Shown: positions 1 to 43,350 of the stretch, piece by piece
Layout of the letters: each line of letters starts with the position of its first letter
How positions within the stretch are numbered: position 1 is the first letter of the stretch
NCBI GenBank assembly: GCA_016178585.1
Contig: JACOTA010000027.1
Span: forward strand, 1 to 43,350
Length of the DNA stretch: 43,350 nt
Direction of reading: 5' to 3'
From: Nitrospirota bacterium
GTDB taxonomy: Bacteria > Nitrospirota > Nitrospiria > JACQBW01
Made by a program: the position numbers and the translations under genes
The notes under the pieces: generated by a model
Seen by the model: the letters and a program-made list of their open reading frames with translations, nothing else
The model's database searches: none
What the model was told of the DNA's origin: nothing

Positions 1-2
1 TT

Positions 3-140
3 CTGCAAGAATACGAGGAAGCAGGAAATAAATATGCGGGCAACAATCGTATTGACGATGTTTTTCCGTTGAAGCGATTTTTTCGGCAGGGGCAACGCGA
101 ATCATCCGTAAAAAATATAGGGTTTTCGTTCAGACACTAA
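3..140 (+). CDS. 3' end of an unidentified gene (partial)
   Basis: An open frame enters from the left edge and runs 45 codons to a TAA at 138-140. It ends in a basic, aromatic tail (PLKRFFRQGQ, then GFSFRH). The next gene's ribosome-binding site starts 3 bases after the stop, which fits a shared transcript. I do not recognise the family. The call rests only on the uninterrupted frame and the tight spacing to the following gene; the frame could be open by chance. Confidence 0.4.
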   Translation: MQEYEEAGNKYAGNNRIDDVFPLKRFFRQGQRESSVKNIGFSFRH

Positions 141-157
141 TTAGGAGGAAAACGATT

Positions 158-373
158 TTGAATTCCCGGATAGTCTCAGACCCCAATATCTGTGGTGGAG
201 AACCTTGTGTAAAGGGAACGCGAATACCCGTCCACATTATCCTCAGTCATTTGGCAGCAGGGGAGGCTTATGAAGTGGTGCTTCAGGAATTTCCCAGACT
301 TACCCGAGAAGATCTCCTGGCCTGCCTTGAGTATGCAACCTTCCTGGCGACGGAAAAGGTTGTTTCTGGGTGA
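158..373 (+). CDS. DUF433 family antitoxin-like protein
   Basis: This 71-residue protein has the DUF433 signature: an N-terminal I-x-x-D-P-x-I-C-G-G-x-P-C-V-K-G-T-R-I-P-V block (residues about 4-25) followed by a helical part with a repeated EFP-LT-x-x-D-L segment. The family is thought to contain a winged-helix DNA-binding fold and is usually the antitoxin partner of DUF5615 proteins. The start is TTG at 158, chosen because AGGAGG lies at 143-148, about 9 bases upstream. Its stop overlaps the next gene's start (GTGA), so the two are translationally coupled. The family is clear; toxin neutralisation is inferred from the pairing. Confidence 0.85.
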   Translation: MNSRIVSDPNICGGEPCVKGTRIPVHIILSHLAAGEAYEVVLQEFPRLTREDLLACLEYATFLATEKVVSG

Positions 374-720
374 AAATAATCATTGATGAAAGTGTGAGTT
401 ATAGTCTTGTAAAAATTCTAAGAAATTCAGGACACACGGTCATCGCGATCGCAGAACCTTCTACTTCAGGTTTACTTGATAATGAAGTTTTCAAAATTGT
501 TTTGAAAGAAGAGGCTCTGTTTATTACAAGAGATTACCATTTCACAAATTCTCTACGGTTTGATTCTACCAAAACAAAGGGAATCATCTATATTCGTTCT
601 GGCAATCTTACCGCGTCTGAAGAAGTCGGTTTAGTCCTCAAATTCTTTTCAAAGTATCAGCCAGACTATTTTAGTGGAAAACTCGTAACGCTGTATAAAG
701 ACAGTATAAGAATAAGGTAA
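370..720 (+). CDS. DUF5615 PIN-like protein, putative toxin
   Basis: A 116-residue protein of the DUF5615 family, which is related to PIN/Mut7-C nucleases. The N-terminal K-I-I-I-D-E-S block (residues 2-8) carries the first acidic positions, and the central L-F-I-T-R-D-Y-H-F segment (residues about 50-58) carries the conserved TRD motif. The end is basic (KDSIRIR). It starts at a GTG overlapping the stop of the DUF433 gene, the usual order for these pairs. RNase toxicity is a family-level expectation and is not shown here. The length is normal, so the module may be intact. Confidence 0.82.
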   Translation: MKIIIDESVSYSLVKILRNSGHTVIAIAEPSTSGLLDNEVFKIVLKEEALFITRDYHFTNSLRFDSTKTKGIIYIRSGNLTASEEVGLVLKFFSKYQPDYFSGKLVTLYKDSIRIR

Positions 721-1037
721 GCAACTTTAAAAAAACATCCTTTTCAGGGGTGGGGTGTCACGGCAAGAATGGTAATCTCCCGTTTATCAGGTCCGTAACA
801 CCAAAAAATTCGATAAGCTCCCGTCATGAGAAAGACCTGTTCCCTCTTTTATCTAACCTGATCGCAACGTTCTACCGGAACCACAAAAGTTTATAACCCC
901 TTTATTTTATTCATAAAATCTCTTTTAAGCCCTCTTTAGTCTATTTTTTTAATTTTATTCGGAATCTGTCCCCCATCTGTCCCCTCCGGTTTGATATCTT
1001 TATCCCCAAATCTAGAAATGAAGGGTTTTCTTAGAAA
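721..1037. other. Intergenic region, 317 bases
   Basis: Apart from the minus-strand toxin remnant I see no coding signal here. The region is AT-rich from about 890 onward. It carries a close direct repeat (ATCTGTCCCC twice, around 965-983), like the motif often seen beside mobile elements. No convincing promoter or terminator was found, although the downstream four-gene unit must start here. Confidence 0.5.
744..848 (-). pseudogene. Remnant of a RelE/HigB-like toxin gene
   Basis: On the minus strand a 34-codon open stretch ends in TGA (complement of 744-746). It reads as the C-terminal strands of a RelE/ParE-fold toxin: VFLMTGAYRIFWCYG, then DKREITILAVTPHP. The G-x-Y-R-I-F and I-x-I-L-A-V pattern is typical of this fold. 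A stop lies just upstream in frame and no N-terminal half is present, so this looks like a decayed fragment. The assignment is by motif only and could be wrong because the piece is short. Confidence 0.42.
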
Positions 1038-2948
1038 ATGAACAAATTTTTCCAATTCTTATCGGTTTTCGTGGTTCTGTTCATTCTAGTCCTCCGGGTC
1101 TCCTCCGTTCTCGGCTCAACAGAGCTCCCCCTCATGAATGGCGACATCCGATTAATTGAACCTCTCCCGATGCAGACTCAAGCCGAGAGTTCAATTGTCA
1201 TTGACACAGGAAATTACACCGGACCGCTGATTATTCTGGTCGATGGAGTCGATGTCTCCGCGATGGTTAAACATGAAGGGGCGCAGTGGCGTTACCAGCC
1301 TTCCGATCCATTTGCCGCGGGAAAGCACCATCTGGAGGTCTTGGCAACCGGAATGGCGAGCTCTGCCCGGGCCGATTGGGTCCTTTCGGTAGGAGAGGAA
1401 CTTTTGGAGGGCGAAAAGGAGACCCTTTATTCAAAAAGCTCTTTTTCATTAACAGGCAATCAGGTTTTTGGGAAAAAAACCCAGGATCAGGATATCGCGG
1501 CAAACGGAAATCTTGCTCTTAACGTCGGCGCAAAAAGCGGTGAAACGGAAGTCAGTTTCGAGAGTAATATGGGATATTCGAATACGTCTCCGACCAACGA
1601 ATTGACGCCGTTTGGGTTATTATTTCAGGTCAAACATGATAAAAACAGGCTTGCGTTCGGTGACGTGGTTTTTTCAGGAACGCCGTTGACCGCATTGCCG
1701 CTATCGCGTCGGGGCGTTTCCGCCGAAATGCAGGGGGAGAATGCCGGTTTACAGGTGATTCAGGCAAGCAGCCGCACGGTGACGGGGTGGAATTCCGGGT
1801 TGAGTTCGGAAAATCAGATACGGGGCGCCGGGGTGACCTATCATCTTGCCGGTCAAAATGATCAACCGTTGAGAATCGCCGCCGTGGCGTTGGACGGTGA
1901 GATCTTAAGCGATTCCAGCCCTAATGTCGCCAGTATCGCCGCCCCCAGCAGGGGAAGTGTTGGGGGGGTCCTGGGATCGGGCCGATATGCCGGCATCGGT
2001 TATAACGCCGAGATTGCCGCCAGCGCAAATAACCCAAATACCTTGAGTAATGAGGGGACCCGACGGGACCTGGCGGGGAGACTTCAATTGGACAAAACCG
2101 TGGGAGGGGTGAATCTGAGGGCGAATTACCAGCGCACGGGGGCCAGGTTTGCCAGTATTGCCAATTCCGGAGCGACTTATGACCGTGAACAGTACGCCCT
2201 GAGCGGGGGGGCAGGGTTCGGAACCTCTTTCCTTTCCGCGTCATTGTCCCGATCCCGGGATAATCTCGATAATGATCCGGCACGGCCGGTTGTTTATAAC
2301 AACAATACCGGCTTGACCTATTCGCTGATTCAACAGAACTGGCCGGCCCTTTCACTCTCTTATCTTTATGGCCGGGTCAAAAGTCAGTCCGAGCCGGCAG
2401 GCGACCCAGAGACTGATATTTTGAATCAATCGGGAACGGCCGCTCTATCGTACGGGGGTGAAGGGTGGTCGAGTAATCTCGTCTTAAGCGATTCCTGGAT
2501 TGCAGACCCTCTGAATGGAGACGCCAATACCCGGAACGCGGCCCTTTCCGGGAGTCTGAAGTGGCTGGACAAACTCAGTTTAGAACCGACCTTTTCCTAT
2601 TCCAATATCGATTACAACGGAATGTTTCAAAAAACAACGGCGGGGACATTAACCTTGAATTGGCATATCATCGCGCCCCTTTCTCTTGCCGGGCAGATGA
2701 CCTGGACCAAGAACGATATCAGCGACAATCTGGCCGATAATGTCGAGCGTACAGCCATTCTCCGGATGGTCTGGGACATTTCACCCCGTCTTAAATCTCT
2801 CTTTCCGCGCCAGCATTCCGGTTTGACCTTGAGTTATAGCGGAGACCATTATGCAGACCATCTCGACTCCTCTCAAAATAGATGGGATCAGACCGTGATG
2901 CTGGGTATACAAGTTTTCTCACCGCTGGAAGGGGAGGTCCACTTTTAA
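1038..2948 (+). CDS. Predicted outer-membrane beta-barrel protein
   Basis: This 636-residue protein starts with a signal peptide (charged MNK, hydrophobic core to about residue 23, likely cleavage near VLGS). Residues about 30-115 form a small beta domain (ligand or Ig-like; IVIDTGNYTGP, GKHHLEVLATG). The rest consists of alternating amphipathic strands rich in S, N, G and Y with repeated L-S-L-S-Y and A-L-S-G patterns. It ends in F, as outer-membrane barrel proteins do for recognition by the BAM machinery. It heads a four-gene unit of exported proteins, with the next gene 12 bases downstream. I do not recognise a named family. It may export or anchor the products of the downstream genes. Confidence 0.65.
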   Translation: MNKFFQFLSVFVVLFILVLRVSSVLGSTELPLMNGDIRLIEPLPMQTQAESSIVIDTGNYTGPLIILVDGVDVSAMVKHEGAQWRYQPSDPFAAGKHHLEVLATGMASSARADWVLSVGEELLEGEKETLYSKSSFSLTGNQVFGKKTQDQDIAANGNLALNVGAKSGETEVSFESNMGYSNTSPTNELTPFGLLFQVKHDKNRLAFGDVVFSGTPLTALPLSRRGVSAEMQGENAGLQVIQASSRTVTGWNSGLSSENQIRGAGVTYHLAGQNDQPLRIAAVALDGEILSDSSPNVASIAAPSRGSVGGVLGSGRYAGIGYNAEIAASANNPNTLSNEGTRRDLAGRLQLDKTVGGVNLRANYQRTGARFASIANSGATYDREQYALSGGAGFGTSFLSASLSRSRDNLDNDPARPVVYNNNTGLTYSLIQQNWPALSLSYLYGRVKSQSEPAGDPETDILNQSGTAALSYGGEGWSSNLVLSDSWIADPLNGDANTRNAALSGSLKWLDKLSLEPTFSYSNIDYNGMFQKTTAGTLTLNWHIIAPLSLAGQMTWTKNDISDNLADNVERTAILRMVWDISPRLKSLFPRQHSGLTLSYSGDHYADHLDSSQNRWDQTVMLGIQVFSPLEGEVHF

Positions 2949-2959
2949 GGAACCTCGAT

Positions 2960-3442
2960 ATGAAAATAAATCAATGGGCGGTCTGGATTTTAATTTTAGG
3001 TGTTGTTGGAGGGACGGGGTGTTCGCCCCTGGCTCCGATTCCGGTTCAATCGGAAACGGTCCATTTTTCGGGCGGAAGCACAACCGGTCCCCTTACGATC
3101 CGGCGTGTGGAACTCCGGTTTTCGAATGGGCAGGCCGAGACTATCGTCCCCCGCAACGGCAAACTTTCTACCCAGGCGATCATTCAGTTTAATGGGAACG
3201 GGCTGTTTCGGGCCAGTTGGCTGGTGGACGACCGGGTCGTCGAAGCTGTTTCGACAACAGTGACCTTTGGAAATACGCTTACGGTCGATATGGCGCCGCC
3301 GACCCGGTTGCCGACATTCGAGCCTGGCCAGCATCGCCTGACGCTTCGGATTGAACAGCCGGTTTCGAGTTTGACGATACCGACCCTTATTTTCATGGTG
3401 ACGGCAGACGAAAATTCAGAAGGAAAAACTCAAATAAAATGA
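2960..3442 (+). CDS. Small lipoprotein, paralogue of the next gene
   Basis: A 160-residue lipoprotein. I chose the ATG at 2960 over a longer frame because it gives a clean type II signal peptide (MKINQW, hydrophobic stretch, lipobox GGTGC with Cys21) and lies just after the upstream stop. The mature part is beta-rich. Its core matches the N-terminal domain of the next gene: L-x-I-R-R-V-E-L-R-F-S-N-G, N-G-K-L, FNGNG, SWLVDDR, TVTFGNTL, LPTFEPGQH. The two genes overlap at ATGA. No family is recognised. The shared domain suggests a periplasmic or surface module that works with the upstream barrel. Confidence 0.7.
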   Translation: MKINQWAVWILILGVVGGTGCSPLAPIPVQSETVHFSGGSTTGPLTIRRVELRFSNGQAETIVPRNGKLSTQAIIQFNGNGLFRASWLVDDRVVEAVSTTVTFGNTLTVDMAPPTRLPTFEPGQHRLTLRIEQPVSSLTIPTLIFMVTADENSEGKTQIK

Positions 3443-4944
3443 ACCGGCAAGGTTTGACCATCATTCGAATTTTAATCTTTTTTTACGCAGGATTGTTCAT
3501 GCTTCTGTTTGTTGGTCTGCGTCCTGGATTTGCAGTTTCTCCCATTACCCTTGATGTCGACCTGACACCCAAGGCGACTCCAGGCGGGATACTCTCTTTA
3601 AAGCGGGTTGCCCTGACATTTGATAATGGTCTTCCCCGGGCGGCCATAGGGTTGAACGGAAAGCTTGGTGTCCAGGCCGATATCCTTTATTCCGGAAACG
3701 GTCCGTTAGTCGGACAGTGGCTTGTCGATGGGAAACCGCTTCAAACGTTCAACACAACCTTAACGTTCGGCGACAGCATTGTTTTAAAAATGACCGATCT
3801 TCCCCCCTTGCCATCTTTTGAACCTGGATTCCATGACGTATCGGTGAAGTTTTTTACGCCTTCAGTGGCATTTAAGGTTCCGGTAATACGGTATGCGGTG
3901 GACGTCTCCCCTGGAATCCATGCCGTCCCGTTGATTTTGATACACCCGGTAGAGGCCGCCAGATTGGACCGTCCCCGGAGTGACAGCCTGGTTATCCCGG
4001 GGAAATCCACCCTTTCTTCTTTATCTTTTACATGGAAGGAGCCGGTTGTTTTAACAAAAAGCCCACCGGTTTCTTATCAGATCAGTTTTTATGATCCTGA
4101 AGATTTAACTCACCCTCTGGTTTCAGCGCGATTGCCGGCGACAACGTATACCCTACCTCCCCTTTTAGCCGAAAGATTGCCGATGAACCGCCCGCTTCTC
4201 TGGCAGGTCAAGGGGCTGGACAAGAAGGGGCAAATGGTGGCCGCCAGCGGAACCCGTCAGATCATTTTTCTTCCGCCATCGTCAATTGAGCTCCTGACGC
4301 CGACCGGCGGGATTCTGCTTCCACCGGCTCAGGTTTTGGCCTGGAACTCTCCCGGCAAATTCGATCATTACGAAGTACGGGTCTATCTGGATGAGGGAAC
4401 CTTGTTGACGGATATGGGGAAATTGTTTTTAATGAAAAATGCCCCCGCCTCAGCCGTGGAATATAACGGTTCTCTTTTCAGGGCTACTTCGATAAGGGCC
4501 GACAGTCCGCTGATTACGGAGGGACAACCGTGGAATCTCCCAGGACTTATTTTACATTGGATCGTGATTGGATTTGATCAAACAGGAACGGTTACGGACG
4601 CAAGTGAGAGCGGGAACTTTCACCTTCCCGCGAATGTCGCCACCCTGAATGGGTTGCCCGTTGCCCTGCAAATGGGGAAACTTGAAATCGGCGTCAACTC
4701 CTACCAGCCGGACGCCACCCTCGCTCAATTATCAGGAAATGGGAGCGTTCGTTCTAATCCCGATCTCGTCAGTCTGCCGGCCACGTTTGATTTCCAGGGG
4801 CTGAATGTCGAGGCTTATATCGAACAGAGTCAGGTCCCGACGGAGGTGAATTTAAAAAAAGGGAGTCTCTCCGCTACCCTTATCCAGGAGGTATTAAAAG
4901 GGAGGGTCCTTTCCGGGAATATCGCCCAGACCTTTGAGAAATGA
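3439..4944 (+). CDS. Exported beta-rich protein with lipoprotein-like domain
   Basis: A 501-residue protein with an N-terminal signal (hydrophobic residues about 8-30, cleavage near FAVS). Residues about 35-155 repeat the domain of the preceding lipoprotein (LKRVALTFDNG, NGKLGVQ, YSGNGPLVGQWLVDGK, TLTFGDS, LPSFEPGFHD). Residues about 165-400 contain two or more Ig/FN3-like stretches (LSFTWKEP, YEVRVYLDEG), and the C-terminal 100 residues are of unknown fold. Its start overlaps the upstream stop by 4 bases. The function is not recognised. It is probably periplasmic or surface-located with the other three products. Confidence 0.65.
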   Translation: MNRQGLTIIRILIFFYAGLFMLLFVGLRPGFAVSPITLDVDLTPKATPGGILSLKRVALTFDNGLPRAAIGLNGKLGVQADILYSGNGPLVGQWLVDGKPLQTFNTTLTFGDSIVLKMTDLPPLPSFEPGFHDVSVKFFTPSVAFKVPVIRYAVDVSPGIHAVPLILIHPVEAARLDRPRSDSLVIPGKSTLSSLSFTWKEPVVLTKSPPVSYQISFYDPEDLTHPLVSARLPATTYTLPPLLAERLPMNRPLLWQVKGLDKKGQMVAASGTRQIIFLPPSSIELLTPTGGILLPPAQVLAWNSPGKFDHYEVRVYLDEGTLLTDMGKLFLMKNAPASAVEYNGSLFRATSIRADSPLITEGQPWNLPGLILHWIVIGFDQTGTVTDASESGNFHLPANVATLNGLPVALQMGKLEIGVNSYQPDATLAQLSGNGSVRSNPDLVSLPATFDFQGLNVEAYIEQSQVPTEVNLKKGSLSATLIQEVLKGRVLSGNIAQTFEK

Positions 4945-4945
4945 A

Positions 4946-5935
4946 ATGAAACGACTAAACTGTTTAAACATGATAGGGGTAATTCTGACCTTTCTGTTCG
5001 TCTCTTCATGCGGCAATCAGGGATCAGGGACAAGAGAAGGGAATCAGGCCACCCTTCTGATTGGAATAGGAACGACCCTGTCGAGCCCTTCGATTACCGG
5101 AACTCCCGCCGATCTGGCCAATGTCGCATCGATTACTTTAACGATCAGTGCGCCCGATATGGCGGCCATTACCACCCTTTTGCCGCTGAATGGAACGAAT
5201 CTGGCGATCAATGTTCCCGCAGGGGTGAAACGGGTCGTTAATGCGACTGCCAGGGATGCCGGTGGAAATGTGACCCACACCGGCAGTGCGACCGTGGCGC
5301 AACTCGTCGCGGGATCGACTCTTCATTTGTCGATCACCCTCAACCCTCTTGGCCCTGGAGACCTGACCCCGCCGATTTTTTCCGGTCTAACCGTTGCGGT
5401 TCCGTCCTCGCCGACGACCGTTGCTCTCGCCTGGAATCCGGCAACAGATAATATGACCGGGTCAGGCAATATTCTTTATGATATCTCCCTTTCCACAATC
5501 TCGGGAGCTCCCTTTAATGTGACGGCCACCTCTCCAGCAGGCGCCACCAGCTATACCGTTTCCGGATTGATCCAGGGAACAAACTACTACATCATCGTCC
5601 GGGCGCGGGATCAGGGAGGAAACCGGGACAGTAACCTGGTGGAAGCCCATGTATTGACCCCTGTTCCAAATATCCTCTTAAATAACAACATCTCCTACAA
5701 TTTGCAGGGGACACCCACAAACGGGGTCCTCGGAGGGATCTCGTTTTCTTACTACGATAATAACTGTGGAAATTACACTCTTAATTTTGGCGACGGGACA
5801 TCGGATTTTCGCTCTTGTCCAAGAGATGGAGGAACGGTTAACGTCAATCATATTTTCCTCAACCCCGGAACCTATACTGTGGACTTGAGTTTGGGGATAC
5901 AGTTAGTTCAAACCTTGATTTTGACGATTAAATGA
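4946..5935 (+). CDS. Lipoprotein with FN3 and PKD-like domains
   Basis: A 329-residue product. ATG at 4946 is preferred to the upstream TTG at 4934 because it follows the previous stop directly and gives MKRLNCLNMIGV, a lipoprotein signal with lipobox FVSSC. Residues about 30-125 form a beta domain (transport-associated or Ig-like; ASITLTISAPD, HLSITLNP). Residues about 130-230 are a fibronectin type III domain (PPIFSGLTV, ALAWNPATDN, YTVSGLIQGTNYYIIVRARD). Residues about 240-329 resemble a PKD domain (LNFGDGTSDF, VNHIFLNPGTYTVDLSL). It ends the four-gene exported-protein unit. A role in surface adhesion or glycan binding is only a guess. Confidence 0.68.
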   Translation: MKRLNCLNMIGVILTFLFVSSCGNQGSGTREGNQATLLIGIGTTLSSPSITGTPADLANVASITLTISAPDMAAITTLLPLNGTNLAINVPAGVKRVVNATARDAGGNVTHTGSATVAQLVAGSTLHLSITLNPLGPGDLTPPIFSGLTVAVPSSPTTVALAWNPATDNMTGSGNILYDISLSTISGAPFNVTATSPAGATSYTVSGLIQGTNYYIIVRARDQGGNRDSNLVEAHVLTPVPNILLNNNISYNLQGTPTNGVLGGISFSYYDNNCGNYTLNFGDGTSDFRSCPRDGGTVNVNHIFLNPGTYTVDLSLGIQLVQTLILTIK

Positions 5936-6119
5936 GCTTTTTTTAAGATACACAATGTTTTCGGATTCGAGGGGGTCAAGATCATCGGCTCGCTTTCTTT
6001 TGCCGTATTCGAGGACAAATGTGTCGAGAATTAATGATAATATTACTGTCTCACCTGGCAGGACGGGTTCATTGGGAAGTTAAGCAGGAAACTGGGGTTG
6101 GGCAAGAAGTTTTTCACTA
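5936..6119. other. Intergenic region upstream of the B12 promoter
   Basis: No gene could be supported between the lipoprotein stop and the cobalamin promoter. Short open stretches exist in several frames but match nothing I recognise. A run of T at 5938-5945 follows the lipoprotein gene without a clear preceding stem, so I do not call a terminator. Confidence 0.4.
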
Positions 6120-6149
6120 TTGACATGAGCCGACAGCCTCCCGTATGAT
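6120..6149 (+). promoter_or_regulatory. Sigma70-like promoter of the cobalamin operon
   Basis: A perfect -35 box TTGACA (6120-6125) and a -10 box TATGAT (6144-6149) are separated by 18 bases. Transcription would start near 6156, a few bases before the first conserved part of the cobalamin riboswitch, exactly where a promoter is expected. The call is by sequence match and position. Confidence 0.72.
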
Positions 6150-6161
6150 TCATTCTTCATA

Positions 6162-6410
6162 GCTTCAGGTATCCTTAAGGATATAATAGAGAACCCGGTG
6201 TAATTCCGGGACGGTCCCGCCGCTGTAATTAGGGACGAAACCCGTCACCATGTCACTTTCTGGTTTTTCAGGGGGGAAGACGACGGGGAGTAGGTGGGTT
6301 TGAGCATCAGGCTTTGCCTGTGCGAGAGCCGGGGTTTGGGGGTATTGCGAATGAGTGAGCAGGCTCCCAAATCTTATCGAACTAAGAGTCAGAAGACCTG
6401 CCTGAAGAGA
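6162..6410 (+). promoter_or_regulatory. Cobalamin (B12) riboswitch with inserted repeat
   Basis: The region has the landmarks of the adenosylcobalamin riboswitch in order: an AGGT helix start near 6167, ACCCGGTGTAATTCCGGGAC, the B12 box CCCGCCGCTGTAATTAGGG (6217-6234), a TGTCACTTTCTGG/CAGGGGG stem, GACGGGGAGTAGG, and the closing AGTCAGAAGACCTGCCTGA (6387-6405). It lies between a strong promoter and an intrinsic terminator in front of cobalamin genes, so repression of the operon by B12 is expected. A family A palindrome (about 6303-6367) is inserted between the AGTAGG part and the closing segment, which makes the element longer than usual. Confidence 0.9.
6303..6367 (+). repeat. Family A palindrome, copy A1 (inside riboswitch)
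   Basis: This segment matches the other family A copies: CATCAGGCTTTGCCTGTG, then GCCGGGGTTTGGGGG, then a degenerate second stem ending in GGCTCCC. The first hairpin is CAGGC-TTT-GCCTG. It is more diverged in its second half than the other four copies. It occupies a peripheral region of the riboswitch where such elements are usually short. Confidence 0.75.
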
Positions 6411-6479
6411 AAACAGATCGCCCCGGGGTAAACAGGGTCAAGGCTGTTTTGAAACTTGAGGCTGAAGAAATCAGGGTGC

Positions 6480-6519
6480 AATCCTCAATACATTTATTTG
6501 TATTGGGGATTTTTTTTGT
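6480..6519 (+). terminator. Rho-independent terminator of the riboswitch
   Basis: A 12-base stem (AATCCTCAATAC pairing with GTATTGGGGATT, including one wobble pair) encloses an 8-base loop and is followed by a run of eight or more T. It sits about 75 bases after the riboswitch aptamer and 165 bases before cobD, so it is the likely expression platform for B12-dependent transcription attenuation. Confidence 0.85.
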
Positions 6520-6525
6520 TCTGAT

Positions 6526-6642
6526 CCGTCAATAAGGGGCCATCTACTGCGTTGTCGCTGCAAGCCCGCATCCTCACGTACTAACTGTGTACGCTCCGGT
6601 GTGGGTTTTTGCTCCGCCTTGTATATGACCTCTTCTTGACGG
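6526..6642. repeat. Imperfect 117-bp palindrome (family D, single copy)
   Basis: The segment is bounded by CCGTCAA and TTGACGG. It folds on itself along most of its length: GGCCATCTACTGCGTTG pairs imperfectly with the complement of TTGTATATGACCTC, around a centre CACGTACTAACTGTGTACG. It resembles dispersed palindromes seen in other bacterial genomes. No second copy lies in the window. It lies between the riboswitch terminator and the cobD start. Confidence 0.6.
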
Positions 6643-6685
6643 CCAGAACTGAGTATCCTCGGATTGCTAATAGGGAATAGAAAAG

Positions 6686-7750
6686 ATGTATAGCGGTCAT
6701 GGGGGAAACCTGTCGGAAGTTCAGGAAAAATACGGCTGGTGTTCCGAAGAGGTTATTGATTTCAGCACCAATGTGAATCCGCTTGGAATCCCTCCCTCGG
6801 CGTTGAAGGCCTTTGAAAACTCTTTTAAGGAGGTCGGCGCCTATCCTGATTCTCAAAGCCGGACTCTTCTGCGAAAGGCATCGGCTCATTATGCGTTGTC
6901 TTCGACGGAAATTCTTGCCGGCAACGGGACTACCGAATTTATTTTCCTGATTCCCCGCGTTTTTCCGGTCAGCTCCGTTTTAATTTTCTCTCCCACTTAT
7001 TCCGATTATGAAACGTCGGCGAAATTAGCGGGTTGTCAGGTTCATTTCGGAGGTTCAAACCTCCGGCCATCGATTCACGATTTCCACTCGATTTTATTAG
7101 AACACCGGGGAAAGGTGAAATTAGTTTTTCTTTGTAATCCCAATAATCCAACCGGGGTCTGTTTTTCAGCGGAGCAGGTCCGGTGGCTGATTCAACGGCA
7201 TCCTTCGTTTTTATTCGTTGTGGACGAAGCCTATATCGATTTTGTGAACGCCCCGGCCGCCTCTCTTTTAAATTTTCCACTTGAAAAAAATGTCATCGTT
7301 CTTAAATCTTTAACCAAAATATTTAATATTCCGGGTCTGCGGCTTGGTTTTGCTTTTGCCAGTGAGGCGTTAATTCAAAAATTGGAGCATTTCAAAGAGC
7401 CCTGGACGGTCAATACACCTGCCCAAAAGGTCGGAGAAGCCCTTCTGGACGAGAAATCGTTCCTCGATGAAACCCGGATTTTCGTCGAAAAGTCGAAAGC
7501 GGGTTTATTTCATCTCTTAAATCAGTTTAAAGAGCTGGAGCCTTTTACTTCCGAGGCCAACTATTTTTTAATTCGTTTGGTCGGGGAACTGAAAGCCGAA
7601 GCGTTAAAAAGGGATCTTTTAAAGGAAAAAATTTTAATTCGAAGCTGTCATCAATGGAGGGGCCTGGGACCTGATTTTTTTAGAATTGCGGTCAAAAAAG
7701 AGGAAGACCACCACCGGCTTTTCGCTGTTTTGAGGCAGAAAATAAAATGA
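6686..7750 (+). CDS. cobD: L-threonine-O-3-phosphate decarboxylase
   Basis: A 354-residue fold-type I PLP enzyme that decarboxylates threonine phosphate to (R)-1-amino-2-propanol phosphate, the linker of cobalamin. Motifs seen: N-terminal HGGNL and DFSTNVNPLG (residues about 5-36), NPNNPTG (about 151-157), D-E-A-Y-I-D-F, and the PLP lysine K211 in LKSLTKIF, followed by GLRLGF with the phosphate-binding Arg. Length and motifs fit CobD rather than histidinol-phosphate aminotransferase, and the downstream threonine kinase and cobU support this. It is the first gene after the B12 riboswitch. The ribosome-binding site is weak. Confidence 0.92.
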   Translation: MYSGHGGNLSEVQEKYGWCSEEVIDFSTNVNPLGIPPSALKAFENSFKEVGAYPDSQSRTLLRKASAHYALSSTEILAGNGTTEFIFLIPRVFPVSSVLIFSPTYSDYETSAKLAGCQVHFGGSNLRPSIHDFHSILLEHRGKVKLVFLCNPNNPTGVCFSAEQVRWLIQRHPSFLFVVDEAYIDFVNAPAASLLNFPLEKNVIVLKSLTKIFNIPGLRLGFAFASEALIQKLEHFKEPWTVNTPAQKVGEALLDEKSFLDETRIFVEKSKAGLFHLLNQFKELEPFTSEANYFLIRLVGELKAEALKRDLLKEKILIRSCHQWRGLGPDFFRIAVKKEEDHHRLFAVLRQKIK

Positions 7751-8739
7751 AAACCCTCCTGCGCGTGCCCGGGAGCTGTGGAGAGCTGGCCCAGGGAAGC
7801 ATTGATGGAGTCCGTCTCCATATTACCTGTCCCGTTAACCGTTATACCTGGGGAGGGATCGGAACATTTCAGGGTGTTCAATATCCGGTTGGGGAGAAAG
7901 TAAAGCGGCTGCTTCACCTGGTTGGCGGCTTTGGAAAAAAAAGTGGAAAGCGGGAAGGTTCCATGCCGCGATCCGGGAGATTGCCGTTTACCCTGTTTTC
8001 GGAATTGCCTGTGGGAAAAGGGATGGCCAGCAGTACGGCGGATATGACAGCCGCGCTTGCTCTGCATCAATGGGCGGCAGGATATTCTTTAGAAAGAGAA
8101 AAGTGGGTAAAGCTGTTCTTGTCTGTTGAACCCACTGACGGGATTATGTTTGAAGGAATTACCCTGTTCGATCATTATCAGGGGAGTCTCCGGCGTTCCT
8201 TTGGCTCACCTCCGCCGATGGAAATCGTTGCCCTGGAATTTGAAGAAAAAATCGATACGATTTCTTTTAATCAGAAGGACCAGAAAAAAATTGCCCGGGC
8301 GCAGGCCAGAACCGTTTTAAAATCGTTTCAACTGATTGAGGAGGGGGTCAAGGAAGGGTCGACTCGGAAAATTGGAGAAGGTGCGACGTTAAGCGCTTTG
8401 TCCCATCAAAATATTCTTCGGAAACCCGACCTTGAGAGAATTTTAAAGTTGACCCTGGAGGCAGGGGGCGTCGGTGTCAACATTGCTCACAGCGGCTCCA
8501 TGATTGGAATGTTGTTTAATCCCGGGACGTTTGATTTTCAATTGTTGGAACTGAAAATAAAGACCCTTTTGGGACGCTCTCTCCCGATGCATTGTCTTCG
8601 GCTTCGGGGAGGAGGCATTGAGTTTCTGGATAAAAGTCAAGCGGTTCCAGTATCAAGTGATCATCAGGCTTTGCCTGTGAGAACACGGGGTTTGGGGGCA
8701 TCGGAGAAGCTGCCGCATCGTACGGGCCCCCAAGTATAA
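7747..8739 (+). CDS. pduX: GHMP-family L-threonine kinase (PduX-like)
   Basis: A 330-residue GHMP kinase. The N-terminus RVPGSCGELAQG is typical of PduX, and the ATP loop LPVGKGMASSTADMTAAL lies near residues 88-105. It should make L-threonine-3-phosphate, the substrate of the upstream CobD. The start overlaps the cobD stop by 4 bases. The last 25-29 residues (from about 302: HQALPVRTRGLGASEKLPH and onward) are encoded by a family A repeat, so the native C-terminus has been replaced or extended. The GHMP fold itself appears complete. Confidence 0.88.
   Translation: MKTLLRVPGSCGELAQGSIDGVRLHITCPVNRYTWGGIGTFQGVQYPVGEKVKRLLHLVGGFGKKSGKREGSMPRSGRLPFTLFSELPVGKGMASSTADMTAALALHQWAAGYSLEREKWVKLFLSVEPTDGIMFEGITLFDHYQGSLRRSFGSPPPMEIVALEFEEKIDTISFNQKDQKKIARAQARTVLKSFQLIEEGVKEGSTRKIGEGATLSALSHQNILRKPDLERILKLTLEAGGVGVNIAHSGSMIGMLFNPGTFDFQLLELKIKTLLGRSLPMHCLRLRGGGIEFLDKSQAVPVSSDHQALPVRTRGLGASEKLPHRTGPQV
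8652..8736 (+). repeat. Family A palindrome, copy A2 (3' end of pduX)
   Basis: The copy runs from ATCAAGTGATCATCAGGC to GGGCCCCCAAGT. Its first hairpin is CAGGC-TTT-GCCTG, its middle is ACGGGGTTTGGGGGCATCGG, and its second part ends CGTACGGGCCCC. The whole element is read in frame by pduX up to the stop at 8737-8739. The cobU ATG follows 3 bases later, so the repeat also occupies the place of the cobU ribosome-binding site. Confidence 0.88.
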
Positions 8740-8742
8740 AGT

Positions 8743-9264
8743 ATGGACGGATCAAAAACTTTGGTTTTAGGGGGGACGCGCTCTGGAAAGAGCCGTTTTG
8801 CCTTTGAACAGGGTGAAAAATTTCCTGGTAAAAAAGTTTTTGTGGCGACCTGTCAGCCCTTTGATTCAGAAATGAAAGGTCGGATCGCCTTGCACCAGCA
8901 AAGCCGCAATGCGTCCTGGAAAACAGTGGAAGAGTTTTTCAATCTGGCTGACCGGATAAAAGAAATAAGCGAGCCTTACAAGGTCATTTTGGTTGATTGT
9001 CTAACCCTGTGGCTTTCTAACTGGGTTTTAAAAGAGGACCAGGATACGAAAGTCAGGGAGGAAATTTTCAGGTTATTAGAGGCGGTTCAACAGACCGTCA
9101 CCCCGATTATTCTGGTAACGAATGAGATCGGGATGGGGATTGTCCCTCCGACGCCTTTAGGAAGGCGTTTTAGAGATTTGCAGGGAGAGTTAAATCAAGC
9201 GGCGGCCAGGATGGTCGATGAGGTATATCTGGTGACCGCGGGGATCCCTTTGAAAATCAAGTGA
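8743..9264 (+). CDS. cobU: Adenosylcobinamide kinase / phosphate guanylyltransferase
   Basis: A 173-residue CobU. It phosphorylates adenosylcobinamide and transfers GMP to give adenosylcobinamide-GDP. The P-loop GGTRSGKS is at residues 10-17, followed by ALHQQSR with the family's GMP-accepting His region, VDCLTLWLSNW (about 85-95), and NEIGMGIVPPTPLGRRFRD near the end. The length is normal. No good Shine-Dalgarno is visible because the family A repeat lies directly upstream, so translation may depend on coupling to pduX. The stop TGA is contributed by the first bases of the next family A copy. Confidence 0.95.
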   Translation: MDGSKTLVLGGTRSGKSRFAFEQGEKFPGKKVFVATCQPFDSEMKGRIALHQQSRNASWKTVEEFFNLADRIKEISEPYKVILVDCLTLWLSNWVLKEDQDTKVREEIFRLLEAVQQTVTPIILVTNEIGMGIVPPTPLGRRFRDLQGELNQAAARMVDEVYLVTAGIPLKIK

Positions 9265-9344
9265 AGCATCTGGCTCTGCCAGTGCGCAACGCGGGGTTCG
9301 GGGGCATCGGAGAACGCGAAGCATCGCACGGGCCCCTGAATAAA
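9258..9344 (+). repeat. Family A palindrome, copy A3 (cobU-cobT)
   Basis: A full copy from ATCAAGTGAAGC to CCCCTGAATA. The first hairpin is CTGGC-TCT-GCCAG, followed by GCGGGGTTCGGGGGCATCGG and a second part ending GCATCGCACGGGCCCC. Bases of the repeat supply the stop of cobU. The element is open in one frame and adds a false 32-codon N-terminal extension to the cobT reading frame. Confidence 0.9.
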
Positions 9345-9356
9345 ATAGGAGAAATC

Positions 9357-10415
9357 ATGGATTTTTTGCGGAAAACGCTTCAGGAGATTCAAAAACCGGA
9401 TCAGTCCGTCGGAGAAAGAATTCAGAGACGGCTTGATCGGCTCACCAAACCGCCGGAAAGTTTAGGGAGGCTGGAGGAGCTGGCGGTGTGGTATGGAATG
9501 AGCCGGGGTGAAATCAAACCGACTCTGGACAAAAAAGCGGTTGTCGTTTTTGCGGCGGACCACGGAATTGCGGATGAAGGGGTGAGCGCGTTTCCCAGGG
9601 AGGTGACCGCGCAGATGGTTTATAATTTTTTGCGCGGCGGCGCCGGGATTAATGTTCTGTCGAGACATGTCAATGCCGAAGTGATCGTGGTCGATATCGG
9701 CGTGGCTCATGATTTTGAACCGGCGGCGGGGCTCCGGCAATCCAAGGTAAAACACGGAACCGCGAATATGTCAAAGGGTCCGGCGATGAGCCCCTCCGAA
9801 ATGTTATCTGCCATTAGAGAAGGGATACTCCTGTCGGAGGAGCTGGCCCGCAAAGGGATCGATCTTCTGGCAACGGGGGAAATGGGGATTGCCAATACCA
9901 CGGCAAGCAGTGCGATAACCGCCGTCATAACCTCCCATCCGGTGGCCGGAGTCACAGGCCGGGGAACCGGAGTAAATGATACCCAACTCAACCATAAAAT
10001 CAAGGTGATTGAGAAGGCCCTTCAACAAAACCTGCCTCAACAAAAAGACCCGCTGGATGTTTTGGCCAAAGTGGGGGGACTGGAGATTGCCGGTCTTGTG
10101 GGATTGATTCTGGGAGCGGCCAGGAACCGTATTCCGGTTGTTTTGGATGGATTCATCTCCGGCGCCGCGGCGTTGATCGCCGTGAGTTTAAACCCTCTGG
10201 TTAAGGAGTATTTGTCGGCTTCACATCAATCGGTCGAGCCGGGACATCGTTTGATTCTTGATTGGCTGGGGCTTGTTCCTCTTTTGAACTTAAATCTCAG
10301 GTTGGGGGAAGGGACCGGCGCGGTTCTTGGCATGGGGCTGGTCGAAGCCGGGGTAAAGGTTTTATCTGAGATGGCAACCTTTGACGAAGCCGGTGTTTCC
10401 GACAAGGAAGGTTGA
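9357..10415 (+). CDS. cobT: Nicotinate-nucleotide-DMB phosphoribosyltransferase
   Basis: CobT makes alpha-ribazole phosphate from 5,6-dimethylbenzimidazole and nicotinate mononucleotide. I start it at ATG 9357 (352 residues, the family's usual length) because AGGAGA lies at 9347-9352; the longer frame from 9261 only translates the family A repeat. Motifs: KPPESLGRLEELA (about 33-45), AADHGIADEGVSAFP (about 66-80), GEMGIANTTASSA, TGRGTGV, and catalytic E318 in RLGEGTGA (Glu317 in Salmonella CobT). Its base substrate can be supplied by the BluB gene in the same operon. Confidence 0.95.
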   Translation: MDFLRKTLQEIQKPDQSVGERIQRRLDRLTKPPESLGRLEELAVWYGMSRGEIKPTLDKKAVVVFAADHGIADEGVSAFPREVTAQMVYNFLRGGAGINVLSRHVNAEVIVVDIGVAHDFEPAAGLRQSKVKHGTANMSKGPAMSPSEMLSAIREGILLSEELARKGIDLLATGEMGIANTTASSAITAVITSHPVAGVTGRGTGVNDTQLNHKIKVIEKALQQNLPQQKDPLDVLAKVGGLEIAGLVGLILGAARNRIPVVLDGFISGAAALIAVSLNPLVKEYLSASHQSVEPGHRLILDWLGLVPLLNLNLRLGEGTGAVLGMGLVEAGVKVLSEMATFDEAGVSDKEG

Positions 10416-11173
10416 TGATTCATCAATTTGCCGCCGCCTGGAATTTCCTGACCATTATTCCGTTTCCTTTCGCGGGAAAGGAGACCGTTTCCGCTGAGGA
10501 TTTAGGCCGTTCGTTGACGGCTTTCCCATGGGTAGGGCTTGCCCTCGGGTTAATGGCAGGGGCGGCCTATTTAGGGTTAAGCCAGGCATTGCCTCAGGCG
10601 CTGGTTGCCCTTTCTGTCATTTTTCTTCTCACGATAGCCACGCGCGGACTTCACATGGATGGTCTGGCTGACACCCTGGATGGACTTCAGGGGAGGACCC
10701 GGGAAATATCGTTAAAAATCATGAAAGAAAGTACGATCGGCACTTTTGGCGCGTTGGGTTTGATTTTTGCCCTTGGTTTTAAAGTGTCCGCTCTTTTTTC
10801 TTTGCCCCCCAGGGAGGCGATCAAGGCATTATGGATGATGCCGCTTCTTGGCCGGTGGGTTTTTGTAACCCTTCTTGTTTATTTTCCTTATGCCCGCCCT
10901 GAAGGGGGGCTGGGGTCTGCTTTTGTTTCCCATGCCAAACCGTCCAACTGGATTTGGGCAACTTTATTCACAGGGGTCGCGGCAATTTTAATCGCTTCCT
11001 GGTGGGGCGCGGTTTTGGCAGGCATTACCCTGAGTTTAACCTGGATGGCGGGGCGTTATTTTAAAAGTCGTTTAGGAGGAGTGACGGGAGATACCGTTGG
11101 AGGGACAGGTGAAGTCGTCGAAACGGTGACGCTGATTTTATGGAATGTTTATGAACGATTTTTTAACAATTGA
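10415..11173 (+). CDS. cobS: Cobalamin synthase (adenosylcobinamide-GDP ribazoletransferase)
   Basis: A 252-residue integral membrane protein with about six or seven hydrophobic segments. It joins adenosylcobinamide-GDP and alpha-ribazole (phosphate). Motifs: FLTIIPFP near the start, the Asp-rich HMDGLADTLDG (about 76-86), and GDTVGGTGEVVE near the C-terminus. ATG at 10415 overlaps the cobT stop by one base and has AAGGAAGG upstream at 10404-10411; a TTG at 10412 is the alternative. It ends the first co-translated block, and a family B palindrome follows before cbiP. Confidence 0.95.
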   Translation: MIHQFAAAWNFLTIIPFPFAGKETVSAEDLGRSLTAFPWVGLALGLMAGAAYLGLSQALPQALVALSVIFLLTIATRGLHMDGLADTLDGLQGRTREISLKIMKESTIGTFGALGLIFALGFKVSALFSLPPREAIKALWMMPLLGRWVFVTLLVYFPYARPEGGLGSAFVSHAKPSNWIWATLFTGVAAILIASWWGAVLAGITLSLTWMAGRYFKSRLGGVTGDTVGGTGEVVETVTLILWNVYERFFNN

Positions 11174-11197
11174 AAAAAATCGCCCTGGTAAAGTTGC

Positions 11198-11315
11198 CCA
11201 GCCCTTGTATATTCCAACCTGCTCCGGCTCCGAAGTTTACCGCCTATTTTTACGGATCTTAAGGAAGGGTGACCAAACTTCGAAGAGGTCGCTGTCTGGA
11301 ACATACAAAGGCTGG
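11198..11315 (+). repeat. Family B palindrome, copy B1 (cobS-cbiP)
   Basis: The copy-specific arms are CCAGCCCTTGTATATTCCA on the left and TGGAACATACAAAGGCTGG on the right, which are complementary with few mismatches. They enclose the family core, which begins CTGCTCCGGCTCCGAAGTTT and ends AAACTTCGAAGAGGTCGCTG. In the core CGAAGTTT pairs with AAACTTCG. The orientation is defined as forward. No gene is visible in the remaining intergenic bases. Confidence 0.85.
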
Positions 11316-11362
11316 TACACGGGATGTTCTAAAAGAGATGGTGAAGAAAGAATAATTTTAAA

Positions 11363-12886
11363 ATGCCTTTGAAGAAAACAAAGACTTTGATGATTCAGGG
11401 GACCGGATCAAACGTTGGAAAGAGCATCTTAACGACCGCCCTTTGCCGTATTTTTTTGGAAGACGGTTTTTCCGTGGCTCCATTTAAAGTCCAGAATATG
11501 GCCCTCAATGCCTATGTGACGTCGGACGGTTTTGAGATGAGCCGTGCCCAGGCCCTTCAGGCCCAGGCGTGCCGGATTGAACCGGACGTTCGGATGAATC
11601 CTGTTTTAATCAAGCCGACAACGGTTTCAGGGTCTCAGGTGGTTGTCATGGGAAAAGCCAGGGAGATCTTAAGCTGGGCGGACTATACGGCTCTTAAACC
11701 ACAGTTATGGCCGACCATTCGTTCGGCTTATCAGTCATTGTCATTTGAGCATGATGTCATTGTGCTGGAAGGGGCCGGAAGCCCGGCTGAAATTAATTTA
11801 ATGGAAAACGATATTGTGAATATGTCGGCGGCGGAGATGGCCGATGCGCCGGTTCTGCTGGCGGGCGATATTGACGCGGGAGGCGTTTTTGCGAGCTTTG
11901 TCGGGACCTTATCCCTTCTCCCGCCCCATCAAGCCTCCCGGATAAAAGGATTCATTTTAAATAAATTCAGGGGAGACCGTTTAATTTTAGAACCGGGGCT
12001 GGCAAAGATTCAGCAAATTACCGGGAAGCCTGTTCTGGGAGTCGTTCCCTATCTGGAAGAACTCCTCCTTCCTGAGGAAGATTCCGTGTCGTTTAAAACC
12101 GGCAAAACCCCGCTTCTAAAAAAACAACATCTTGTAAACGGTCAACCTGTTTGCCGGATTGCCATTCTCGATCTTCCCAAGATCAGTAATTTTACCGATT
12201 TTGATCCTTTTTATGCAGAGCCGGATGTCGAAATTCAGGTGGTGCGGCGGGGAGACTCACTTAAGCTAAATGGGATTTTACCCGATGTCGTGATCATTCC
12301 GGGCTCTAAAAACGTGGCCCAGGATTTGGCTTATCTAAAGGAGACTCACCTGGATCGGGAGGTGACTTTATTTGCTTCAAAGGGGGGCCTGGTCGTTGGC
12401 CTGTGTGGAGGCCTTCAAATGCTGGGAGAAACTTTGGACGATCCTTTTGGCGTGGAGAATACGCCTTCATCGGTTTCCGGGCTGGGCTTTTTAAAAATCG
12501 GGACTATTCTGGAAAAAGAAAAAACATTGAAAAAAGGGGCCTTTTTGCATGTCGTCAGCGGAATCCGGGCGAGCGGGTTTGAGATGCATCATGGCCGGAC
12601 AACGGTCTGCCGCGAAAGGCCCTGTTTTCTTCAGGAAGGCATGACTCAGGGAAATCCCCTTGGCTGGTCCAATGAAACCGGACGAATATGGGGGACTTAT
12701 CTCCACGGTGTTTTTGATTCCGATGAGTTCCGGCGGTGGTTCATTGATCAGATTCGGGAAAACAAGGGTCTCCCCCCGCTGAAAAAGATACAGGCAAACT
12801 ATGACACGGAAAAGGTCATCCAGCGCCTGGCCAATGAGGTCAGAAAAGGGGTGGATATGGATGCGATCTATCGGATGATGCAATGA
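11363..12886 (+). CDS. cbiP: Cobyric acid synthase
   Basis: A 507-residue CobQ/CbiP. It amidates the b, d, e and g side chains of adenosylcobyrinate a,c-diamide using glutamine and ATP. The N-terminal dethiobiotin-synthetase-like domain has the P-loop GTGSNVGKS (residues about 12-20). The C-terminal class I glutamine amidotransferase domain has the nucleophile C348 in GLCGGLQMLGE and H448 in TYLHGVFD. Length and motif order are normal. It starts a second overlapping gene block; its stop overlaps the cbiB start by 4 bases. Confidence 0.95.
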   Translation: MPLKKTKTLMIQGTGSNVGKSILTTALCRIFLEDGFSVAPFKVQNMALNAYVTSDGFEMSRAQALQAQACRIEPDVRMNPVLIKPTTVSGSQVVVMGKAREILSWADYTALKPQLWPTIRSAYQSLSFEHDVIVLEGAGSPAEINLMENDIVNMSAAEMADAPVLLAGDIDAGGVFASFVGTLSLLPPHQASRIKGFILNKFRGDRLILEPGLAKIQQITGKPVLGVVPYLEELLLPEEDSVSFKTGKTPLLKKQHLVNGQPVCRIAILDLPKISNFTDFDPFYAEPDVEIQVVRRGDSLKLNGILPDVVIIPGSKNVAQDLAYLKETHLDREVTLFASKGGLVVGLCGGLQMLGETLDDPFGVENTPSSVSGLGFLKIGTILEKEKTLKKGAFLHVVSGIRASGFEMHHGRTTVCRERPCFLQEGMTQGNPLGWSNETGRIWGTYLHGVFDSDEFRRWFIDQIRENKGLPPLKKIQANYDTEKVIQRLANEVRKGVDMDAIYRMMQ

Positions 12887-13833
12887 AGGTCGTTTATTGG
12901 GCAGGGTTAGCGCTACTTCTTGATCTTTGTCTTGGAGATCCCCGATGGCTCCCCCATCCTGTGAGAGGGTTGGGGGTTTTAATTGCCTTCAGCGAAAGAG
13001 GGTTAAGGGCGGTTTTCCCGAAGCATGAAAAGCTTGCCGGTATTTTACTGGCGGGAGCGATAGGATTAGGAACCTATGGATTTTGTTCAGGGTTGGTGAT
13101 ATTCTCCCAAAAGCTTGCCCCTTTTTGGCGTGAGAGTGTTCAGGTGATTTTGATTTATTTTTCCCTTGCGCCAAGAGATCTCGGCGCCCATGGATTGCGG
13201 GTTTTCAGACATTTAAAAGAAAAAAAACTTGAAATGGCGAAATCCAAAGTCTCAATGATGGTAGGCCGGGATGTGGCTCCCTTAGATGAAAAAGGGGTCA
13301 TCCGCGCGGCCGTTGAAAGTATCGCTGAGAACACGGTAGACGGGGTTGTGGCGCCGCTTTTTTTTGCCCTCCTGGGCGGCGGCCCTGCCGCAATGGCTTA
13401 TCGGGCCGTGAACACGCTCGATTCGATGGTGGGATACCGGGAGCCCCCTTATACCCGTTTGGGGTGGGCTTCTGCCCGGCTGGACGACCTTTTGAATTTT
13501 TTGCCCGCTCGATTGACCGCCGGAGTGATGCCTCTGGCAGGGGTTTTATTTGGAGGATCTGTATTGAGGGGCTACCGTGTTTTATTGAGAGACGGGAGAA
13601 AACATGAAAGCCCCAACGCAGGCCTTCCTGAAGCGGCTATGGCCGGGTTGCTCGGCGTCCAGTTAAGAGGCCCTCACTATTACAGCGGAATTTGTGATCA
13701 TGCTCCTTTCATCGGATTTGCGGAGCGGGGAATCAAAAATCAGGACATCCTGAAGGCGATCGGCGTGATGGCGGTATCTACCCTTTTTATTTTTTTATTG
13801 CTTGCTTCATTTCGTTGGCTGGCCTTTAATTAA
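12883..13833 (+). CDS. cbiB: Adenosylcobinamide-phosphate synthase
   Basis: A 316-residue polytopic membrane protein of the CbiB/CobD family. It attaches aminopropanol phosphate to adenosylcobyric acid. Motifs: LDLCLGDPRWLPHPVRGLG near the start (residues about 13-31), VGRDVAPLDEKGVIRAAVES (about 127-146), ENTVDGVVAPLFF, and NTLDSMVGYR. ATGA overlap with cbiP indicates coupling. Its aminopropanol phosphate substrate comes from the CobD and PduX activities encoded at the head of the operon. Confidence 0.95.
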   Translation: MKVVYWAGLALLLDLCLGDPRWLPHPVRGLGVLIAFSERGLRAVFPKHEKLAGILLAGAIGLGTYGFCSGLVIFSQKLAPFWRESVQVILIYFSLAPRDLGAHGLRVFRHLKEKKLEMAKSKVSMMVGRDVAPLDEKGVIRAAVESIAENTVDGVVAPLFFALLGGGPAAMAYRAVNTLDSMVGYREPPYTRLGWASARLDDLLNFLPARLTAGVMPLAGVLFGGSVLRGYRVLLRDGRKHESPNAGLPEAAMAGLLGVQLRGPHYYSGICDHAPFIGFAERGIKNQDILKAIGVMAVSTLFIFLLLASFRWLAFN

Positions 13834-13839
13834 AAAAAG

Positions 13840-14520
13840 ATGATGAAACAGAAAATTGACCATTCTTTTCCGGATTTATTAAAACAGGGTGTTTATGACG
13901 CGATTTATAAACGGCGTGATATTCGGCGTTTTTTGTCCGATCCTCTCCCGGAAGAAGTCCTCATGCGCATTTTGGACGCTGGACATCAGGCAGGTTCCGT
14001 CGGGTTAATGCAGCCGTGGAATTTTCTCATCATCCAGGATGCCGGTTTTAAAACTCAAGTGAAAAACAGCTTTCTGGAATGCAACCGTGAGGCCTCAAAG
14101 GTTTATTCTGGAGAAAAATCCGCCTTATACCAGGGATTAAAATTGGAGGGGATTGAGGAATCCCCTGTTAATATCGGCGTGACCTGTGATTTTTCAAGGA
14201 AAGGGCCCTTTGTGTTGGGTACTCAGACGATGCCGCAGACCGCTCTGTTTTCCACCTGCTGCGCGATTCAAAATCTTTGGCTCGCAGCCAGAGCCGAAGG
14301 GGTGGGTATGGGTTGGGTCAGTATTTTAAACCCCGGGAAAGTCAAAACCTGTTTGGGAATCCCGGACCCCGTTGAACTCGTTGCTTACCTCTGCCTGGGA
14401 TATGTGGAATCGTTTCCTGAAAAGCCTGTGCTGGAAACCGCGGGTTGGGAAAAGAAACTGCCTCTGGAGGATTTTATTTTCTGGAACCGGTGGGGTGAGA
14501 AAGAAAGGCTGGATAAATGA
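13840..14520 (+). CDS. bluB: 5,6-dimethylbenzimidazole synthase (BluB-like)
   Basis: A 226-residue flavoprotein of the nitroreductase fold. The N-terminal block YKRRDIRRFLSDPLPEEVL and the AGHQAGSVGLMQPWNF segment (residues about 20-64) match BluB, as do GVGMGWVSILNP and the C-terminal PVLETAGW. BluB fragments FMNH2 with O2 to give the lower ligand base of B12. The place between cbiB and cbiX supports this over a generic nitroreductase. A member of the same superfamily with another role in corrinoid metabolism cannot be fully excluded. It starts 6 bases after cbiB and overlaps cbiX by 4 bases. Confidence 0.85.
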   Translation: MMKQKIDHSFPDLLKQGVYDAIYKRRDIRRFLSDPLPEEVLMRILDAGHQAGSVGLMQPWNFLIIQDAGFKTQVKNSFLECNREASKVYSGEKSALYQGLKLEGIEESPVNIGVTCDFSRKGPFVLGTQTMPQTALFSTCCAIQNLWLAARAEGVGMGWVSILNPGKVKTCLGIPDPVELVAYLCLGYVESFPEKPVLETAGWEKKLPLEDFIFWNRWGEKERLDK

Positions 14521-15365
14521 AGAAAGATAGATGGCTCCTTATCGGACATGGAAGCCGCGATCAGGAAAGCAATGAGGAATTTTTAACCCTGGTCAGCGAC
14601 CTCAGAAAAAAAAAGGCCGGTCAGCCCATTGATGCCGCCTTTGTGGAATTGGCGGAACCCAACATGAAAACGGTTCTTGAAAGTTACGGCGACCCCGTCC
14701 CTAAAAGGGTTTGGGTTTTGCCTCTGCTTTTCTTTGCCGCGGGCCATTCGAAGACAGAGATTCCGGAGGTCATTCAGGAAGTGAGAGCCAGGTTCCCCCA
14801 TGTGGAATTTCATTACGGGGCGCCTTTGGGAATTCATCCCATCCTCCTGGACATTGTCCATAAAAGGGTTTTACAGGTCGAAAAAAAGGTATCCCCTTTA
14901 CCGAAAGAGAAAACGGCAATTTTACTGATCGGCCGGGGAAGTTCGGATCCGGACGCGAATGGCGATATGCATAAAGTCTCCCGTCTTTATTGGGAGCAGC
15001 ATCGTAACGGATGGGTGGAAACCTGTTTTATAGGGGTTACCCGGCCGGACCTTCCCGGAGGGATCAAACGGTGCGTTCAGTTGGGCGCCGAACGGATTAT
15101 CGCGATCCCTTATTTTATCTTTACGGGGGTCTTGATTAAACGGATTCAGGGAATCGTCAACGACCATCGGGAAACAAATCCCGGAGTGGAAATTTTGATG
15201 GGAGACTACCTGGGGAGGGATCCTTCCCTCATGACTCTTGTGGAAGAACGGTTTGAGGCGATTCAAAAAGGACCGGTTTTGATGAATTGCGATGTTTGTA
15301 AATTTCAGTTCCCCCGCCTGGCTCCGGAATCTCAAGGGGGGCACGGTCACGGCCATCACCATTAA
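14517..15365 (+). CDS. cbiX: Sirohydrochlorin cobaltochelatase, long form
   Basis: A 282-residue two-domain chelatase that inserts cobalt into sirohydrochlorin, the first committed step of the cobalt-early pathway. Domain 1 opens with LLIGHGSRDQ (residues about 7-16); domain 2 opens with LLIGRGSSDP (about 139-148), where Arg replaces the usual His, as expected for the second half of the long form. The tail has MNCDVC (C258, C261), matching the MxCxxC motif reported for an iron-sulfur centre in long CbiX proteins, followed by a His-rich end (GGHGHGHHH) suited to metal binding. Confidence 0.92.
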   Translation: MKKDRWLLIGHGSRDQESNEEFLTLVSDLRKKKAGQPIDAAFVELAEPNMKTVLESYGDPVPKRVWVLPLLFFAAGHSKTEIPEVIQEVRARFPHVEFHYGAPLGIHPILLDIVHKRVLQVEKKVSPLPKEKTAILLIGRGSSDPDANGDMHKVSRLYWEQHRNGWVETCFIGVTRPDLPGGIKRCVQLGAERIIAIPYFIFTGVLIKRIQGIVNDHRETNPGVEILMGDYLGRDPSLMTLVEERFEAIQKGPVLMNCDVCKFQFPRLAPESQGGHGHGHHH

Positions 15366-15380
15366 TTAAGGGACAGAATC

Positions 15381-16010
15381 ATGTATCCAAAGATTACCGC
15401 TCCGGAAAAAATAGAAGAAGAAAGTTTTAAGATCATTGAAGCGGAATTGGGACCTCATTCTTTTTCAGATCAGGAATTCCAGGTGGCAAGAAGGGTCATT
15501 CACGCGTCAGCTGATTTTGAATTCGCGAAAAACCTTCGTTTTCATCCGGAGGCGATTTCCAGCGGCGTGGCCGCGTTGCAAAAAGGGAGTTCCATTGTTG
15601 CCGATGTTGAAATGATTCAGTCCGGAATCAGCAAGGCCGGATTGACACGCTTTGGCGGGAAGGTGGCCTGCTATATTTCAGACGAGGATGTCATGGTTGA
15701 AGCCAAAAAGCTCGGGGTCACCCGGGCAATCTGTTCCATGCGAAAAGCGGTGAAAACGAACGCGGAGATTTACGCGATTGGAAACGCGCCCACCGCCTTA
15801 TTTGAACTGATCCGGCTCGTTAAAGAAGGGGTTGTTCGACCCGCTTTAATCGTCGGCGTTCCTGTCGGTTTTGTCTCCGCGGTTGAATCGAAGGACGCCC
15901 TATTGGGACTTCAAACACCTTTTATCACGGCAATCGGGAGAAAAGGGGGGACGCCTGTCGCGGTTGCCATTATTAATGCCCTGATTAGATTGGCGTCGTC
16001 TTCACAATAA
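15381..16010 (+). CDS. cbiC: Cobalt-precorrin-8 methylmutase
   Basis: A 209-residue CbiC that moves the C11 methyl group to C12 to form cobyrinic acid. Motifs: ARRVIHASADFEFA with the catalytic His (residues about 46-59), the AISSGVAALQKGSSIVADVEMI block, AIGNAPTALF, and the C-terminal GRKGGTPVAVAIINALIRLA. The length is standard. It lies 15 bases after cbiX with AAGGGACAG upstream of the ATG. Confidence 0.95.
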   Translation: MYPKITAPEKIEEESFKIIEAELGPHSFSDQEFQVARRVIHASADFEFAKNLRFHPEAISSGVAALQKGSSIVADVEMIQSGISKAGLTRFGGKVACYISDEDVMVEAKKLGVTRAICSMRKAVKTNAEIYAIGNAPTALFELIRLVKEGVVRPALIVGVPVGFVSAVESKDALLGLQTPFITAIGRKGGTPVAVAIINALIRLASSSQ

Positions 16011-16052
16011 TTCATATTTATTAACGCTAAACATAAAAGGAGAAAGGTTCAA

Positions 16053-16247
16053 ATGGAGCAGACTCAAACAATGGATCAGGTTCAAGAGGTTGATGTACGA
16101 AAGGGGGCCCGGAGAGGCTTTTTAGGAATGGTCTTATTTCTGGCCCTTCTCCAGGGGATTATTTTATTGGGTCCGCAATTGATGGGGAGCTGGGCCCACG
16201 ATAATTTTCATAGTTATCGTCACAGCATTGGAATGGCATGTCATTAA
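16053..16247 (+). CDS. cbtB: CbtB-like predicted cobalt transport protein
   Basis: A 64-residue protein with a single membrane segment (residues about 20-42) and a short His-rich tail with the pattern H-D-x-x-H-x-x-x-H-x-x-G-x-x-C-H. This matches CbtB, a small subunit proposed to act in cobalt uptake and often controlled with B12 genes. AAAGGAG lies 9-16 bases upstream of the ATG. It overlaps the next membrane gene by 10 bases, the position in which CbtA is usually found. The transport role is a family-level prediction. Confidence 0.82.
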   Translation: MEQTQTMDQVQEVDVRKGARRGFLGMVLFLALLQGIILLGPQLMGSWAHDNFHSYRHSIGMACH

Positions 16248-16675
16248 AAAACCTCACATTAACCTCTTTGTCATGGATAGGTATTTTGACCGGAATTTGC
16301 TGGGGGATCTTTAATCTGGGGGTCAATTTTTTATTTTGGCCTCAGGAGATGGAAGGAACCTTTCTCTCCCTTTTCTTTTCCTTTATTTCTGCAGGAGCCT
16401 TGTTCAGCGTTTTTATTTTATTTTTAGCCCTTTGGACGGGCCACTCGCTGGATGAACACCCTTATTTTACGGCGGTCAGGGTCTCTCTCCTGGTATGGTT
16501 TGTTTATGTTGCTTTAGGAGGCGTGATGAGCTGGTTTAACCCGGAACGGTATCATTTTAATTTGAATGAAACAATGATCGGCGGGATTAAAGTCCTTCTT
16601 CTGGGAATCATGCTGGGCTGGAGTGTCAGGAATTTAACAAAAAAGACGGATATTGATAAAAAACCCGGACAATGA
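16238..16675 (+). CDS. Four-TM membrane protein next to CbtB, unknown
   Basis: A 145-residue protein with four predicted membrane segments (residues about 9-32, 42-66, 79-97 and 113-129). Conserved-looking polar or aromatic spots between them include NFLFWPQEME, GHSLDEHPYF and WFNPERYHF. Its start overlaps cbtB by 10 bases and its stop overlaps cbiD by 4, so it is an integral part of the operon. It occupies the usual position of CbtA but is shorter and lacks the CbtA features I would expect. A role in cobalt uptake with CbtB is an inference from context. Confidence 0.7.
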   Translation: MSLKNLTLTSLSWIGILTGICWGIFNLGVNFLFWPQEMEGTFLSLFFSFISAGALFSVFILFLALWTGHSLDEHPYFTAVRVSLLVWFVYVALGGVMSWFNPERYHFNLNETMIGGIKVLLLGIMLGWSVRNLTKKTDIDKKPGQ

Positions 16676-17769
16676 AAACCGAGAAAAAAAAGGGAGACCG
16701 GACGGGATTTTCAACCGGCGCTTGTGCGGCCGCCGCCGCCAGAGGAGCTCTCCTGGCCTTTCTCCATCGGAAGAAAGTGGAGCAGGTCGAAATTACGCTC
16801 CCCCTGGGAGAGAAGGTTTTTTTTCAAATTTCGGAATGTTTGATTGAATCAGGTTATGCCCGTTGCGGTGTCATAAAAGACGCGGGAGATGATCCCGATG
16901 TCACCCATGGGGCTTTAATCCAATGCATGGTTTCATTTATCCCTGAACCCGGAGTTGTCAGATTAAAAGCCGGAGAGGGAGTGGGAACGGTGACTCAACC
17001 CGGGTTGGGACTTGAGGTTGGAGCGCCCGATATTACCCGGGTTCCCCGAAAAATGATTACGCGGGAGATTGAAGACGCCGCCGGCCCTGTTTTGAAGGAA
17101 AAAGGGGTTCTGGCTGTTGTTTCAGTCCCCGGAGGCGAAGCCCTGGCGAAAAAAACTGAACTCCCCCGGTTAGGCGTCGTCGGAGGGGTTGGCATTCTGG
17201 GAACAACCGGGATCGTCCGGCCTTATTCAACCTCTGCGTTTAGGGCGGGGATTAGCCTTGCGGTCGGCTCGGCCCGGCAGAGAGGCTATTCTCATCTGGT
17301 GATTACCACCGGCGGGATGAGTGAGAAGTTTGCTAAAAAATGGATTCAGCTCCCCGAAGGCGCTTTTATTCAGATGGGGGATTTTGTCGGCTTTACCTTG
17401 CAGGAATGCGTTAAAAAGAAAATTGAAAGAGTCACCATTTCAGGGATGATTGGAAAACTTTCCAAAATGGCGATGGGAAAAATGATGACTCACGCGGCAG
17501 GGTCGGAAGTCGATACCGGTTTTCTTGCTCAATTAGCGGAATCGTCGGGCGCATCCCCGGAGGCGGGTGAACAGATTAAAAAAGCAAATACGGCCAGGCA
17601 TGTCGCCGAGATGGTTCAGTCTTATGGTCTGACTTCATTTTTCGATCAGTTGAGTCTTAAGGTTTGTGAAGCCGCGAGCCGGCATATTAAGGGAGCCTTA
17701 TCGATAGAATGTTTGATGACTGATTTTGAAGGGAATGTCATCGGCAAAGCGTTAAGAAACAAAGAATAA
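16672..17769 (+). CDS. cbiD: Cobalt-precorrin-5B C1-methyltransferase
   Basis: A 365-residue CbiD that methylates C1 of the cobalt corrin ring. The N-terminal GDRTGFSTGACAAAAARGAL (residues about 8-27) is the family hallmark, followed by DAGDDPDVTHG (about 71-81), the GEGVGTVTQPGL segment, GGVGILGTTGIVRPYS, and GMIGKLSKMAMGKMMTHAAG. The length is normal. It overlaps the membrane protein upstream by 4 bases. Two family B palindromes follow it before cbiET. Confidence 0.95.
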   Translation: MKTEKKKGDRTGFSTGACAAAAARGALLAFLHRKKVEQVEITLPLGEKVFFQISECLIESGYARCGVIKDAGDDPDVTHGALIQCMVSFIPEPGVVRLKAGEGVGTVTQPGLGLEVGAPDITRVPRKMITREIEDAAGPVLKEKGVLAVVSVPGGEALAKKTELPRLGVVGGVGILGTTGIVRPYSTSAFRAGISLAVGSARQRGYSHLVITTGGMSEKFAKKWIQLPEGAFIQMGDFVGFTLQECVKKKIERVTISGMIGKLSKMAMGKMMTHAAGSEVDTGFLAQLAESSGASPEAGEQIKKANTARHVAEMVQSYGLTSFFDQLSLKVCEAASRHIKGALSIECLMTDFEGNVIGKALRNKE

Positions 17770-17785
17770 CCTTGGCGGGTTTCCC

Positions 17786-17912
17786 GGCACCACCGATGAC
17801 CCTTCCTCTCTGCTCATGCTCCGAAGTTTATCCTCATCTCTGGATTTTTACATTTTGGTGGGATAAACAAAACTTCGAAGAGGTCGCTGAGAGGAAGGGT
17901 CACCGGCGTGCC
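17786..17912 (+). repeat. Family B palindrome, copy B2 (after cbiD)
   Basis: The arms are GGCACCACCGATGACCCTTC / CTCTC on the left and GAGAG / GAAGGGTCACCGGCGTGCC on the right. They are complementary over more than 20 bases and unrelated to the arms of the other copies. The core is CTGCTCATGCTCCGAAGTTT to AAACTTCGAAGAGGTCGCTG, with a diverged centre. Forward orientation. B3 follows 65 bases later in the opposite orientation. Confidence 0.85.
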
Positions 17913-17977
17913 CTGGGCTGCGGTATTAAAAAAGGTGATGAATGATTAAGAAAGTAATGAATTAGAATACGGGTCGC

Positions 17978-18100
17978 GCATATGCCGGTATGTGTCCCGA
18001 ACAGCGACCTCTTCGAAGTTTGGTTACCTTTCCACAAGTCTGTTAAAATAGGCGGTAAACTTCGGAGCGTGAGCAGAGAGGGATTCATGCCGGCATATGC
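17978..18100 (-). repeat. Family B palindrome, copy B3 (before cbiET)
   Basis: The arms are GCATATGCCGGTATGTGTCC on the left and GGATTCATGCCGGCATATGC on the right, again complementary and locus-specific. The core is in reverse orientation: CAGCGACCTCTTCGAAGTTT to AAACTTCGGAGCGTGAGCAG. B2 and B3 together occupy most of the 382-base cbiD-cbiET gap. I see nothing else in that gap. Confidence 0.85.
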
Positions 18101-18151
18101 TTTAACCTAATACGGTGATCAGGTTCTAAGAAAGTTATTAAAGGGAGTAGA

Positions 18152-19408
18152 GTGGAAAATAAGGTTTGGGTGATTGGAATTGAAGGCGACCGGGTGAGTC
18201 ATCTTTCGTCCGACGTTAAATCGAGAATTCTTGACGCCGATCTCCTGATGGGTGGAGAACGGCATCTTGAATGGTTCCCTGAATATCGTGGAGAACGGAT
18301 TGCGATCGAATCGAATTTAAAGGAGATTACCGAAAAAACTGTTGCCGCTTTAAAAGATAGAAAACAGGTTGTCATTCTAGCGTCGGGGGATCCTCTTTTT
18401 TATGGAATTGGGGCGTTTTTAATCAAGCGGATCGGGAAAGAAAAAGTCGAGGTGTTTCCCGCCGTTAGCGCGATGCAGCTGGCTTTTGCGCGTGTGAAAG
18501 AGTCCTGGCAGGAGGCCGCGCTGGTGAGTCTTCATGCCAAACCGATTCAAAATGTCCTCCCTTTTCTCGAAGAAAAAAACTTAATCGGCCTTTTTACCGA
18601 TGACACCAATACGCCTCCGGTCATTGCCCGTTTTCTGTTGGAACAGGGTTATTCCGATTGGATAGCGTGGGTCTGTGAAAATCTGGGAGGTCAAGAAGAA
18701 AAAGTCTCGGAACTCAGTCTGGAAAAGATGGTTGAAAGCCAATTTTCATTGTTAAATGTCGTTATTTTAAAACGGCAGGAGAAAAAAACAGAAGAATCCG
18801 CGGCGGTCCGTCCGGTGACGTGGCTGGGGCTTTTTGGAATACCGGACGATCTCTTTGTTTACCGGAAACCAAAATCCGGCTTAATTACAAAAAAAGAGAT
18901 CCGTGTCATCAGTCTGGCGGAATTAAATCTTAATGCTAAAAGCGTCGTTTGGGATATTGGAGCAGGGTCCGGCTCGGTATCGATCGAGGCCGGAAGGCTC
19001 TGTCCGGAGGGGAAAGTCTTTGCCATAGAAAAAAACAAAGAAGATTTTGATTTAATCCAGACCAATATGGACCGGTTTGGGGTGAAAAATCTTATGGCTG
19101 TTTGCAAACGAGCTCCGGATGGCCTGAATCAGTTTGACGACCCTGACGCCGTCTTTATCGGGGGATCAGGGGGAGAGTTGGAAGAAATTCTATCCCTCTG
19201 CCTGAAAAGATTACGGCCTCGGGGGAGAATTGTCGCGAATTTAATTACGTTGGACAATACGGTTCAGTTTTTCCAATTTTTTAAAAAAACACCCTTGGAG
19301 GTTTCGTATACCGTGGCGCAAGTTTCCCGGTCGAAGCCTATTTTAGAGATGACAAGGTATGAGGCGTTAAATCCGATTACGATTGCTGTCGTCAAAAAAA
19401 TGGGTTGA
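18152..19408 (+). CDS. cbiET: Fused CbiE-CbiT precorrin-6/7 methyltransferase
   Basis: A 418-residue fusion (CobL type). Residues about 1-210 are the CbiE tetrapyrrole methylase domain (VWVIGIEGDRV, LASGDPLFYGIG, VFPAVSAMQLAFAR), which methylates C5. Residues about 225-418 are the CbiT Rossmann methyltransferase domain with the SAM motif VWDIGAGSGSVSIEAGRLCP and FIGGSGGELEEIL, which methylates C15 and decarboxylates the C12 acetate. The start is GTG at 18152, supported by AAGGGAG about 8 bases upstream. It is separated from cbiD by B2 and B3 and from cbiL by a degenerate family B element. Confidence 0.94.
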   Translation: MENKVWVIGIEGDRVSHLSSDVKSRILDADLLMGGERHLEWFPEYRGERIAIESNLKEITEKTVAALKDRKQVVILASGDPLFYGIGAFLIKRIGKEKVEVFPAVSAMQLAFARVKESWQEAALVSLHAKPIQNVLPFLEEKNLIGLFTDDTNTPPVIARFLLEQGYSDWIAWVCENLGGQEEKVSELSLEKMVESQFSLLNVVILKRQEKKTEESAAVRPVTWLGLFGIPDDLFVYRKPKSGLITKKEIRVISLAELNLNAKSVVWDIGAGSGSVSIEAGRLCPEGKVFAIEKNKEDFDLIQTNMDRFGVKNLMAVCKRAPDGLNQFDDPDAVFIGGSGGELEEILSLCLKRLRPRGRIVANLITLDNTVQFFQFFKKTPLEVSYTVAQVSRSKPILEMTRYEALNPITIAVVKKMG

Positions 19409-19415
19409 TCGATGG

Positions 19416-19497
19416 GCCTGGAATGACCGTCTCTCCAACGCCGACGAAGGTATCCTTATCTCCAGATTTTTACATTGGCGAGAGCATCAGGCCAGGC
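19416..19497 (+). repeat. Degenerate family B element, B6 (cbiET-cbiL)
   Basis: The centre TATCCTTATCTCCAGATTTT closely resembles the centre of B2 (TATCCTCATCTCTGGATTTT). Outer arms GCCTGG and CCAGGC are complementary, with partial pairing inward (CTCTCC with the complement of CGAGAG). The CGAAGTTT / AAACTTCG part is missing, so this looks like a copy with an internal deletion. Confidence 0.6.
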
Positions 19498-19541
19498 GTT
19501 TAAAAAGGGTCTATAGGTGAATGTGAATATAAGGAATTCTT

Positions 19542-20285
19542 ATGGTGAAATTGGGTAAATTTTATGGGATTGGCGTCGGACCCGGGGATCCGGAGCTGTT
19601 GACCGTCAAAGCGGTGAAGCGCCTTCAGGCTGTTCCGGTCATTTGTTATCCGGCTTGCAGGCCCGGAGCCGGGAGCTATGCCCTCAGGATTGTAGAAGAT
19701 TTGATTGAAGATAAAACCCGGCTCAAAGGGATGCTTTTCCCGATGGAAAAGGAGATGGAGCGGCTTATTCCCGTTTGGAAGGAGTCCGTGGAAATCATTT
19801 TCGGACATCTTTCAAAAGGGGAAGATGTCGCGTTTATCACGGAGGGGGACCCTTTTTTTTACAGCACCTTTGTCTATTTGTATCATCTGATGCGGGAGAT
19901 CCACCCTGAGGTTTTCATCGAGATCGTTCCTGCTGTTTCTTCCATTACCGCCTGTTCGGTTCGCGCTGAAATGCCCCTTGCGATGGCAGATGAACGGGTG
20001 GCCATTTTGCCCGCGACCTATGAGGAAGGCTTTCTCAAGGATGCCCTGAATTTATTCGATACGGTCGTGTTTATTAAGGTTAACAGCGTCCTCCCTCAAC
20101 TGATTCATCTTCTGGAAGAGATGAATCTGCTCGGCAACGCAGTGATGGTGGAACGTTGCGGAAGCCCTCAAGAGCGGGTGGTGAAGGATCTTCGCACGCT
20201 AAAAGAGGAAAAAACAAACTATCTTTCCCTGGTGATTGTCAAGAAAGAGAATAGGGTTCCCATTTTGATGGAGGTTGGGAGATGA
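19542..20285 (+). CDS. cbiL: Cobalt-factor II C20-methyltransferase
   Basis: A 247-residue SAM-dependent tetrapyrrole methylase. The N-terminal FYGIGVGPGDPELLTVKAV (residues about 6-24) and the FITEGDPFFYSTFVYLY segment (about 98-114) are typical of CbiL/CobI, which methylates C20 of cobalt-factor II. IEIVPAVSSITACS follows. It is coupled to cbiG by a 4-base overlap. Length and motifs are normal. Confidence 0.94.
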   Translation: MVKLGKFYGIGVGPGDPELLTVKAVKRLQAVPVICYPACRPGAGSYALRIVEDLIEDKTRLKGMLFPMEKEMERLIPVWKESVEIIFGHLSKGEDVAFITEGDPFFYSTFVYLYHLMREIHPEVFIEIVPAVSSITACSVRAEMPLAMADERVAILPATYEEGFLKDALNLFDTVVFIKVNSVLPQLIHLLEEMNLLGNAVMVERCGSPQERVVKDLRTLKEEKTNYLSLVIVKKENRVPILMEVGR

Positions 20286-21379
20286 ATAAAGATGCCGCGA
20301 TTATCGCGATTACGAAAGGGGGCGTTGCCCTGGGTCTCAAACTTCAAAGCCAGATGGAAGGCGCTGACTTGCTGGTTTCTGAAAAGTTTGGAGAATCGGC
20401 AGGTCCGGACGCTATTTTATTAAAAGGGCCTTTGAGTAAAAACATCGGTAGTTTTTTTAACGCCTACGACAAAATCATTTTTATCATTTCACTGGGTGCG
20501 GTCGTCCGTCTCATTGCATCCCACCTGAAGGATAAACATATCGATCCCGCGGTGCTGGTGGTTGACGATAAGGCCCAGTTTGTCATTAGCGTCCTTTCCG
20601 GTCATGTCGGGGGAGCCAATGCTTTGACTGAAAAGGTTGCAAAATTATTAGGCGCCGCCCCCGTAATTACAACCGCATCGGATGTCGGTCAAACCATTCC
20701 CGTGGATATCCTGGGGCGTGAACTCGGGTGGGTGGTGGAAGGGGATGAAAATGTGACGCGGGTGAGCGCCGCCGTAGTGAATGAGGAGCCGGTTGCGTTT
20801 ATCCAGGAGACCGGAGAAAAAAATTGGTGGACCCGACCCACAGCGCTCCCCTCTAACATTGAATGCTTTTCTTCATGGGAAAGTGTCGGACAAAAACAAC
20901 AAGAGGGGAAAAAATATTCGGCGGTTTTAATGGTAACCGACCGATTGAGGCGCTCTTTCCCTTTGCAGATTCAAGACCGTTTGGTGTTATACCGGCCTAA
21001 AAGTCTTGTGTTAGGGATGGGATGTGACCGGGGAACAACTCTGGAAGAGATAGAGGAATTGATACGGGAGACGTTGGAAAAAAACAGCCTTCAAATCAGC
21101 AGTGTCCGGACCCTTGCAACCTTAGATCAAAAACAGGATGAACCGGCTTTTATTCAATTGTGCGAAAAACAGGGGTGGACTCTGGAAATTTACGCTAAAG
21201 ACACGCTTCAGGCTGTGGAAGGGATAAAAAATCCTTCTGCGGTTGTTGAAAAATGGGTGGGGACGCCGAGTGTTTCCGAGGCGGCGGCGTTAAAGTCAAG
21301 CGGGGCGAGGGAACTGCTGGTGCCGAAGGTCAAGTCAAAACAGGCGACGCTGGCAATCGCTCGTGTTACTTTTGTTTGA
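20282..21379 (+). CDS. cbiG: Cobalt-precorrin-5A hydrolase
   Basis: A 365-residue CbiG that opens the delta-lactone of cobalt-precorrin-5A and releases acetaldehyde. The central-N block LSGHVGGANALTEKVAKLLGAAPVITTAS (residues about 103-131) and DVGQTIPVDILGRELGW are the family signature. The C-terminal CobE-like domain starts near residue 242 (LVLGMGCDRGTTLEEIEELI) and ends SEAAALKSSGA to VTFV. I see no extra CbiJ domain. It is the last cobalamin gene before the RHS island. In many genomes cbiH follows directly; here it is 13.5 kb away. Confidence 0.94.
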   Translation: MNKDAAIIAITKGGVALGLKLQSQMEGADLLVSEKFGESAGPDAILLKGPLSKNIGSFFNAYDKIIFIISLGAVVRLIASHLKDKHIDPAVLVVDDKAQFVISVLSGHVGGANALTEKVAKLLGAAPVITTASDVGQTIPVDILGRELGWVVEGDENVTRVSAAVVNEEPVAFIQETGEKNWWTRPTALPSNIECFSSWESVGQKQQEGKKYSAVLMVTDRLRRSFPLQIQDRLVLYRPKSLVLGMGCDRGTTLEEIEELIRETLEKNSLQISSVRTLATLDQKQDEPAFIQLCEKQGWTLEIYAKDTLQAVEGIKNPSAVVEKWVGTPSVSEAAALKSSGARELLVPKVKSKQATLAIARVTFV

Positions 21380-21413
21380 TAAATTCGTCGTGCACACGCG
21401 ACAAAAATGGGCC

Positions 21414-21443
21414 TTGACTATTTAAAATAAAGTCTTTAATAAT
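21414..21443 (+). promoter_or_regulatory. Candidate promoter of the RHS island
   Basis: TTGACT (21414-21419) and AATAAT (21438-21443) are 18 bases apart, a good sigma70 match in an AT-rich gap. It lies upstream of the family C element and of the exported-protein gene at 21641, so it could drive the first genes of the island independently of the B12 riboswitch. Sequence match only. Confidence 0.5.
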
Positions 21444-21484
21444 AAAGGAATTTTTTAGAAGCGTTCATACACAACTGAACCCGT

Positions 21485-21622
21485 CCCAAGAACAGCGATA
21501 GACTTCGCACCCACTTATTAATCATGTCATTGCGAGCACCGAAGGGTGCGTGGCAATCTTATCGTAAAGTCTTGAGATTGCTTCACTTTGTTCGCAATGA
21601 CAGCTTTCTAACTCTGTTCTTG
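21485..21622 (+). repeat. Family C MITE-like element, copy C1
   Basis: This 138-bp element appears identical, as a reverse complement, to 39799-39936. Its ends are inverted repeats (CAAGAACAG and CTGTTCTTG, 9 bp), and it contains an internal inverted pair GTCATTGCGAG / CGCAATGAC. No open frame of use is inside. The CATTGCGAG / GCAATCT motifs are of a kind seen in dispersed repeats of several bacterial phyla. It ends 10 bases before the ribosome-binding site of the next gene. Confidence 0.88.
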
Positions 21623-21640
21623 TGAAGCCTTAAGGATTTC

Positions 21641-22900
21641 ATGATGACCAGGATTAAGAGAGTTGGATTTTTATTTTTTTCTCTGAATTTCCTTTTATTC
21701 CTTGTTAGCACAGAGCTTTTTGCTCAACAAAATCCTCAAAAATATTTTTATGATAACTTAGGCCGTTTGCAGGCTGTTGTGGATGGCCAGGGCAATACGG
21801 CGATTTACAATTACGATCAGGTTGGGAATCTTCTCTCTATTACAAATTCTCTCGTTTCCGCAACAGGTGTTTCGATTTCTTATTTCAATCCCGTGCAGGG
21901 TGGAGTGGGTGTAACCGTAGATATCTATGGATCAGGATTCAGTACAACTCCAAACAACAATATCGTCACCTTTAATGGAACTTCGGCTTCGGTCTTAAGT
22001 TCGACCAATACCCATATTGTCACCTCAGTTCCGTCCGGTGCCACAACGGGGAAAATTCATATAAGCAATTCAAACGGTTCCACGACGAGTGCTAACGCGT
22101 TCGTCATTTCCCAAGGAGTTTCTGTTTCAATAAACCCGCCGTATTATACTTTAGCTGTTGGCGGTACCCTTCAATTTCAAGCCACCGTTACGGGAACAGT
22201 CAACACAAGGGTGCTATGGAGTATAGAAGGTCCAGGAAGTATTTCCTCGGATGGACTGTATGCGACATCTGTATCAATTACCCAATCTGCGAAAATTTTA
22301 GTGCATGCCAGGAGCGTTGTCGATTTTAATCAAGTGGCAACCGCGATTATCGAGCTGGTCCCATTTGGCACGATGGGGCCATATCTGTCCCCTCCTTTGA
22401 GTGTAGCGATTGCGCAGCCTCCGGTTGGTTCTACTCCTGACCTGTTTCTTTCGTCTCCTTTGAGTGTAGCGATTGCGCAGCCTCCGGTTGGTTCTACCCC
22501 TGATCTGTTTCTTTCGTCTCCTTTGAGTGTAGCGATTGCGCAGTCTTCGTTAAGCGCTCCGCCTGAGTTATTTCTTTCAACCCCATTGAGTGTTAGCTTA
22601 ACACCGTTAATTAATTCAATTTCTCCGATGTCCGCTCCGGCAGGAAGTGCAAATTTAACTATTACGATAACCGGAACAGGTTTATCAGGTGCAACAGATG
22701 TTTCATTTTTACTAAATGGCGCTGTTGATTCTAATTTAACTAGCTCGAATATCCTCGTCGATTCGTCGGGATCATCGTTGACAGTCGTCGTGAAGATCTC
22801 AAACTCAGCGACTTCGGGGTATAGAATTGTGCAAATAAGCACTCCAAATGGAAATTCCCCCGCAACTGTCTTAAATGGAAATATTTTTACGGTAAATTGA
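21641..22900 (+). CDS. Exported protein with YD motif, IPT domain, tandem repeat
   Basis: A 419-residue protein with a signal peptide (residues about 1-28, cleavage after LFA). Residues about 33-68 are one or two RHS/YD-type motifs (YFYDNLGRLQAVVDGQGN, YNYDQVGNLLSITN). Residues about 78-165 are an IPT/TIG domain (YFNPVQGGVGVTVDIYGSGF to TSANAFVIS). Residues 165-240 are an Ig-like BIG2-type stretch. Residues about 250-318 carry three near-identical 21-residue repeats (LSVAIAQPPVGSTPDLFLSS) and a fourth decayed one. A second IPT-like domain ends the protein. It opens the RHS island. Its function is unknown; surface display is likely. Confidence 0.7.
   Translation: MMTRIKRVGFLFFSLNFLLFLVSTELFAQQNPQKYFYDNLGRLQAVVDGQGNTAIYNYDQVGNLLSITNSLVSATGVSISYFNPVQGGVGVTVDIYGSGFSTTPNNNIVTFNGTSASVLSSTNTHIVTSVPSGATTGKIHISNSNGSTTSANAFVISQGVSVSINPPYYTLAVGGTLQFQATVTGTVNTRVLWSIEGPGSISSDGLYATSVSITQSAKILVHARSVVDFNQVATAIIELVPFGTMGPYLSPPLSVAIAQPPVGSTPDLFLSSPLSVAIAQPPVGSTPDLFLSSPLSVAIAQSSLSAPPELFLSTPLSVSLTPLINSISPMSAPAGSANLTITITGTGLSGATDVSFLLNGAVDSNLTSSNILVDSSGSSLTVVVKISNSATSGYRIVQISTPNGNSPATVLNGNIFTVN
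22394..22600 (+). repeat. In-frame 63-bp tandem repeat
   Basis: The unit begins CCTTTGAGTGTAGCGATTGC at 22394, 22457 and 22520, with a decayed fourth start at 22583. The first two units differ at only a couple of positions. The period of 63 bases keeps the reading frame and encodes 21-residue repeats. Near-identity at DNA level suggests recent expansion or homogenisation. Confidence 0.85.
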
Positions 22901-22917
22901 AATAAAGGAGATTAAAC

Positions 22918-24405
22918 ATGGAAACACGATCGAATACTAAAATGAGAACTTTCTTATTAATAACATGTGTATTGTCGTTCTTAATCTGGCTAGCATTCTA
23001 TTTTCCAAGATTTGCCAATGCGTCACCATTCAATAGTGGGAGTACCGGGGCAGACGGTGCATTTGCGCCAACCTCCAGTATGACCCTGACCGTTCCACCA
23101 AGTGGGACTTTTAATTTTACCTCTATAAATATTCCGGTCGGAGTCACAATAAATTTTGCACCAAATGTTACAAATACTCCTGTAACCATTTTGGCCACAG
23201 GAAATGTAATAATTGACGGGACTCTTAACCTAAATGGACAAGATGGGATGTCTGTTAATCCAGCCAATGTCACATTTACAGCATTGGGAGGCATCGGAGG
23301 GCCAGGTGGTTATATGGGTGGAGCAGGCGGAATTGCTGCCTTATTTAATGATGGTTCACATATTATCGATGCGGGTGATGGTGAGGGATCCGGAGGAGGA
23401 ATAAATAGAGGCTATTGGAATGGAATTCCTTCTCGTATATTTGCCTACAACGGACAGTTTACTAGTAATTCAATCTTACTCCCCTTAATTGGCGGTTCGG
23501 GAGGTGCAGGCGGCTCCGCCTTTACCGGAATATCTTTCAATTGCGGTGCGAATGGATGTAATGGAGGTGGCGGTGGAGGTGGGGGCGGCGCTCTTTTACT
23601 AGCATCGACAGAGACCATCACAATAAACGGATTTATCACCGCTAATGGCGGAGCCGGCGGAATCGGTTATTTGCTTGATCAAGGCAATAATGTTATTACA
23701 GGAAGCGGAGCGGGAAGTGGCGGGGCAATTCGTTTGGTTGCCAATACCTTAACCGGATCAGGAATGCTCAATGCTGTGGGAGGGTCTAGCCAAGTCGCTA
23801 TTAATATCTCATCCGGATTTACTTCTGGTGGACCTGGCAAGATTCGTCTGGAGGCCAATGTTTTCTCCTTTACAGGAATAGTAAATCCCGCTTTATCATT
23901 AGGTTATGGCAACCTTACAATTTCTTTACCTGGAATTGTTAATTTTACTTCAATTCCAATGTTAGCTATTACCTCGGTAGGCGGAGCCACTGTTCCTGCC
24001 AATCCAACCGCTTCGTTCACCACTCCGGATATAACACTGCCAGCTTCTACGACGAATCCTGTTTCCGTTACTGTTGCTGCTACAAATATTCCGGTTGGAA
24101 CAACCATCAGTATAACTACCTACCCACGAAATGGACCGCAAACTTCTACCAGCGCGACTCTTGCCGGAACAGCTGCAAGCTCCTCTGGCACCGCAAATAT
24201 TTCCATTTCACAAAACCTGCCCAATGTCCTTTTGGTCCAAGCGACATTTTCAGTTGCGCTTGCCGCTAATGATTTTCCAACTTATGCCGAGGGGGAAAAG
24301 GTTGAGAAAATAAGAGTAGCAAGCAGTTACGGTGGAGTATCAAAGGTTACCTTGATTACGGCTTCGGGAAAAGAGATTCCCTTAGAAAAGGTGAGAAACA
24401 ATTAA
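22918..24405 (+). CDS. Exported glycine-rich beta-structured protein
   Basis: A 495-residue protein with a signal anchor or signal peptide (residues about 9-36, cleavage near FANAS). Residues about 40-330 are rich in G, N, T and S with patterns such as ILATGNVIIDGTLNLNGQDG, GGPGGYMGGAGG and a nine-glycine run near residue 220, suggesting a beta-helix or glycine-rich repeat fold. The C-terminal 100 residues are hydroxyl-rich with alternating strands (VSVTVAATNIPVGTTISIT) and end in a charged tail. AAAGGAG precedes the ATG. The family is not recognised. It is probably surface-exposed and co-expressed with the RHS protein. Confidence 0.62.
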   Translation: METRSNTKMRTFLLITCVLSFLIWLAFYFPRFANASPFNSGSTGADGAFAPTSSMTLTVPPSGTFNFTSINIPVGVTINFAPNVTNTPVTILATGNVIIDGTLNLNGQDGMSVNPANVTFTALGGIGGPGGYMGGAGGIAALFNDGSHIIDAGDGEGSGGGINRGYWNGIPSRIFAYNGQFTSNSILLPLIGGSGGAGGSAFTGISFNCGANGCNGGGGGGGGGALLLASTETITINGFITANGGAGGIGYLLDQGNNVITGSGAGSGGAIRLVANTLTGSGMLNAVGGSSQVAINISSGFTSGGPGKIRLEANVFSFTGIVNPALSLGYGNLTISLPGIVNFTSIPMLAITSVGGATVPANPTASFTTPDITLPASTTNPVSVTVAATNIPVGTTISITTYPRNGPQTSTSATLAGTAASSSGTANISISQNLPNVLLVQATFSVALAANDFPTYAEGEKVEKIRVASSYGGVSKVTLITASGKEIPLEKVRNN

Positions 24406-24509
24406 ATAAAATTTTCAAAGAAAAATTATAATCTCATGTTGCAAATGTTTTTCTGCATATGCAGAGTTGATGTCCAACTTTTTTAGTTATCGTAAGGCGA
24501 GAAGATTAA

Positions 24510-27500
24510 ATGGCTCAAAAGCGTAAAATAGTCCATATTACCTTCTTAATTGGCCTATTGACGATTTCAGTTATTTTTACAATATCCAAACTATTTTCTG
24601 CCACTCCTTCATTAACCATCGTTTCCGTCGGTAACGAACCCCGTGGAGGGGCCTATAACCCCTCGACCGGCAAAGGAGTGGAGTCAAACCACAACAGCAA
24701 TACCATAACCATTATCAACGCGACCAACTTTACCGTAACCAATGTCACGGTCGGTTCTCATCCCTACGGCGTCGCTATCAATAACAGCACAAACAAAGCC
24801 TATATCGCCAACGAACAATCCGATACGGTCAGTGTCATTACCCTCTCCAATAATACGGTATCAGCAACAATTTCTGTTGGAAACAACCCGAGAGGGATTG
24901 CTGTCAACGCGACTACCGATGTGGGAGTCGTTGCCAACTCCAAAGCGGATACGATCTCTATCTTAAATCTTGCCAATAATAGTGTCACGGCGACCGTCGC
25001 TGTAGGAACCGATCCGGAAGGGGTGGTGATTAATCCCTCGAATAATAGCGCTTATGTTACCAATTACGGCTCCAATACGGTATCGGTCATCAATCTGGTC
25101 AATAATACCGTATCCGCTACGATTCCAGTCGGAACCGGACCATTAGGGATTGATATCAATACCACGATTTCACGAATTATGGTCGCCAACCACTTTTCCA
25201 ACACCGTGAGCGTGATAAATCCGTCTACAAACGCCGTTTCAGCCACAATCAATGTCGGTCTGGCTCCATTTGGAGTAGCTATTAACTCCAGCACCGGCCT
25301 GGCCTATGTATCCAATGAATATTCCGACTCGGTCTCGGTAATTAATATGTCAACTAATGCGATCACCGCGACTTATGCGGCAGGACAAAATCCAGAAGGA
25401 ATCGCGGTCGTCCCTAGCCTTAGCCTTCTCTTTGTCGTCAACGACAAGGGAAATCAGGTTTATATCATCAATCTGGCCAATCCTCCAACAACTTCTCCCT
25501 CTCCTACTGGAACCGATCCCGAAGGAGTGGTCGTCGATCCGTCAACCAACACGGCAATCACCACGAATTCCAAATCGAATAATCTTTCGGTCATTAACCT
25601 GACAACCTCGACCCTGATCACAACGATACCGGTAGGCAAAGGTCCTCAGGATGTCGCGTTGAACCCAAACACCAACAAATTAGTAACAGCCAACTCCAGA
25701 GATAATACCGCGACGATTATCGACTATCCGACCCGAACGGTCTTGGCAACCGTCTCTGTTGGCAACAGACCCAAATCGGTAGCCATCGATCCGGGATTAA
25801 ACCTCGCCGCGGTTGCCAATGAACTGGATGGCACCTTAAGCCTGATTAATCTGGGGAGCTATTCGGTGACGGCCACCATTTCCACGGGATCTCATCCTAC
25901 GGATATCGCGATCAATCCGACCACCCATATCGCCGTGGTGGCAAACAAAAAAACCGACCTGGTCACGATCATCAACCTTCAAACGCAAACAACGGTAACA
26001 ACCCTAGCGGTAGGAAAAGATCCGGTCTCGGTATCGATCAACCCGAATACCAATAGTGCCGTGGTTGCCAATCAGAAATCTAACAGCGTCTCGATCATCA
26101 ACTTAAACACCAACACCGTCACAACGACGATTTCGGGAATTGTAAACCCGATCGGATCAGACATTAACCCATCGACCAATATCGCGGTAATCATTAGCCA
26201 TGAAGCGACGACCCTGACTTTAATTGATCTCTCAACCAACACGAAAAGCTCAACCTTAAGCGGCGCCGGACCCGATCCGGAAGATGTCGCGATCAACCCG
26301 AATACCAATATCGCGGTCGTCACCAATGAAACCGGCCTGGGCGTCAGCCTGATTCAACTCCCTAATTCGGTCCCGGTCTTAACCACCCTCTCTCCCAATT
26401 CCACGACGGCAGGAGGGCCGGGTTTCACGCTCACCTTAAACGGGAGCAAGTTCGTTACCACATCGACTCTGACCTTTAGTAACTTAACAATCACCCCCCA
26501 GTTTATCAGCACCACCCAGCTGTCAGCCACGATTCCAGCGTCGGCGCTTACCACAGCCGGATCGGCAACGGTCAAGGTAACCAACCCGGCGCCGGGCGGG
26601 GGAACGTCCAACAGTTTAATCTTTACAATCATTCAGGCTTTGCCGTCGATCGGTTCGATCACCCCCAGTTCAGCGACTGCCGGGAGCTCAAGCTTCCAAA
26701 TGATTATAACCGGAAGCAATTTCGCAACGACTTCCACAATCAATTTCAGCGGAACGACTCTAACAGCGGTATTTGTCTCCACCAGTCAATTAAACGTCAC
26801 CATTCCGGCTTCTTCCATAGTTGCCGCCGGAATTTATCCGGTTAAAGTGGTCAACCCCGGAGGATTGAATTCCAACAGCGTAAATTTTACGGTGAATAAT
26901 CCAGGTCCAACGATTACGGGATTTACACCGACCAGTGGAACGGTGGGAACAGTCGTCACCATTACCGGATCAAATTTTGCCACGGTTGTATCCAATGACA
27001 AAGTCTATTTTAATGGAACCCCGGCAATTATTACTTCGGGTAATGCGACTCAAATCACCACCTCGGTTCCTCTGGGAACCACCACTGGCCCGATCTTTCT
27101 AACAACACCGTTGGGGAGTACAACATCCGCAACATCGTTTACGATACAACCGCGAAAAGATTACCAAATGATCGTCAATCCTGGTTCAGCCAGCAGTGTC
27201 CAGGGAACAAGCGTCTCCTATATTGTAAGTCTGCAAAGCATCGGTGCCGAAGCATTTTCAGAACCGGTAGGGTTATCTATCTCTAATCTGCCGGCAGGGA
27301 TGACAGCCGTCTTTTCTCCAACGTCTATTTCAATCAGTCAGCCGTCTGTGCTGACCTTAACGTCATCGGCCAGTATCCCGGCGGGCACCTTGACGCTCCT
27401 TGTGCAAGGAACCGCTATCGTGGACGGAAATATCCTGAGCCACACCGCTTCGCTGAGTCTGACCACCCTTGCGTCAGGAGGCACTTCTTTGTCTGGACAG

Positions 27501-30500
27501 ATTCTAGCCACCCGGGACGGCAGGCCGCTAGGAAACGTCAGACTGCGCCTTGGAACCTCGACTTACTATACAGACCCAGCCGGAAACTTCCTGATTCAAA
27601 ATCCTCCGATCGGCACTCAGGTGATGTTGATTGATGGGGATACGGCTAACACCGCGACCTCTGCTTATCCTTCAGCGCTGCCGGTTGAATTTACCGTGAC
27701 TTCAGGCCAGGCCAACACCTTACCGTATCCAATCTACCTTCATGAAATCAGCCAAAACTTTATTCCGATTAATCCGGCAGTCGATACCATTGTTACGGAC
27801 GTAAATGTGCCTGATTTTCAAATGAGGATCCCGGCGGGGGTCAATATCATTGGCTGGGATGGACAGGTCAACACGAAAGTCTCAGTGACCCCCGTGCCGA
27901 TTGACCGGTTACCGATTAAACTGATCCCTGCCGGTATTTACACCCGAACGGTCTATATGTTCTCGTTTGGAAAGCCGGGAGGCGGTCTACCCAGCCAACC
28001 GATTCCCGTGACCTATCCCAACGATTTGCACGGAAACCCCGGAGACCGGATGAATCTCTGGTACTATGACGAATCGGCCAACCCCGATCCCAATTCCCAT
28101 CAATGGAAAATTTACGGACAGGGCACTGTGACACCCGATGGAAGGCAGATTGTTCCCGATCCTGGCGTCGGCATGCCCAAATTCTGCTGTGGCGCAACGT
28201 TTGTTTCTACCTTAGGCAGCGCCTCCAACGTCGGCCCTAATCCCAGTCCACAGGATGGAAAACAACCCAAGGGGGATCCGGTTGATCCATCCACCGGAAA
28301 TTTTACGTTAACTCATACGGATCTTTCGCTTCTAGGTCCGATTCCAATTCTCGCCACCCGGATTCAGCGGAGCCTTGGCGGCCTCTATTATTATGGGACG
28401 TTTGGAATTAACTCGAGCTTCTCGTATGATCTCTTTATGGTGGTTCAGAGTCAGTCTCTTTTGTTGACGTATCCTGATGGAGAGCAATATCGCTTTGCCT
28501 TACAGACCGATGGGACTTATATCAATGGGAATTATCCCTTCTTACGAGGTGCAGTAGCGAGAATTAACTCAGATGGCACCCGATCCGTCCGGTTTAAAGA
28601 TGGAACAACCTATACGTTTGGCGGCTCATACGGCCATCTCATTGAAATACAGGAAAGAAATCATAACGTGGTCAGCATTCATTTAAATACCTACGGATAC
28701 GCAGATCAGATCACAGATAACCTGGGCCACTATCTTCTCATTCAGTATAATACTGGGATCTCATGTTTTTGCATTGATTTAAACGGCAATCCTGTGAACT
28801 TTATTTCGTCGATTGCTGATCATAGCGGCAGGGTTGTCAACTATACATACGCTGCCAACCGCTTAACTACCGTCACAGATCCCAATGGAGGAACGACACA
28901 ATTTACTTACGATAGCGGTTCACGAATTTCCACCATAACCGACGCAAGAGGGATTACCTATCTCACCAATGTGTATGATGGGAATGACCGGGTCATTCGC
29001 CAGACCCAGGCCGATGGAGGGATTTTTCAGTTTTCTTATGATCTTACCGGAAGCGTAGTGGTTCAAACCCACGTCACCGATCCGGATGGAAACACATCGG
29101 TTTATCGGTTTAACAACATGCAGTATGTTTCGCAAAGTACAGATCCTCTAGGACAATCCACGCAAATAAACCGTGCGTTTGGGACCAATCTTCTGTCGTC
29201 CACAACAGATCCATTAGGAAGTGTCACAAGCTATACTTATGATTCAAACGGGAATATCGGGTCCTTGACCGATGCCCTGGGCAATGTGACGCAATACAGT
29301 TACGAACCGGTCTTTAATAAGCCGACTCAAATCACGGATGCTCTTGGTCAAGTTCGGACAATGGGGTATGATTCGAATGGAAATATGACCTCTGTAACCG
29401 ATTCGATGGGGAATACCACCACAATGACCTATAATTCCTTCGGCAAGCTGTTGACTGTGACGGATGCGTTAGGCCAGGTGACGACCTATGGCTACGACGC
29501 AGATCTTAATCTCACGTCCATTACGGATCCTCTAGGAAACAAGACTCAGCGGTTCTATGACCCCCTCTCCCGGCTGACGACTATCATTGATCCCAGAGGA
29601 ATGGGCACAGGGTTTGCGTATGATCCTTTAAACCGAGTTACCCAGATCATTGATTCAGCGGCTGGCAAGACCCAGTTTACCTACGATCCGAACGGGAATC
29701 TTTTAACGGTAACCGATGCCAAGAACCAGACGACCACGTACACCTATGATAATATGGATCGGTTGGCTACCCGAACGGATCCACTGCTGAGGTCAGAGAG
29801 TTATCTTTACGATGGAAATGGGAACTTGACGAAATTTACCGATCGAAAAGGGCAGATAACCACCTTTGGTTATGACAGCCGGAACCGGCGAAATCAATCG
29901 TCTTATGCGGATGGGTCCGTTACTAATTTTTCGTATGATTCCGTGGGAAACATTCAATCCATCACCGATACCGTGTCAAACACCCTTACTTTTGGTTACG
30001 ACACACTAAACCGGTTAATTCAGGAAACAACGTCAATGGGAGGATCGATTTCTTATTTTTACGATGTTTTAGGAAGAAGAATGTCGATGACCGTCGATGG
30101 GCAGTCACCTGTAGGATATAGCTACGATTCGAATAGCCGACTAGTTTCGGTCGCGCAAGGAACTCAAACGGTGTCGATGGCTTATGATGTGCTTGGCCGA
30201 AGAACGGGTCTTGCGTATCCTAACGGAACAAATACCACTTACAATTATGATCCAGCCAGCCGGTTAACTAATATTTTGCATCAAGCAGGGGCCACGACAA
30301 TAGAAAACTTAACATATAATTATGATCCAGCCGGGAATCGCGTCTCATTTGGGAGAAATGGCACACAGGCCCCTTTACCTGCGCCAGTTCAGGCAGCTTA
30401 CGATGCGGCCAACGAGCAGATTCAGTTCAACTCTGGCACAGCTAATCTTTCTTATGATTCAAATGGAAATTTGATTTCCCAATCCGATGCCAATGGAACC

Positions 30501-31421
30501 ACTAACTACACTTGGGATTCCAGGAACCGGCTCATTGGCGTTAATGGGCCAAGTGCCTCCGCAAGCTTTGTTTATGATGCATTAGGAAGAAGAATCAGTA
30601 AAATAATAAATGGAGTCCGTAAGGATTACCAATATGACGGAAATGACATTATCGCAGAAGTCGGTGGCGGCGCGGTGAGTGCAAATTATTTAAGATCGTT
30701 GAAAGTTGATGAACCGTTTATCAGGCAGTCATCGGGCAATGAGTTTTATCATGCCGATGCGTTGGGAAGTATCATGGCGTTAACGGATGCCTCGGGAGTA
30801 ATTTCTACATCTTACGCTTACGAGCCGTTTGGGAAAACAACCCCTACTGGGGCCTCATCAAACCCCTTTCAATTTACCGGCAGAGAAAATGACGGCACCG
30901 GACTTTACTACTACCGTGCTCGTTATTACAGCCCCTCACTCCAAAGATTCATCTCCGAAGATCCGATAGGATTCAGAGGCGGAATTAATAAATATTCTTA
31001 CGTTCTGAATAACCCTCTGAGATTTTACGATCCTTTCGGATTAGATAAAAAGCCTCCGGTCTATGTTCAAGTCTGTGATTTATCCGGTTGTGGCCCTCCA
31101 TTGCCGGTACAAGATCCAAATCTAATCCAATTGCCCACGAATAACCCTAACGAATTAACATTTGGCGCCAGCGTGTGTACGGGTCCAATTTGTACCGATC
31201 AAACAGGCCAAGCTTATAGTGTAGAAAATGGAGAACAGTTCGGAGCATCTTTAGATATACGCTATGGTCCCCCTGCGGAAGGACCATTAACTGAGCAAGG
31301 TTTTCCTGTGAGAGATGAGATCTTGTTGGGAGGTGGTTATGACAGTGGAGGAGGTATTAATCTCCATATTGGTCCGGGACTTGGAACTCCATTTCCTAGG
31401 ACAGTGCCAATTACACATTAA
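24510..31421 (+). CDS. Giant RHS/YD-repeat protein with YVTN propeller region
   Basis: A 2303-residue exported protein. Order: signal or anchor (residues 8-32); about 14 YVTN-type blade repeats of about 42 residues (35-615; e.g. GVAINNSTNKAYIANEQSDT), enough for two seven-bladed propellers; three IPT/TIG domains (about 618-705, 710-798, 800-885); an Ig-like domain (887-990); a carboxypeptidase-regulatory-like domain (990-1060); a linker ending CCGATF; a DUF6531-type start (GDPVDPSTGNFTLTHTDL, about 1255); many YD repeats (about 1390-2100); and the RHS core GLYYYRARYYSPSLQRFISE to NPLRFYDPFGL (about 2126-2180). The last 124 residues are a variable C-terminal tip that I do not recognise. RHS proteins often deliver such tips as toxins; that role is inferred here. 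Confidence 0.88.
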   Translation: MAQKRKIVHITFLIGLLTISVIFTISKLFSATPSLTIVSVGNEPRGGAYNPSTGKGVESNHNSNTITIINATNFTVTNVTVGSHPYGVAINNSTNKAYIANEQSDTVSVITLSNNTVSATISVGNNPRGIAVNATTDVGVVANSKADTISILNLANNSVTATVAVGTDPEGVVINPSNNSAYVTNYGSNTVSVINLVNNTVSATIPVGTGPLGIDINTTISRIMVANHFSNTVSVINPSTNAVSATINVGLAPFGVAINSSTGLAYVSNEYSDSVSVINMSTNAITATYAAGQNPEGIAVVPSLSLLFVVNDKGNQVYIINLANPPTTSPSPTGTDPEGVVVDPSTNTAITTNSKSNNLSVINLTTSTLITTIPVGKGPQDVALNPNTNKLVTANSRDNTATIIDYPTRTVLATVSVGNRPKSVAIDPGLNLAAVANELDGTLSLINLGSYSVTATISTGSHPTDIAINPTTHIAVVANKKTDLVTIINLQTQTTVTTLAVGKDPVSVSINPNTNSAVVANQKSNSVSIINLNTNTVTTTISGIVNPIGSDINPSTNIAVIISHEATTLTLIDLSTNTKSSTLSGAGPDPEDVAINPNTNIAVVTNETGLGVSLIQLPNSVPVLTTLSPNSTTAGGPGFTLTLNGSKFVTTSTLTFSNLTITPQFISTTQLSATIPASALTTAGSATVKVTNPAPGGGTSNSLIFTIIQALPSIGSITPSSATAGSSSFQMIITGSNFATTSTINFSGTTLTAVFVSTSQLNVTIPASSIVAAGIYPVKVVNPGGLNSNSVNFTVNNPGPTITGFTPTSGTVGTVVTITGSNFATVVSNDKVYFNGTPAIITSGNATQITTSVPLGTTTGPIFLTTPLGSTTSATSFTIQPRKDYQMIVNPGSASSVQGTSVSYIVSLQSIGAEAFSEPVGLSISNLPAGMTAVFSPTSISISQPSVLTLTSSASIPAGTLTLLVQGTAIVDGNILSHTASLSLTTLASGGTSLSGQILATRDGRPLGNVRLRLGTSTYYTDPAGNFLIQNPPIGTQVMLIDGDTANTATSAYPSALPVEFTVTSGQANTLPYPIYLHEISQNFIPINPAVDTIVTDVNVPDFQMRIPAGVNIIGWDGQVNTKVSVTPVPIDRLPIKLIPAGIYTRTVYMFSFGKPGGGLPSQPIPVTYPNDLHGNPGDRMNLWYYDESANPDPNSHQWKIYGQGTVTPDGRQIVPDPGVGMPKFCCGATFVSTLGSASNVGPNPSPQDGKQPKGDPVDPSTGNFTLTHTDLSLLGPIPILATRIQRSLGGLYYYGTFGINSSFSYDLFMVVQSQSLLLTYPDGEQYRFALQTDGTYINGNYPFLRGAVARINSDGTRSVRFKDGTTYTFGGSYGHLIEIQERNHNVVSIHLNTYGYADQITDNLGHYLLIQYNTGISCFCIDLNGNPVNFISSIADHSGRVVNYTYAANRLTTVTDPNGGTTQFTYDSGSRISTITDARGITYLTNVYDGNDRVIRQTQADGGIFQFSYDLTGSVVVQTHVTDPDGNTSVYRFNNMQYVSQSTDPLGQSTQINRAFGTNLLSSTTDPLGSVTSYTYDSNGNIGSLTDALGNVTQYSYEPVFNKPTQITDALGQVRTMGYDSNGNMTSVTDSMGNTTTMTYNSFGKLLTVTDALGQVTTYGYDADLNLTSITDPLGNKTQRFYDPLSRLTTIIDPRGMGTGFAYDPLNRVTQIIDSAAGKTQFTYDPNGNLLTVTDAKNQTTTYTYDNMDRLATRTDPLLRSESYLYDGNGNLTKFTDRKGQITTFGYDSRNRRNQSSYADGSVTNFSYDSVGNIQSITDTVSNTLTFGYDTLNRLIQETTSMGGSISYFYDVLGRRMSMTVDGQSPVGYSYDSNSRLVSVAQGTQTVSMAYDVLGRRTGLAYPNGTNTTYNYDPASRLTNILHQAGATTIENLTYNYDPAGNRVSFGRNGTQAPLPAPVQAAYDAANEQIQFNSGTANLSYDSNGNLISQSDANGTTNYTWDSRNRLIGVNGPSASASFVYDALGRRISKIINGVRKDYQYDGNDIIAEVGGGAVSANYLRSLKVDEPFIRQSSGNEFYHADALGSIMALTDASGVISTSYAYEPFGKTTPTGASSNPFQFTGRENDGTGLYYYRARYYSPSLQRFISEDPIGFRGGINKYSYVLNNPLRFYDPFGLDKKPPVYVQVCDLSGCGPPLPVQDPNLIQLPTNNPNELTFGASVCTGPICTDQTGQAYSVENGEQFGASLDIRYGPPAEGPLTEQGFPVRDEILLGGGYDSGGGINLHIGPGLGTPFPRTVPITH

Positions 31422-31502
31422 CCATAGTATGACATTCATAATACTCTAACTTAAACTGATAACAAGAATACAGTCCACTCAAGGTAATAGAGGTTTGATC
31501 AG

Positions 31503-32147
31503 TTGAACAAAAGAATCAATTTTTTTCTGGGTGTGGCAACTTTTTGGGTGTTTTTTGGTTTTATTTTTGTGATTCTATTCGCGTTTATAGAACCAGATGT
31601 TTTTTCTAATTATTTTAGGAATTCTCAATTATTTGTCTTATTTTTTATATTTCCCTCAACTATTTTGTATATTTGGTTGACCATTTTTTATCTAAAAGAG
31701 GCTATTAATAATTATTGTCGGAATCCTTTTTTGAAAACGGCCTTGATAATGGTAATTGGTTATTTGAATGTGCTCACGTTTCCATTTTGTTTTTTTAAAT
31801 TTATTTTGAAAAAATCTTTTTTCACTATTCAAAATCCAATTTCTATTGAGAATAAAATTATTAAAAATAAGTTATTTCAATACAAAACGGTTATAGGATT
31901 CTTGACATTCTTCAACCTAATACTTCCTTTTCTTTTCCAATTTGACCTTTTCAAACATTCCAGGTCTGTTCATATGAGTTTTCTCTTTGAACTGATATTT
32001 AATTTAATTCTTGTATATTTTTATCTTTATCATCTTATTGAAAACAACGATGTTCCAAAAAAGCTTAACTGGGCTATTGGTACTATGGTTCTTGGGTATG
32101 TGTTAATGCCTATTTATTATTTTAAACATATTATAACAACAAAGTAG
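31503..32147 (+). CDS. Six-TM membrane protein, candidate immunity protein
   Basis: A 214-residue, AT-rich gene with six predicted membrane segments (residues about 7-30, 41-65, 78-100, 127-148, 158-180, 188-206). It starts at TTG (31503) with a weak GAGG upstream and lies 81 bases after the RHS stop, the usual place of the cognate immunity gene of a polymorphic toxin. No family is recognised. If it is immunity, the RHS tip would be expected to act at membranes, but nothing in the tip shows this. It differs in base composition from the cobalamin genes. Confidence 0.6.
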   Translation: MNKRINFFLGVATFWVFFGFIFVILFAFIEPDVFSNYFRNSQLFVLFFIFPSTILYIWLTIFYLKEAINNYCRNPFLKTALIMVIGYLNVLTFPFCFFKFILKKSFFTIQNPISIENKIIKNKLFQYKTVIGFLTFFNLILPFLFQFDLFKHSRSVHMSFLFELIFNLILVYFYLYHLIENNDVPKKLNWAIGTMVLGYVLMPIYYFKHIITTK

Positions 32148-32739
32148 GACAGGAAGTACGGCGGCGAGTGGAAAAGCCACTACGATTTCTTATACTTATC
32201 AATATACCGGAAGAGAACAGGATGGCACTGGGCTGTACTATAACAGAGCCCGATATTATGGTCCGTTGGAGTCAAGGTTTTTGAGTGAAGACCCGATTCT
32301 AGCACCTTTTACACCCCTTTCAGTGGGTATGTGTAGAAAAACAAATTTTACGATTTGGACCCTAACCAGAGGTGTTTCAGGAATTAATGTTCAAATGGCT
32401 CAAATGTTAAATCAATATGTTTACACGAAGAATAATCCTGTAAAGTTTAGCGATTCGAGCGGTATGATTTCCGATTCACGGCCTTGTGGAGCACAAATTG
32501 ATAAGTGTGTTGATGAAACCAGAAATACTCCGGCAGGACAATGTACAGGTACTCAATATAGACTTTACTGGGGTGGTGAAAGTGGGGTTTCTCATTGCAA
32601 ACAGGGAATATTTACTGAGAAGTGTCTTATTTTGGATTTGAACGAAGCTATAGCAAATTGTAGGGAATATGGTCCTCTTCCTGATTCCTGCACGAAAGGA
32701 ATGTTGGACTGTATATATACTGATCCGAAAATTCGATAA
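32146..32739 (+). pseudogene. Orphan RHS C-terminal cassette (no start)
   Basis: Directly after the membrane gene an open frame runs 197 codons without a proper start. Its first part is a diverged RHS core end: TGSTAASGKATTISYTYQYT, GREQDGTGLYYNRARYYGPL, ESRFLSEDPI, then YVYTKNNPVKFSDSSG, interrupted by about 40 unrelated residues. The remaining 91 residues form a Cys-rich tip (eight Cys, e.g. CGAQIDKC, CKQGIFTEKC) unlike the tip of the large protein. This is the layout of displaced C-terminal cassettes in RHS loci, which can recombine onto the main gene. A TTG at 32266 could allow some expression. Confidence 0.72.
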
Positions 32740-32754
32740 AGGACATAGCAAGAA

Positions 32755-33609
32755 TTGAAATCATTTCGTAAGAAATTGTCTGACATAATCATTTATGTTT
32801 TTCTTCTGAATGTAGTTTTTATTTCTTATGCTTCAAATAGAGTTAAAACCGATATTGAGAAATGGGAATTAATTGGAAACATTCGAAGCGTTGAAATTAG
32901 AGAAGGACTTAATATGGTCTCGCAGATTTTCTTCAACAAAGATGGAAAACTAATTGATCAAGAACTTTCAATAAAAACACCTAATGAACAGACATGGATA
33001 AAAACTCATACAAAATATACTTATAATTCTTCAGGAAAGTTGTCAGCAAAATTTTCTTACATTGATAATGGTCTGATGGACAAAAAAACACTTTATTCCT
33101 ACAGTAAAAATGGAAAGGAAACAGAAGAAACAACGTATGATTCGAAGGAAGTTTTTTTATTCAAATATGTTTATATATTTAATCCCCAAGGAGATGAAAT
33201 TGAGGGGAAATTTTACAAAAAATCCGATGCTGAAGAGCGTAAGTGGGTTAAATCATATGATGGTAAGGGAAATTTGACTTCTTTAATTTGGTTTAAAACA
33301 GATGGAAGCATTGATTATAAGGTTTTGTACGAATACGATGAAAATAATTATCAAAGTAAGAACTTAATTTACAAGGCCGATGGCTCTCTTGATGAAAGAA
33401 GAGAATATAAGCATGATGGCAAGGGTAATGTCATTGAAGAGATCACCTATAAGTCCGACAATTCAATCCAAGAAAAGAAGGTCTATAAGTACATGTTTGA
33501 CTCAATTGGAAACTGGACCAATAAAATAACGTCAATATTTTCTAATCATTCCGGAAAACTTTCCCCTGATTCCTCTTCGACAACATTTCGGACTATTACT
33601 TATTATTAA
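32755..33609 (+). CDS. Secreted YD/MORN-like repeat protein, possible immunity
   Basis: A 284-residue protein with a signal peptide (residues about 8-26, cleavage near SYA). The mature part consists of roughly seven degenerate repeats of about 22 residues with a Y-x-Y-x-x-x-G-x-x-x-x-E pattern (KYTYNSSGKLSAKFSYIDNG, YEYDENNYQSKNLIYKADGS, YKHDGKGNVIEEITYKSDNS), like YD/MORN-type sheets. The start is TTG at 32755, with AAAGGA about 12 bases upstream. It follows the orphan RHS tip by 15 bases, so a periplasmic immunity role is possible. The gene is AT-rich. Its function is unknown. Confidence 0.55.
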   Translation: MKSFRKKLSDIIIYVFLLNVVFISYASNRVKTDIEKWELIGNIRSVEIREGLNMVSQIFFNKDGKLIDQELSIKTPNEQTWIKTHTKYTYNSSGKLSAKFSYIDNGLMDKKTLYSYSKNGKETEETTYDSKEVFLFKYVYIFNPQGDEIEGKFYKKSDAEERKWVKSYDGKGNLTSLIWFKTDGSIDYKVLYEYDENNYQSKNLIYKADGSLDERREYKHDGKGNVIEEITYKSDNSIQEKKVYKYMFDSIGNWTNKITSIFSNHSGKLSPDSSSTTFRTITYY

Positions 33610-33643
33610 ATCTTAAATAGAATTAGAATCTCCAACTTTATCT

Positions 33644-34023
33644 TTGAAGGACTATATTAAGGTAACTTTAGAGAAAATATACAAAGCATTAAGTCGTTGT
33701 GCTATCGAACTAGATAAATGTGCCGACCTCATTCGTGATAGCCAATTAGAACCAGTGCGGGAGCACATACATCGAATTGGGAGTGCATTAGAAAATATAA
33801 ATGAAATTCGAATGGAAATAATTAAACTGGAACCACTCCTGTTACTAATTATAACAGAATTTACGGAAACCTAATTATTGAAGTTGAAAATTTATGTAAA
33901 ATCAACAATCCTCGTCAAGCAATCCAACAGCTAAAGGATTTTATTAAAATTCGACCAGGAAAAAATTTTGAGAAAATGGCGAGAAAAGAACTTGCTTTAA
34001 TTAAATCACGATTTGGAATCTGA
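33644..34023 (+). pseudogene. Small helical protein gene, apparently frameshifted
   Basis: From TTG 33644 a 76-residue helical product is read (ITLEKIYKALSRC-like start, then HIHRIGSALENINEIRMEII). Its last residues (LLLLIITEFTET) look out of frame. A second frame continues without stop to TGA at 34021-34023 and reads NYNRIYGNLIIEVENLCK, then AIQQLKDFIKIRPG and ELALIKSRFGI, which looks like genuine protein. The two halves probably form one gene of about 125 residues broken by a frameshift near 33825-33845. It could be a decayed immunity gene. Confidence 0.5.
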
Positions 34024-34190
34024 GAAAATGACGGCACCGGGCTTTGTCTATGATCCTTATAAACCGGGTAACACAAATTATCGATGCGGCAGCGGGGACG
34101 ACCCAGTTTACCTATGATCCCAACAGAAATCTTTTGTTGGTAACTGATGCCAAAAATCAAACCACGATATATACCTATGACAAGAGGAAG
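34020..34190 (+). pseudogene. Chimeric RHS fragment
   Basis: The bases TGAGAAAATGACGGCACCGG match the RHS core end of the large gene (near 30884). They are fused directly to a stretch matching its YD repeats near 29612-29750 (GTATGATCCTTTAAACC-like, then CCCAGTTTACCTA, then GATGCCAAAAATCAAACCAC). The order is reversed relative to the intact gene, so at least one deletion or recombination event made it. Reading frames of the two parts differ and no start is present. It marks past RHS cassette exchange at this site. Confidence 0.75.
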
Positions 34191-34201
34191 AGGCAGTGGA
34201 A

Positions 34202-34726
34202 ATGTTTAAAAAACTTTCAAAACTATTCGAATGGAAAATTATAGCGCAGTTGTTTGTTAACAATTTTTTTAACTTTATGGTATACGATTTTATGGCTGGA
34301 ATCGTTATAGGTTTTATTATGGTAATTTTTCTATCTCCGTTCATCTGGGGATTATCTCGATTTTTTTCGTTAATGGGTGCGATGGGCGAGCGGTGGAATC
34401 ATCAAGGTACCATGGCAGTTTGTTTATTCATTGCGTGTGTTGTTGTTTTGTTTTTTGTTTCTGAAAAAAATTCCCGCAAAAATATTCTTAATCATATTTG
34501 TATAATTTTTTTCAAAACTTGCTGTAAGAAGCTGGTCTCTGTTATACGATTAGGATTTATTTTATTTGGATCTGCGTTGAGCATGTTATGTTATTTTGCA
34601 ACGAGTCCCCTTCATGTTGTACTAATTTTCTTAAATTCAATCCAATTTTTATTTATCCTTATTGCGATTTGGACGATGACCTATTTTTTAAATTATTTTG
34701 TGATGGATCGAGAGAGGATACTCTAA
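34202..34726 (+). CDS. Four-TM membrane protein in RHS island, unknown
   Basis: A 174-residue, AT-rich gene with about four membrane segments (residues about 25-50, 70-90, 110-130, 138-162). ATG 34202 is preferred over GTG 34196 because AGGAAGAGG lies 8 bases upstream. It directly follows the RHS debris, so it may be an immunity gene left by a lost toxin cassette. No family is recognised. Confidence 0.55.
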   Translation: MFKKLSKLFEWKIIAQLFVNNFFNFMVYDFMAGIVIGFIMVIFLSPFIWGLSRFFSLMGAMGERWNHQGTMAVCLFIACVVVLFFVSEKNSRKNILNHICIIFFKTCCKKLVSVIRLGFILFGSALSMLCYFATSPLHVVLIFLNSIQFLFILIAIWTMTYFLNYFVMDRERIL

Positions 34727-34921
34727 GATCTATTGTGATAATCGGACCCCCAATCCTTAGACTTTTAGATGCAATTCGGAGAGCGTTTCAATGTGGGCTG
34801 TCTGCGGAAACAAAGGGGGCGATGCGGTCGATTTTAATACGGTGTCAGATGCCTCTCTTCTGACAGAACAGTTTTTAATCTGATTGAATTGAAGGTTGTG
34901 CTTGAATAAGGAGATGAAGAA
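34727..34921. other. Right boundary of the RHS island
   Basis: No complete gene is seen. A 30-codon open stretch at 34791-34883 (ATGTGGGCTGTCTGCGGAAA onward, ending ACAGAACAGTTTTTAATCTG) has the G+C-rich codon use of the cobalamin genes rather than that of the island. It may be the 3' remnant of an older gene next to cbiH. AAGGAG just before 34922 serves cbiH. Confidence 0.4.
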
Positions 34922-35779
34922 ATGTCGCAAAAAGGGGAGCTTTACTTAATTGGTTTTGGGCCCGGGAGTCATGACCATCTGACCTTTAGAGCCAAGAAGG
35001 CGATTGAACAGGCCAACGTTGTTGTAGGCTACCGAACGTACATTGAGCTGGTCGCTGACCTTTTAGAAGGTAAAGAAATCATTTCTACCGGAATGACAGA
35101 AGAGATTGACCGCGCGAGGTCGGCGGTGGAACGGGCTCAAAAAGGGGACAGGGTGGCTCTGGTTTCCAGCGGCGATGTCGGAATTTACGGTATGGCGGGT
35201 CTTGTTTTTGAAATCTTGAGCGACATGAAATGGACCCCTGAAGGTTCTGATTTTTCGGTGGAAGTTATTCCGGGGATTACGGCGTTGTCCGCCGTTTCTT
35301 CCCTTGTCGGGGCCAGTTTGACGCATGATTTTGTCGCGGTTAGTTTAAGCGATCTTTTAACCCCCTGGCCGGTGATTGAGAAAAGGTTGCATGCGGCGGG
35401 ACAGGGAGATTTCGTTGTGGCGCTTTATAATCCGCAAAGTAAACGGCGGAACTGGCAGCTCCAAAAGGCTCAGGATGTGTTATTGACCTATAAAAAACCC
35501 GACACGCCTGTTGCCGTCGTAAAGAGCGCCTATCGGGAAGGACAGAGGGTGGTTTTGACGACGCTTGATCAGATGGCGCAGGCTGAAGTGGGGATGTTGA
35601 CGACGATCCTCATTGGAAATGATTCGACCTTCCGTTATCTTGATTTTTTAATTACGCCAAGAGGGTATTCAGGGAAATACGATCTTGATTCGGGAGAAAT
35701 TTTGCATAAAGGAATTGACAGGCCGGGCCTATCGTTAAACAGGCCTCCTGATTTTAATGTTTTAAAACAACAAAACTAA
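34922..35779 (+). CDS. cbiH: Cobalt-factor III C17-methyltransferase
   Basis: A 285-residue tetrapyrrole methylase that methylates C17 and drives ring contraction. Motifs: LYLIGFGPGSHDHLTFRAK (residues about 7-25), VVVGYRTYIEL, ALVSSGDVGIYGMAGLVFE (about 78-96), VIPGITALSAVSSLVGA, and ALYNPQSKRRNWQL (about 167-180), all typical of CbiH/CobJ. It is the first cobalamin gene after the RHS island and must rely on readthrough or a promoter within the island's right edge; I see no strong promoter. Confidence 0.94.
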   Translation: MSQKGELYLIGFGPGSHDHLTFRAKKAIEQANVVVGYRTYIELVADLLEGKEIISTGMTEEIDRARSAVERAQKGDRVALVSSGDVGIYGMAGLVFEILSDMKWTPEGSDFSVEVIPGITALSAVSSLVGASLTHDFVAVSLSDLLTPWPVIEKRLHAAGQGDFVVALYNPQSKRRNWQLQKAQDVLLTYKKPDTPVAVVKSAYREGQRVVLTTLDQMAQAEVGMLTTILIGNDSTFRYLDFLITPRGYSGKYDLDSGEILHKGIDRPGLSLNRPPDFNVLKQQN

Positions 35780-35797
35780 CGGTTTGTTTAACATCCC

Positions 35798-35905
35798 AGG
35801 CATGTAACCTTCTCTGCTTCGGCTCCGAAGTTTACCACCTATTTTTACGGACATTAAGGAAGGGTGACCAAACTTCGAAGAAGTCGCTGTGAAGGTCACA
35901 TGCCT
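35798..35905 (+). repeat. Family B palindrome, copy B4 (cbiH-cbiF)
   Basis: The arms AGGCATGTAACCTT and AAGGTCACATGCCT are complementary with one mismatch and are specific to this locus. The core TCTGCTTCGGCTCCGAAGTT to AAACTTCGAAGAAGTCGCTG is nearly identical to that of B1, including the centre CCTATTTTTACGGA. Forward orientation. Confidence 0.88.
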
Positions 35906-35945
35906 GTGACGTCCGTTGAACAGCGAGTGGATTTAAATTACAAAG

Positions 35946-36722
35946 ATGAAAAAAACAATGGGTACAGATAAAATATATATCGTGGGAGCGGGGCCCGGTG
36001 ATCCTGATTTATTGACTGTAAAAGGGATGCGTCTCCTTCAGGAAGCCGATGTGATTATTCACGCGGGCTCTTTGGTGAATCCGATTCTCCTTAAATTTGC
36101 CCGGCCTGATGCGGTTCTCTATGATAGCGCCGGAATGGTTCTGGAAGAAATCGTTCAAGTCATGCTCGACTCGGTTCGCGCGGGAAAAAAAACAGTTCGT
36201 CTGGCAAGCGGCGACCCCTGTATTTTCGGAGCGGTTGGCGAAATGACCGAGCCGATCATTCAAGCGGGTTTAGCGTATGAAATCGTTCCGGGTGTCAGTT
36301 CGTTTTTGGCCGGCGCCGCGGCGCTGAAACGGGAGTTGACGGTACCGGAAGTGGCGCAGACGGTTATTTTAACCCGCTGTGAAGGGAGGACTCCGATGCC
36401 GGAGTTGGAACGACTCAAAGAACTCGGTCGTCATCGGACCACGCTGATTATTTTTTTAAGCGTTCACCTGGCAAGCAAAGTTCAAGCCGACCTGTTGACC
36501 GCTTATCCCCCGGAGACCCCTGTTGCCATTGTTTATCGGGCCAGTTGGGCCGATGAAAAAATGATAAGAGGAACTCTCGAAAACCTACAAAACCTTGTCA
36601 AAGAAAATAAAATTACCAAGACCGCTTTAATTTATATCGGCAACTTTCTGGAATCTGAAGGAACCCGGTCTAAACTTTATGATGCTTCATTCACACATGG
36701 GTACAGGAAAGCTTCTCAATGA
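35946..36722 (+). CDS. cbiF: Cobalt-precorrin-4 C11-methyltransferase
   Basis: A 258-residue tetrapyrrole methylase of the CbiF/CobM type. Motifs: IYIVGAGPGDPDLLTVKGM (residues about 8-26), ADVIIHAGSLVNP (about 32-44), VRLASGDPCIFGAVGEM (about 80-96), EIVPGVSSFLAGAAAL and FLSVHLASKV. It is flanked on both sides by family B palindromes in opposite orientations. ATG 35946 has a weak ribosome-binding site; ATG 35958 is an alternative that trims four residues. Confidence 0.94.
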   Translation: MKKTMGTDKIYIVGAGPGDPDLLTVKGMRLLQEADVIIHAGSLVNPILLKFARPDAVLYDSAGMVLEEIVQVMLDSVRAGKKTVRLASGDPCIFGAVGEMTEPIIQAGLAYEIVPGVSSFLAGAAALKRELTVPEVAQTVILTRCEGRTPMPELERLKELGRHRTTLIIFLSVHLASKVQADLLTAYPPETPVAIVYRASWADEKMIRGTLENLQNLVKENKITKTALIYIGNFLESEGTRSKLYDASFTHGYRKASQ

Positions 36723-36770
36723 AAAGTTTCCAAGTTATGTTCAGTCTTCTTTAGTTGAGAATACCGTTGA

Positions 36771-36888
36771 CATGGCAGAGTGTGACCTGAACAGCGACCT
36801 CTTCGAAGTTTGTTTACCCTACCTTAATGTCTTACAAAATAGATGGTAAACTTCGGAGCGCGAGCAGAGAAGGTCACACTCTGCCATG
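36771..36888 (-). repeat. Family B palindrome, copy B5 (cbiF-cobC)
   Basis: The arms are a perfect 18-bp inverted repeat, CATGGCAGAGTGTGACCT and AGGTCACACTCTGCCATG. The core is in reverse orientation: CAGCGACCTCTTCGAAGTTT to AAACTTCGGAGCGCGAGCAG. This is the clearest example of locus-specific but self-complementary arms. No gene lies in the 200-base gap. Confidence 0.9.
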
Positions 36889-36925
36889 ACGAAAGCCAAA
36901 TGACATTTCGAAATTAAAAGTATTG

Positions 36926-37516
36926 ATGGTGGTAATGACAGATTTGTATTTAATACGGCATGGCGAAGTGGCTTATGGAGGGGGGACCGCTTTTTATGGT
37001 CACACCGATATTGGTTTGTCGAAAGTCGGACATGCACAGGGGGACAATGTCCTGCTCCAGTTTAAAGCGGTAAACCTTGAAGCGGTTTATTCAAGCGATT
37101 TAAAGAGAGCTGTGGAAGGAGGGCGGCGGTTGGCCGATCAATCTTCGGTTCCTCTTCAGATCGATTTGAATTTAAGAGAAAGGAACTGGGGGAGATGGGA
37201 AGGTCTTACCGCGGAGGAAATTGTGACTCGATTTCCCGAAGAATGGAAGGCCTGGTGCGATGCGCCTCTTTTTTTTACGCCGCCCGATGCCGAACCGGTT
37301 GAGCTTTTTTACCGAAGGGTTACCCGAAAAATAGCTCATTTAATAAAAGCTCATTCCGGTCAGGCCGTCGCGGTGGTCTGTCACGGAGGAGTCATCCGGG
37401 CGGTTTATGCCTGGATTTCCCAAAAATGGCCTGAGGGGTTTTTCGACCTCCATCCAGGCTACGGCTCGATCCATCATCTGATTCTGGAATACGAGCAGTT
37501 ACCTGAATATGAATAA
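36926..37516 (+). CDS. cobC: Alpha-ribazole phosphatase
   Basis: A histidine phosphatase of 193-196 residues that removes the phosphate from alpha-ribazole-5'-phosphate or adenosylcobalamin phosphate. The catalytic LYLIRHGE motif is at the N-terminus, YSSDLKRAVEGGRRLAD carries the second Arg, RNWGRWEGLTAEEI is typical of CobC, and VVCHGGVIRAV carries the second His. The start is uncertain (TTG 36923, ATG 36926 or ATG 36935); the last gives MTDLYLIRHG, common in the family. It overlaps cbiA by 8 bases. Context makes the cobalamin role likely over other phosphoglycerate-mutase-like functions. Confidence 0.88.
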   Translation: MVVMTDLYLIRHGEVAYGGGTAFYGHTDIGLSKVGHAQGDNVLLQFKAVNLEAVYSSDLKRAVEGGRRLADQSSVPLQIDLNLRERNWGRWEGLTAEEIVTRFPEEWKAWCDAPLFFTPPDAEPVELFYRRVTRKIAHLIKAHSGQAVAVVCHGGVIRAVYAWISQKWPEGFFDLHPGYGSIHHLILEYEQLPEYE

Positions 37517-39023
37517 CATGGAAAATTCTAAAATACAGCGGAGAAAAGGCGTTTTAATTGCTGGAACCCACAGCGGGGCAGGAAAAACCACCGTGACGTT
37601 AGCCATTTTGGAAGCGTTAACCCGAAGGGGCTTTTCCATTCAAGCTTTTAAGGCAGGTCCCGATTATCTTGACCCGACCTTTCATGAAATTGCGACCGGG
37701 AGGCCTTCCAGAAACCTCGACGGATGGATGATGGGGAGAGAGAACGTTCTGAGGAGCTTTAGACAGAACACGCAGGATGTGGACTTTTCCGTTATTGAAG
37801 GAGTCATGGGGCTTTATGACGGACTCAGGGGGAGGTCGGAGGAGGGAAGTTCGGCTCAAATTGCCCAATGGCTTTCCGTTCCCGTGATTTTAGTTTTGGA
37901 CGCGAAAGGGCTCGCCAGGACAGCCGCTTCCGTTGTTTCGGGGTGTCAGAAATTCGACCCCGGAATCCAAATTCAAGGGGTCATTTTTAACCGGATTGGG
38001 AGCAAAAACCACCTGGAAATTTTGAAGGAATCAGTGGAGTCCTATTGCAAAGTAAAAGTCCTGGGAGGGATTCCCTTAGACGCCTCAATGACCATTCCTG
38101 AACGTCACCTTGGTCTTGTTCAGGCGAAAGAAAGTCTGTCGGAAATGATGCGGAAGAGGCTCGCCGAGATGGCTGAGGCCAATCTTCAACTAGACGAACT
38201 TCTCAAAATGGAATGCTTGAACCATGATGAGGAGGAACCTGCCTCCTTTAAGCCGGCCAGGGAGAGGTTTGTTTGCAAAATCGGCATTGCAAAAGATGAA
38301 GCATTTCATTTTTATTACCAGGATAATTTTGACTTATTGGAGCAGGCGGGAGCCCAACTTGTTTTCTTCTCCCCGCTTCGCGATAAACAAATTCCTGATG
38401 TTGATGGGCTTTATTTTGGCGGAGGGTATCCGGAGGTTCATGCGGAAGTTTTGGCTGAGAACCTGCCAATGTTGCAGTCGATCCGGTGGTTTGCGGAAGA
38501 AGGGGGGCCGGTTTATGGGGAATGTGGCGGGCTGATGTACCTTTCGAAAGGGATTGAAACGGCGGAAGGAAAGTTTTTCCCGATGGCGGGTCTCCTTCCC
38601 GGACAGATTAAAATGGGCAAAAAGTTAAAAGCCCTTGGTTACCGCCAAATGATAAGCCTGAAAGATAATCTCCTTTTTCGCGCCGGAGAAAAAGCCAGAG
38701 GGCATGAATATCATTATTCCGAATGGCTGGAGGCTTTCCCGGATAAAGACCTGGTGGCCTGGCAGGCTGCTTATCAAGTGAAGCTACCGGCTTTGCCGGT
38801 GCGTAACGCGGGGCTCGGGGGCATCGGAGGACGCGAAGCGCCGCACGGGCCCCTGAATATAAATAAGTCCCGGGGGGGGGAGAATGAAAATTTCAAAGAA
38901 GAAGGTTTTTTCAGCGGTTCTGTTTTGGCCAGTTATGTTCACCTTCATTTTGCCTCTAATCCCTCGGCGGCATGCCGGTGGGTTTCAGCCTGTGAAGCTT
39001 ATAGCAAAAGGATGAAACGATGA
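37509..39023 (+). CDS. cbiA: Cobyrinate a,c-diamide synthase with in-frame repeat
   Basis: A 504-residue CbiA/CobB that amidates the a and c side chains with glutamine and ATP. The N-terminal P-loop GTHSGAGKTT is at residues about 19-28, and FKAGPDYLDPTFH (about 48-60) follows. The amidotransferase half has FGGGYPEVHAE, the nucleophile C339 in YGECGGLMYL, GHEYHYSEW, and SVLASYVHLHFASNP near the end. Between the last two motifs a family A repeat is read in frame and adds about 29 residues (LPALPVRNAGLGGIGGREAP and on). The flanking motifs stay in frame, so the enzyme is probably functional. Confidence 0.93.
   Translation: MNNMENSKIQRRKGVLIAGTHSGAGKTTVTLAILEALTRRGFSIQAFKAGPDYLDPTFHEIATGRPSRNLDGWMMGRENVLRSFRQNTQDVDFSVIEGVMGLYDGLRGRSEEGSSAQIAQWLSVPVILVLDAKGLARTAASVVSGCQKFDPGIQIQGVIFNRIGSKNHLEILKESVESYCKVKVLGGIPLDASMTIPERHLGLVQAKESLSEMMRKRLAEMAEANLQLDELLKMECLNHDEEEPASFKPARERFVCKIGIAKDEAFHFYYQDNFDLLEQAGAQLVFFSPLRDKQIPDVDGLYFGGGYPEVHAEVLAENLPMLQSIRWFAEEGGPVYGECGGLMYLSKGIETAEGKFFPMAGLLPGQIKMGKKLKALGYRQMISLKDNLLFRAGEKARGHEYHYSEWLEAFPDKDLVAWQAAYQVKLPALPVRNAGLGGIGGREAPHGPLNINKSRGGENENFKEEGFFSGSVLASYVHLHFASNPSAACRWVSACEAYSKRMKR
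38775..38862 (+). repeat. Family A palindrome, copy A4 (inside cbiA)
   Basis: A full copy from ATCAAGTGAAGC to CCCCTGAATATA. The first hairpin is CCGGC-TTT-GCCGG, differing from A3/A5 and A1/A2 by paired changes. Next come GCGGGGCTCGGGGGCATCGG and a second part GCGAAGCGCCGCACGGGCCC. It is wholly inside cbiA, in frame and free of stops, at a loop between conserved motifs. Confidence 0.92.
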
Positions 39024-39778
39024 AAGGTGTCCATACAATTTCCGTCGCGTTTAAATTAATTATTTTTCTCCTGATCGGGGGCGTTTTCAGCCACGCTGTT
39101 TCAAAGGCTGAAGAGCTGGATCCTTCTTTACTCCTGAAAAAAATGGATGAGGTCTATGCACAAAGAGATCAGGCAGGAGCCCTGAAGAAAGGTGAGTCGC
39201 TCTGTGACCAGGCGTTGACGACAGACCTTCCCAAGGATGAGGTTTATTGGAGATTTTCCCGGCTTAAAGCCTGGCAAGGGTTTTTGTCTCAGGATCGTCC
39301 TTCCAGGTTAACTTTTTTTAAAGAAGCGGAAAGCCTGGCGAAAAAGGCGATAGACATAAACCCTCAAAATACCGAAGGCCATTTTTGGCTGGGGGTGGCT
39401 TATGGAAGAATCGGAGAGACCCAGGGGGTGTTAAAATCCTTTTTTTTAATAAAACCGATTCGGAAAGAAATGGACGAGGTTCTTAAATTAAACCCCAACC
39501 ATGGGGGGGCCCACCATGTTTTAGGGGTGATGTATCATAAGCTTCCCTGGTTTAAAGGGGGATCCAACAAAAAATCTGTGGAAGAGTTCCAAAAAGCCAT
39601 TGTTTTAAACGAAAACAACACCCTTTATCACCTTGATCTGGCAAAAACCTATCTGGCGATGAATCGGGAAGAAGAGGCCAACAAAGAATTGGAAGCGGTT
39701 ATGACGATTGCCAATCCTTTTGATCCGGTGATGGCGGCCTTAAATAAAAAAGAAGCCCGTGCTTTATTAGGGGAATAA
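39020..39778 (+). CDS. Exported TPR protein at the end of the cobalamin genes
   Basis: A 252-residue protein with a signal peptide (residues about 8-30, cleavage near SHA or SKA). Tetratricopeptide-type helices follow: AESLAKKAIDINPQNTEGHF, GVAYGRIGETQG, VLKLNPNHGGAHHVLGVMYH, SVEEFQKAIVLNENNTLYHL and AKTYLAMNREEEANKELEAV. The arrangement resembles periplasmic TPR proteins of the TatT type, but I am not certain. It overlaps cbiA by 4 bases, so it is co-translated with cobalamin genes. A role in corrinoid or metal handling is only suggested by position. Confidence 0.75.
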   Translation: MKGVHTISVAFKLIIFLLIGGVFSHAVSKAEELDPSLLLKKMDEVYAQRDQAGALKKGESLCDQALTTDLPKDEVYWRFSRLKAWQGFLSQDRPSRLTFFKEAESLAKKAIDINPQNTEGHFWLGVAYGRIGETQGVLKSFFLIKPIRKEMDEVLKLNPNHGGAHHVLGVMYHKLPWFKGGSNKKSVEEFQKAIVLNENNTLYHLDLAKTYLAMNREEEANKELEAVMTIANPFDPVMAALNKKEARALLGE

Positions 39779-39798
39779 AGCGGGGGTTCAGGTCCGCC

Positions 39799-39936
39799 CA
39801 AGAACAGAGTTAGAAAGCTGTCATTGCGAACAAAGTGAAGCAATCTCAAGACTTTACGATAAGATTGCCACGCACCCTTCGGTGCTCGCAATGACATGAT
39901 TAATAAGTGGGTGCGAAGTCTATCGCTGTTCTTGGG
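39799..39936 (-). repeat. Family C MITE-like element, copy C2
   Basis: Reverse complement of 21485-21622 with no difference that I can find over 138 bases. It has the same 9-bp terminal inverted repeats (CAAGAACAG / CTGTTCTTG). It lies between the TPR gene and the promoter of the transhydrogenase genes. C1 and C2 are inverted relative to each other and bracket 18.2 kb. Confidence 0.88.
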
Positions 39937-39949
39937 GTCCGTCTTTTTC

Positions 39950-39979
39950 TTGACTTGAAAGAAAGAATTAAGGTATTAT
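39950..39979 (+). promoter_or_regulatory. Candidate sigma70 promoter of pntAA-pntAB-pntB
   Basis: TTGACT (39950-39955) and TATTAT (39974-39979) are 18 bases apart, about 75 bases upstream of the pntAA start and just outside the family C element. Position and match are good. Start near 39986. Confidence 0.62.
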
Positions 39980-40054
39980 TCATCATTTTTAGTCATTTTT
40001 TTATGGGTTCGAAATCAAGGCAGAAACAATTTTTAACAATCAAGGAAGTTCATC

Positions 40055-41206
40055 ATGAAAATAGGCGTTCCTAAAGAGATTATTCCCCAAGAACGGCGGG
40101 TCGCCCTTATTCCGGAATCGATCAAACGGATTCTAAAAAAAGGGTTCGAAGTGGTCGTTGAAACCGGCGCGGGGGAGTTTGCCCTTATTCCGGACAGTGA
40201 ATATGAAAAAGCAGGCGCAAAGGTGGTCTCTTCACCTGAGGCTCTTTATAGCGAGGCTGACGTGATCTTAAAAGTTCAACGGCCGGCTTTAAACACAAAA
40301 TTAAATAAAGACGAAATTGACCTGATGAAAGAAGGGGCAGTTTTAATCGCGTTTTTACAGCCGGTTAATTTTCCTGACCTGATTCAAAAGATAGCGGCGC
40401 GAAATATCACCTCGTTTTCAATGGATGCCATTCCCCGAACGACCCTTGCCCAGAGTATGGATGCCTTAAGCTCCATGGCGACGGTGGCAGGTTATAAAGC
40501 CGTGATCACGGCGGCAAACGCCATTGGCAAGTTTTTCCCGATGTTTATGACAGCGGCAGGGACAATTGCTCCCGCCAAAGTCCTGATTCTGGGAGCCGGC
40601 GTTGCGGGTCTGCAGGCCATTGCCACGGCAAAACGTTTGGGCGGGGTGGTGGAAGTTTTTGATACACGTCCTGCGTGTAAAGAACAGGTGGAAAGCCTGG
40701 GTGTTAAGTTTATTGAACTTGATGTTAAGCATGAAGAAGCCCAGGACGCAGGGGGATATGCCAAACAGCTTTCAGAAGATGTGATTAATCAGGAAAAAGA
40801 ATTGATTCAAAAACATATCCTCGCGGCAGACGTGGTGATTACCACGGCTCAAGTCTATGGGAAAAAAGCGCCTATCCTGATTACTGAATCGATGGTGAAA
40901 GAGATGAAAAAAGGGTCTTGCATCGTAGATCTGGCGGTTGAGCAGGGAGGAAATTGTGAGTTGAGCGAGCCGGGCAAAGAGGTCGTAAAACATGGTGTCA
41001 TTATTAACGGGTTTATGAATATTCCAAGTTCGATGCCTGTCCATGCCAGCCAGATGTATTCCCGGAATCTTGAGAAGTTTTTATTCCATTTGACGAACGA
41101 AAAAGGCTTTAAGTTGGACATGAATGACGAAATTACCCATGGGTCTATCATTACCCATAAAGGGGAAATTCTTTATAGAAAAGTTAAGGAAGCTGTAGCA
41201 AAATAA
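40055..41206 (+). CDS. pntAA: NAD(P) transhydrogenase subunit alpha, part 1
   Basis: A 383-residue NAD(H)-binding domain I of the proton-translocating transhydrogenase. The N-terminus MKIGVPKEIIPQERRVAL is shared with alanine dehydrogenase. The Rossmann motif is LILGAGVAGLQAIATAKRLG (residues about 171-190) with FDTRPACKEQVESLG after it; the RPACKEQ segment and the split-gene context favour PntAA over alanine dehydrogenase. AAGGA lies 9 bases upstream of the ATG. It makes a three-gene unit with pntAB and pntB. Confidence 0.93.
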   Translation: MKIGVPKEIIPQERRVALIPESIKRILKKGFEVVVETGAGEFALIPDSEYEKAGAKVVSSPEALYSEADVILKVQRPALNTKLNKDEIDLMKEGAVLIAFLQPVNFPDLIQKIAARNITSFSMDAIPRTTLAQSMDALSSMATVAGYKAVITAANAIGKFFPMFMTAAGTIAPAKVLILGAGVAGLQAIATAKRLGGVVEVFDTRPACKEQVESLGVKFIELDVKHEEAQDAGGYAKQLSEDVINQEKELIQKHILAADVVITTAQVYGKKAPILITESMVKEMKKGSCIVDLAVEQGGNCELSEPGKEVVKHGVIINGFMNIPSSMPVHASQMYSRNLEKFLFHLTNEKGFKLDMNDEITHGSIITHKGEILYRKVKEAVAK

Positions 41207-41250
41207 TCTACTGTTATTAATGTTTTTAGAGGTTGTTGAGAAGGAAAATT

Positions 41251-41538
41251 ATGTTATCTCCATTCATGGTCGATATCTATGTCCTGATGCTCGCCGGGTT
41301 TGTTGGATTTGAGCTGATTCGAAAAGTTCCGCCGACCCTCCATACGCCGTTGATGTCTGGAACCAATGCCATTACCGGAATCTCGCTGGTCGGGGCTTTG
41401 GTGGCTGCCGGTCATCAAGGGGGAACCACAGCGACGATATTAGGATTACTTGCCGTGATCTCAGCCTCTATCAATGTCGTCGGCGGATTTATGCTGACCG
41501 ACCGGATGTTAAAAATGTTTAAGAAGAAGGAAAAATAA
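41251..41538 (+). CDS. pntAB: NAD(P) transhydrogenase subunit alpha, part 2
   Basis: A 95-residue membrane subunit with about three hydrophobic segments (residues about 5-22, 36-55, 58-80). The FVGFELIRKVPPTLHTPLMS and GTNAITGISLVGA segments are typical of PntAB. ATG 41251 is chosen over an in-frame TTG at 41233 because AAGGA at 41241-41245 is well placed. It forms part of the proton channel with PntB. Confidence 0.93.
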   Translation: MLSPFMVDIYVLMLAGFVGFELIRKVPPTLHTPLMSGTNAITGISLVGALVAAGHQGGTTATILGLLAVISASINVVGGFMLTDRMLKMFKKKEK

Positions 41539-41543
41539 GAGAC

Positions 41544-42926
41544 ATGGTTAACCATTTAATTGACATTGTCTATCTGATTTCATCTGTTTTAGTGATCATA
41601 GGAATAAAAAGACTCAATTCTCCGGATACCGCCCGTAGCGGGAATCTTTTTTCGACCCTGGCCATTTTTCTGGCCGTGGTGGTCACCCTTCTGAATAAGG
41701 AAATTGTCCAGTTTCATACGATTTTAATCGGGGCGGCGATTGGCGGCACCATTGGCGTGATTTTTGCCAGAATGGTTAAAATGACCGAAATGCCAGAGAT
41801 GATCGCCATGTTAAACGGTTTTGGAAGCATCTCTTCAGCCTTAATCGGCATCACAGAGTTTTACCGGACGTTCCCCAATTCCGACGGATTTTCAGTGACC
41901 GCCATTATCCTTTCGGCCATCGTGGGAGCCAGTACTTTCTCCGGGAGCATTATCGCCTTTGCAAAACTCCGTGAGGTGATGACCGGAAAAGCCATTTTGT
42001 ACAGGTTTCAGCATCCTCTCAACCTTCTCATGTTCCTGGCCATTGTTGGTTTTTCGATTTATCTTCCATTTCAACCGGACAGCAATTCTTCTTTTATTAT
42101 GATCAATGTCCTGGCTCTTGTTTTGGGCATTACCCTGGTGCTTCCCATCGGGGGAGCCGATATGCCGGTGGTCATTGCTCTTCACAATTCCTATTCCGGA
42201 GTCGCCGTATTGGTGACCGGATTTTTGTTTAATAATAATGTCCTGATTATTATTGGATCGCTGGTGGGGTCCTCCGGTATGATCCTGACCTATGTGATGT
42301 GCAAGGGGATGAACCGATCGGTCATTAATGTCATGTTCGGGGCCGTCGCGACTGAGAATAAAAGCGCGTCCAGTAACGGAAAACCCGCAAGAAGAAGCGT
42401 GGTTAAAGAGTATTCGATTGAAGACGCCATTACAGTGCTCCAAAATTGCCGTTCTCTTATCGTTGTCCCGGGTTACGGTCTTGCGGCCGCTCAGGCTCAG
42501 CATGCGGTGAGGGAGCTCGTGGACCTGTTAGAAGAGAGAGGCGTTTCTGTCAAATACGCCATCCATCCGGTGGCGGGTCGCATGCCGGGCCATATGAACG
42601 TCCTTCTGGCTGAAGCGAATGTGCCTTATCCGCAGTTATATGATATGGACGATATTAATGATGAGTTTGCGAAAACAGATGTGGCTCTTGTCATCGGAGC
42701 CAACGATGTGGTCAATCCGGCCGCAAAAAATACTCCGGAAAGTCCAATTTACGGCATGCCAATTCTGGATGTTGAAAGTACAAAGGCGGTTATTGTGCTC
42801 AAAAGAAGCATGAACCCCGGGTTTGCCGGAATAGAAAATGAGCTGTTTGAACGGCCAAATACCATGATGGTTTTTGGTGATGCCCGAAAAACAGTAAATG
42901 AATTTATTAAAGGGATAAAAGAGTAA
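41544..42926 (+). CDS. pntB: NAD(P) transhydrogenase subunit beta
   Basis: A 460-residue protein. The N-terminal half has about eight or nine membrane helices, with GADMPVVIALHNSYSGVAV (residues about 207-225) at the channel. The C-terminal NADP(H)-binding domain III starts near residue 290 with VVPGYGLAAAQAQHAVREL (about 307-325) and contains HPVAGRMPGHMNVLLAEA and IGANDVVNPAA. It couples proton entry to reduction of NADP by NADH. It is followed by a family A palindrome. Confidence 0.95.
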   Translation: MVNHLIDIVYLISSVLVIIGIKRLNSPDTARSGNLFSTLAIFLAVVVTLLNKEIVQFHTILIGAAIGGTIGVIFARMVKMTEMPEMIAMLNGFGSISSALIGITEFYRTFPNSDGFSVTAIILSAIVGASTFSGSIIAFAKLREVMTGKAILYRFQHPLNLLMFLAIVGFSIYLPFQPDSNSSFIMINVLALVLGITLVLPIGGADMPVVIALHNSYSGVAVLVTGFLFNNNVLIIIGSLVGSSGMILTYVMCKGMNRSVINVMFGAVATENKSASSNGKPARRSVVKEYSIEDAITVLQNCRSLIVVPGYGLAAAQAQHAVRELVDLLEERGVSVKYAIHPVAGRMPGHMNVLLAEANVPYPQLYDMDDINDEFAKTDVALVIGANDVVNPAAKNTPESPIYGMPILDVESTKAVIVLKRSMNPGFAGIENELFERPNTMMVFGDARKTVNEFIKGIKE

Positions 42927-43012
42927 GTGAAGCAACTGGCTTTGCCAGTGCGAAACGCGGGGTTCGGGGGCATCGGAGAATGCGAAGCATCGCACGGGCC
43001 CCTGAATATGAT
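42927..43012 (+). repeat. Family A palindrome, copy A5 (pntB-rplI)
   Basis: The copy runs from GTGAAGCAACTGGC to CCCCTGAATATGATAA. The first hairpin is ACTGGC-TTT-GCCAGT, then GCGGGGTTCGGGGGCATCGG, then a second hairpin ATGCGAAGCATCGCA and CGGGCCCC. It begins at the base after the pntB stop and ends about 20 bases before the rplI start. It is the best-preserved copy. Confidence 0.92.
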
Positions 43013-43032
43013 AAAGAGAAAAGGGGTAAGGT

Positions 43033-43350
43033 ATGAAGGTTATCTTAAAAGAAGACGTTGAACATTTAGGAAAAATGGGCACCCAGCTCGAAGTGAAAGA
43101 TGGATATGCGCGTAATTTTTTGATTCCCAGAAAAAAGGCCGTTCTGGCAACCGATAAAAATACAAAAGCGTTAGATCATGAAAAACGTGTGATTGACGTC
43201 AAGTTGAAAAAAATTAAAAAGGAGGCCGGGGATCTGAGTGAAAAAATTCAGTCGTTGACGCTTCATTTGACGGTTCAGGTGGGAGAAGGGGACAAGCTTT
43301 TTGGTTCCGTTACTTCGCAGGATATCGTCGAAGCCCTGGCAAAAGAATCG
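43033..43350 (+). CDS. rplI: Ribosomal protein L9 (partial, 5' part)
   Basis: The first 106 residues of large-subunit protein L9. MKVILKEDVEHLGKMGT and the VKDGYARNFLIPRKKAVLAT segment (residues about 22-41) are the L9 signature, followed by the long connecting helix and the start of the C-terminal domain (KLFGSVTSQDIVEAL). It continues past the right edge. AAGGGGT lies 6 bases upstream of the ATG. Confidence 0.97.
   Translation, partial: MKVILKEDVEHLGKMGTQLEVKDGYARNFLIPRKKAVLATDKNTKALDHEKRVIDVKLKKIKKEAGDLSEKIQSLTLHLTVQVGEGDKLFGSVTSQDIVEALAKES

Follow-up and report, generated by a model that had tools for sequence, protein, structure and literature searches.

Five hairpins in the gaps of a cobalamin operon

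The window, that is, the whole stretch of 43,350 nucleotides that was analyzed, contains a cobalamin operon with a cobalamin riboswitch upstream of it (positions 6150–6419, 90.5 bits) and five hairpins, B1 to B5, in the gaps between its genes. The hairpins had been predicted at these places from the letters of the sequence, and all five were recovered by a covariance model, with E values of 8.4e-25 or better for B1, B3, B4, and B5 and of 4.8e-22 for B2. All are of the type I defined below. B1 (11198–11315, minus strand, 115.7 bits) occupies the gap between a CobS gene and a CobQ-like gene and is antisense to the operon, as are B2 (17789–17910, minus strand, 104.2 bits), which follows a CbiD gene, and B4 (35793–35910, minus strand, 118.1 bits), which lies between two genes assigned by Pfam to the tetrapyrrole methylases. 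B3 (17981–18097, plus strand, 117.5 bits), located before a precorrin-methylase gene in the same gap as B2 and diverging from it, and B5 (36771–36888, plus strand, 125.6 bits), flanked by genes for a tetrapyrrole methylase and a histidine phosphatase, are both sense. The strand is defined here by the core (CUUCG...CGGAG), which runs along the operon in B3 and B5 and opposite to it in B1, B2, and B4. The gaps are short, with each hairpin lying 14–49 nt past a stop codon and 35–55 nt ahead of the next start, and, the one histidine phosphatase gene aside, all of the neighboring genes are cobalamin genes. On the core-defined strand, the folds are far more stable than those of dinucleotide shuffles, with z scores of −6.3, −8.2, −5.7, −7.3, and −7.7 for B1 to B5, respectively (range −5.7 to −8.2), and the minimum free energy prefers this strand in B1–B4, though not in B5.

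Other repeats were also observed in the window. A 138-nt repeat (CCAAGAACAGAGTTAGAAAGC...) is present at 21485–21622 and 39799–39936 as two inverted copies with 100% identity, and the same repeat interrupts hairpins of subfamily alpha (see below) at loci L142 and L149. Three copies of a GC-rich 89-nt repeat, 85–93% identical, are located at 9259–9347, 38776–38864, and 42925–43013, with many relatives in the related genomes G001 and G002, and a stretch related to it overlaps the riboswitch region at 6301–6341. A 2303-aa open reading frame at 24510–31421 is rich in internal repeats, which have a spacing of 126 bp in its first part; one of its stretches has a 77% copy at 34060–34183.

Distribution of the hairpin family

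The original prediction had proposed a covariance-model search of the host genome and its relatives, and models built first from 19 and then from 48 copies were used for this purpose. Counted by model search, there are ~37 full copies in the host genome (G000), 8 in G001, and 22 in G002, about 65 in all, with the three carrier genomes representing three genera of one Nitrospirota family. When 270 genomes from the class and 396 from the phylum were scanned with stricter filters, no further carriers were found; in other phyla, exact-pattern matches were isolated and chance-like, and one pattern match was on a viral contig. Neighboring hairpins less than 2 kb apart were observed to diverge (−,+) in 9 of 12 cases, with 3 expected (17789–18097 and 35793–36888 in the window; L101–L104 and L107 in G002).

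The statement that all copies lie between cobalamin genes holds for the five in the window, but no tie to such genes follows from it, since these are 5 of ~37 full copies genome-wide. In Rfam, the cobalamin riboswitch was the sole match in the window, with no hairpin family found; searches at three further loci with E up to 1 likewise returned no hairpin family, apart from one weak chance match to a snoRNA. A literature search found no paper on such a hairpin family in Nitrospirota, and further searches of the literature yielded analogies alone. This is a new, covariation-supported, RNA-like hairpin family in Nitrospirota, unmatched in the Rfam release searched.

Architecture of core and arms

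The core described in the original prediction, in which CGAAGTTT pairs with AAACTTCG and which ends in AGAGGTCGCTG, is real, except that the end reads AGAAGTCGCTG in B4. Two core types with one architecture were recognized, namely type I, CAGCGACCTCTTCGAAG...CTTCGGAGCNNGAGCAG, and type II, GGAGACTCGGCGAA...TTCGGCGCCGTCGGAGA. Outside the core, the perfect 18-bp arm pair attributed to B5 was confirmed as 18 perfect pairs, and the arms of 20 copies were found to pair at one offset in 379 of 560 positions by Watson–Crick rules (68%), versus 110–174 of 560 (about 25%) at other offsets. The arms, first described as unrelated yet complementary, are thus complementary in one fixed register, but their inner half does have a consensus (GGTGTG..CCTGAAC / GGAGAGAAGG..AT.CC). 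Alignment columns 2–8 and 16 hold almost no sequence information and are still paired in 78–100% of copies; the consensus is wholly absent only in the outermost pairs of the stem. An intrinsic terminator, or an origin from one, was considered and rejected, with no T-run following the arms when both strands of the copies were read directly.

Compensatory change and strand bias

In the 48-copy alignment, all 18 outer-stem pairs showed two-sided compensatory changes in some copies. Over the whole structure, 413 two-sided change cells were counted versus 129 in shuffles, with none of 500 shuffles as high, and the covariation score was 0.617, compared with 0.195 in shuffled alignments and at most 0.153 with the partners slid. 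The mismatches are also biased toward one strand: on the strand of the core, there are 85 G·U versus 25 A·C pairs, and the bias is the same in copies sense and antisense to the neighboring genes. Because some G·U pairs of the inner arm are inherited from the consensus and hence not independent, the fair test is given by the consensus-free columns, in which the G·U to A·C ratio is 32:15 (p = 0.019). An earlier count in 20 copies had given 34 A·C versus 4 G·T on the opposite strand; the bias is weaker in the larger alignment and still significant.

Neutral decay and correction of a palindrome do not explain the G·U bias, and we therefore infer selection on one single-stranded form. One such form of the hairpin seems, from the alignment, to be under selection, and this form is probably RNA rather than single-stranded DNA. 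Selection for a long stem in the mRNA, one of the options raised originally, is in this respect supported as far as the stem itself is concerned, given the compensatory changes and the G·U bias, but the stem is not selected as part of the sense operon mRNA, because B1, B2, and B4 are antisense and the bias is independent of gene direction.

Near-identical cores on unrelated arms

In several pairs of copies, the cores are 90–100% identical while the arms are at background similarity. Against an arm background of 0.43, the core and arm identities are 1.00 and 0.35 for the two L104 copies, 0.93 and 0.31 for B1 and B4, and 0.92 and 0.26 for B2 and L006. Replacement of a core is seen directly in one copy, L058:2831, which has the arms and outer flanks of L058:1501 and L082 together with the apex and core of the B2 group. 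The best explanation for near-identical cores on unrelated arms is that copies have exchanged their cores. Gene conversion among dispersed copies would run out at the arms, where the copies cease to be homologous, and would thereby account for the sharp boundary between core and arm.

Arm homology is clear at one of the six sites shared between genomes (L058:2831/L102:2933), suggestive at two (L014/L054 and L006/L106), and absent at the other three. At L014/L054, the same site is filled in two genera with the arms changed on both sides, which suggests that arms diverge while remaining paired. The core may also turn round between its arms, as the comparisons of L006/L106, L010/L056, and L058:2831/L102:2933 would indicate; this is suggestive only, as clear arm homology is seen in a single pair of the three, with weak homology in another and none in the remaining one. 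Shared sites may alternatively reflect independent insertion into the same gap.

Mobility of the hairpins

About 16 copies in G000 have common arms (AAGTGCCTGG/CCAGGCACTT) and are referred to as subfamily alpha. Full-length alpha units are 175–178 bp long, with terminal inverted repeats, GTAAYCSTTCAGT ends, and no open reading frame, and exact 8-bp target duplications flank four alpha copies in G000 and two in G001, six in all. The arms of alpha travel with the rest of the element, which moves as a whole (176 bp). Movement of the whole unit as one fixed element, which the original prediction had named as the outcome speaking against it, was accordingly found for the alpha copies. For the near-identical cores on unrelated arms, the original view that a fixed, transposing sequence does not account for the pattern is right. 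Apex-deleted units of the alpha type are present at L147 (90 bp), L140, and L141; in L147, the base of the stem has short ATGG repeats on either side of the deletion. The host genome was also searched for alpha ends, and none of three lone ends inspected was beside an identified transposase.

For single copies as a class, target duplications did not exceed those in shuffled flanks, and terminal inverted repeats are unrecognizable in single copies, including those in the window. Probable target repeats were nevertheless identified around B2 and B3: TTAAGAAA to the left of B2 (17752–17759), an 8-bp match with the repeats lying 35 and 29 nt from the B2 arms; TTAAGAAAGT (17946–17955), common to the right of B2 and the left of B3; and TAAGAAAGT, also written CTAAGAAAGT, to the right of B3 (18127–18135). 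These repeats hold three of the four TAAGAAA occurrences in the 43 kb. The probable full units between them, of 186 bp for B2 (17760–17945, minus strand) and 171 bp for B3 (17956–18126, plus strand), are near the 175–178 bp of alpha in length. The arrangement suggests two insertions at one target, with the repeat triplicated, a reading that stays suggestive because, for single copies taken together, such repeats are no more frequent than chance.

Empty sites were found by comparison with G002: where it carries both L104 hairpins and the three L103 hairpins, the corresponding gaps of G000 and G001 have no hairpin and gave no model match. For L104:2494, the neighboring genes directly abut in the two relatives, without arms, and there was therefore no prior hairpin in which to land. 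The operon carrying B1–B5 is largely missing from the relatives, and the empty-site comparison rests on these G002 sites.

Comparison with known systems

ERIC and NEMIS/Correia repeats resemble the Nitrospirota hairpins in being imperfect palindromes of 100–200 bp that occur in transcribed gaps in both orientations and are probably non-autonomous transposons. These families have one consensus over the whole repeat, ends included, whereas the outer stem of the Nitrospirota hairpins lacks one, and their cores have a history distinct from that of the arms; the comparison is one of design only. ERIC copies in Yersiniae have been reported to change how their neighboring genes are expressed, through the RNA hairpins into which they fold (PMC2267715).

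Among the features of miniature inverted-repeat transposable elements (MITEs), terminal inverted repeats (alpha), target duplication (six alpha copies, and probably B2/B3), and presence or absence at the L104 and L103 sites were all found. Alpha is like the MITEs of DDE transposons in its terminal inverted repeats, 8-bp target duplications, length of 176 bp, and lack of an open reading frame, but, unlike these, it bears a conserved strand-specific hairpin common to subfamilies with unrelated ends. Integron attC sites are likewise imperfect palindromes in which a single strand is active and the letters of the stem vary; the attC sites, however, conserve the base of the stem and vary its center, whereas the Nitrospirota hairpins conserve the center and vary the base. 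RNA hairpins shaped by template switching show multi-base compensatory change in stems and loop inversion, as described for single RNA genes (PMC8794818). In contrast, the Nitrospirota family is mobile and multi-copy, with a strand bias not predicted by template switching alone.

Origin and possible function

The reading preferred here, to which we assign a probability of about two in three, is that the hairpins are old, family-restricted, MITE-like elements carrying a strand-specific hairpin, with drifting stems and with cores homogenized by conversion. The elements would be small non-autonomous DNA transposons of ~170–190 bp with 8-bp target duplications, containing a hairpin of ~120 nt and inserting as whole units, arms included, as the alpha copies and empty sites show. 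After insertion, pairing alone would be selected in the outer stem, such that its letters drift and become locus-specific, while the core sequence would be held by selection and by gene conversion ending at the arms. The locus-built look of the hairpins would thus mostly reflect an old hairpin kept in shape by paired changes. Action as RNA is likely on this account, and the folded RNA might affect the processing or stability of the transcripts into which it has been inserted, as reported for ERIC, or might bind a protein.

The hairpin might instead be active as single-stranded DNA, recognized by a strand-specific transposase or recombinase, with the stem kept for movement and not as RNA. This is how one hairpin strand is recognized in IS200/IS605 ends and integron attC sites, and G·T is also tolerated in DNA hairpins. 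The G·U bias would fit a single-stranded DNA role too; the bias follows the strand of the element rather than gene direction, copies occur in both orientations, and the element showed no sign of a promoter. However, the terminal inverted repeats and 8-bp duplications of alpha are as expected of double-stranded DNA transposition of the DDE type, and stems are kept in the long-settled copies at L014/L054, where movement gives the site no benefit. We regard this account as rather unlikely, though worth keeping in mind.

That template switching in replication both makes and keeps the complementarity, by copying one arm inversely onto the other while the fold itself is free of selection, is less credible still. 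This mechanism has been reported to act in RNA stems and in loop inversion (PMC8794818), cores look turned round at three shared sites, and apex deletions occur, but it gives no reason for G·U over A·C on the core-defined strand whatever the gene direction, and it leaves the conserved core and inner arm unexplained. Template switching, which was among the options raised originally, may thus contribute to keeping stems paired or to turning cores without, by itself, accounting for the strand bias.

It is quite improbable that the core alone is mobile and that each insertion or repair event would build new complementary arms around a strand-specific structured RNA or single-stranded DNA. Insertion of a mobile core into the loops of existing hairpins, such as terminators, is very improbable: it was originally considered and would suit arms that differ by locus around some near-identical cores, but it is contradicted by the abutting genes at the empty L104:2494 site, by the missing T-run after the arms, and by alpha taking its own arms along. 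Finally, a regulatory element particular to cobalamin operons, as the position of the five copies in cobalamin gene gaps might suggest, can practically be dismissed in view of ~32 more copies elsewhere in the genome in either orientation to genes.

Returning to the preferred reading of old MITE-like elements, the hairpins of this Nitrospirota family would consist of separable pieces, in that the unit moves whole, the stems drift under a pairing constraint on one strand, and the cores are exchanged between copies. Overall, the family may offer a compact natural data set on how RNA stems stay paired, whether by selection, by template switching, or by both.

Follow-up and report, generated by a model that had tools for sequence, protein, structure and literature searches.

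Family A insertion in the cbiA gene

The cbiA gene of this Nitrospirota bacterium contains an in-frame copy of a previously undescribed repeat (family A), which is probably a structured, non-autonomous mobile repeat maintained for the most part in operon spacers on the sense strand, the cbiA copy being a rare in-frame survivor. The window analyzed in this study is a stretch of 43,350 nt, and cbiA occupies positions 37509 to 39023 of its plus strand; the ORF encodes an insertion-bearing cobyrinate a,c-diamide synthase (PF01656 and PF07685), which matches the NF002204 CobB equivalog over residues 13 to 481 (518 bits). A sequence-only reading of the window had located a palindromic repeat at 38775 to 38862 and proposed that it adds about 29 codons in frame. 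Both points were borne out: covariance model R1 places the element at 38774 to 38861 on the plus strand (89.1 bits), its 132 genome copies exclude a chance resemblance, and the net gain is 29 codons, as determined from the empty-site codons of the two nearest CbiA homologues (61 to 64% identity). The codons at this site in the window are TAT CAA, a segment of 30 codons (GTG AAG ... AAT AAG), and TCC CGG GGG GGG GAG, and those of the empty site in locus L067 are TAT CAT CTC TTC CGC GGT GGA GAG. The alignment with relatives that the same reading had proposed shows the insert in none of approximately 70 other CbiA homologues.

The CbiA structure predicted by AlphaFold2 from an alignment of 43 natural sequences has a confident fold (mean pLDDT = 86.4, pTM = 0.86). 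Residues 430 to 459, which largely correspond to the insert, lie between the strands of residues 422 to 425 and 462 to 465 and have pLDDT values below 50. Given this low pLDDT on an otherwise confident fold, the structural mapping suggested in the sequence-only reading puts the insert in a predicted disordered loop.

Copies and distribution of family A

The covariance model for family A, trained on 22 own-genome copies, detected 132 copies (E ≤ 0.01) in this 2.45-Mb Nitrospirota MAG, in which an initial DNA search had given 53 matches. The unit is approximately 82 to 96 nt long, tandem arrays are present, and the copy number is uneven among genera (132, 64, and 15). Among 30 sampled relatives, the model matches families f1, f3, f4, f5, f7, and f9, which belong to the same class; f6 has single borderline matches in two genomes, and f2 and f8 are without family A. 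A phylum-wide draw of 246 genomes gave matches in six only, five of which are of this class. One copy is carried by a Candidatus Manganitrophus plasmid (L068), upstream of a gene identified by eye as cobalt-precorrin methyltransferase-like. A phage or plasmid origin was considered for the family and rejected, as collections of phage, plasmid, and viral sequences gave no match. No Rfam 15 covariance model matches any family A copy at the gathering score, the only match being to the host riboswitch (RF00174), and at E ≤ 1 Rfam gave nothing for family A and a single chance match elsewhere in the locus.

Within the window, a diverged copy at 6295 to 6375 (plus strand, 42.7 bits with the covariance model) interrupts the cobalamin riboswitch aptamer of the same operon (6150 to 6419, plus strand) between RF00174 consensus positions 151 and 152; even with the copy inside, the aptamer reaches 90.5 bits. 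A σ70-like promoter is seen by the riboswitch at 6120 to 6149. The covariance model also places plus-strand copies at 8653 to 8738, forming the C-terminal end of a kinase-like ORF (7747 to 8739) 4 nt ahead of the next gene; at 9257 to 9344, in the cobU/cobT spacer according to the ORF list, where AAGTGA gives the upstream ORF (8743 to 9264) its last codon and stop; and at 42923 to 43010, at the stop codon of the ORF at 41544 to 42926 and 22 nt ahead of the next ORF. The earlier statement that the peptide frame of the cbiA copy is open in other window copies held much as made, with two reservations: one nucleotide is deleted in the copy at 8653, and the true start codon of cobT probably lies downstream of the copy at 9257.

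A second palindrome, family B (CAGCGACCTCTTCGAAGTTT core), has 15 genome copies by DNA search, located in operon spacers; its window copies are at 11219 to 11338, 17793 to 17906, 17982 to 18091, 35799 to 35905, and 36748 to 36888. The window also contains a perfect inverted repeat of 138 nt, whose arms are separated by 18 kb (21485 to 21622 and 39799 to 39936), and a long YD-repeat (RHS-like) ORF with YVTN-like β-propeller repeats ahead of it and, after it, incomplete repeats of its 3' region (24510 to 31421, 32266 to 32739, and 34060 to 34183).

In-frame copies in other proteins

Family A is also inserted in frame in RsmD (PF03602) and in a YkgJ-like CxxCxxCC protein (PF03692), each with a net gain of 27 codons over the empty sites of sister-genus homologues. 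Matches spanning the site lack the insert in 14 relatives for RsmD and in 3 relatives for YkgJ. The VRNAGFGGIG-type peptide of CbiA, for which the sequence-only reading had proposed a search of other proteins, was found in the YkgJ-like protein, at the C terminus of a formate-dehydrogenase-like (FDH-like) protein, and in a Methyltransf_28 protein of a sister genus (L221), where family A has the same peptide frame as in CbiA and is likely an in-frame insertion. With this recurrence and the lack of the insert in other CbiA homologues, neither of the outcomes that the reading had named as refuting its proposal was observed. The inserts of CbiA, YkgJ, and Methyltransf_28 have a common ALPVRNAGFGGIG-type frame, and RsmD carries family A in a different one. 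An antisense copy in the FDH-like gene (C67:40875, 35.8 bits) is doubtful.

The proposed design of the element for tolerance in coding sequence was not supported, and one of several observations against it is the different frame in RsmD. The openness of the peptide frame is not above that of dinucleotide shuffles, either over the full length (24/95 versus 34 expected) or in the core (57/95 versus 58 expected). The 5' end of family A (ATAAGTGA) closes two of the three sense frames with stop codons within 8 nt, and the consensus ends contain TAA and TGA. Approximately 3 to 4% of the copies are inside genes, i.e., 5 of the 132 within ORFs, a count outside which the YkgJ-like copy falls as it was scored as partial; the intragenic search demands an intact ORF, and gene-breaking insertions would thus be missed.

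Genomic position and strand bias

Genes around all 132 copies were called with a hexamer model made for the purpose, under which frame-breaking insertions would be scored as intergenic. In these stretches, which are 82% coding, 111 copies are intergenic, 16 are partial (overlapping a gene end), and 5 are inside ORFs. Between co-directional genes, 96 copies are in the sense and 8 in the antisense orientation (p = 1.4e-20), and where both gaps are shorter than 60 nt the ratio is 52:0. The bias recurs in sister genera (23:1) and in other families, f5/f9 (19:2), and it is reversed in genome G005 (1:11, sense:antisense), where the copies form part of longer composite repeats. At loci L279 to L298 of G005, near-identical family A copies lie inside these composite repeats, some at contig ends and mostly antisense to the flanking genes. 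For family B, which served as an internal control in similar spacers with the same gene caller, the ratio is 7:5 (Fisher p = 0.004 versus family A).

Family A is located approximately 15 to 25 nt ahead of start codons. In the own genome, sense copies are found 4 to 12 nt upstream of tRNA-Ser, tRNA-Trp, and tRNA-Pro, and antisense copies have the family A 3' end 1 to 5 nt from the 3' end of tRNA-Lys, tRNA-Ala, and tRNA-Val. In relatives (L220, L225, L227, L266, and L273), family A ends 2 to 5 nt ahead of tRNA-Pro, tRNA-Ser, and tmRNA genes, and overall the gap to a following tRNA or tmRNA gene is 2 to 13 nt. Relatives also have copies in ribosomal-protein operons (rpsJ, rplC, rpsM, and rpsK, identified by inspecting the encoded starts). 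Approximately 8 junctions, including those of tRNA-Pro, tRNA-Ser, and rpsM/rpsK, are occupied by family A in at least two genera, in some cases by another subtype; this comparison took element-bearing segments only and therefore yields no turnover rate.

The TATAAT-like 3' end was considered as a promoter and rejected, as the start site would land inside tRNAs or past the ribosome-binding site and the motif is not kept in relatives. An intrinsic terminator was likewise rejected, as no window copy had one called on its sense or antisense strand. After the hairpin, the antisense strand is richer in T (4.75 versus 2.77 T per 10 nt), and avoidance of weak antisense termination could thus add to the strand bias. 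The sense bias may arise because the RNA is useful, because antisense copies are harmful and avoided, or because insertion is coupled to transcription.

RNA structure of the sense strand

The sense strand of family A has a conserved RNA structure of two adjacent stem-loops, A and B, for which compensatory changes exceed those of the controls. In the cbiA copy, predicted stem-loop A (GUGAAGC..ACCGGC-UUU-GCCGGU..GC..AC) extends over 38778 to 38807 and predicted stem-loop B (UCGGGGGC...GGCCCCUGA, with an apical C-GAA-G hairpin) over 38814 to 38857, both on the plus strand, with positions counted on the sequence. The corresponding family patterns are GYG..GC-A-CCGGC-UUU-GCCGG.. for stem-loop A and UUCGGGGGC...GGCCCCUGAA around a variable apical hairpin for stem-loop B; the apical hairpin is of several sequence types, most of which have a GAA loop.

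Among the 22 copies of the own genome, 96.7% of the cells are paired, and 40 double-changed cells are observed, with double changes in 10 of the 30 pairs. In the copies of relatives, double changes occur in 22 of the 30 pairs (306 double-changed cells) and the covariation score is 0.336, compared with 0.103 for shuffles and at most 0.054 for slid versions, with none of 500 shuffles reaching the score; since this alignment was fitted to the covariance model, its covariation figures lean towards the model. For alignments A2 and A4, none of 500 shuffles reaches the covariation score, and slid structures give 0.03 to 0.07 versus 0.225 and 0.336, respectively. One pair is U.G in 73 of 77 cells in relatives, and another is G.U in all 22 own-genome copies. 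Conserved G.U pairs become A.C mismatches on the opposite strand, which suggests that the sense strand is the folded one.

Comparison with known repeat systems

The sequence-only reading had drawn a parallel with the Rickettsia palindromic elements (RPEs), which are 105 to 146 bp long with terminal inverted repeats and have nearly half of 44 copies in ORFs (PMC2229807, PMC10969869); RPE copies are also found inside structured RNA, i.e., tmRNA and M1 RNA (PMC2229807). Family A is likewise a small palindromic repeat between genes, in frame in unrelated conserved proteins, and in a structured RNA, the cobalamin riboswitch. The parallel stands insofar as in-frame insertion recurs (CbiA +29, RsmD +27, and YkgJ-like +27 codons) and fails for the main habit, which is intercistronic and on the sense strand, unlike that of RPEs (PMC10969869). 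Moreover, family A has two separate stem-loops and a strong sense orientation in operons and is almost without matches outside this class of Nitrospirota. Because it departs from RPEs in two defining properties, i.e., the intragenic share (5 of 132 copies inside ORFs plus the partial YkgJ copy, rather than about half) and the coding of a conserved peptide in an open frame, we do not file it as an RPE; the comparison is of features, not of RPE sequences.

ERIC sequences are co-transcribed with flanking genes in Yersinia, with an orientation-dependent effect on mRNA (PMC2229807). Family A resembles ERIC/IRU and other bacterial MITEs in being an element of approximately 100 nt with a strong fold once transcribed, but it lacks a long terminal inverted repeat; its ends do not pair together, the covarying pairs being those of the two stem-loops, and no clear target-site duplication was detected. 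Like REP/BIME sequences, family A is high copy, extragenic, palindromic, and found in tandem clusters. RAYT genes have been described as lying, in every case, between two cognate REPs in inverted orientation (PMC2817692), whereas no Y1 gene examined here is flanked by family A, the orientation in operons is single rather than alternating, and, in place of one hairpin headed by GT(A/G)G, family A has a 5' end of ATAAGTGAAGC and two different stem-loops. The β-proteobacterial BRE is also approximately 90 bp long, GC-rich, and intergenic with few copies inside coding sequences and varying tandem numbers (PMC3110155); it has at most 29 copies and belongs to another lineage, and the likeness is one of description, not of sequence. 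The TAACTGA repeats of Beggiatoaceae, which are abundant directly upstream of start codons and also occur in ribosomal-protein operons (PMC4679880), contain TAA and TGA in the unit, as does the family A 5' end (TAAGTGA), but are simple heptamer arrays rather than a folded 90-nt unit.

Origin and maintenance of family A

We favor the explanation that family A is a high-copy non-autonomous mobile repeat, which some machinery would spread. Most copies would persist on the transcribed strand in the short gap that separates a stop codon from the ribosome-binding site of the following gene, where their position suggests co-transcription with the flanking genes; the folded spacer RNA would, at a minimum, do no harm and would probably be of slight benefit as an intercistronic spacer or stabilizer. 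The cbiA copy would be a rare survivor of coding insertion in which the frame was kept, and it is predicted to add a flexible surface loop between two glutaminase-domain strands with little effect on the enzyme. Mobility fits the empty sites in CbiA, RsmD, and YkgJ, the tandem arrays, and the copy within the riboswitch. At the flanks, a weak excess of shared words (4.92 versus 4.41 between copies) is inflated by tandem copies and gives no clear target-site duplication. Against the mobile-repeat explanation we count the lack of a linked transposase (no copy in the 63 kb around the Y1/RAYT genes of relatives), the lack of a clear target-site duplication, a purpose-made gene caller that would score frame-breaking insertions as intergenic, the antisense copies of G005, even though these belong to composite repeats, and the junctions occupied in several genera, which also fit a conserved function.

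Such a function is central to an alternative that we regard as unlikely but worth serious consideration. Family A would then be primarily a cis-acting RNA with a role in mRNA processing or stability, antitermination, or the control of translation; each locus would be under selection for it, and its presence in cbiA would be an accident. The strict sense orientation in operons (52:0), covariation across families with strand-specific G.U pairs, placement before start codons and before tRNA and tmRNA genes, and copies in ribosomal-protein operons and at junctions common to several genera all argue for it; however, conserved junctions were seen for only a minority of the compared copies, one junction often holds different apical subtypes, copies lie within ORFs and a riboswitch and beside both the 5' and 3' ends of tRNAs in either orientation, copy number swings between genera, and Rfam has no match. 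The repeat could also be both mobile and functional, i.e., a sense-only intercistronic RNA-level or transcription-coupled repeat of one multi-family Nitrospirota clade that determines mRNA boundaries or processing within operons and ahead of tRNA/tmRNA genes, with occasional peptide capture, which we consider rather doubtful.

An RPE-like element with a peptide adapted to protein insertion is improbable: at least three in-frame insertions with empty sites in unrelated proteins of the own genome, another likely one in a sister genus, and the frame common to CbiA, YkgJ, and Methyltransf_28 point that way, but the shuffle-like frame openness largely refutes it, and the stop codons of the consensus ends, the different RsmD frame, and the small intragenic share tell against it as well. 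A REP-type element moved by a RAYT (Y1) transposase would account for the high copy number, palindromes, and tandem clusters, and the own genome has four Y1_Tnp genes. This origin is nevertheless highly improbable: the 62.9 kb searched around the Y1/RAYT genes of six related genomes yielded no family A match at E ≤ 1, the own Y1_Tnp genes have only one weak match nearby (25.4 bits, E = 0.0026, L141, approximately 1.9 kb away), and the unit consists of two different stem-loops. Finally, loop length at the insert site does differ among CbiA homologues, yet an ordinary lineage-specific loop that arose with no insertion event is ruled out by the membership of the insert DNA in a 132-member repeat and the clean empty site in relatives.

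Significance

Rickettsia offers the best-documented cases of palindromic repeats inserted in frame into conserved proteins, and reports for Wolbachia and Methanocaldococcus are cited in PMC2229807; the phenomenon now recurs in Nitrospirota. For three proteins, relatives provide the empty site, which makes the effect of such insertions directly testable. A 132-copy covarying repeat that is oriented 52:0 in tight operon spacers, compared with the unbiased family B in the same genome, provides a clean natural contrast, which bears on whether small bacterial repeats are merely tolerated or act on mRNA.
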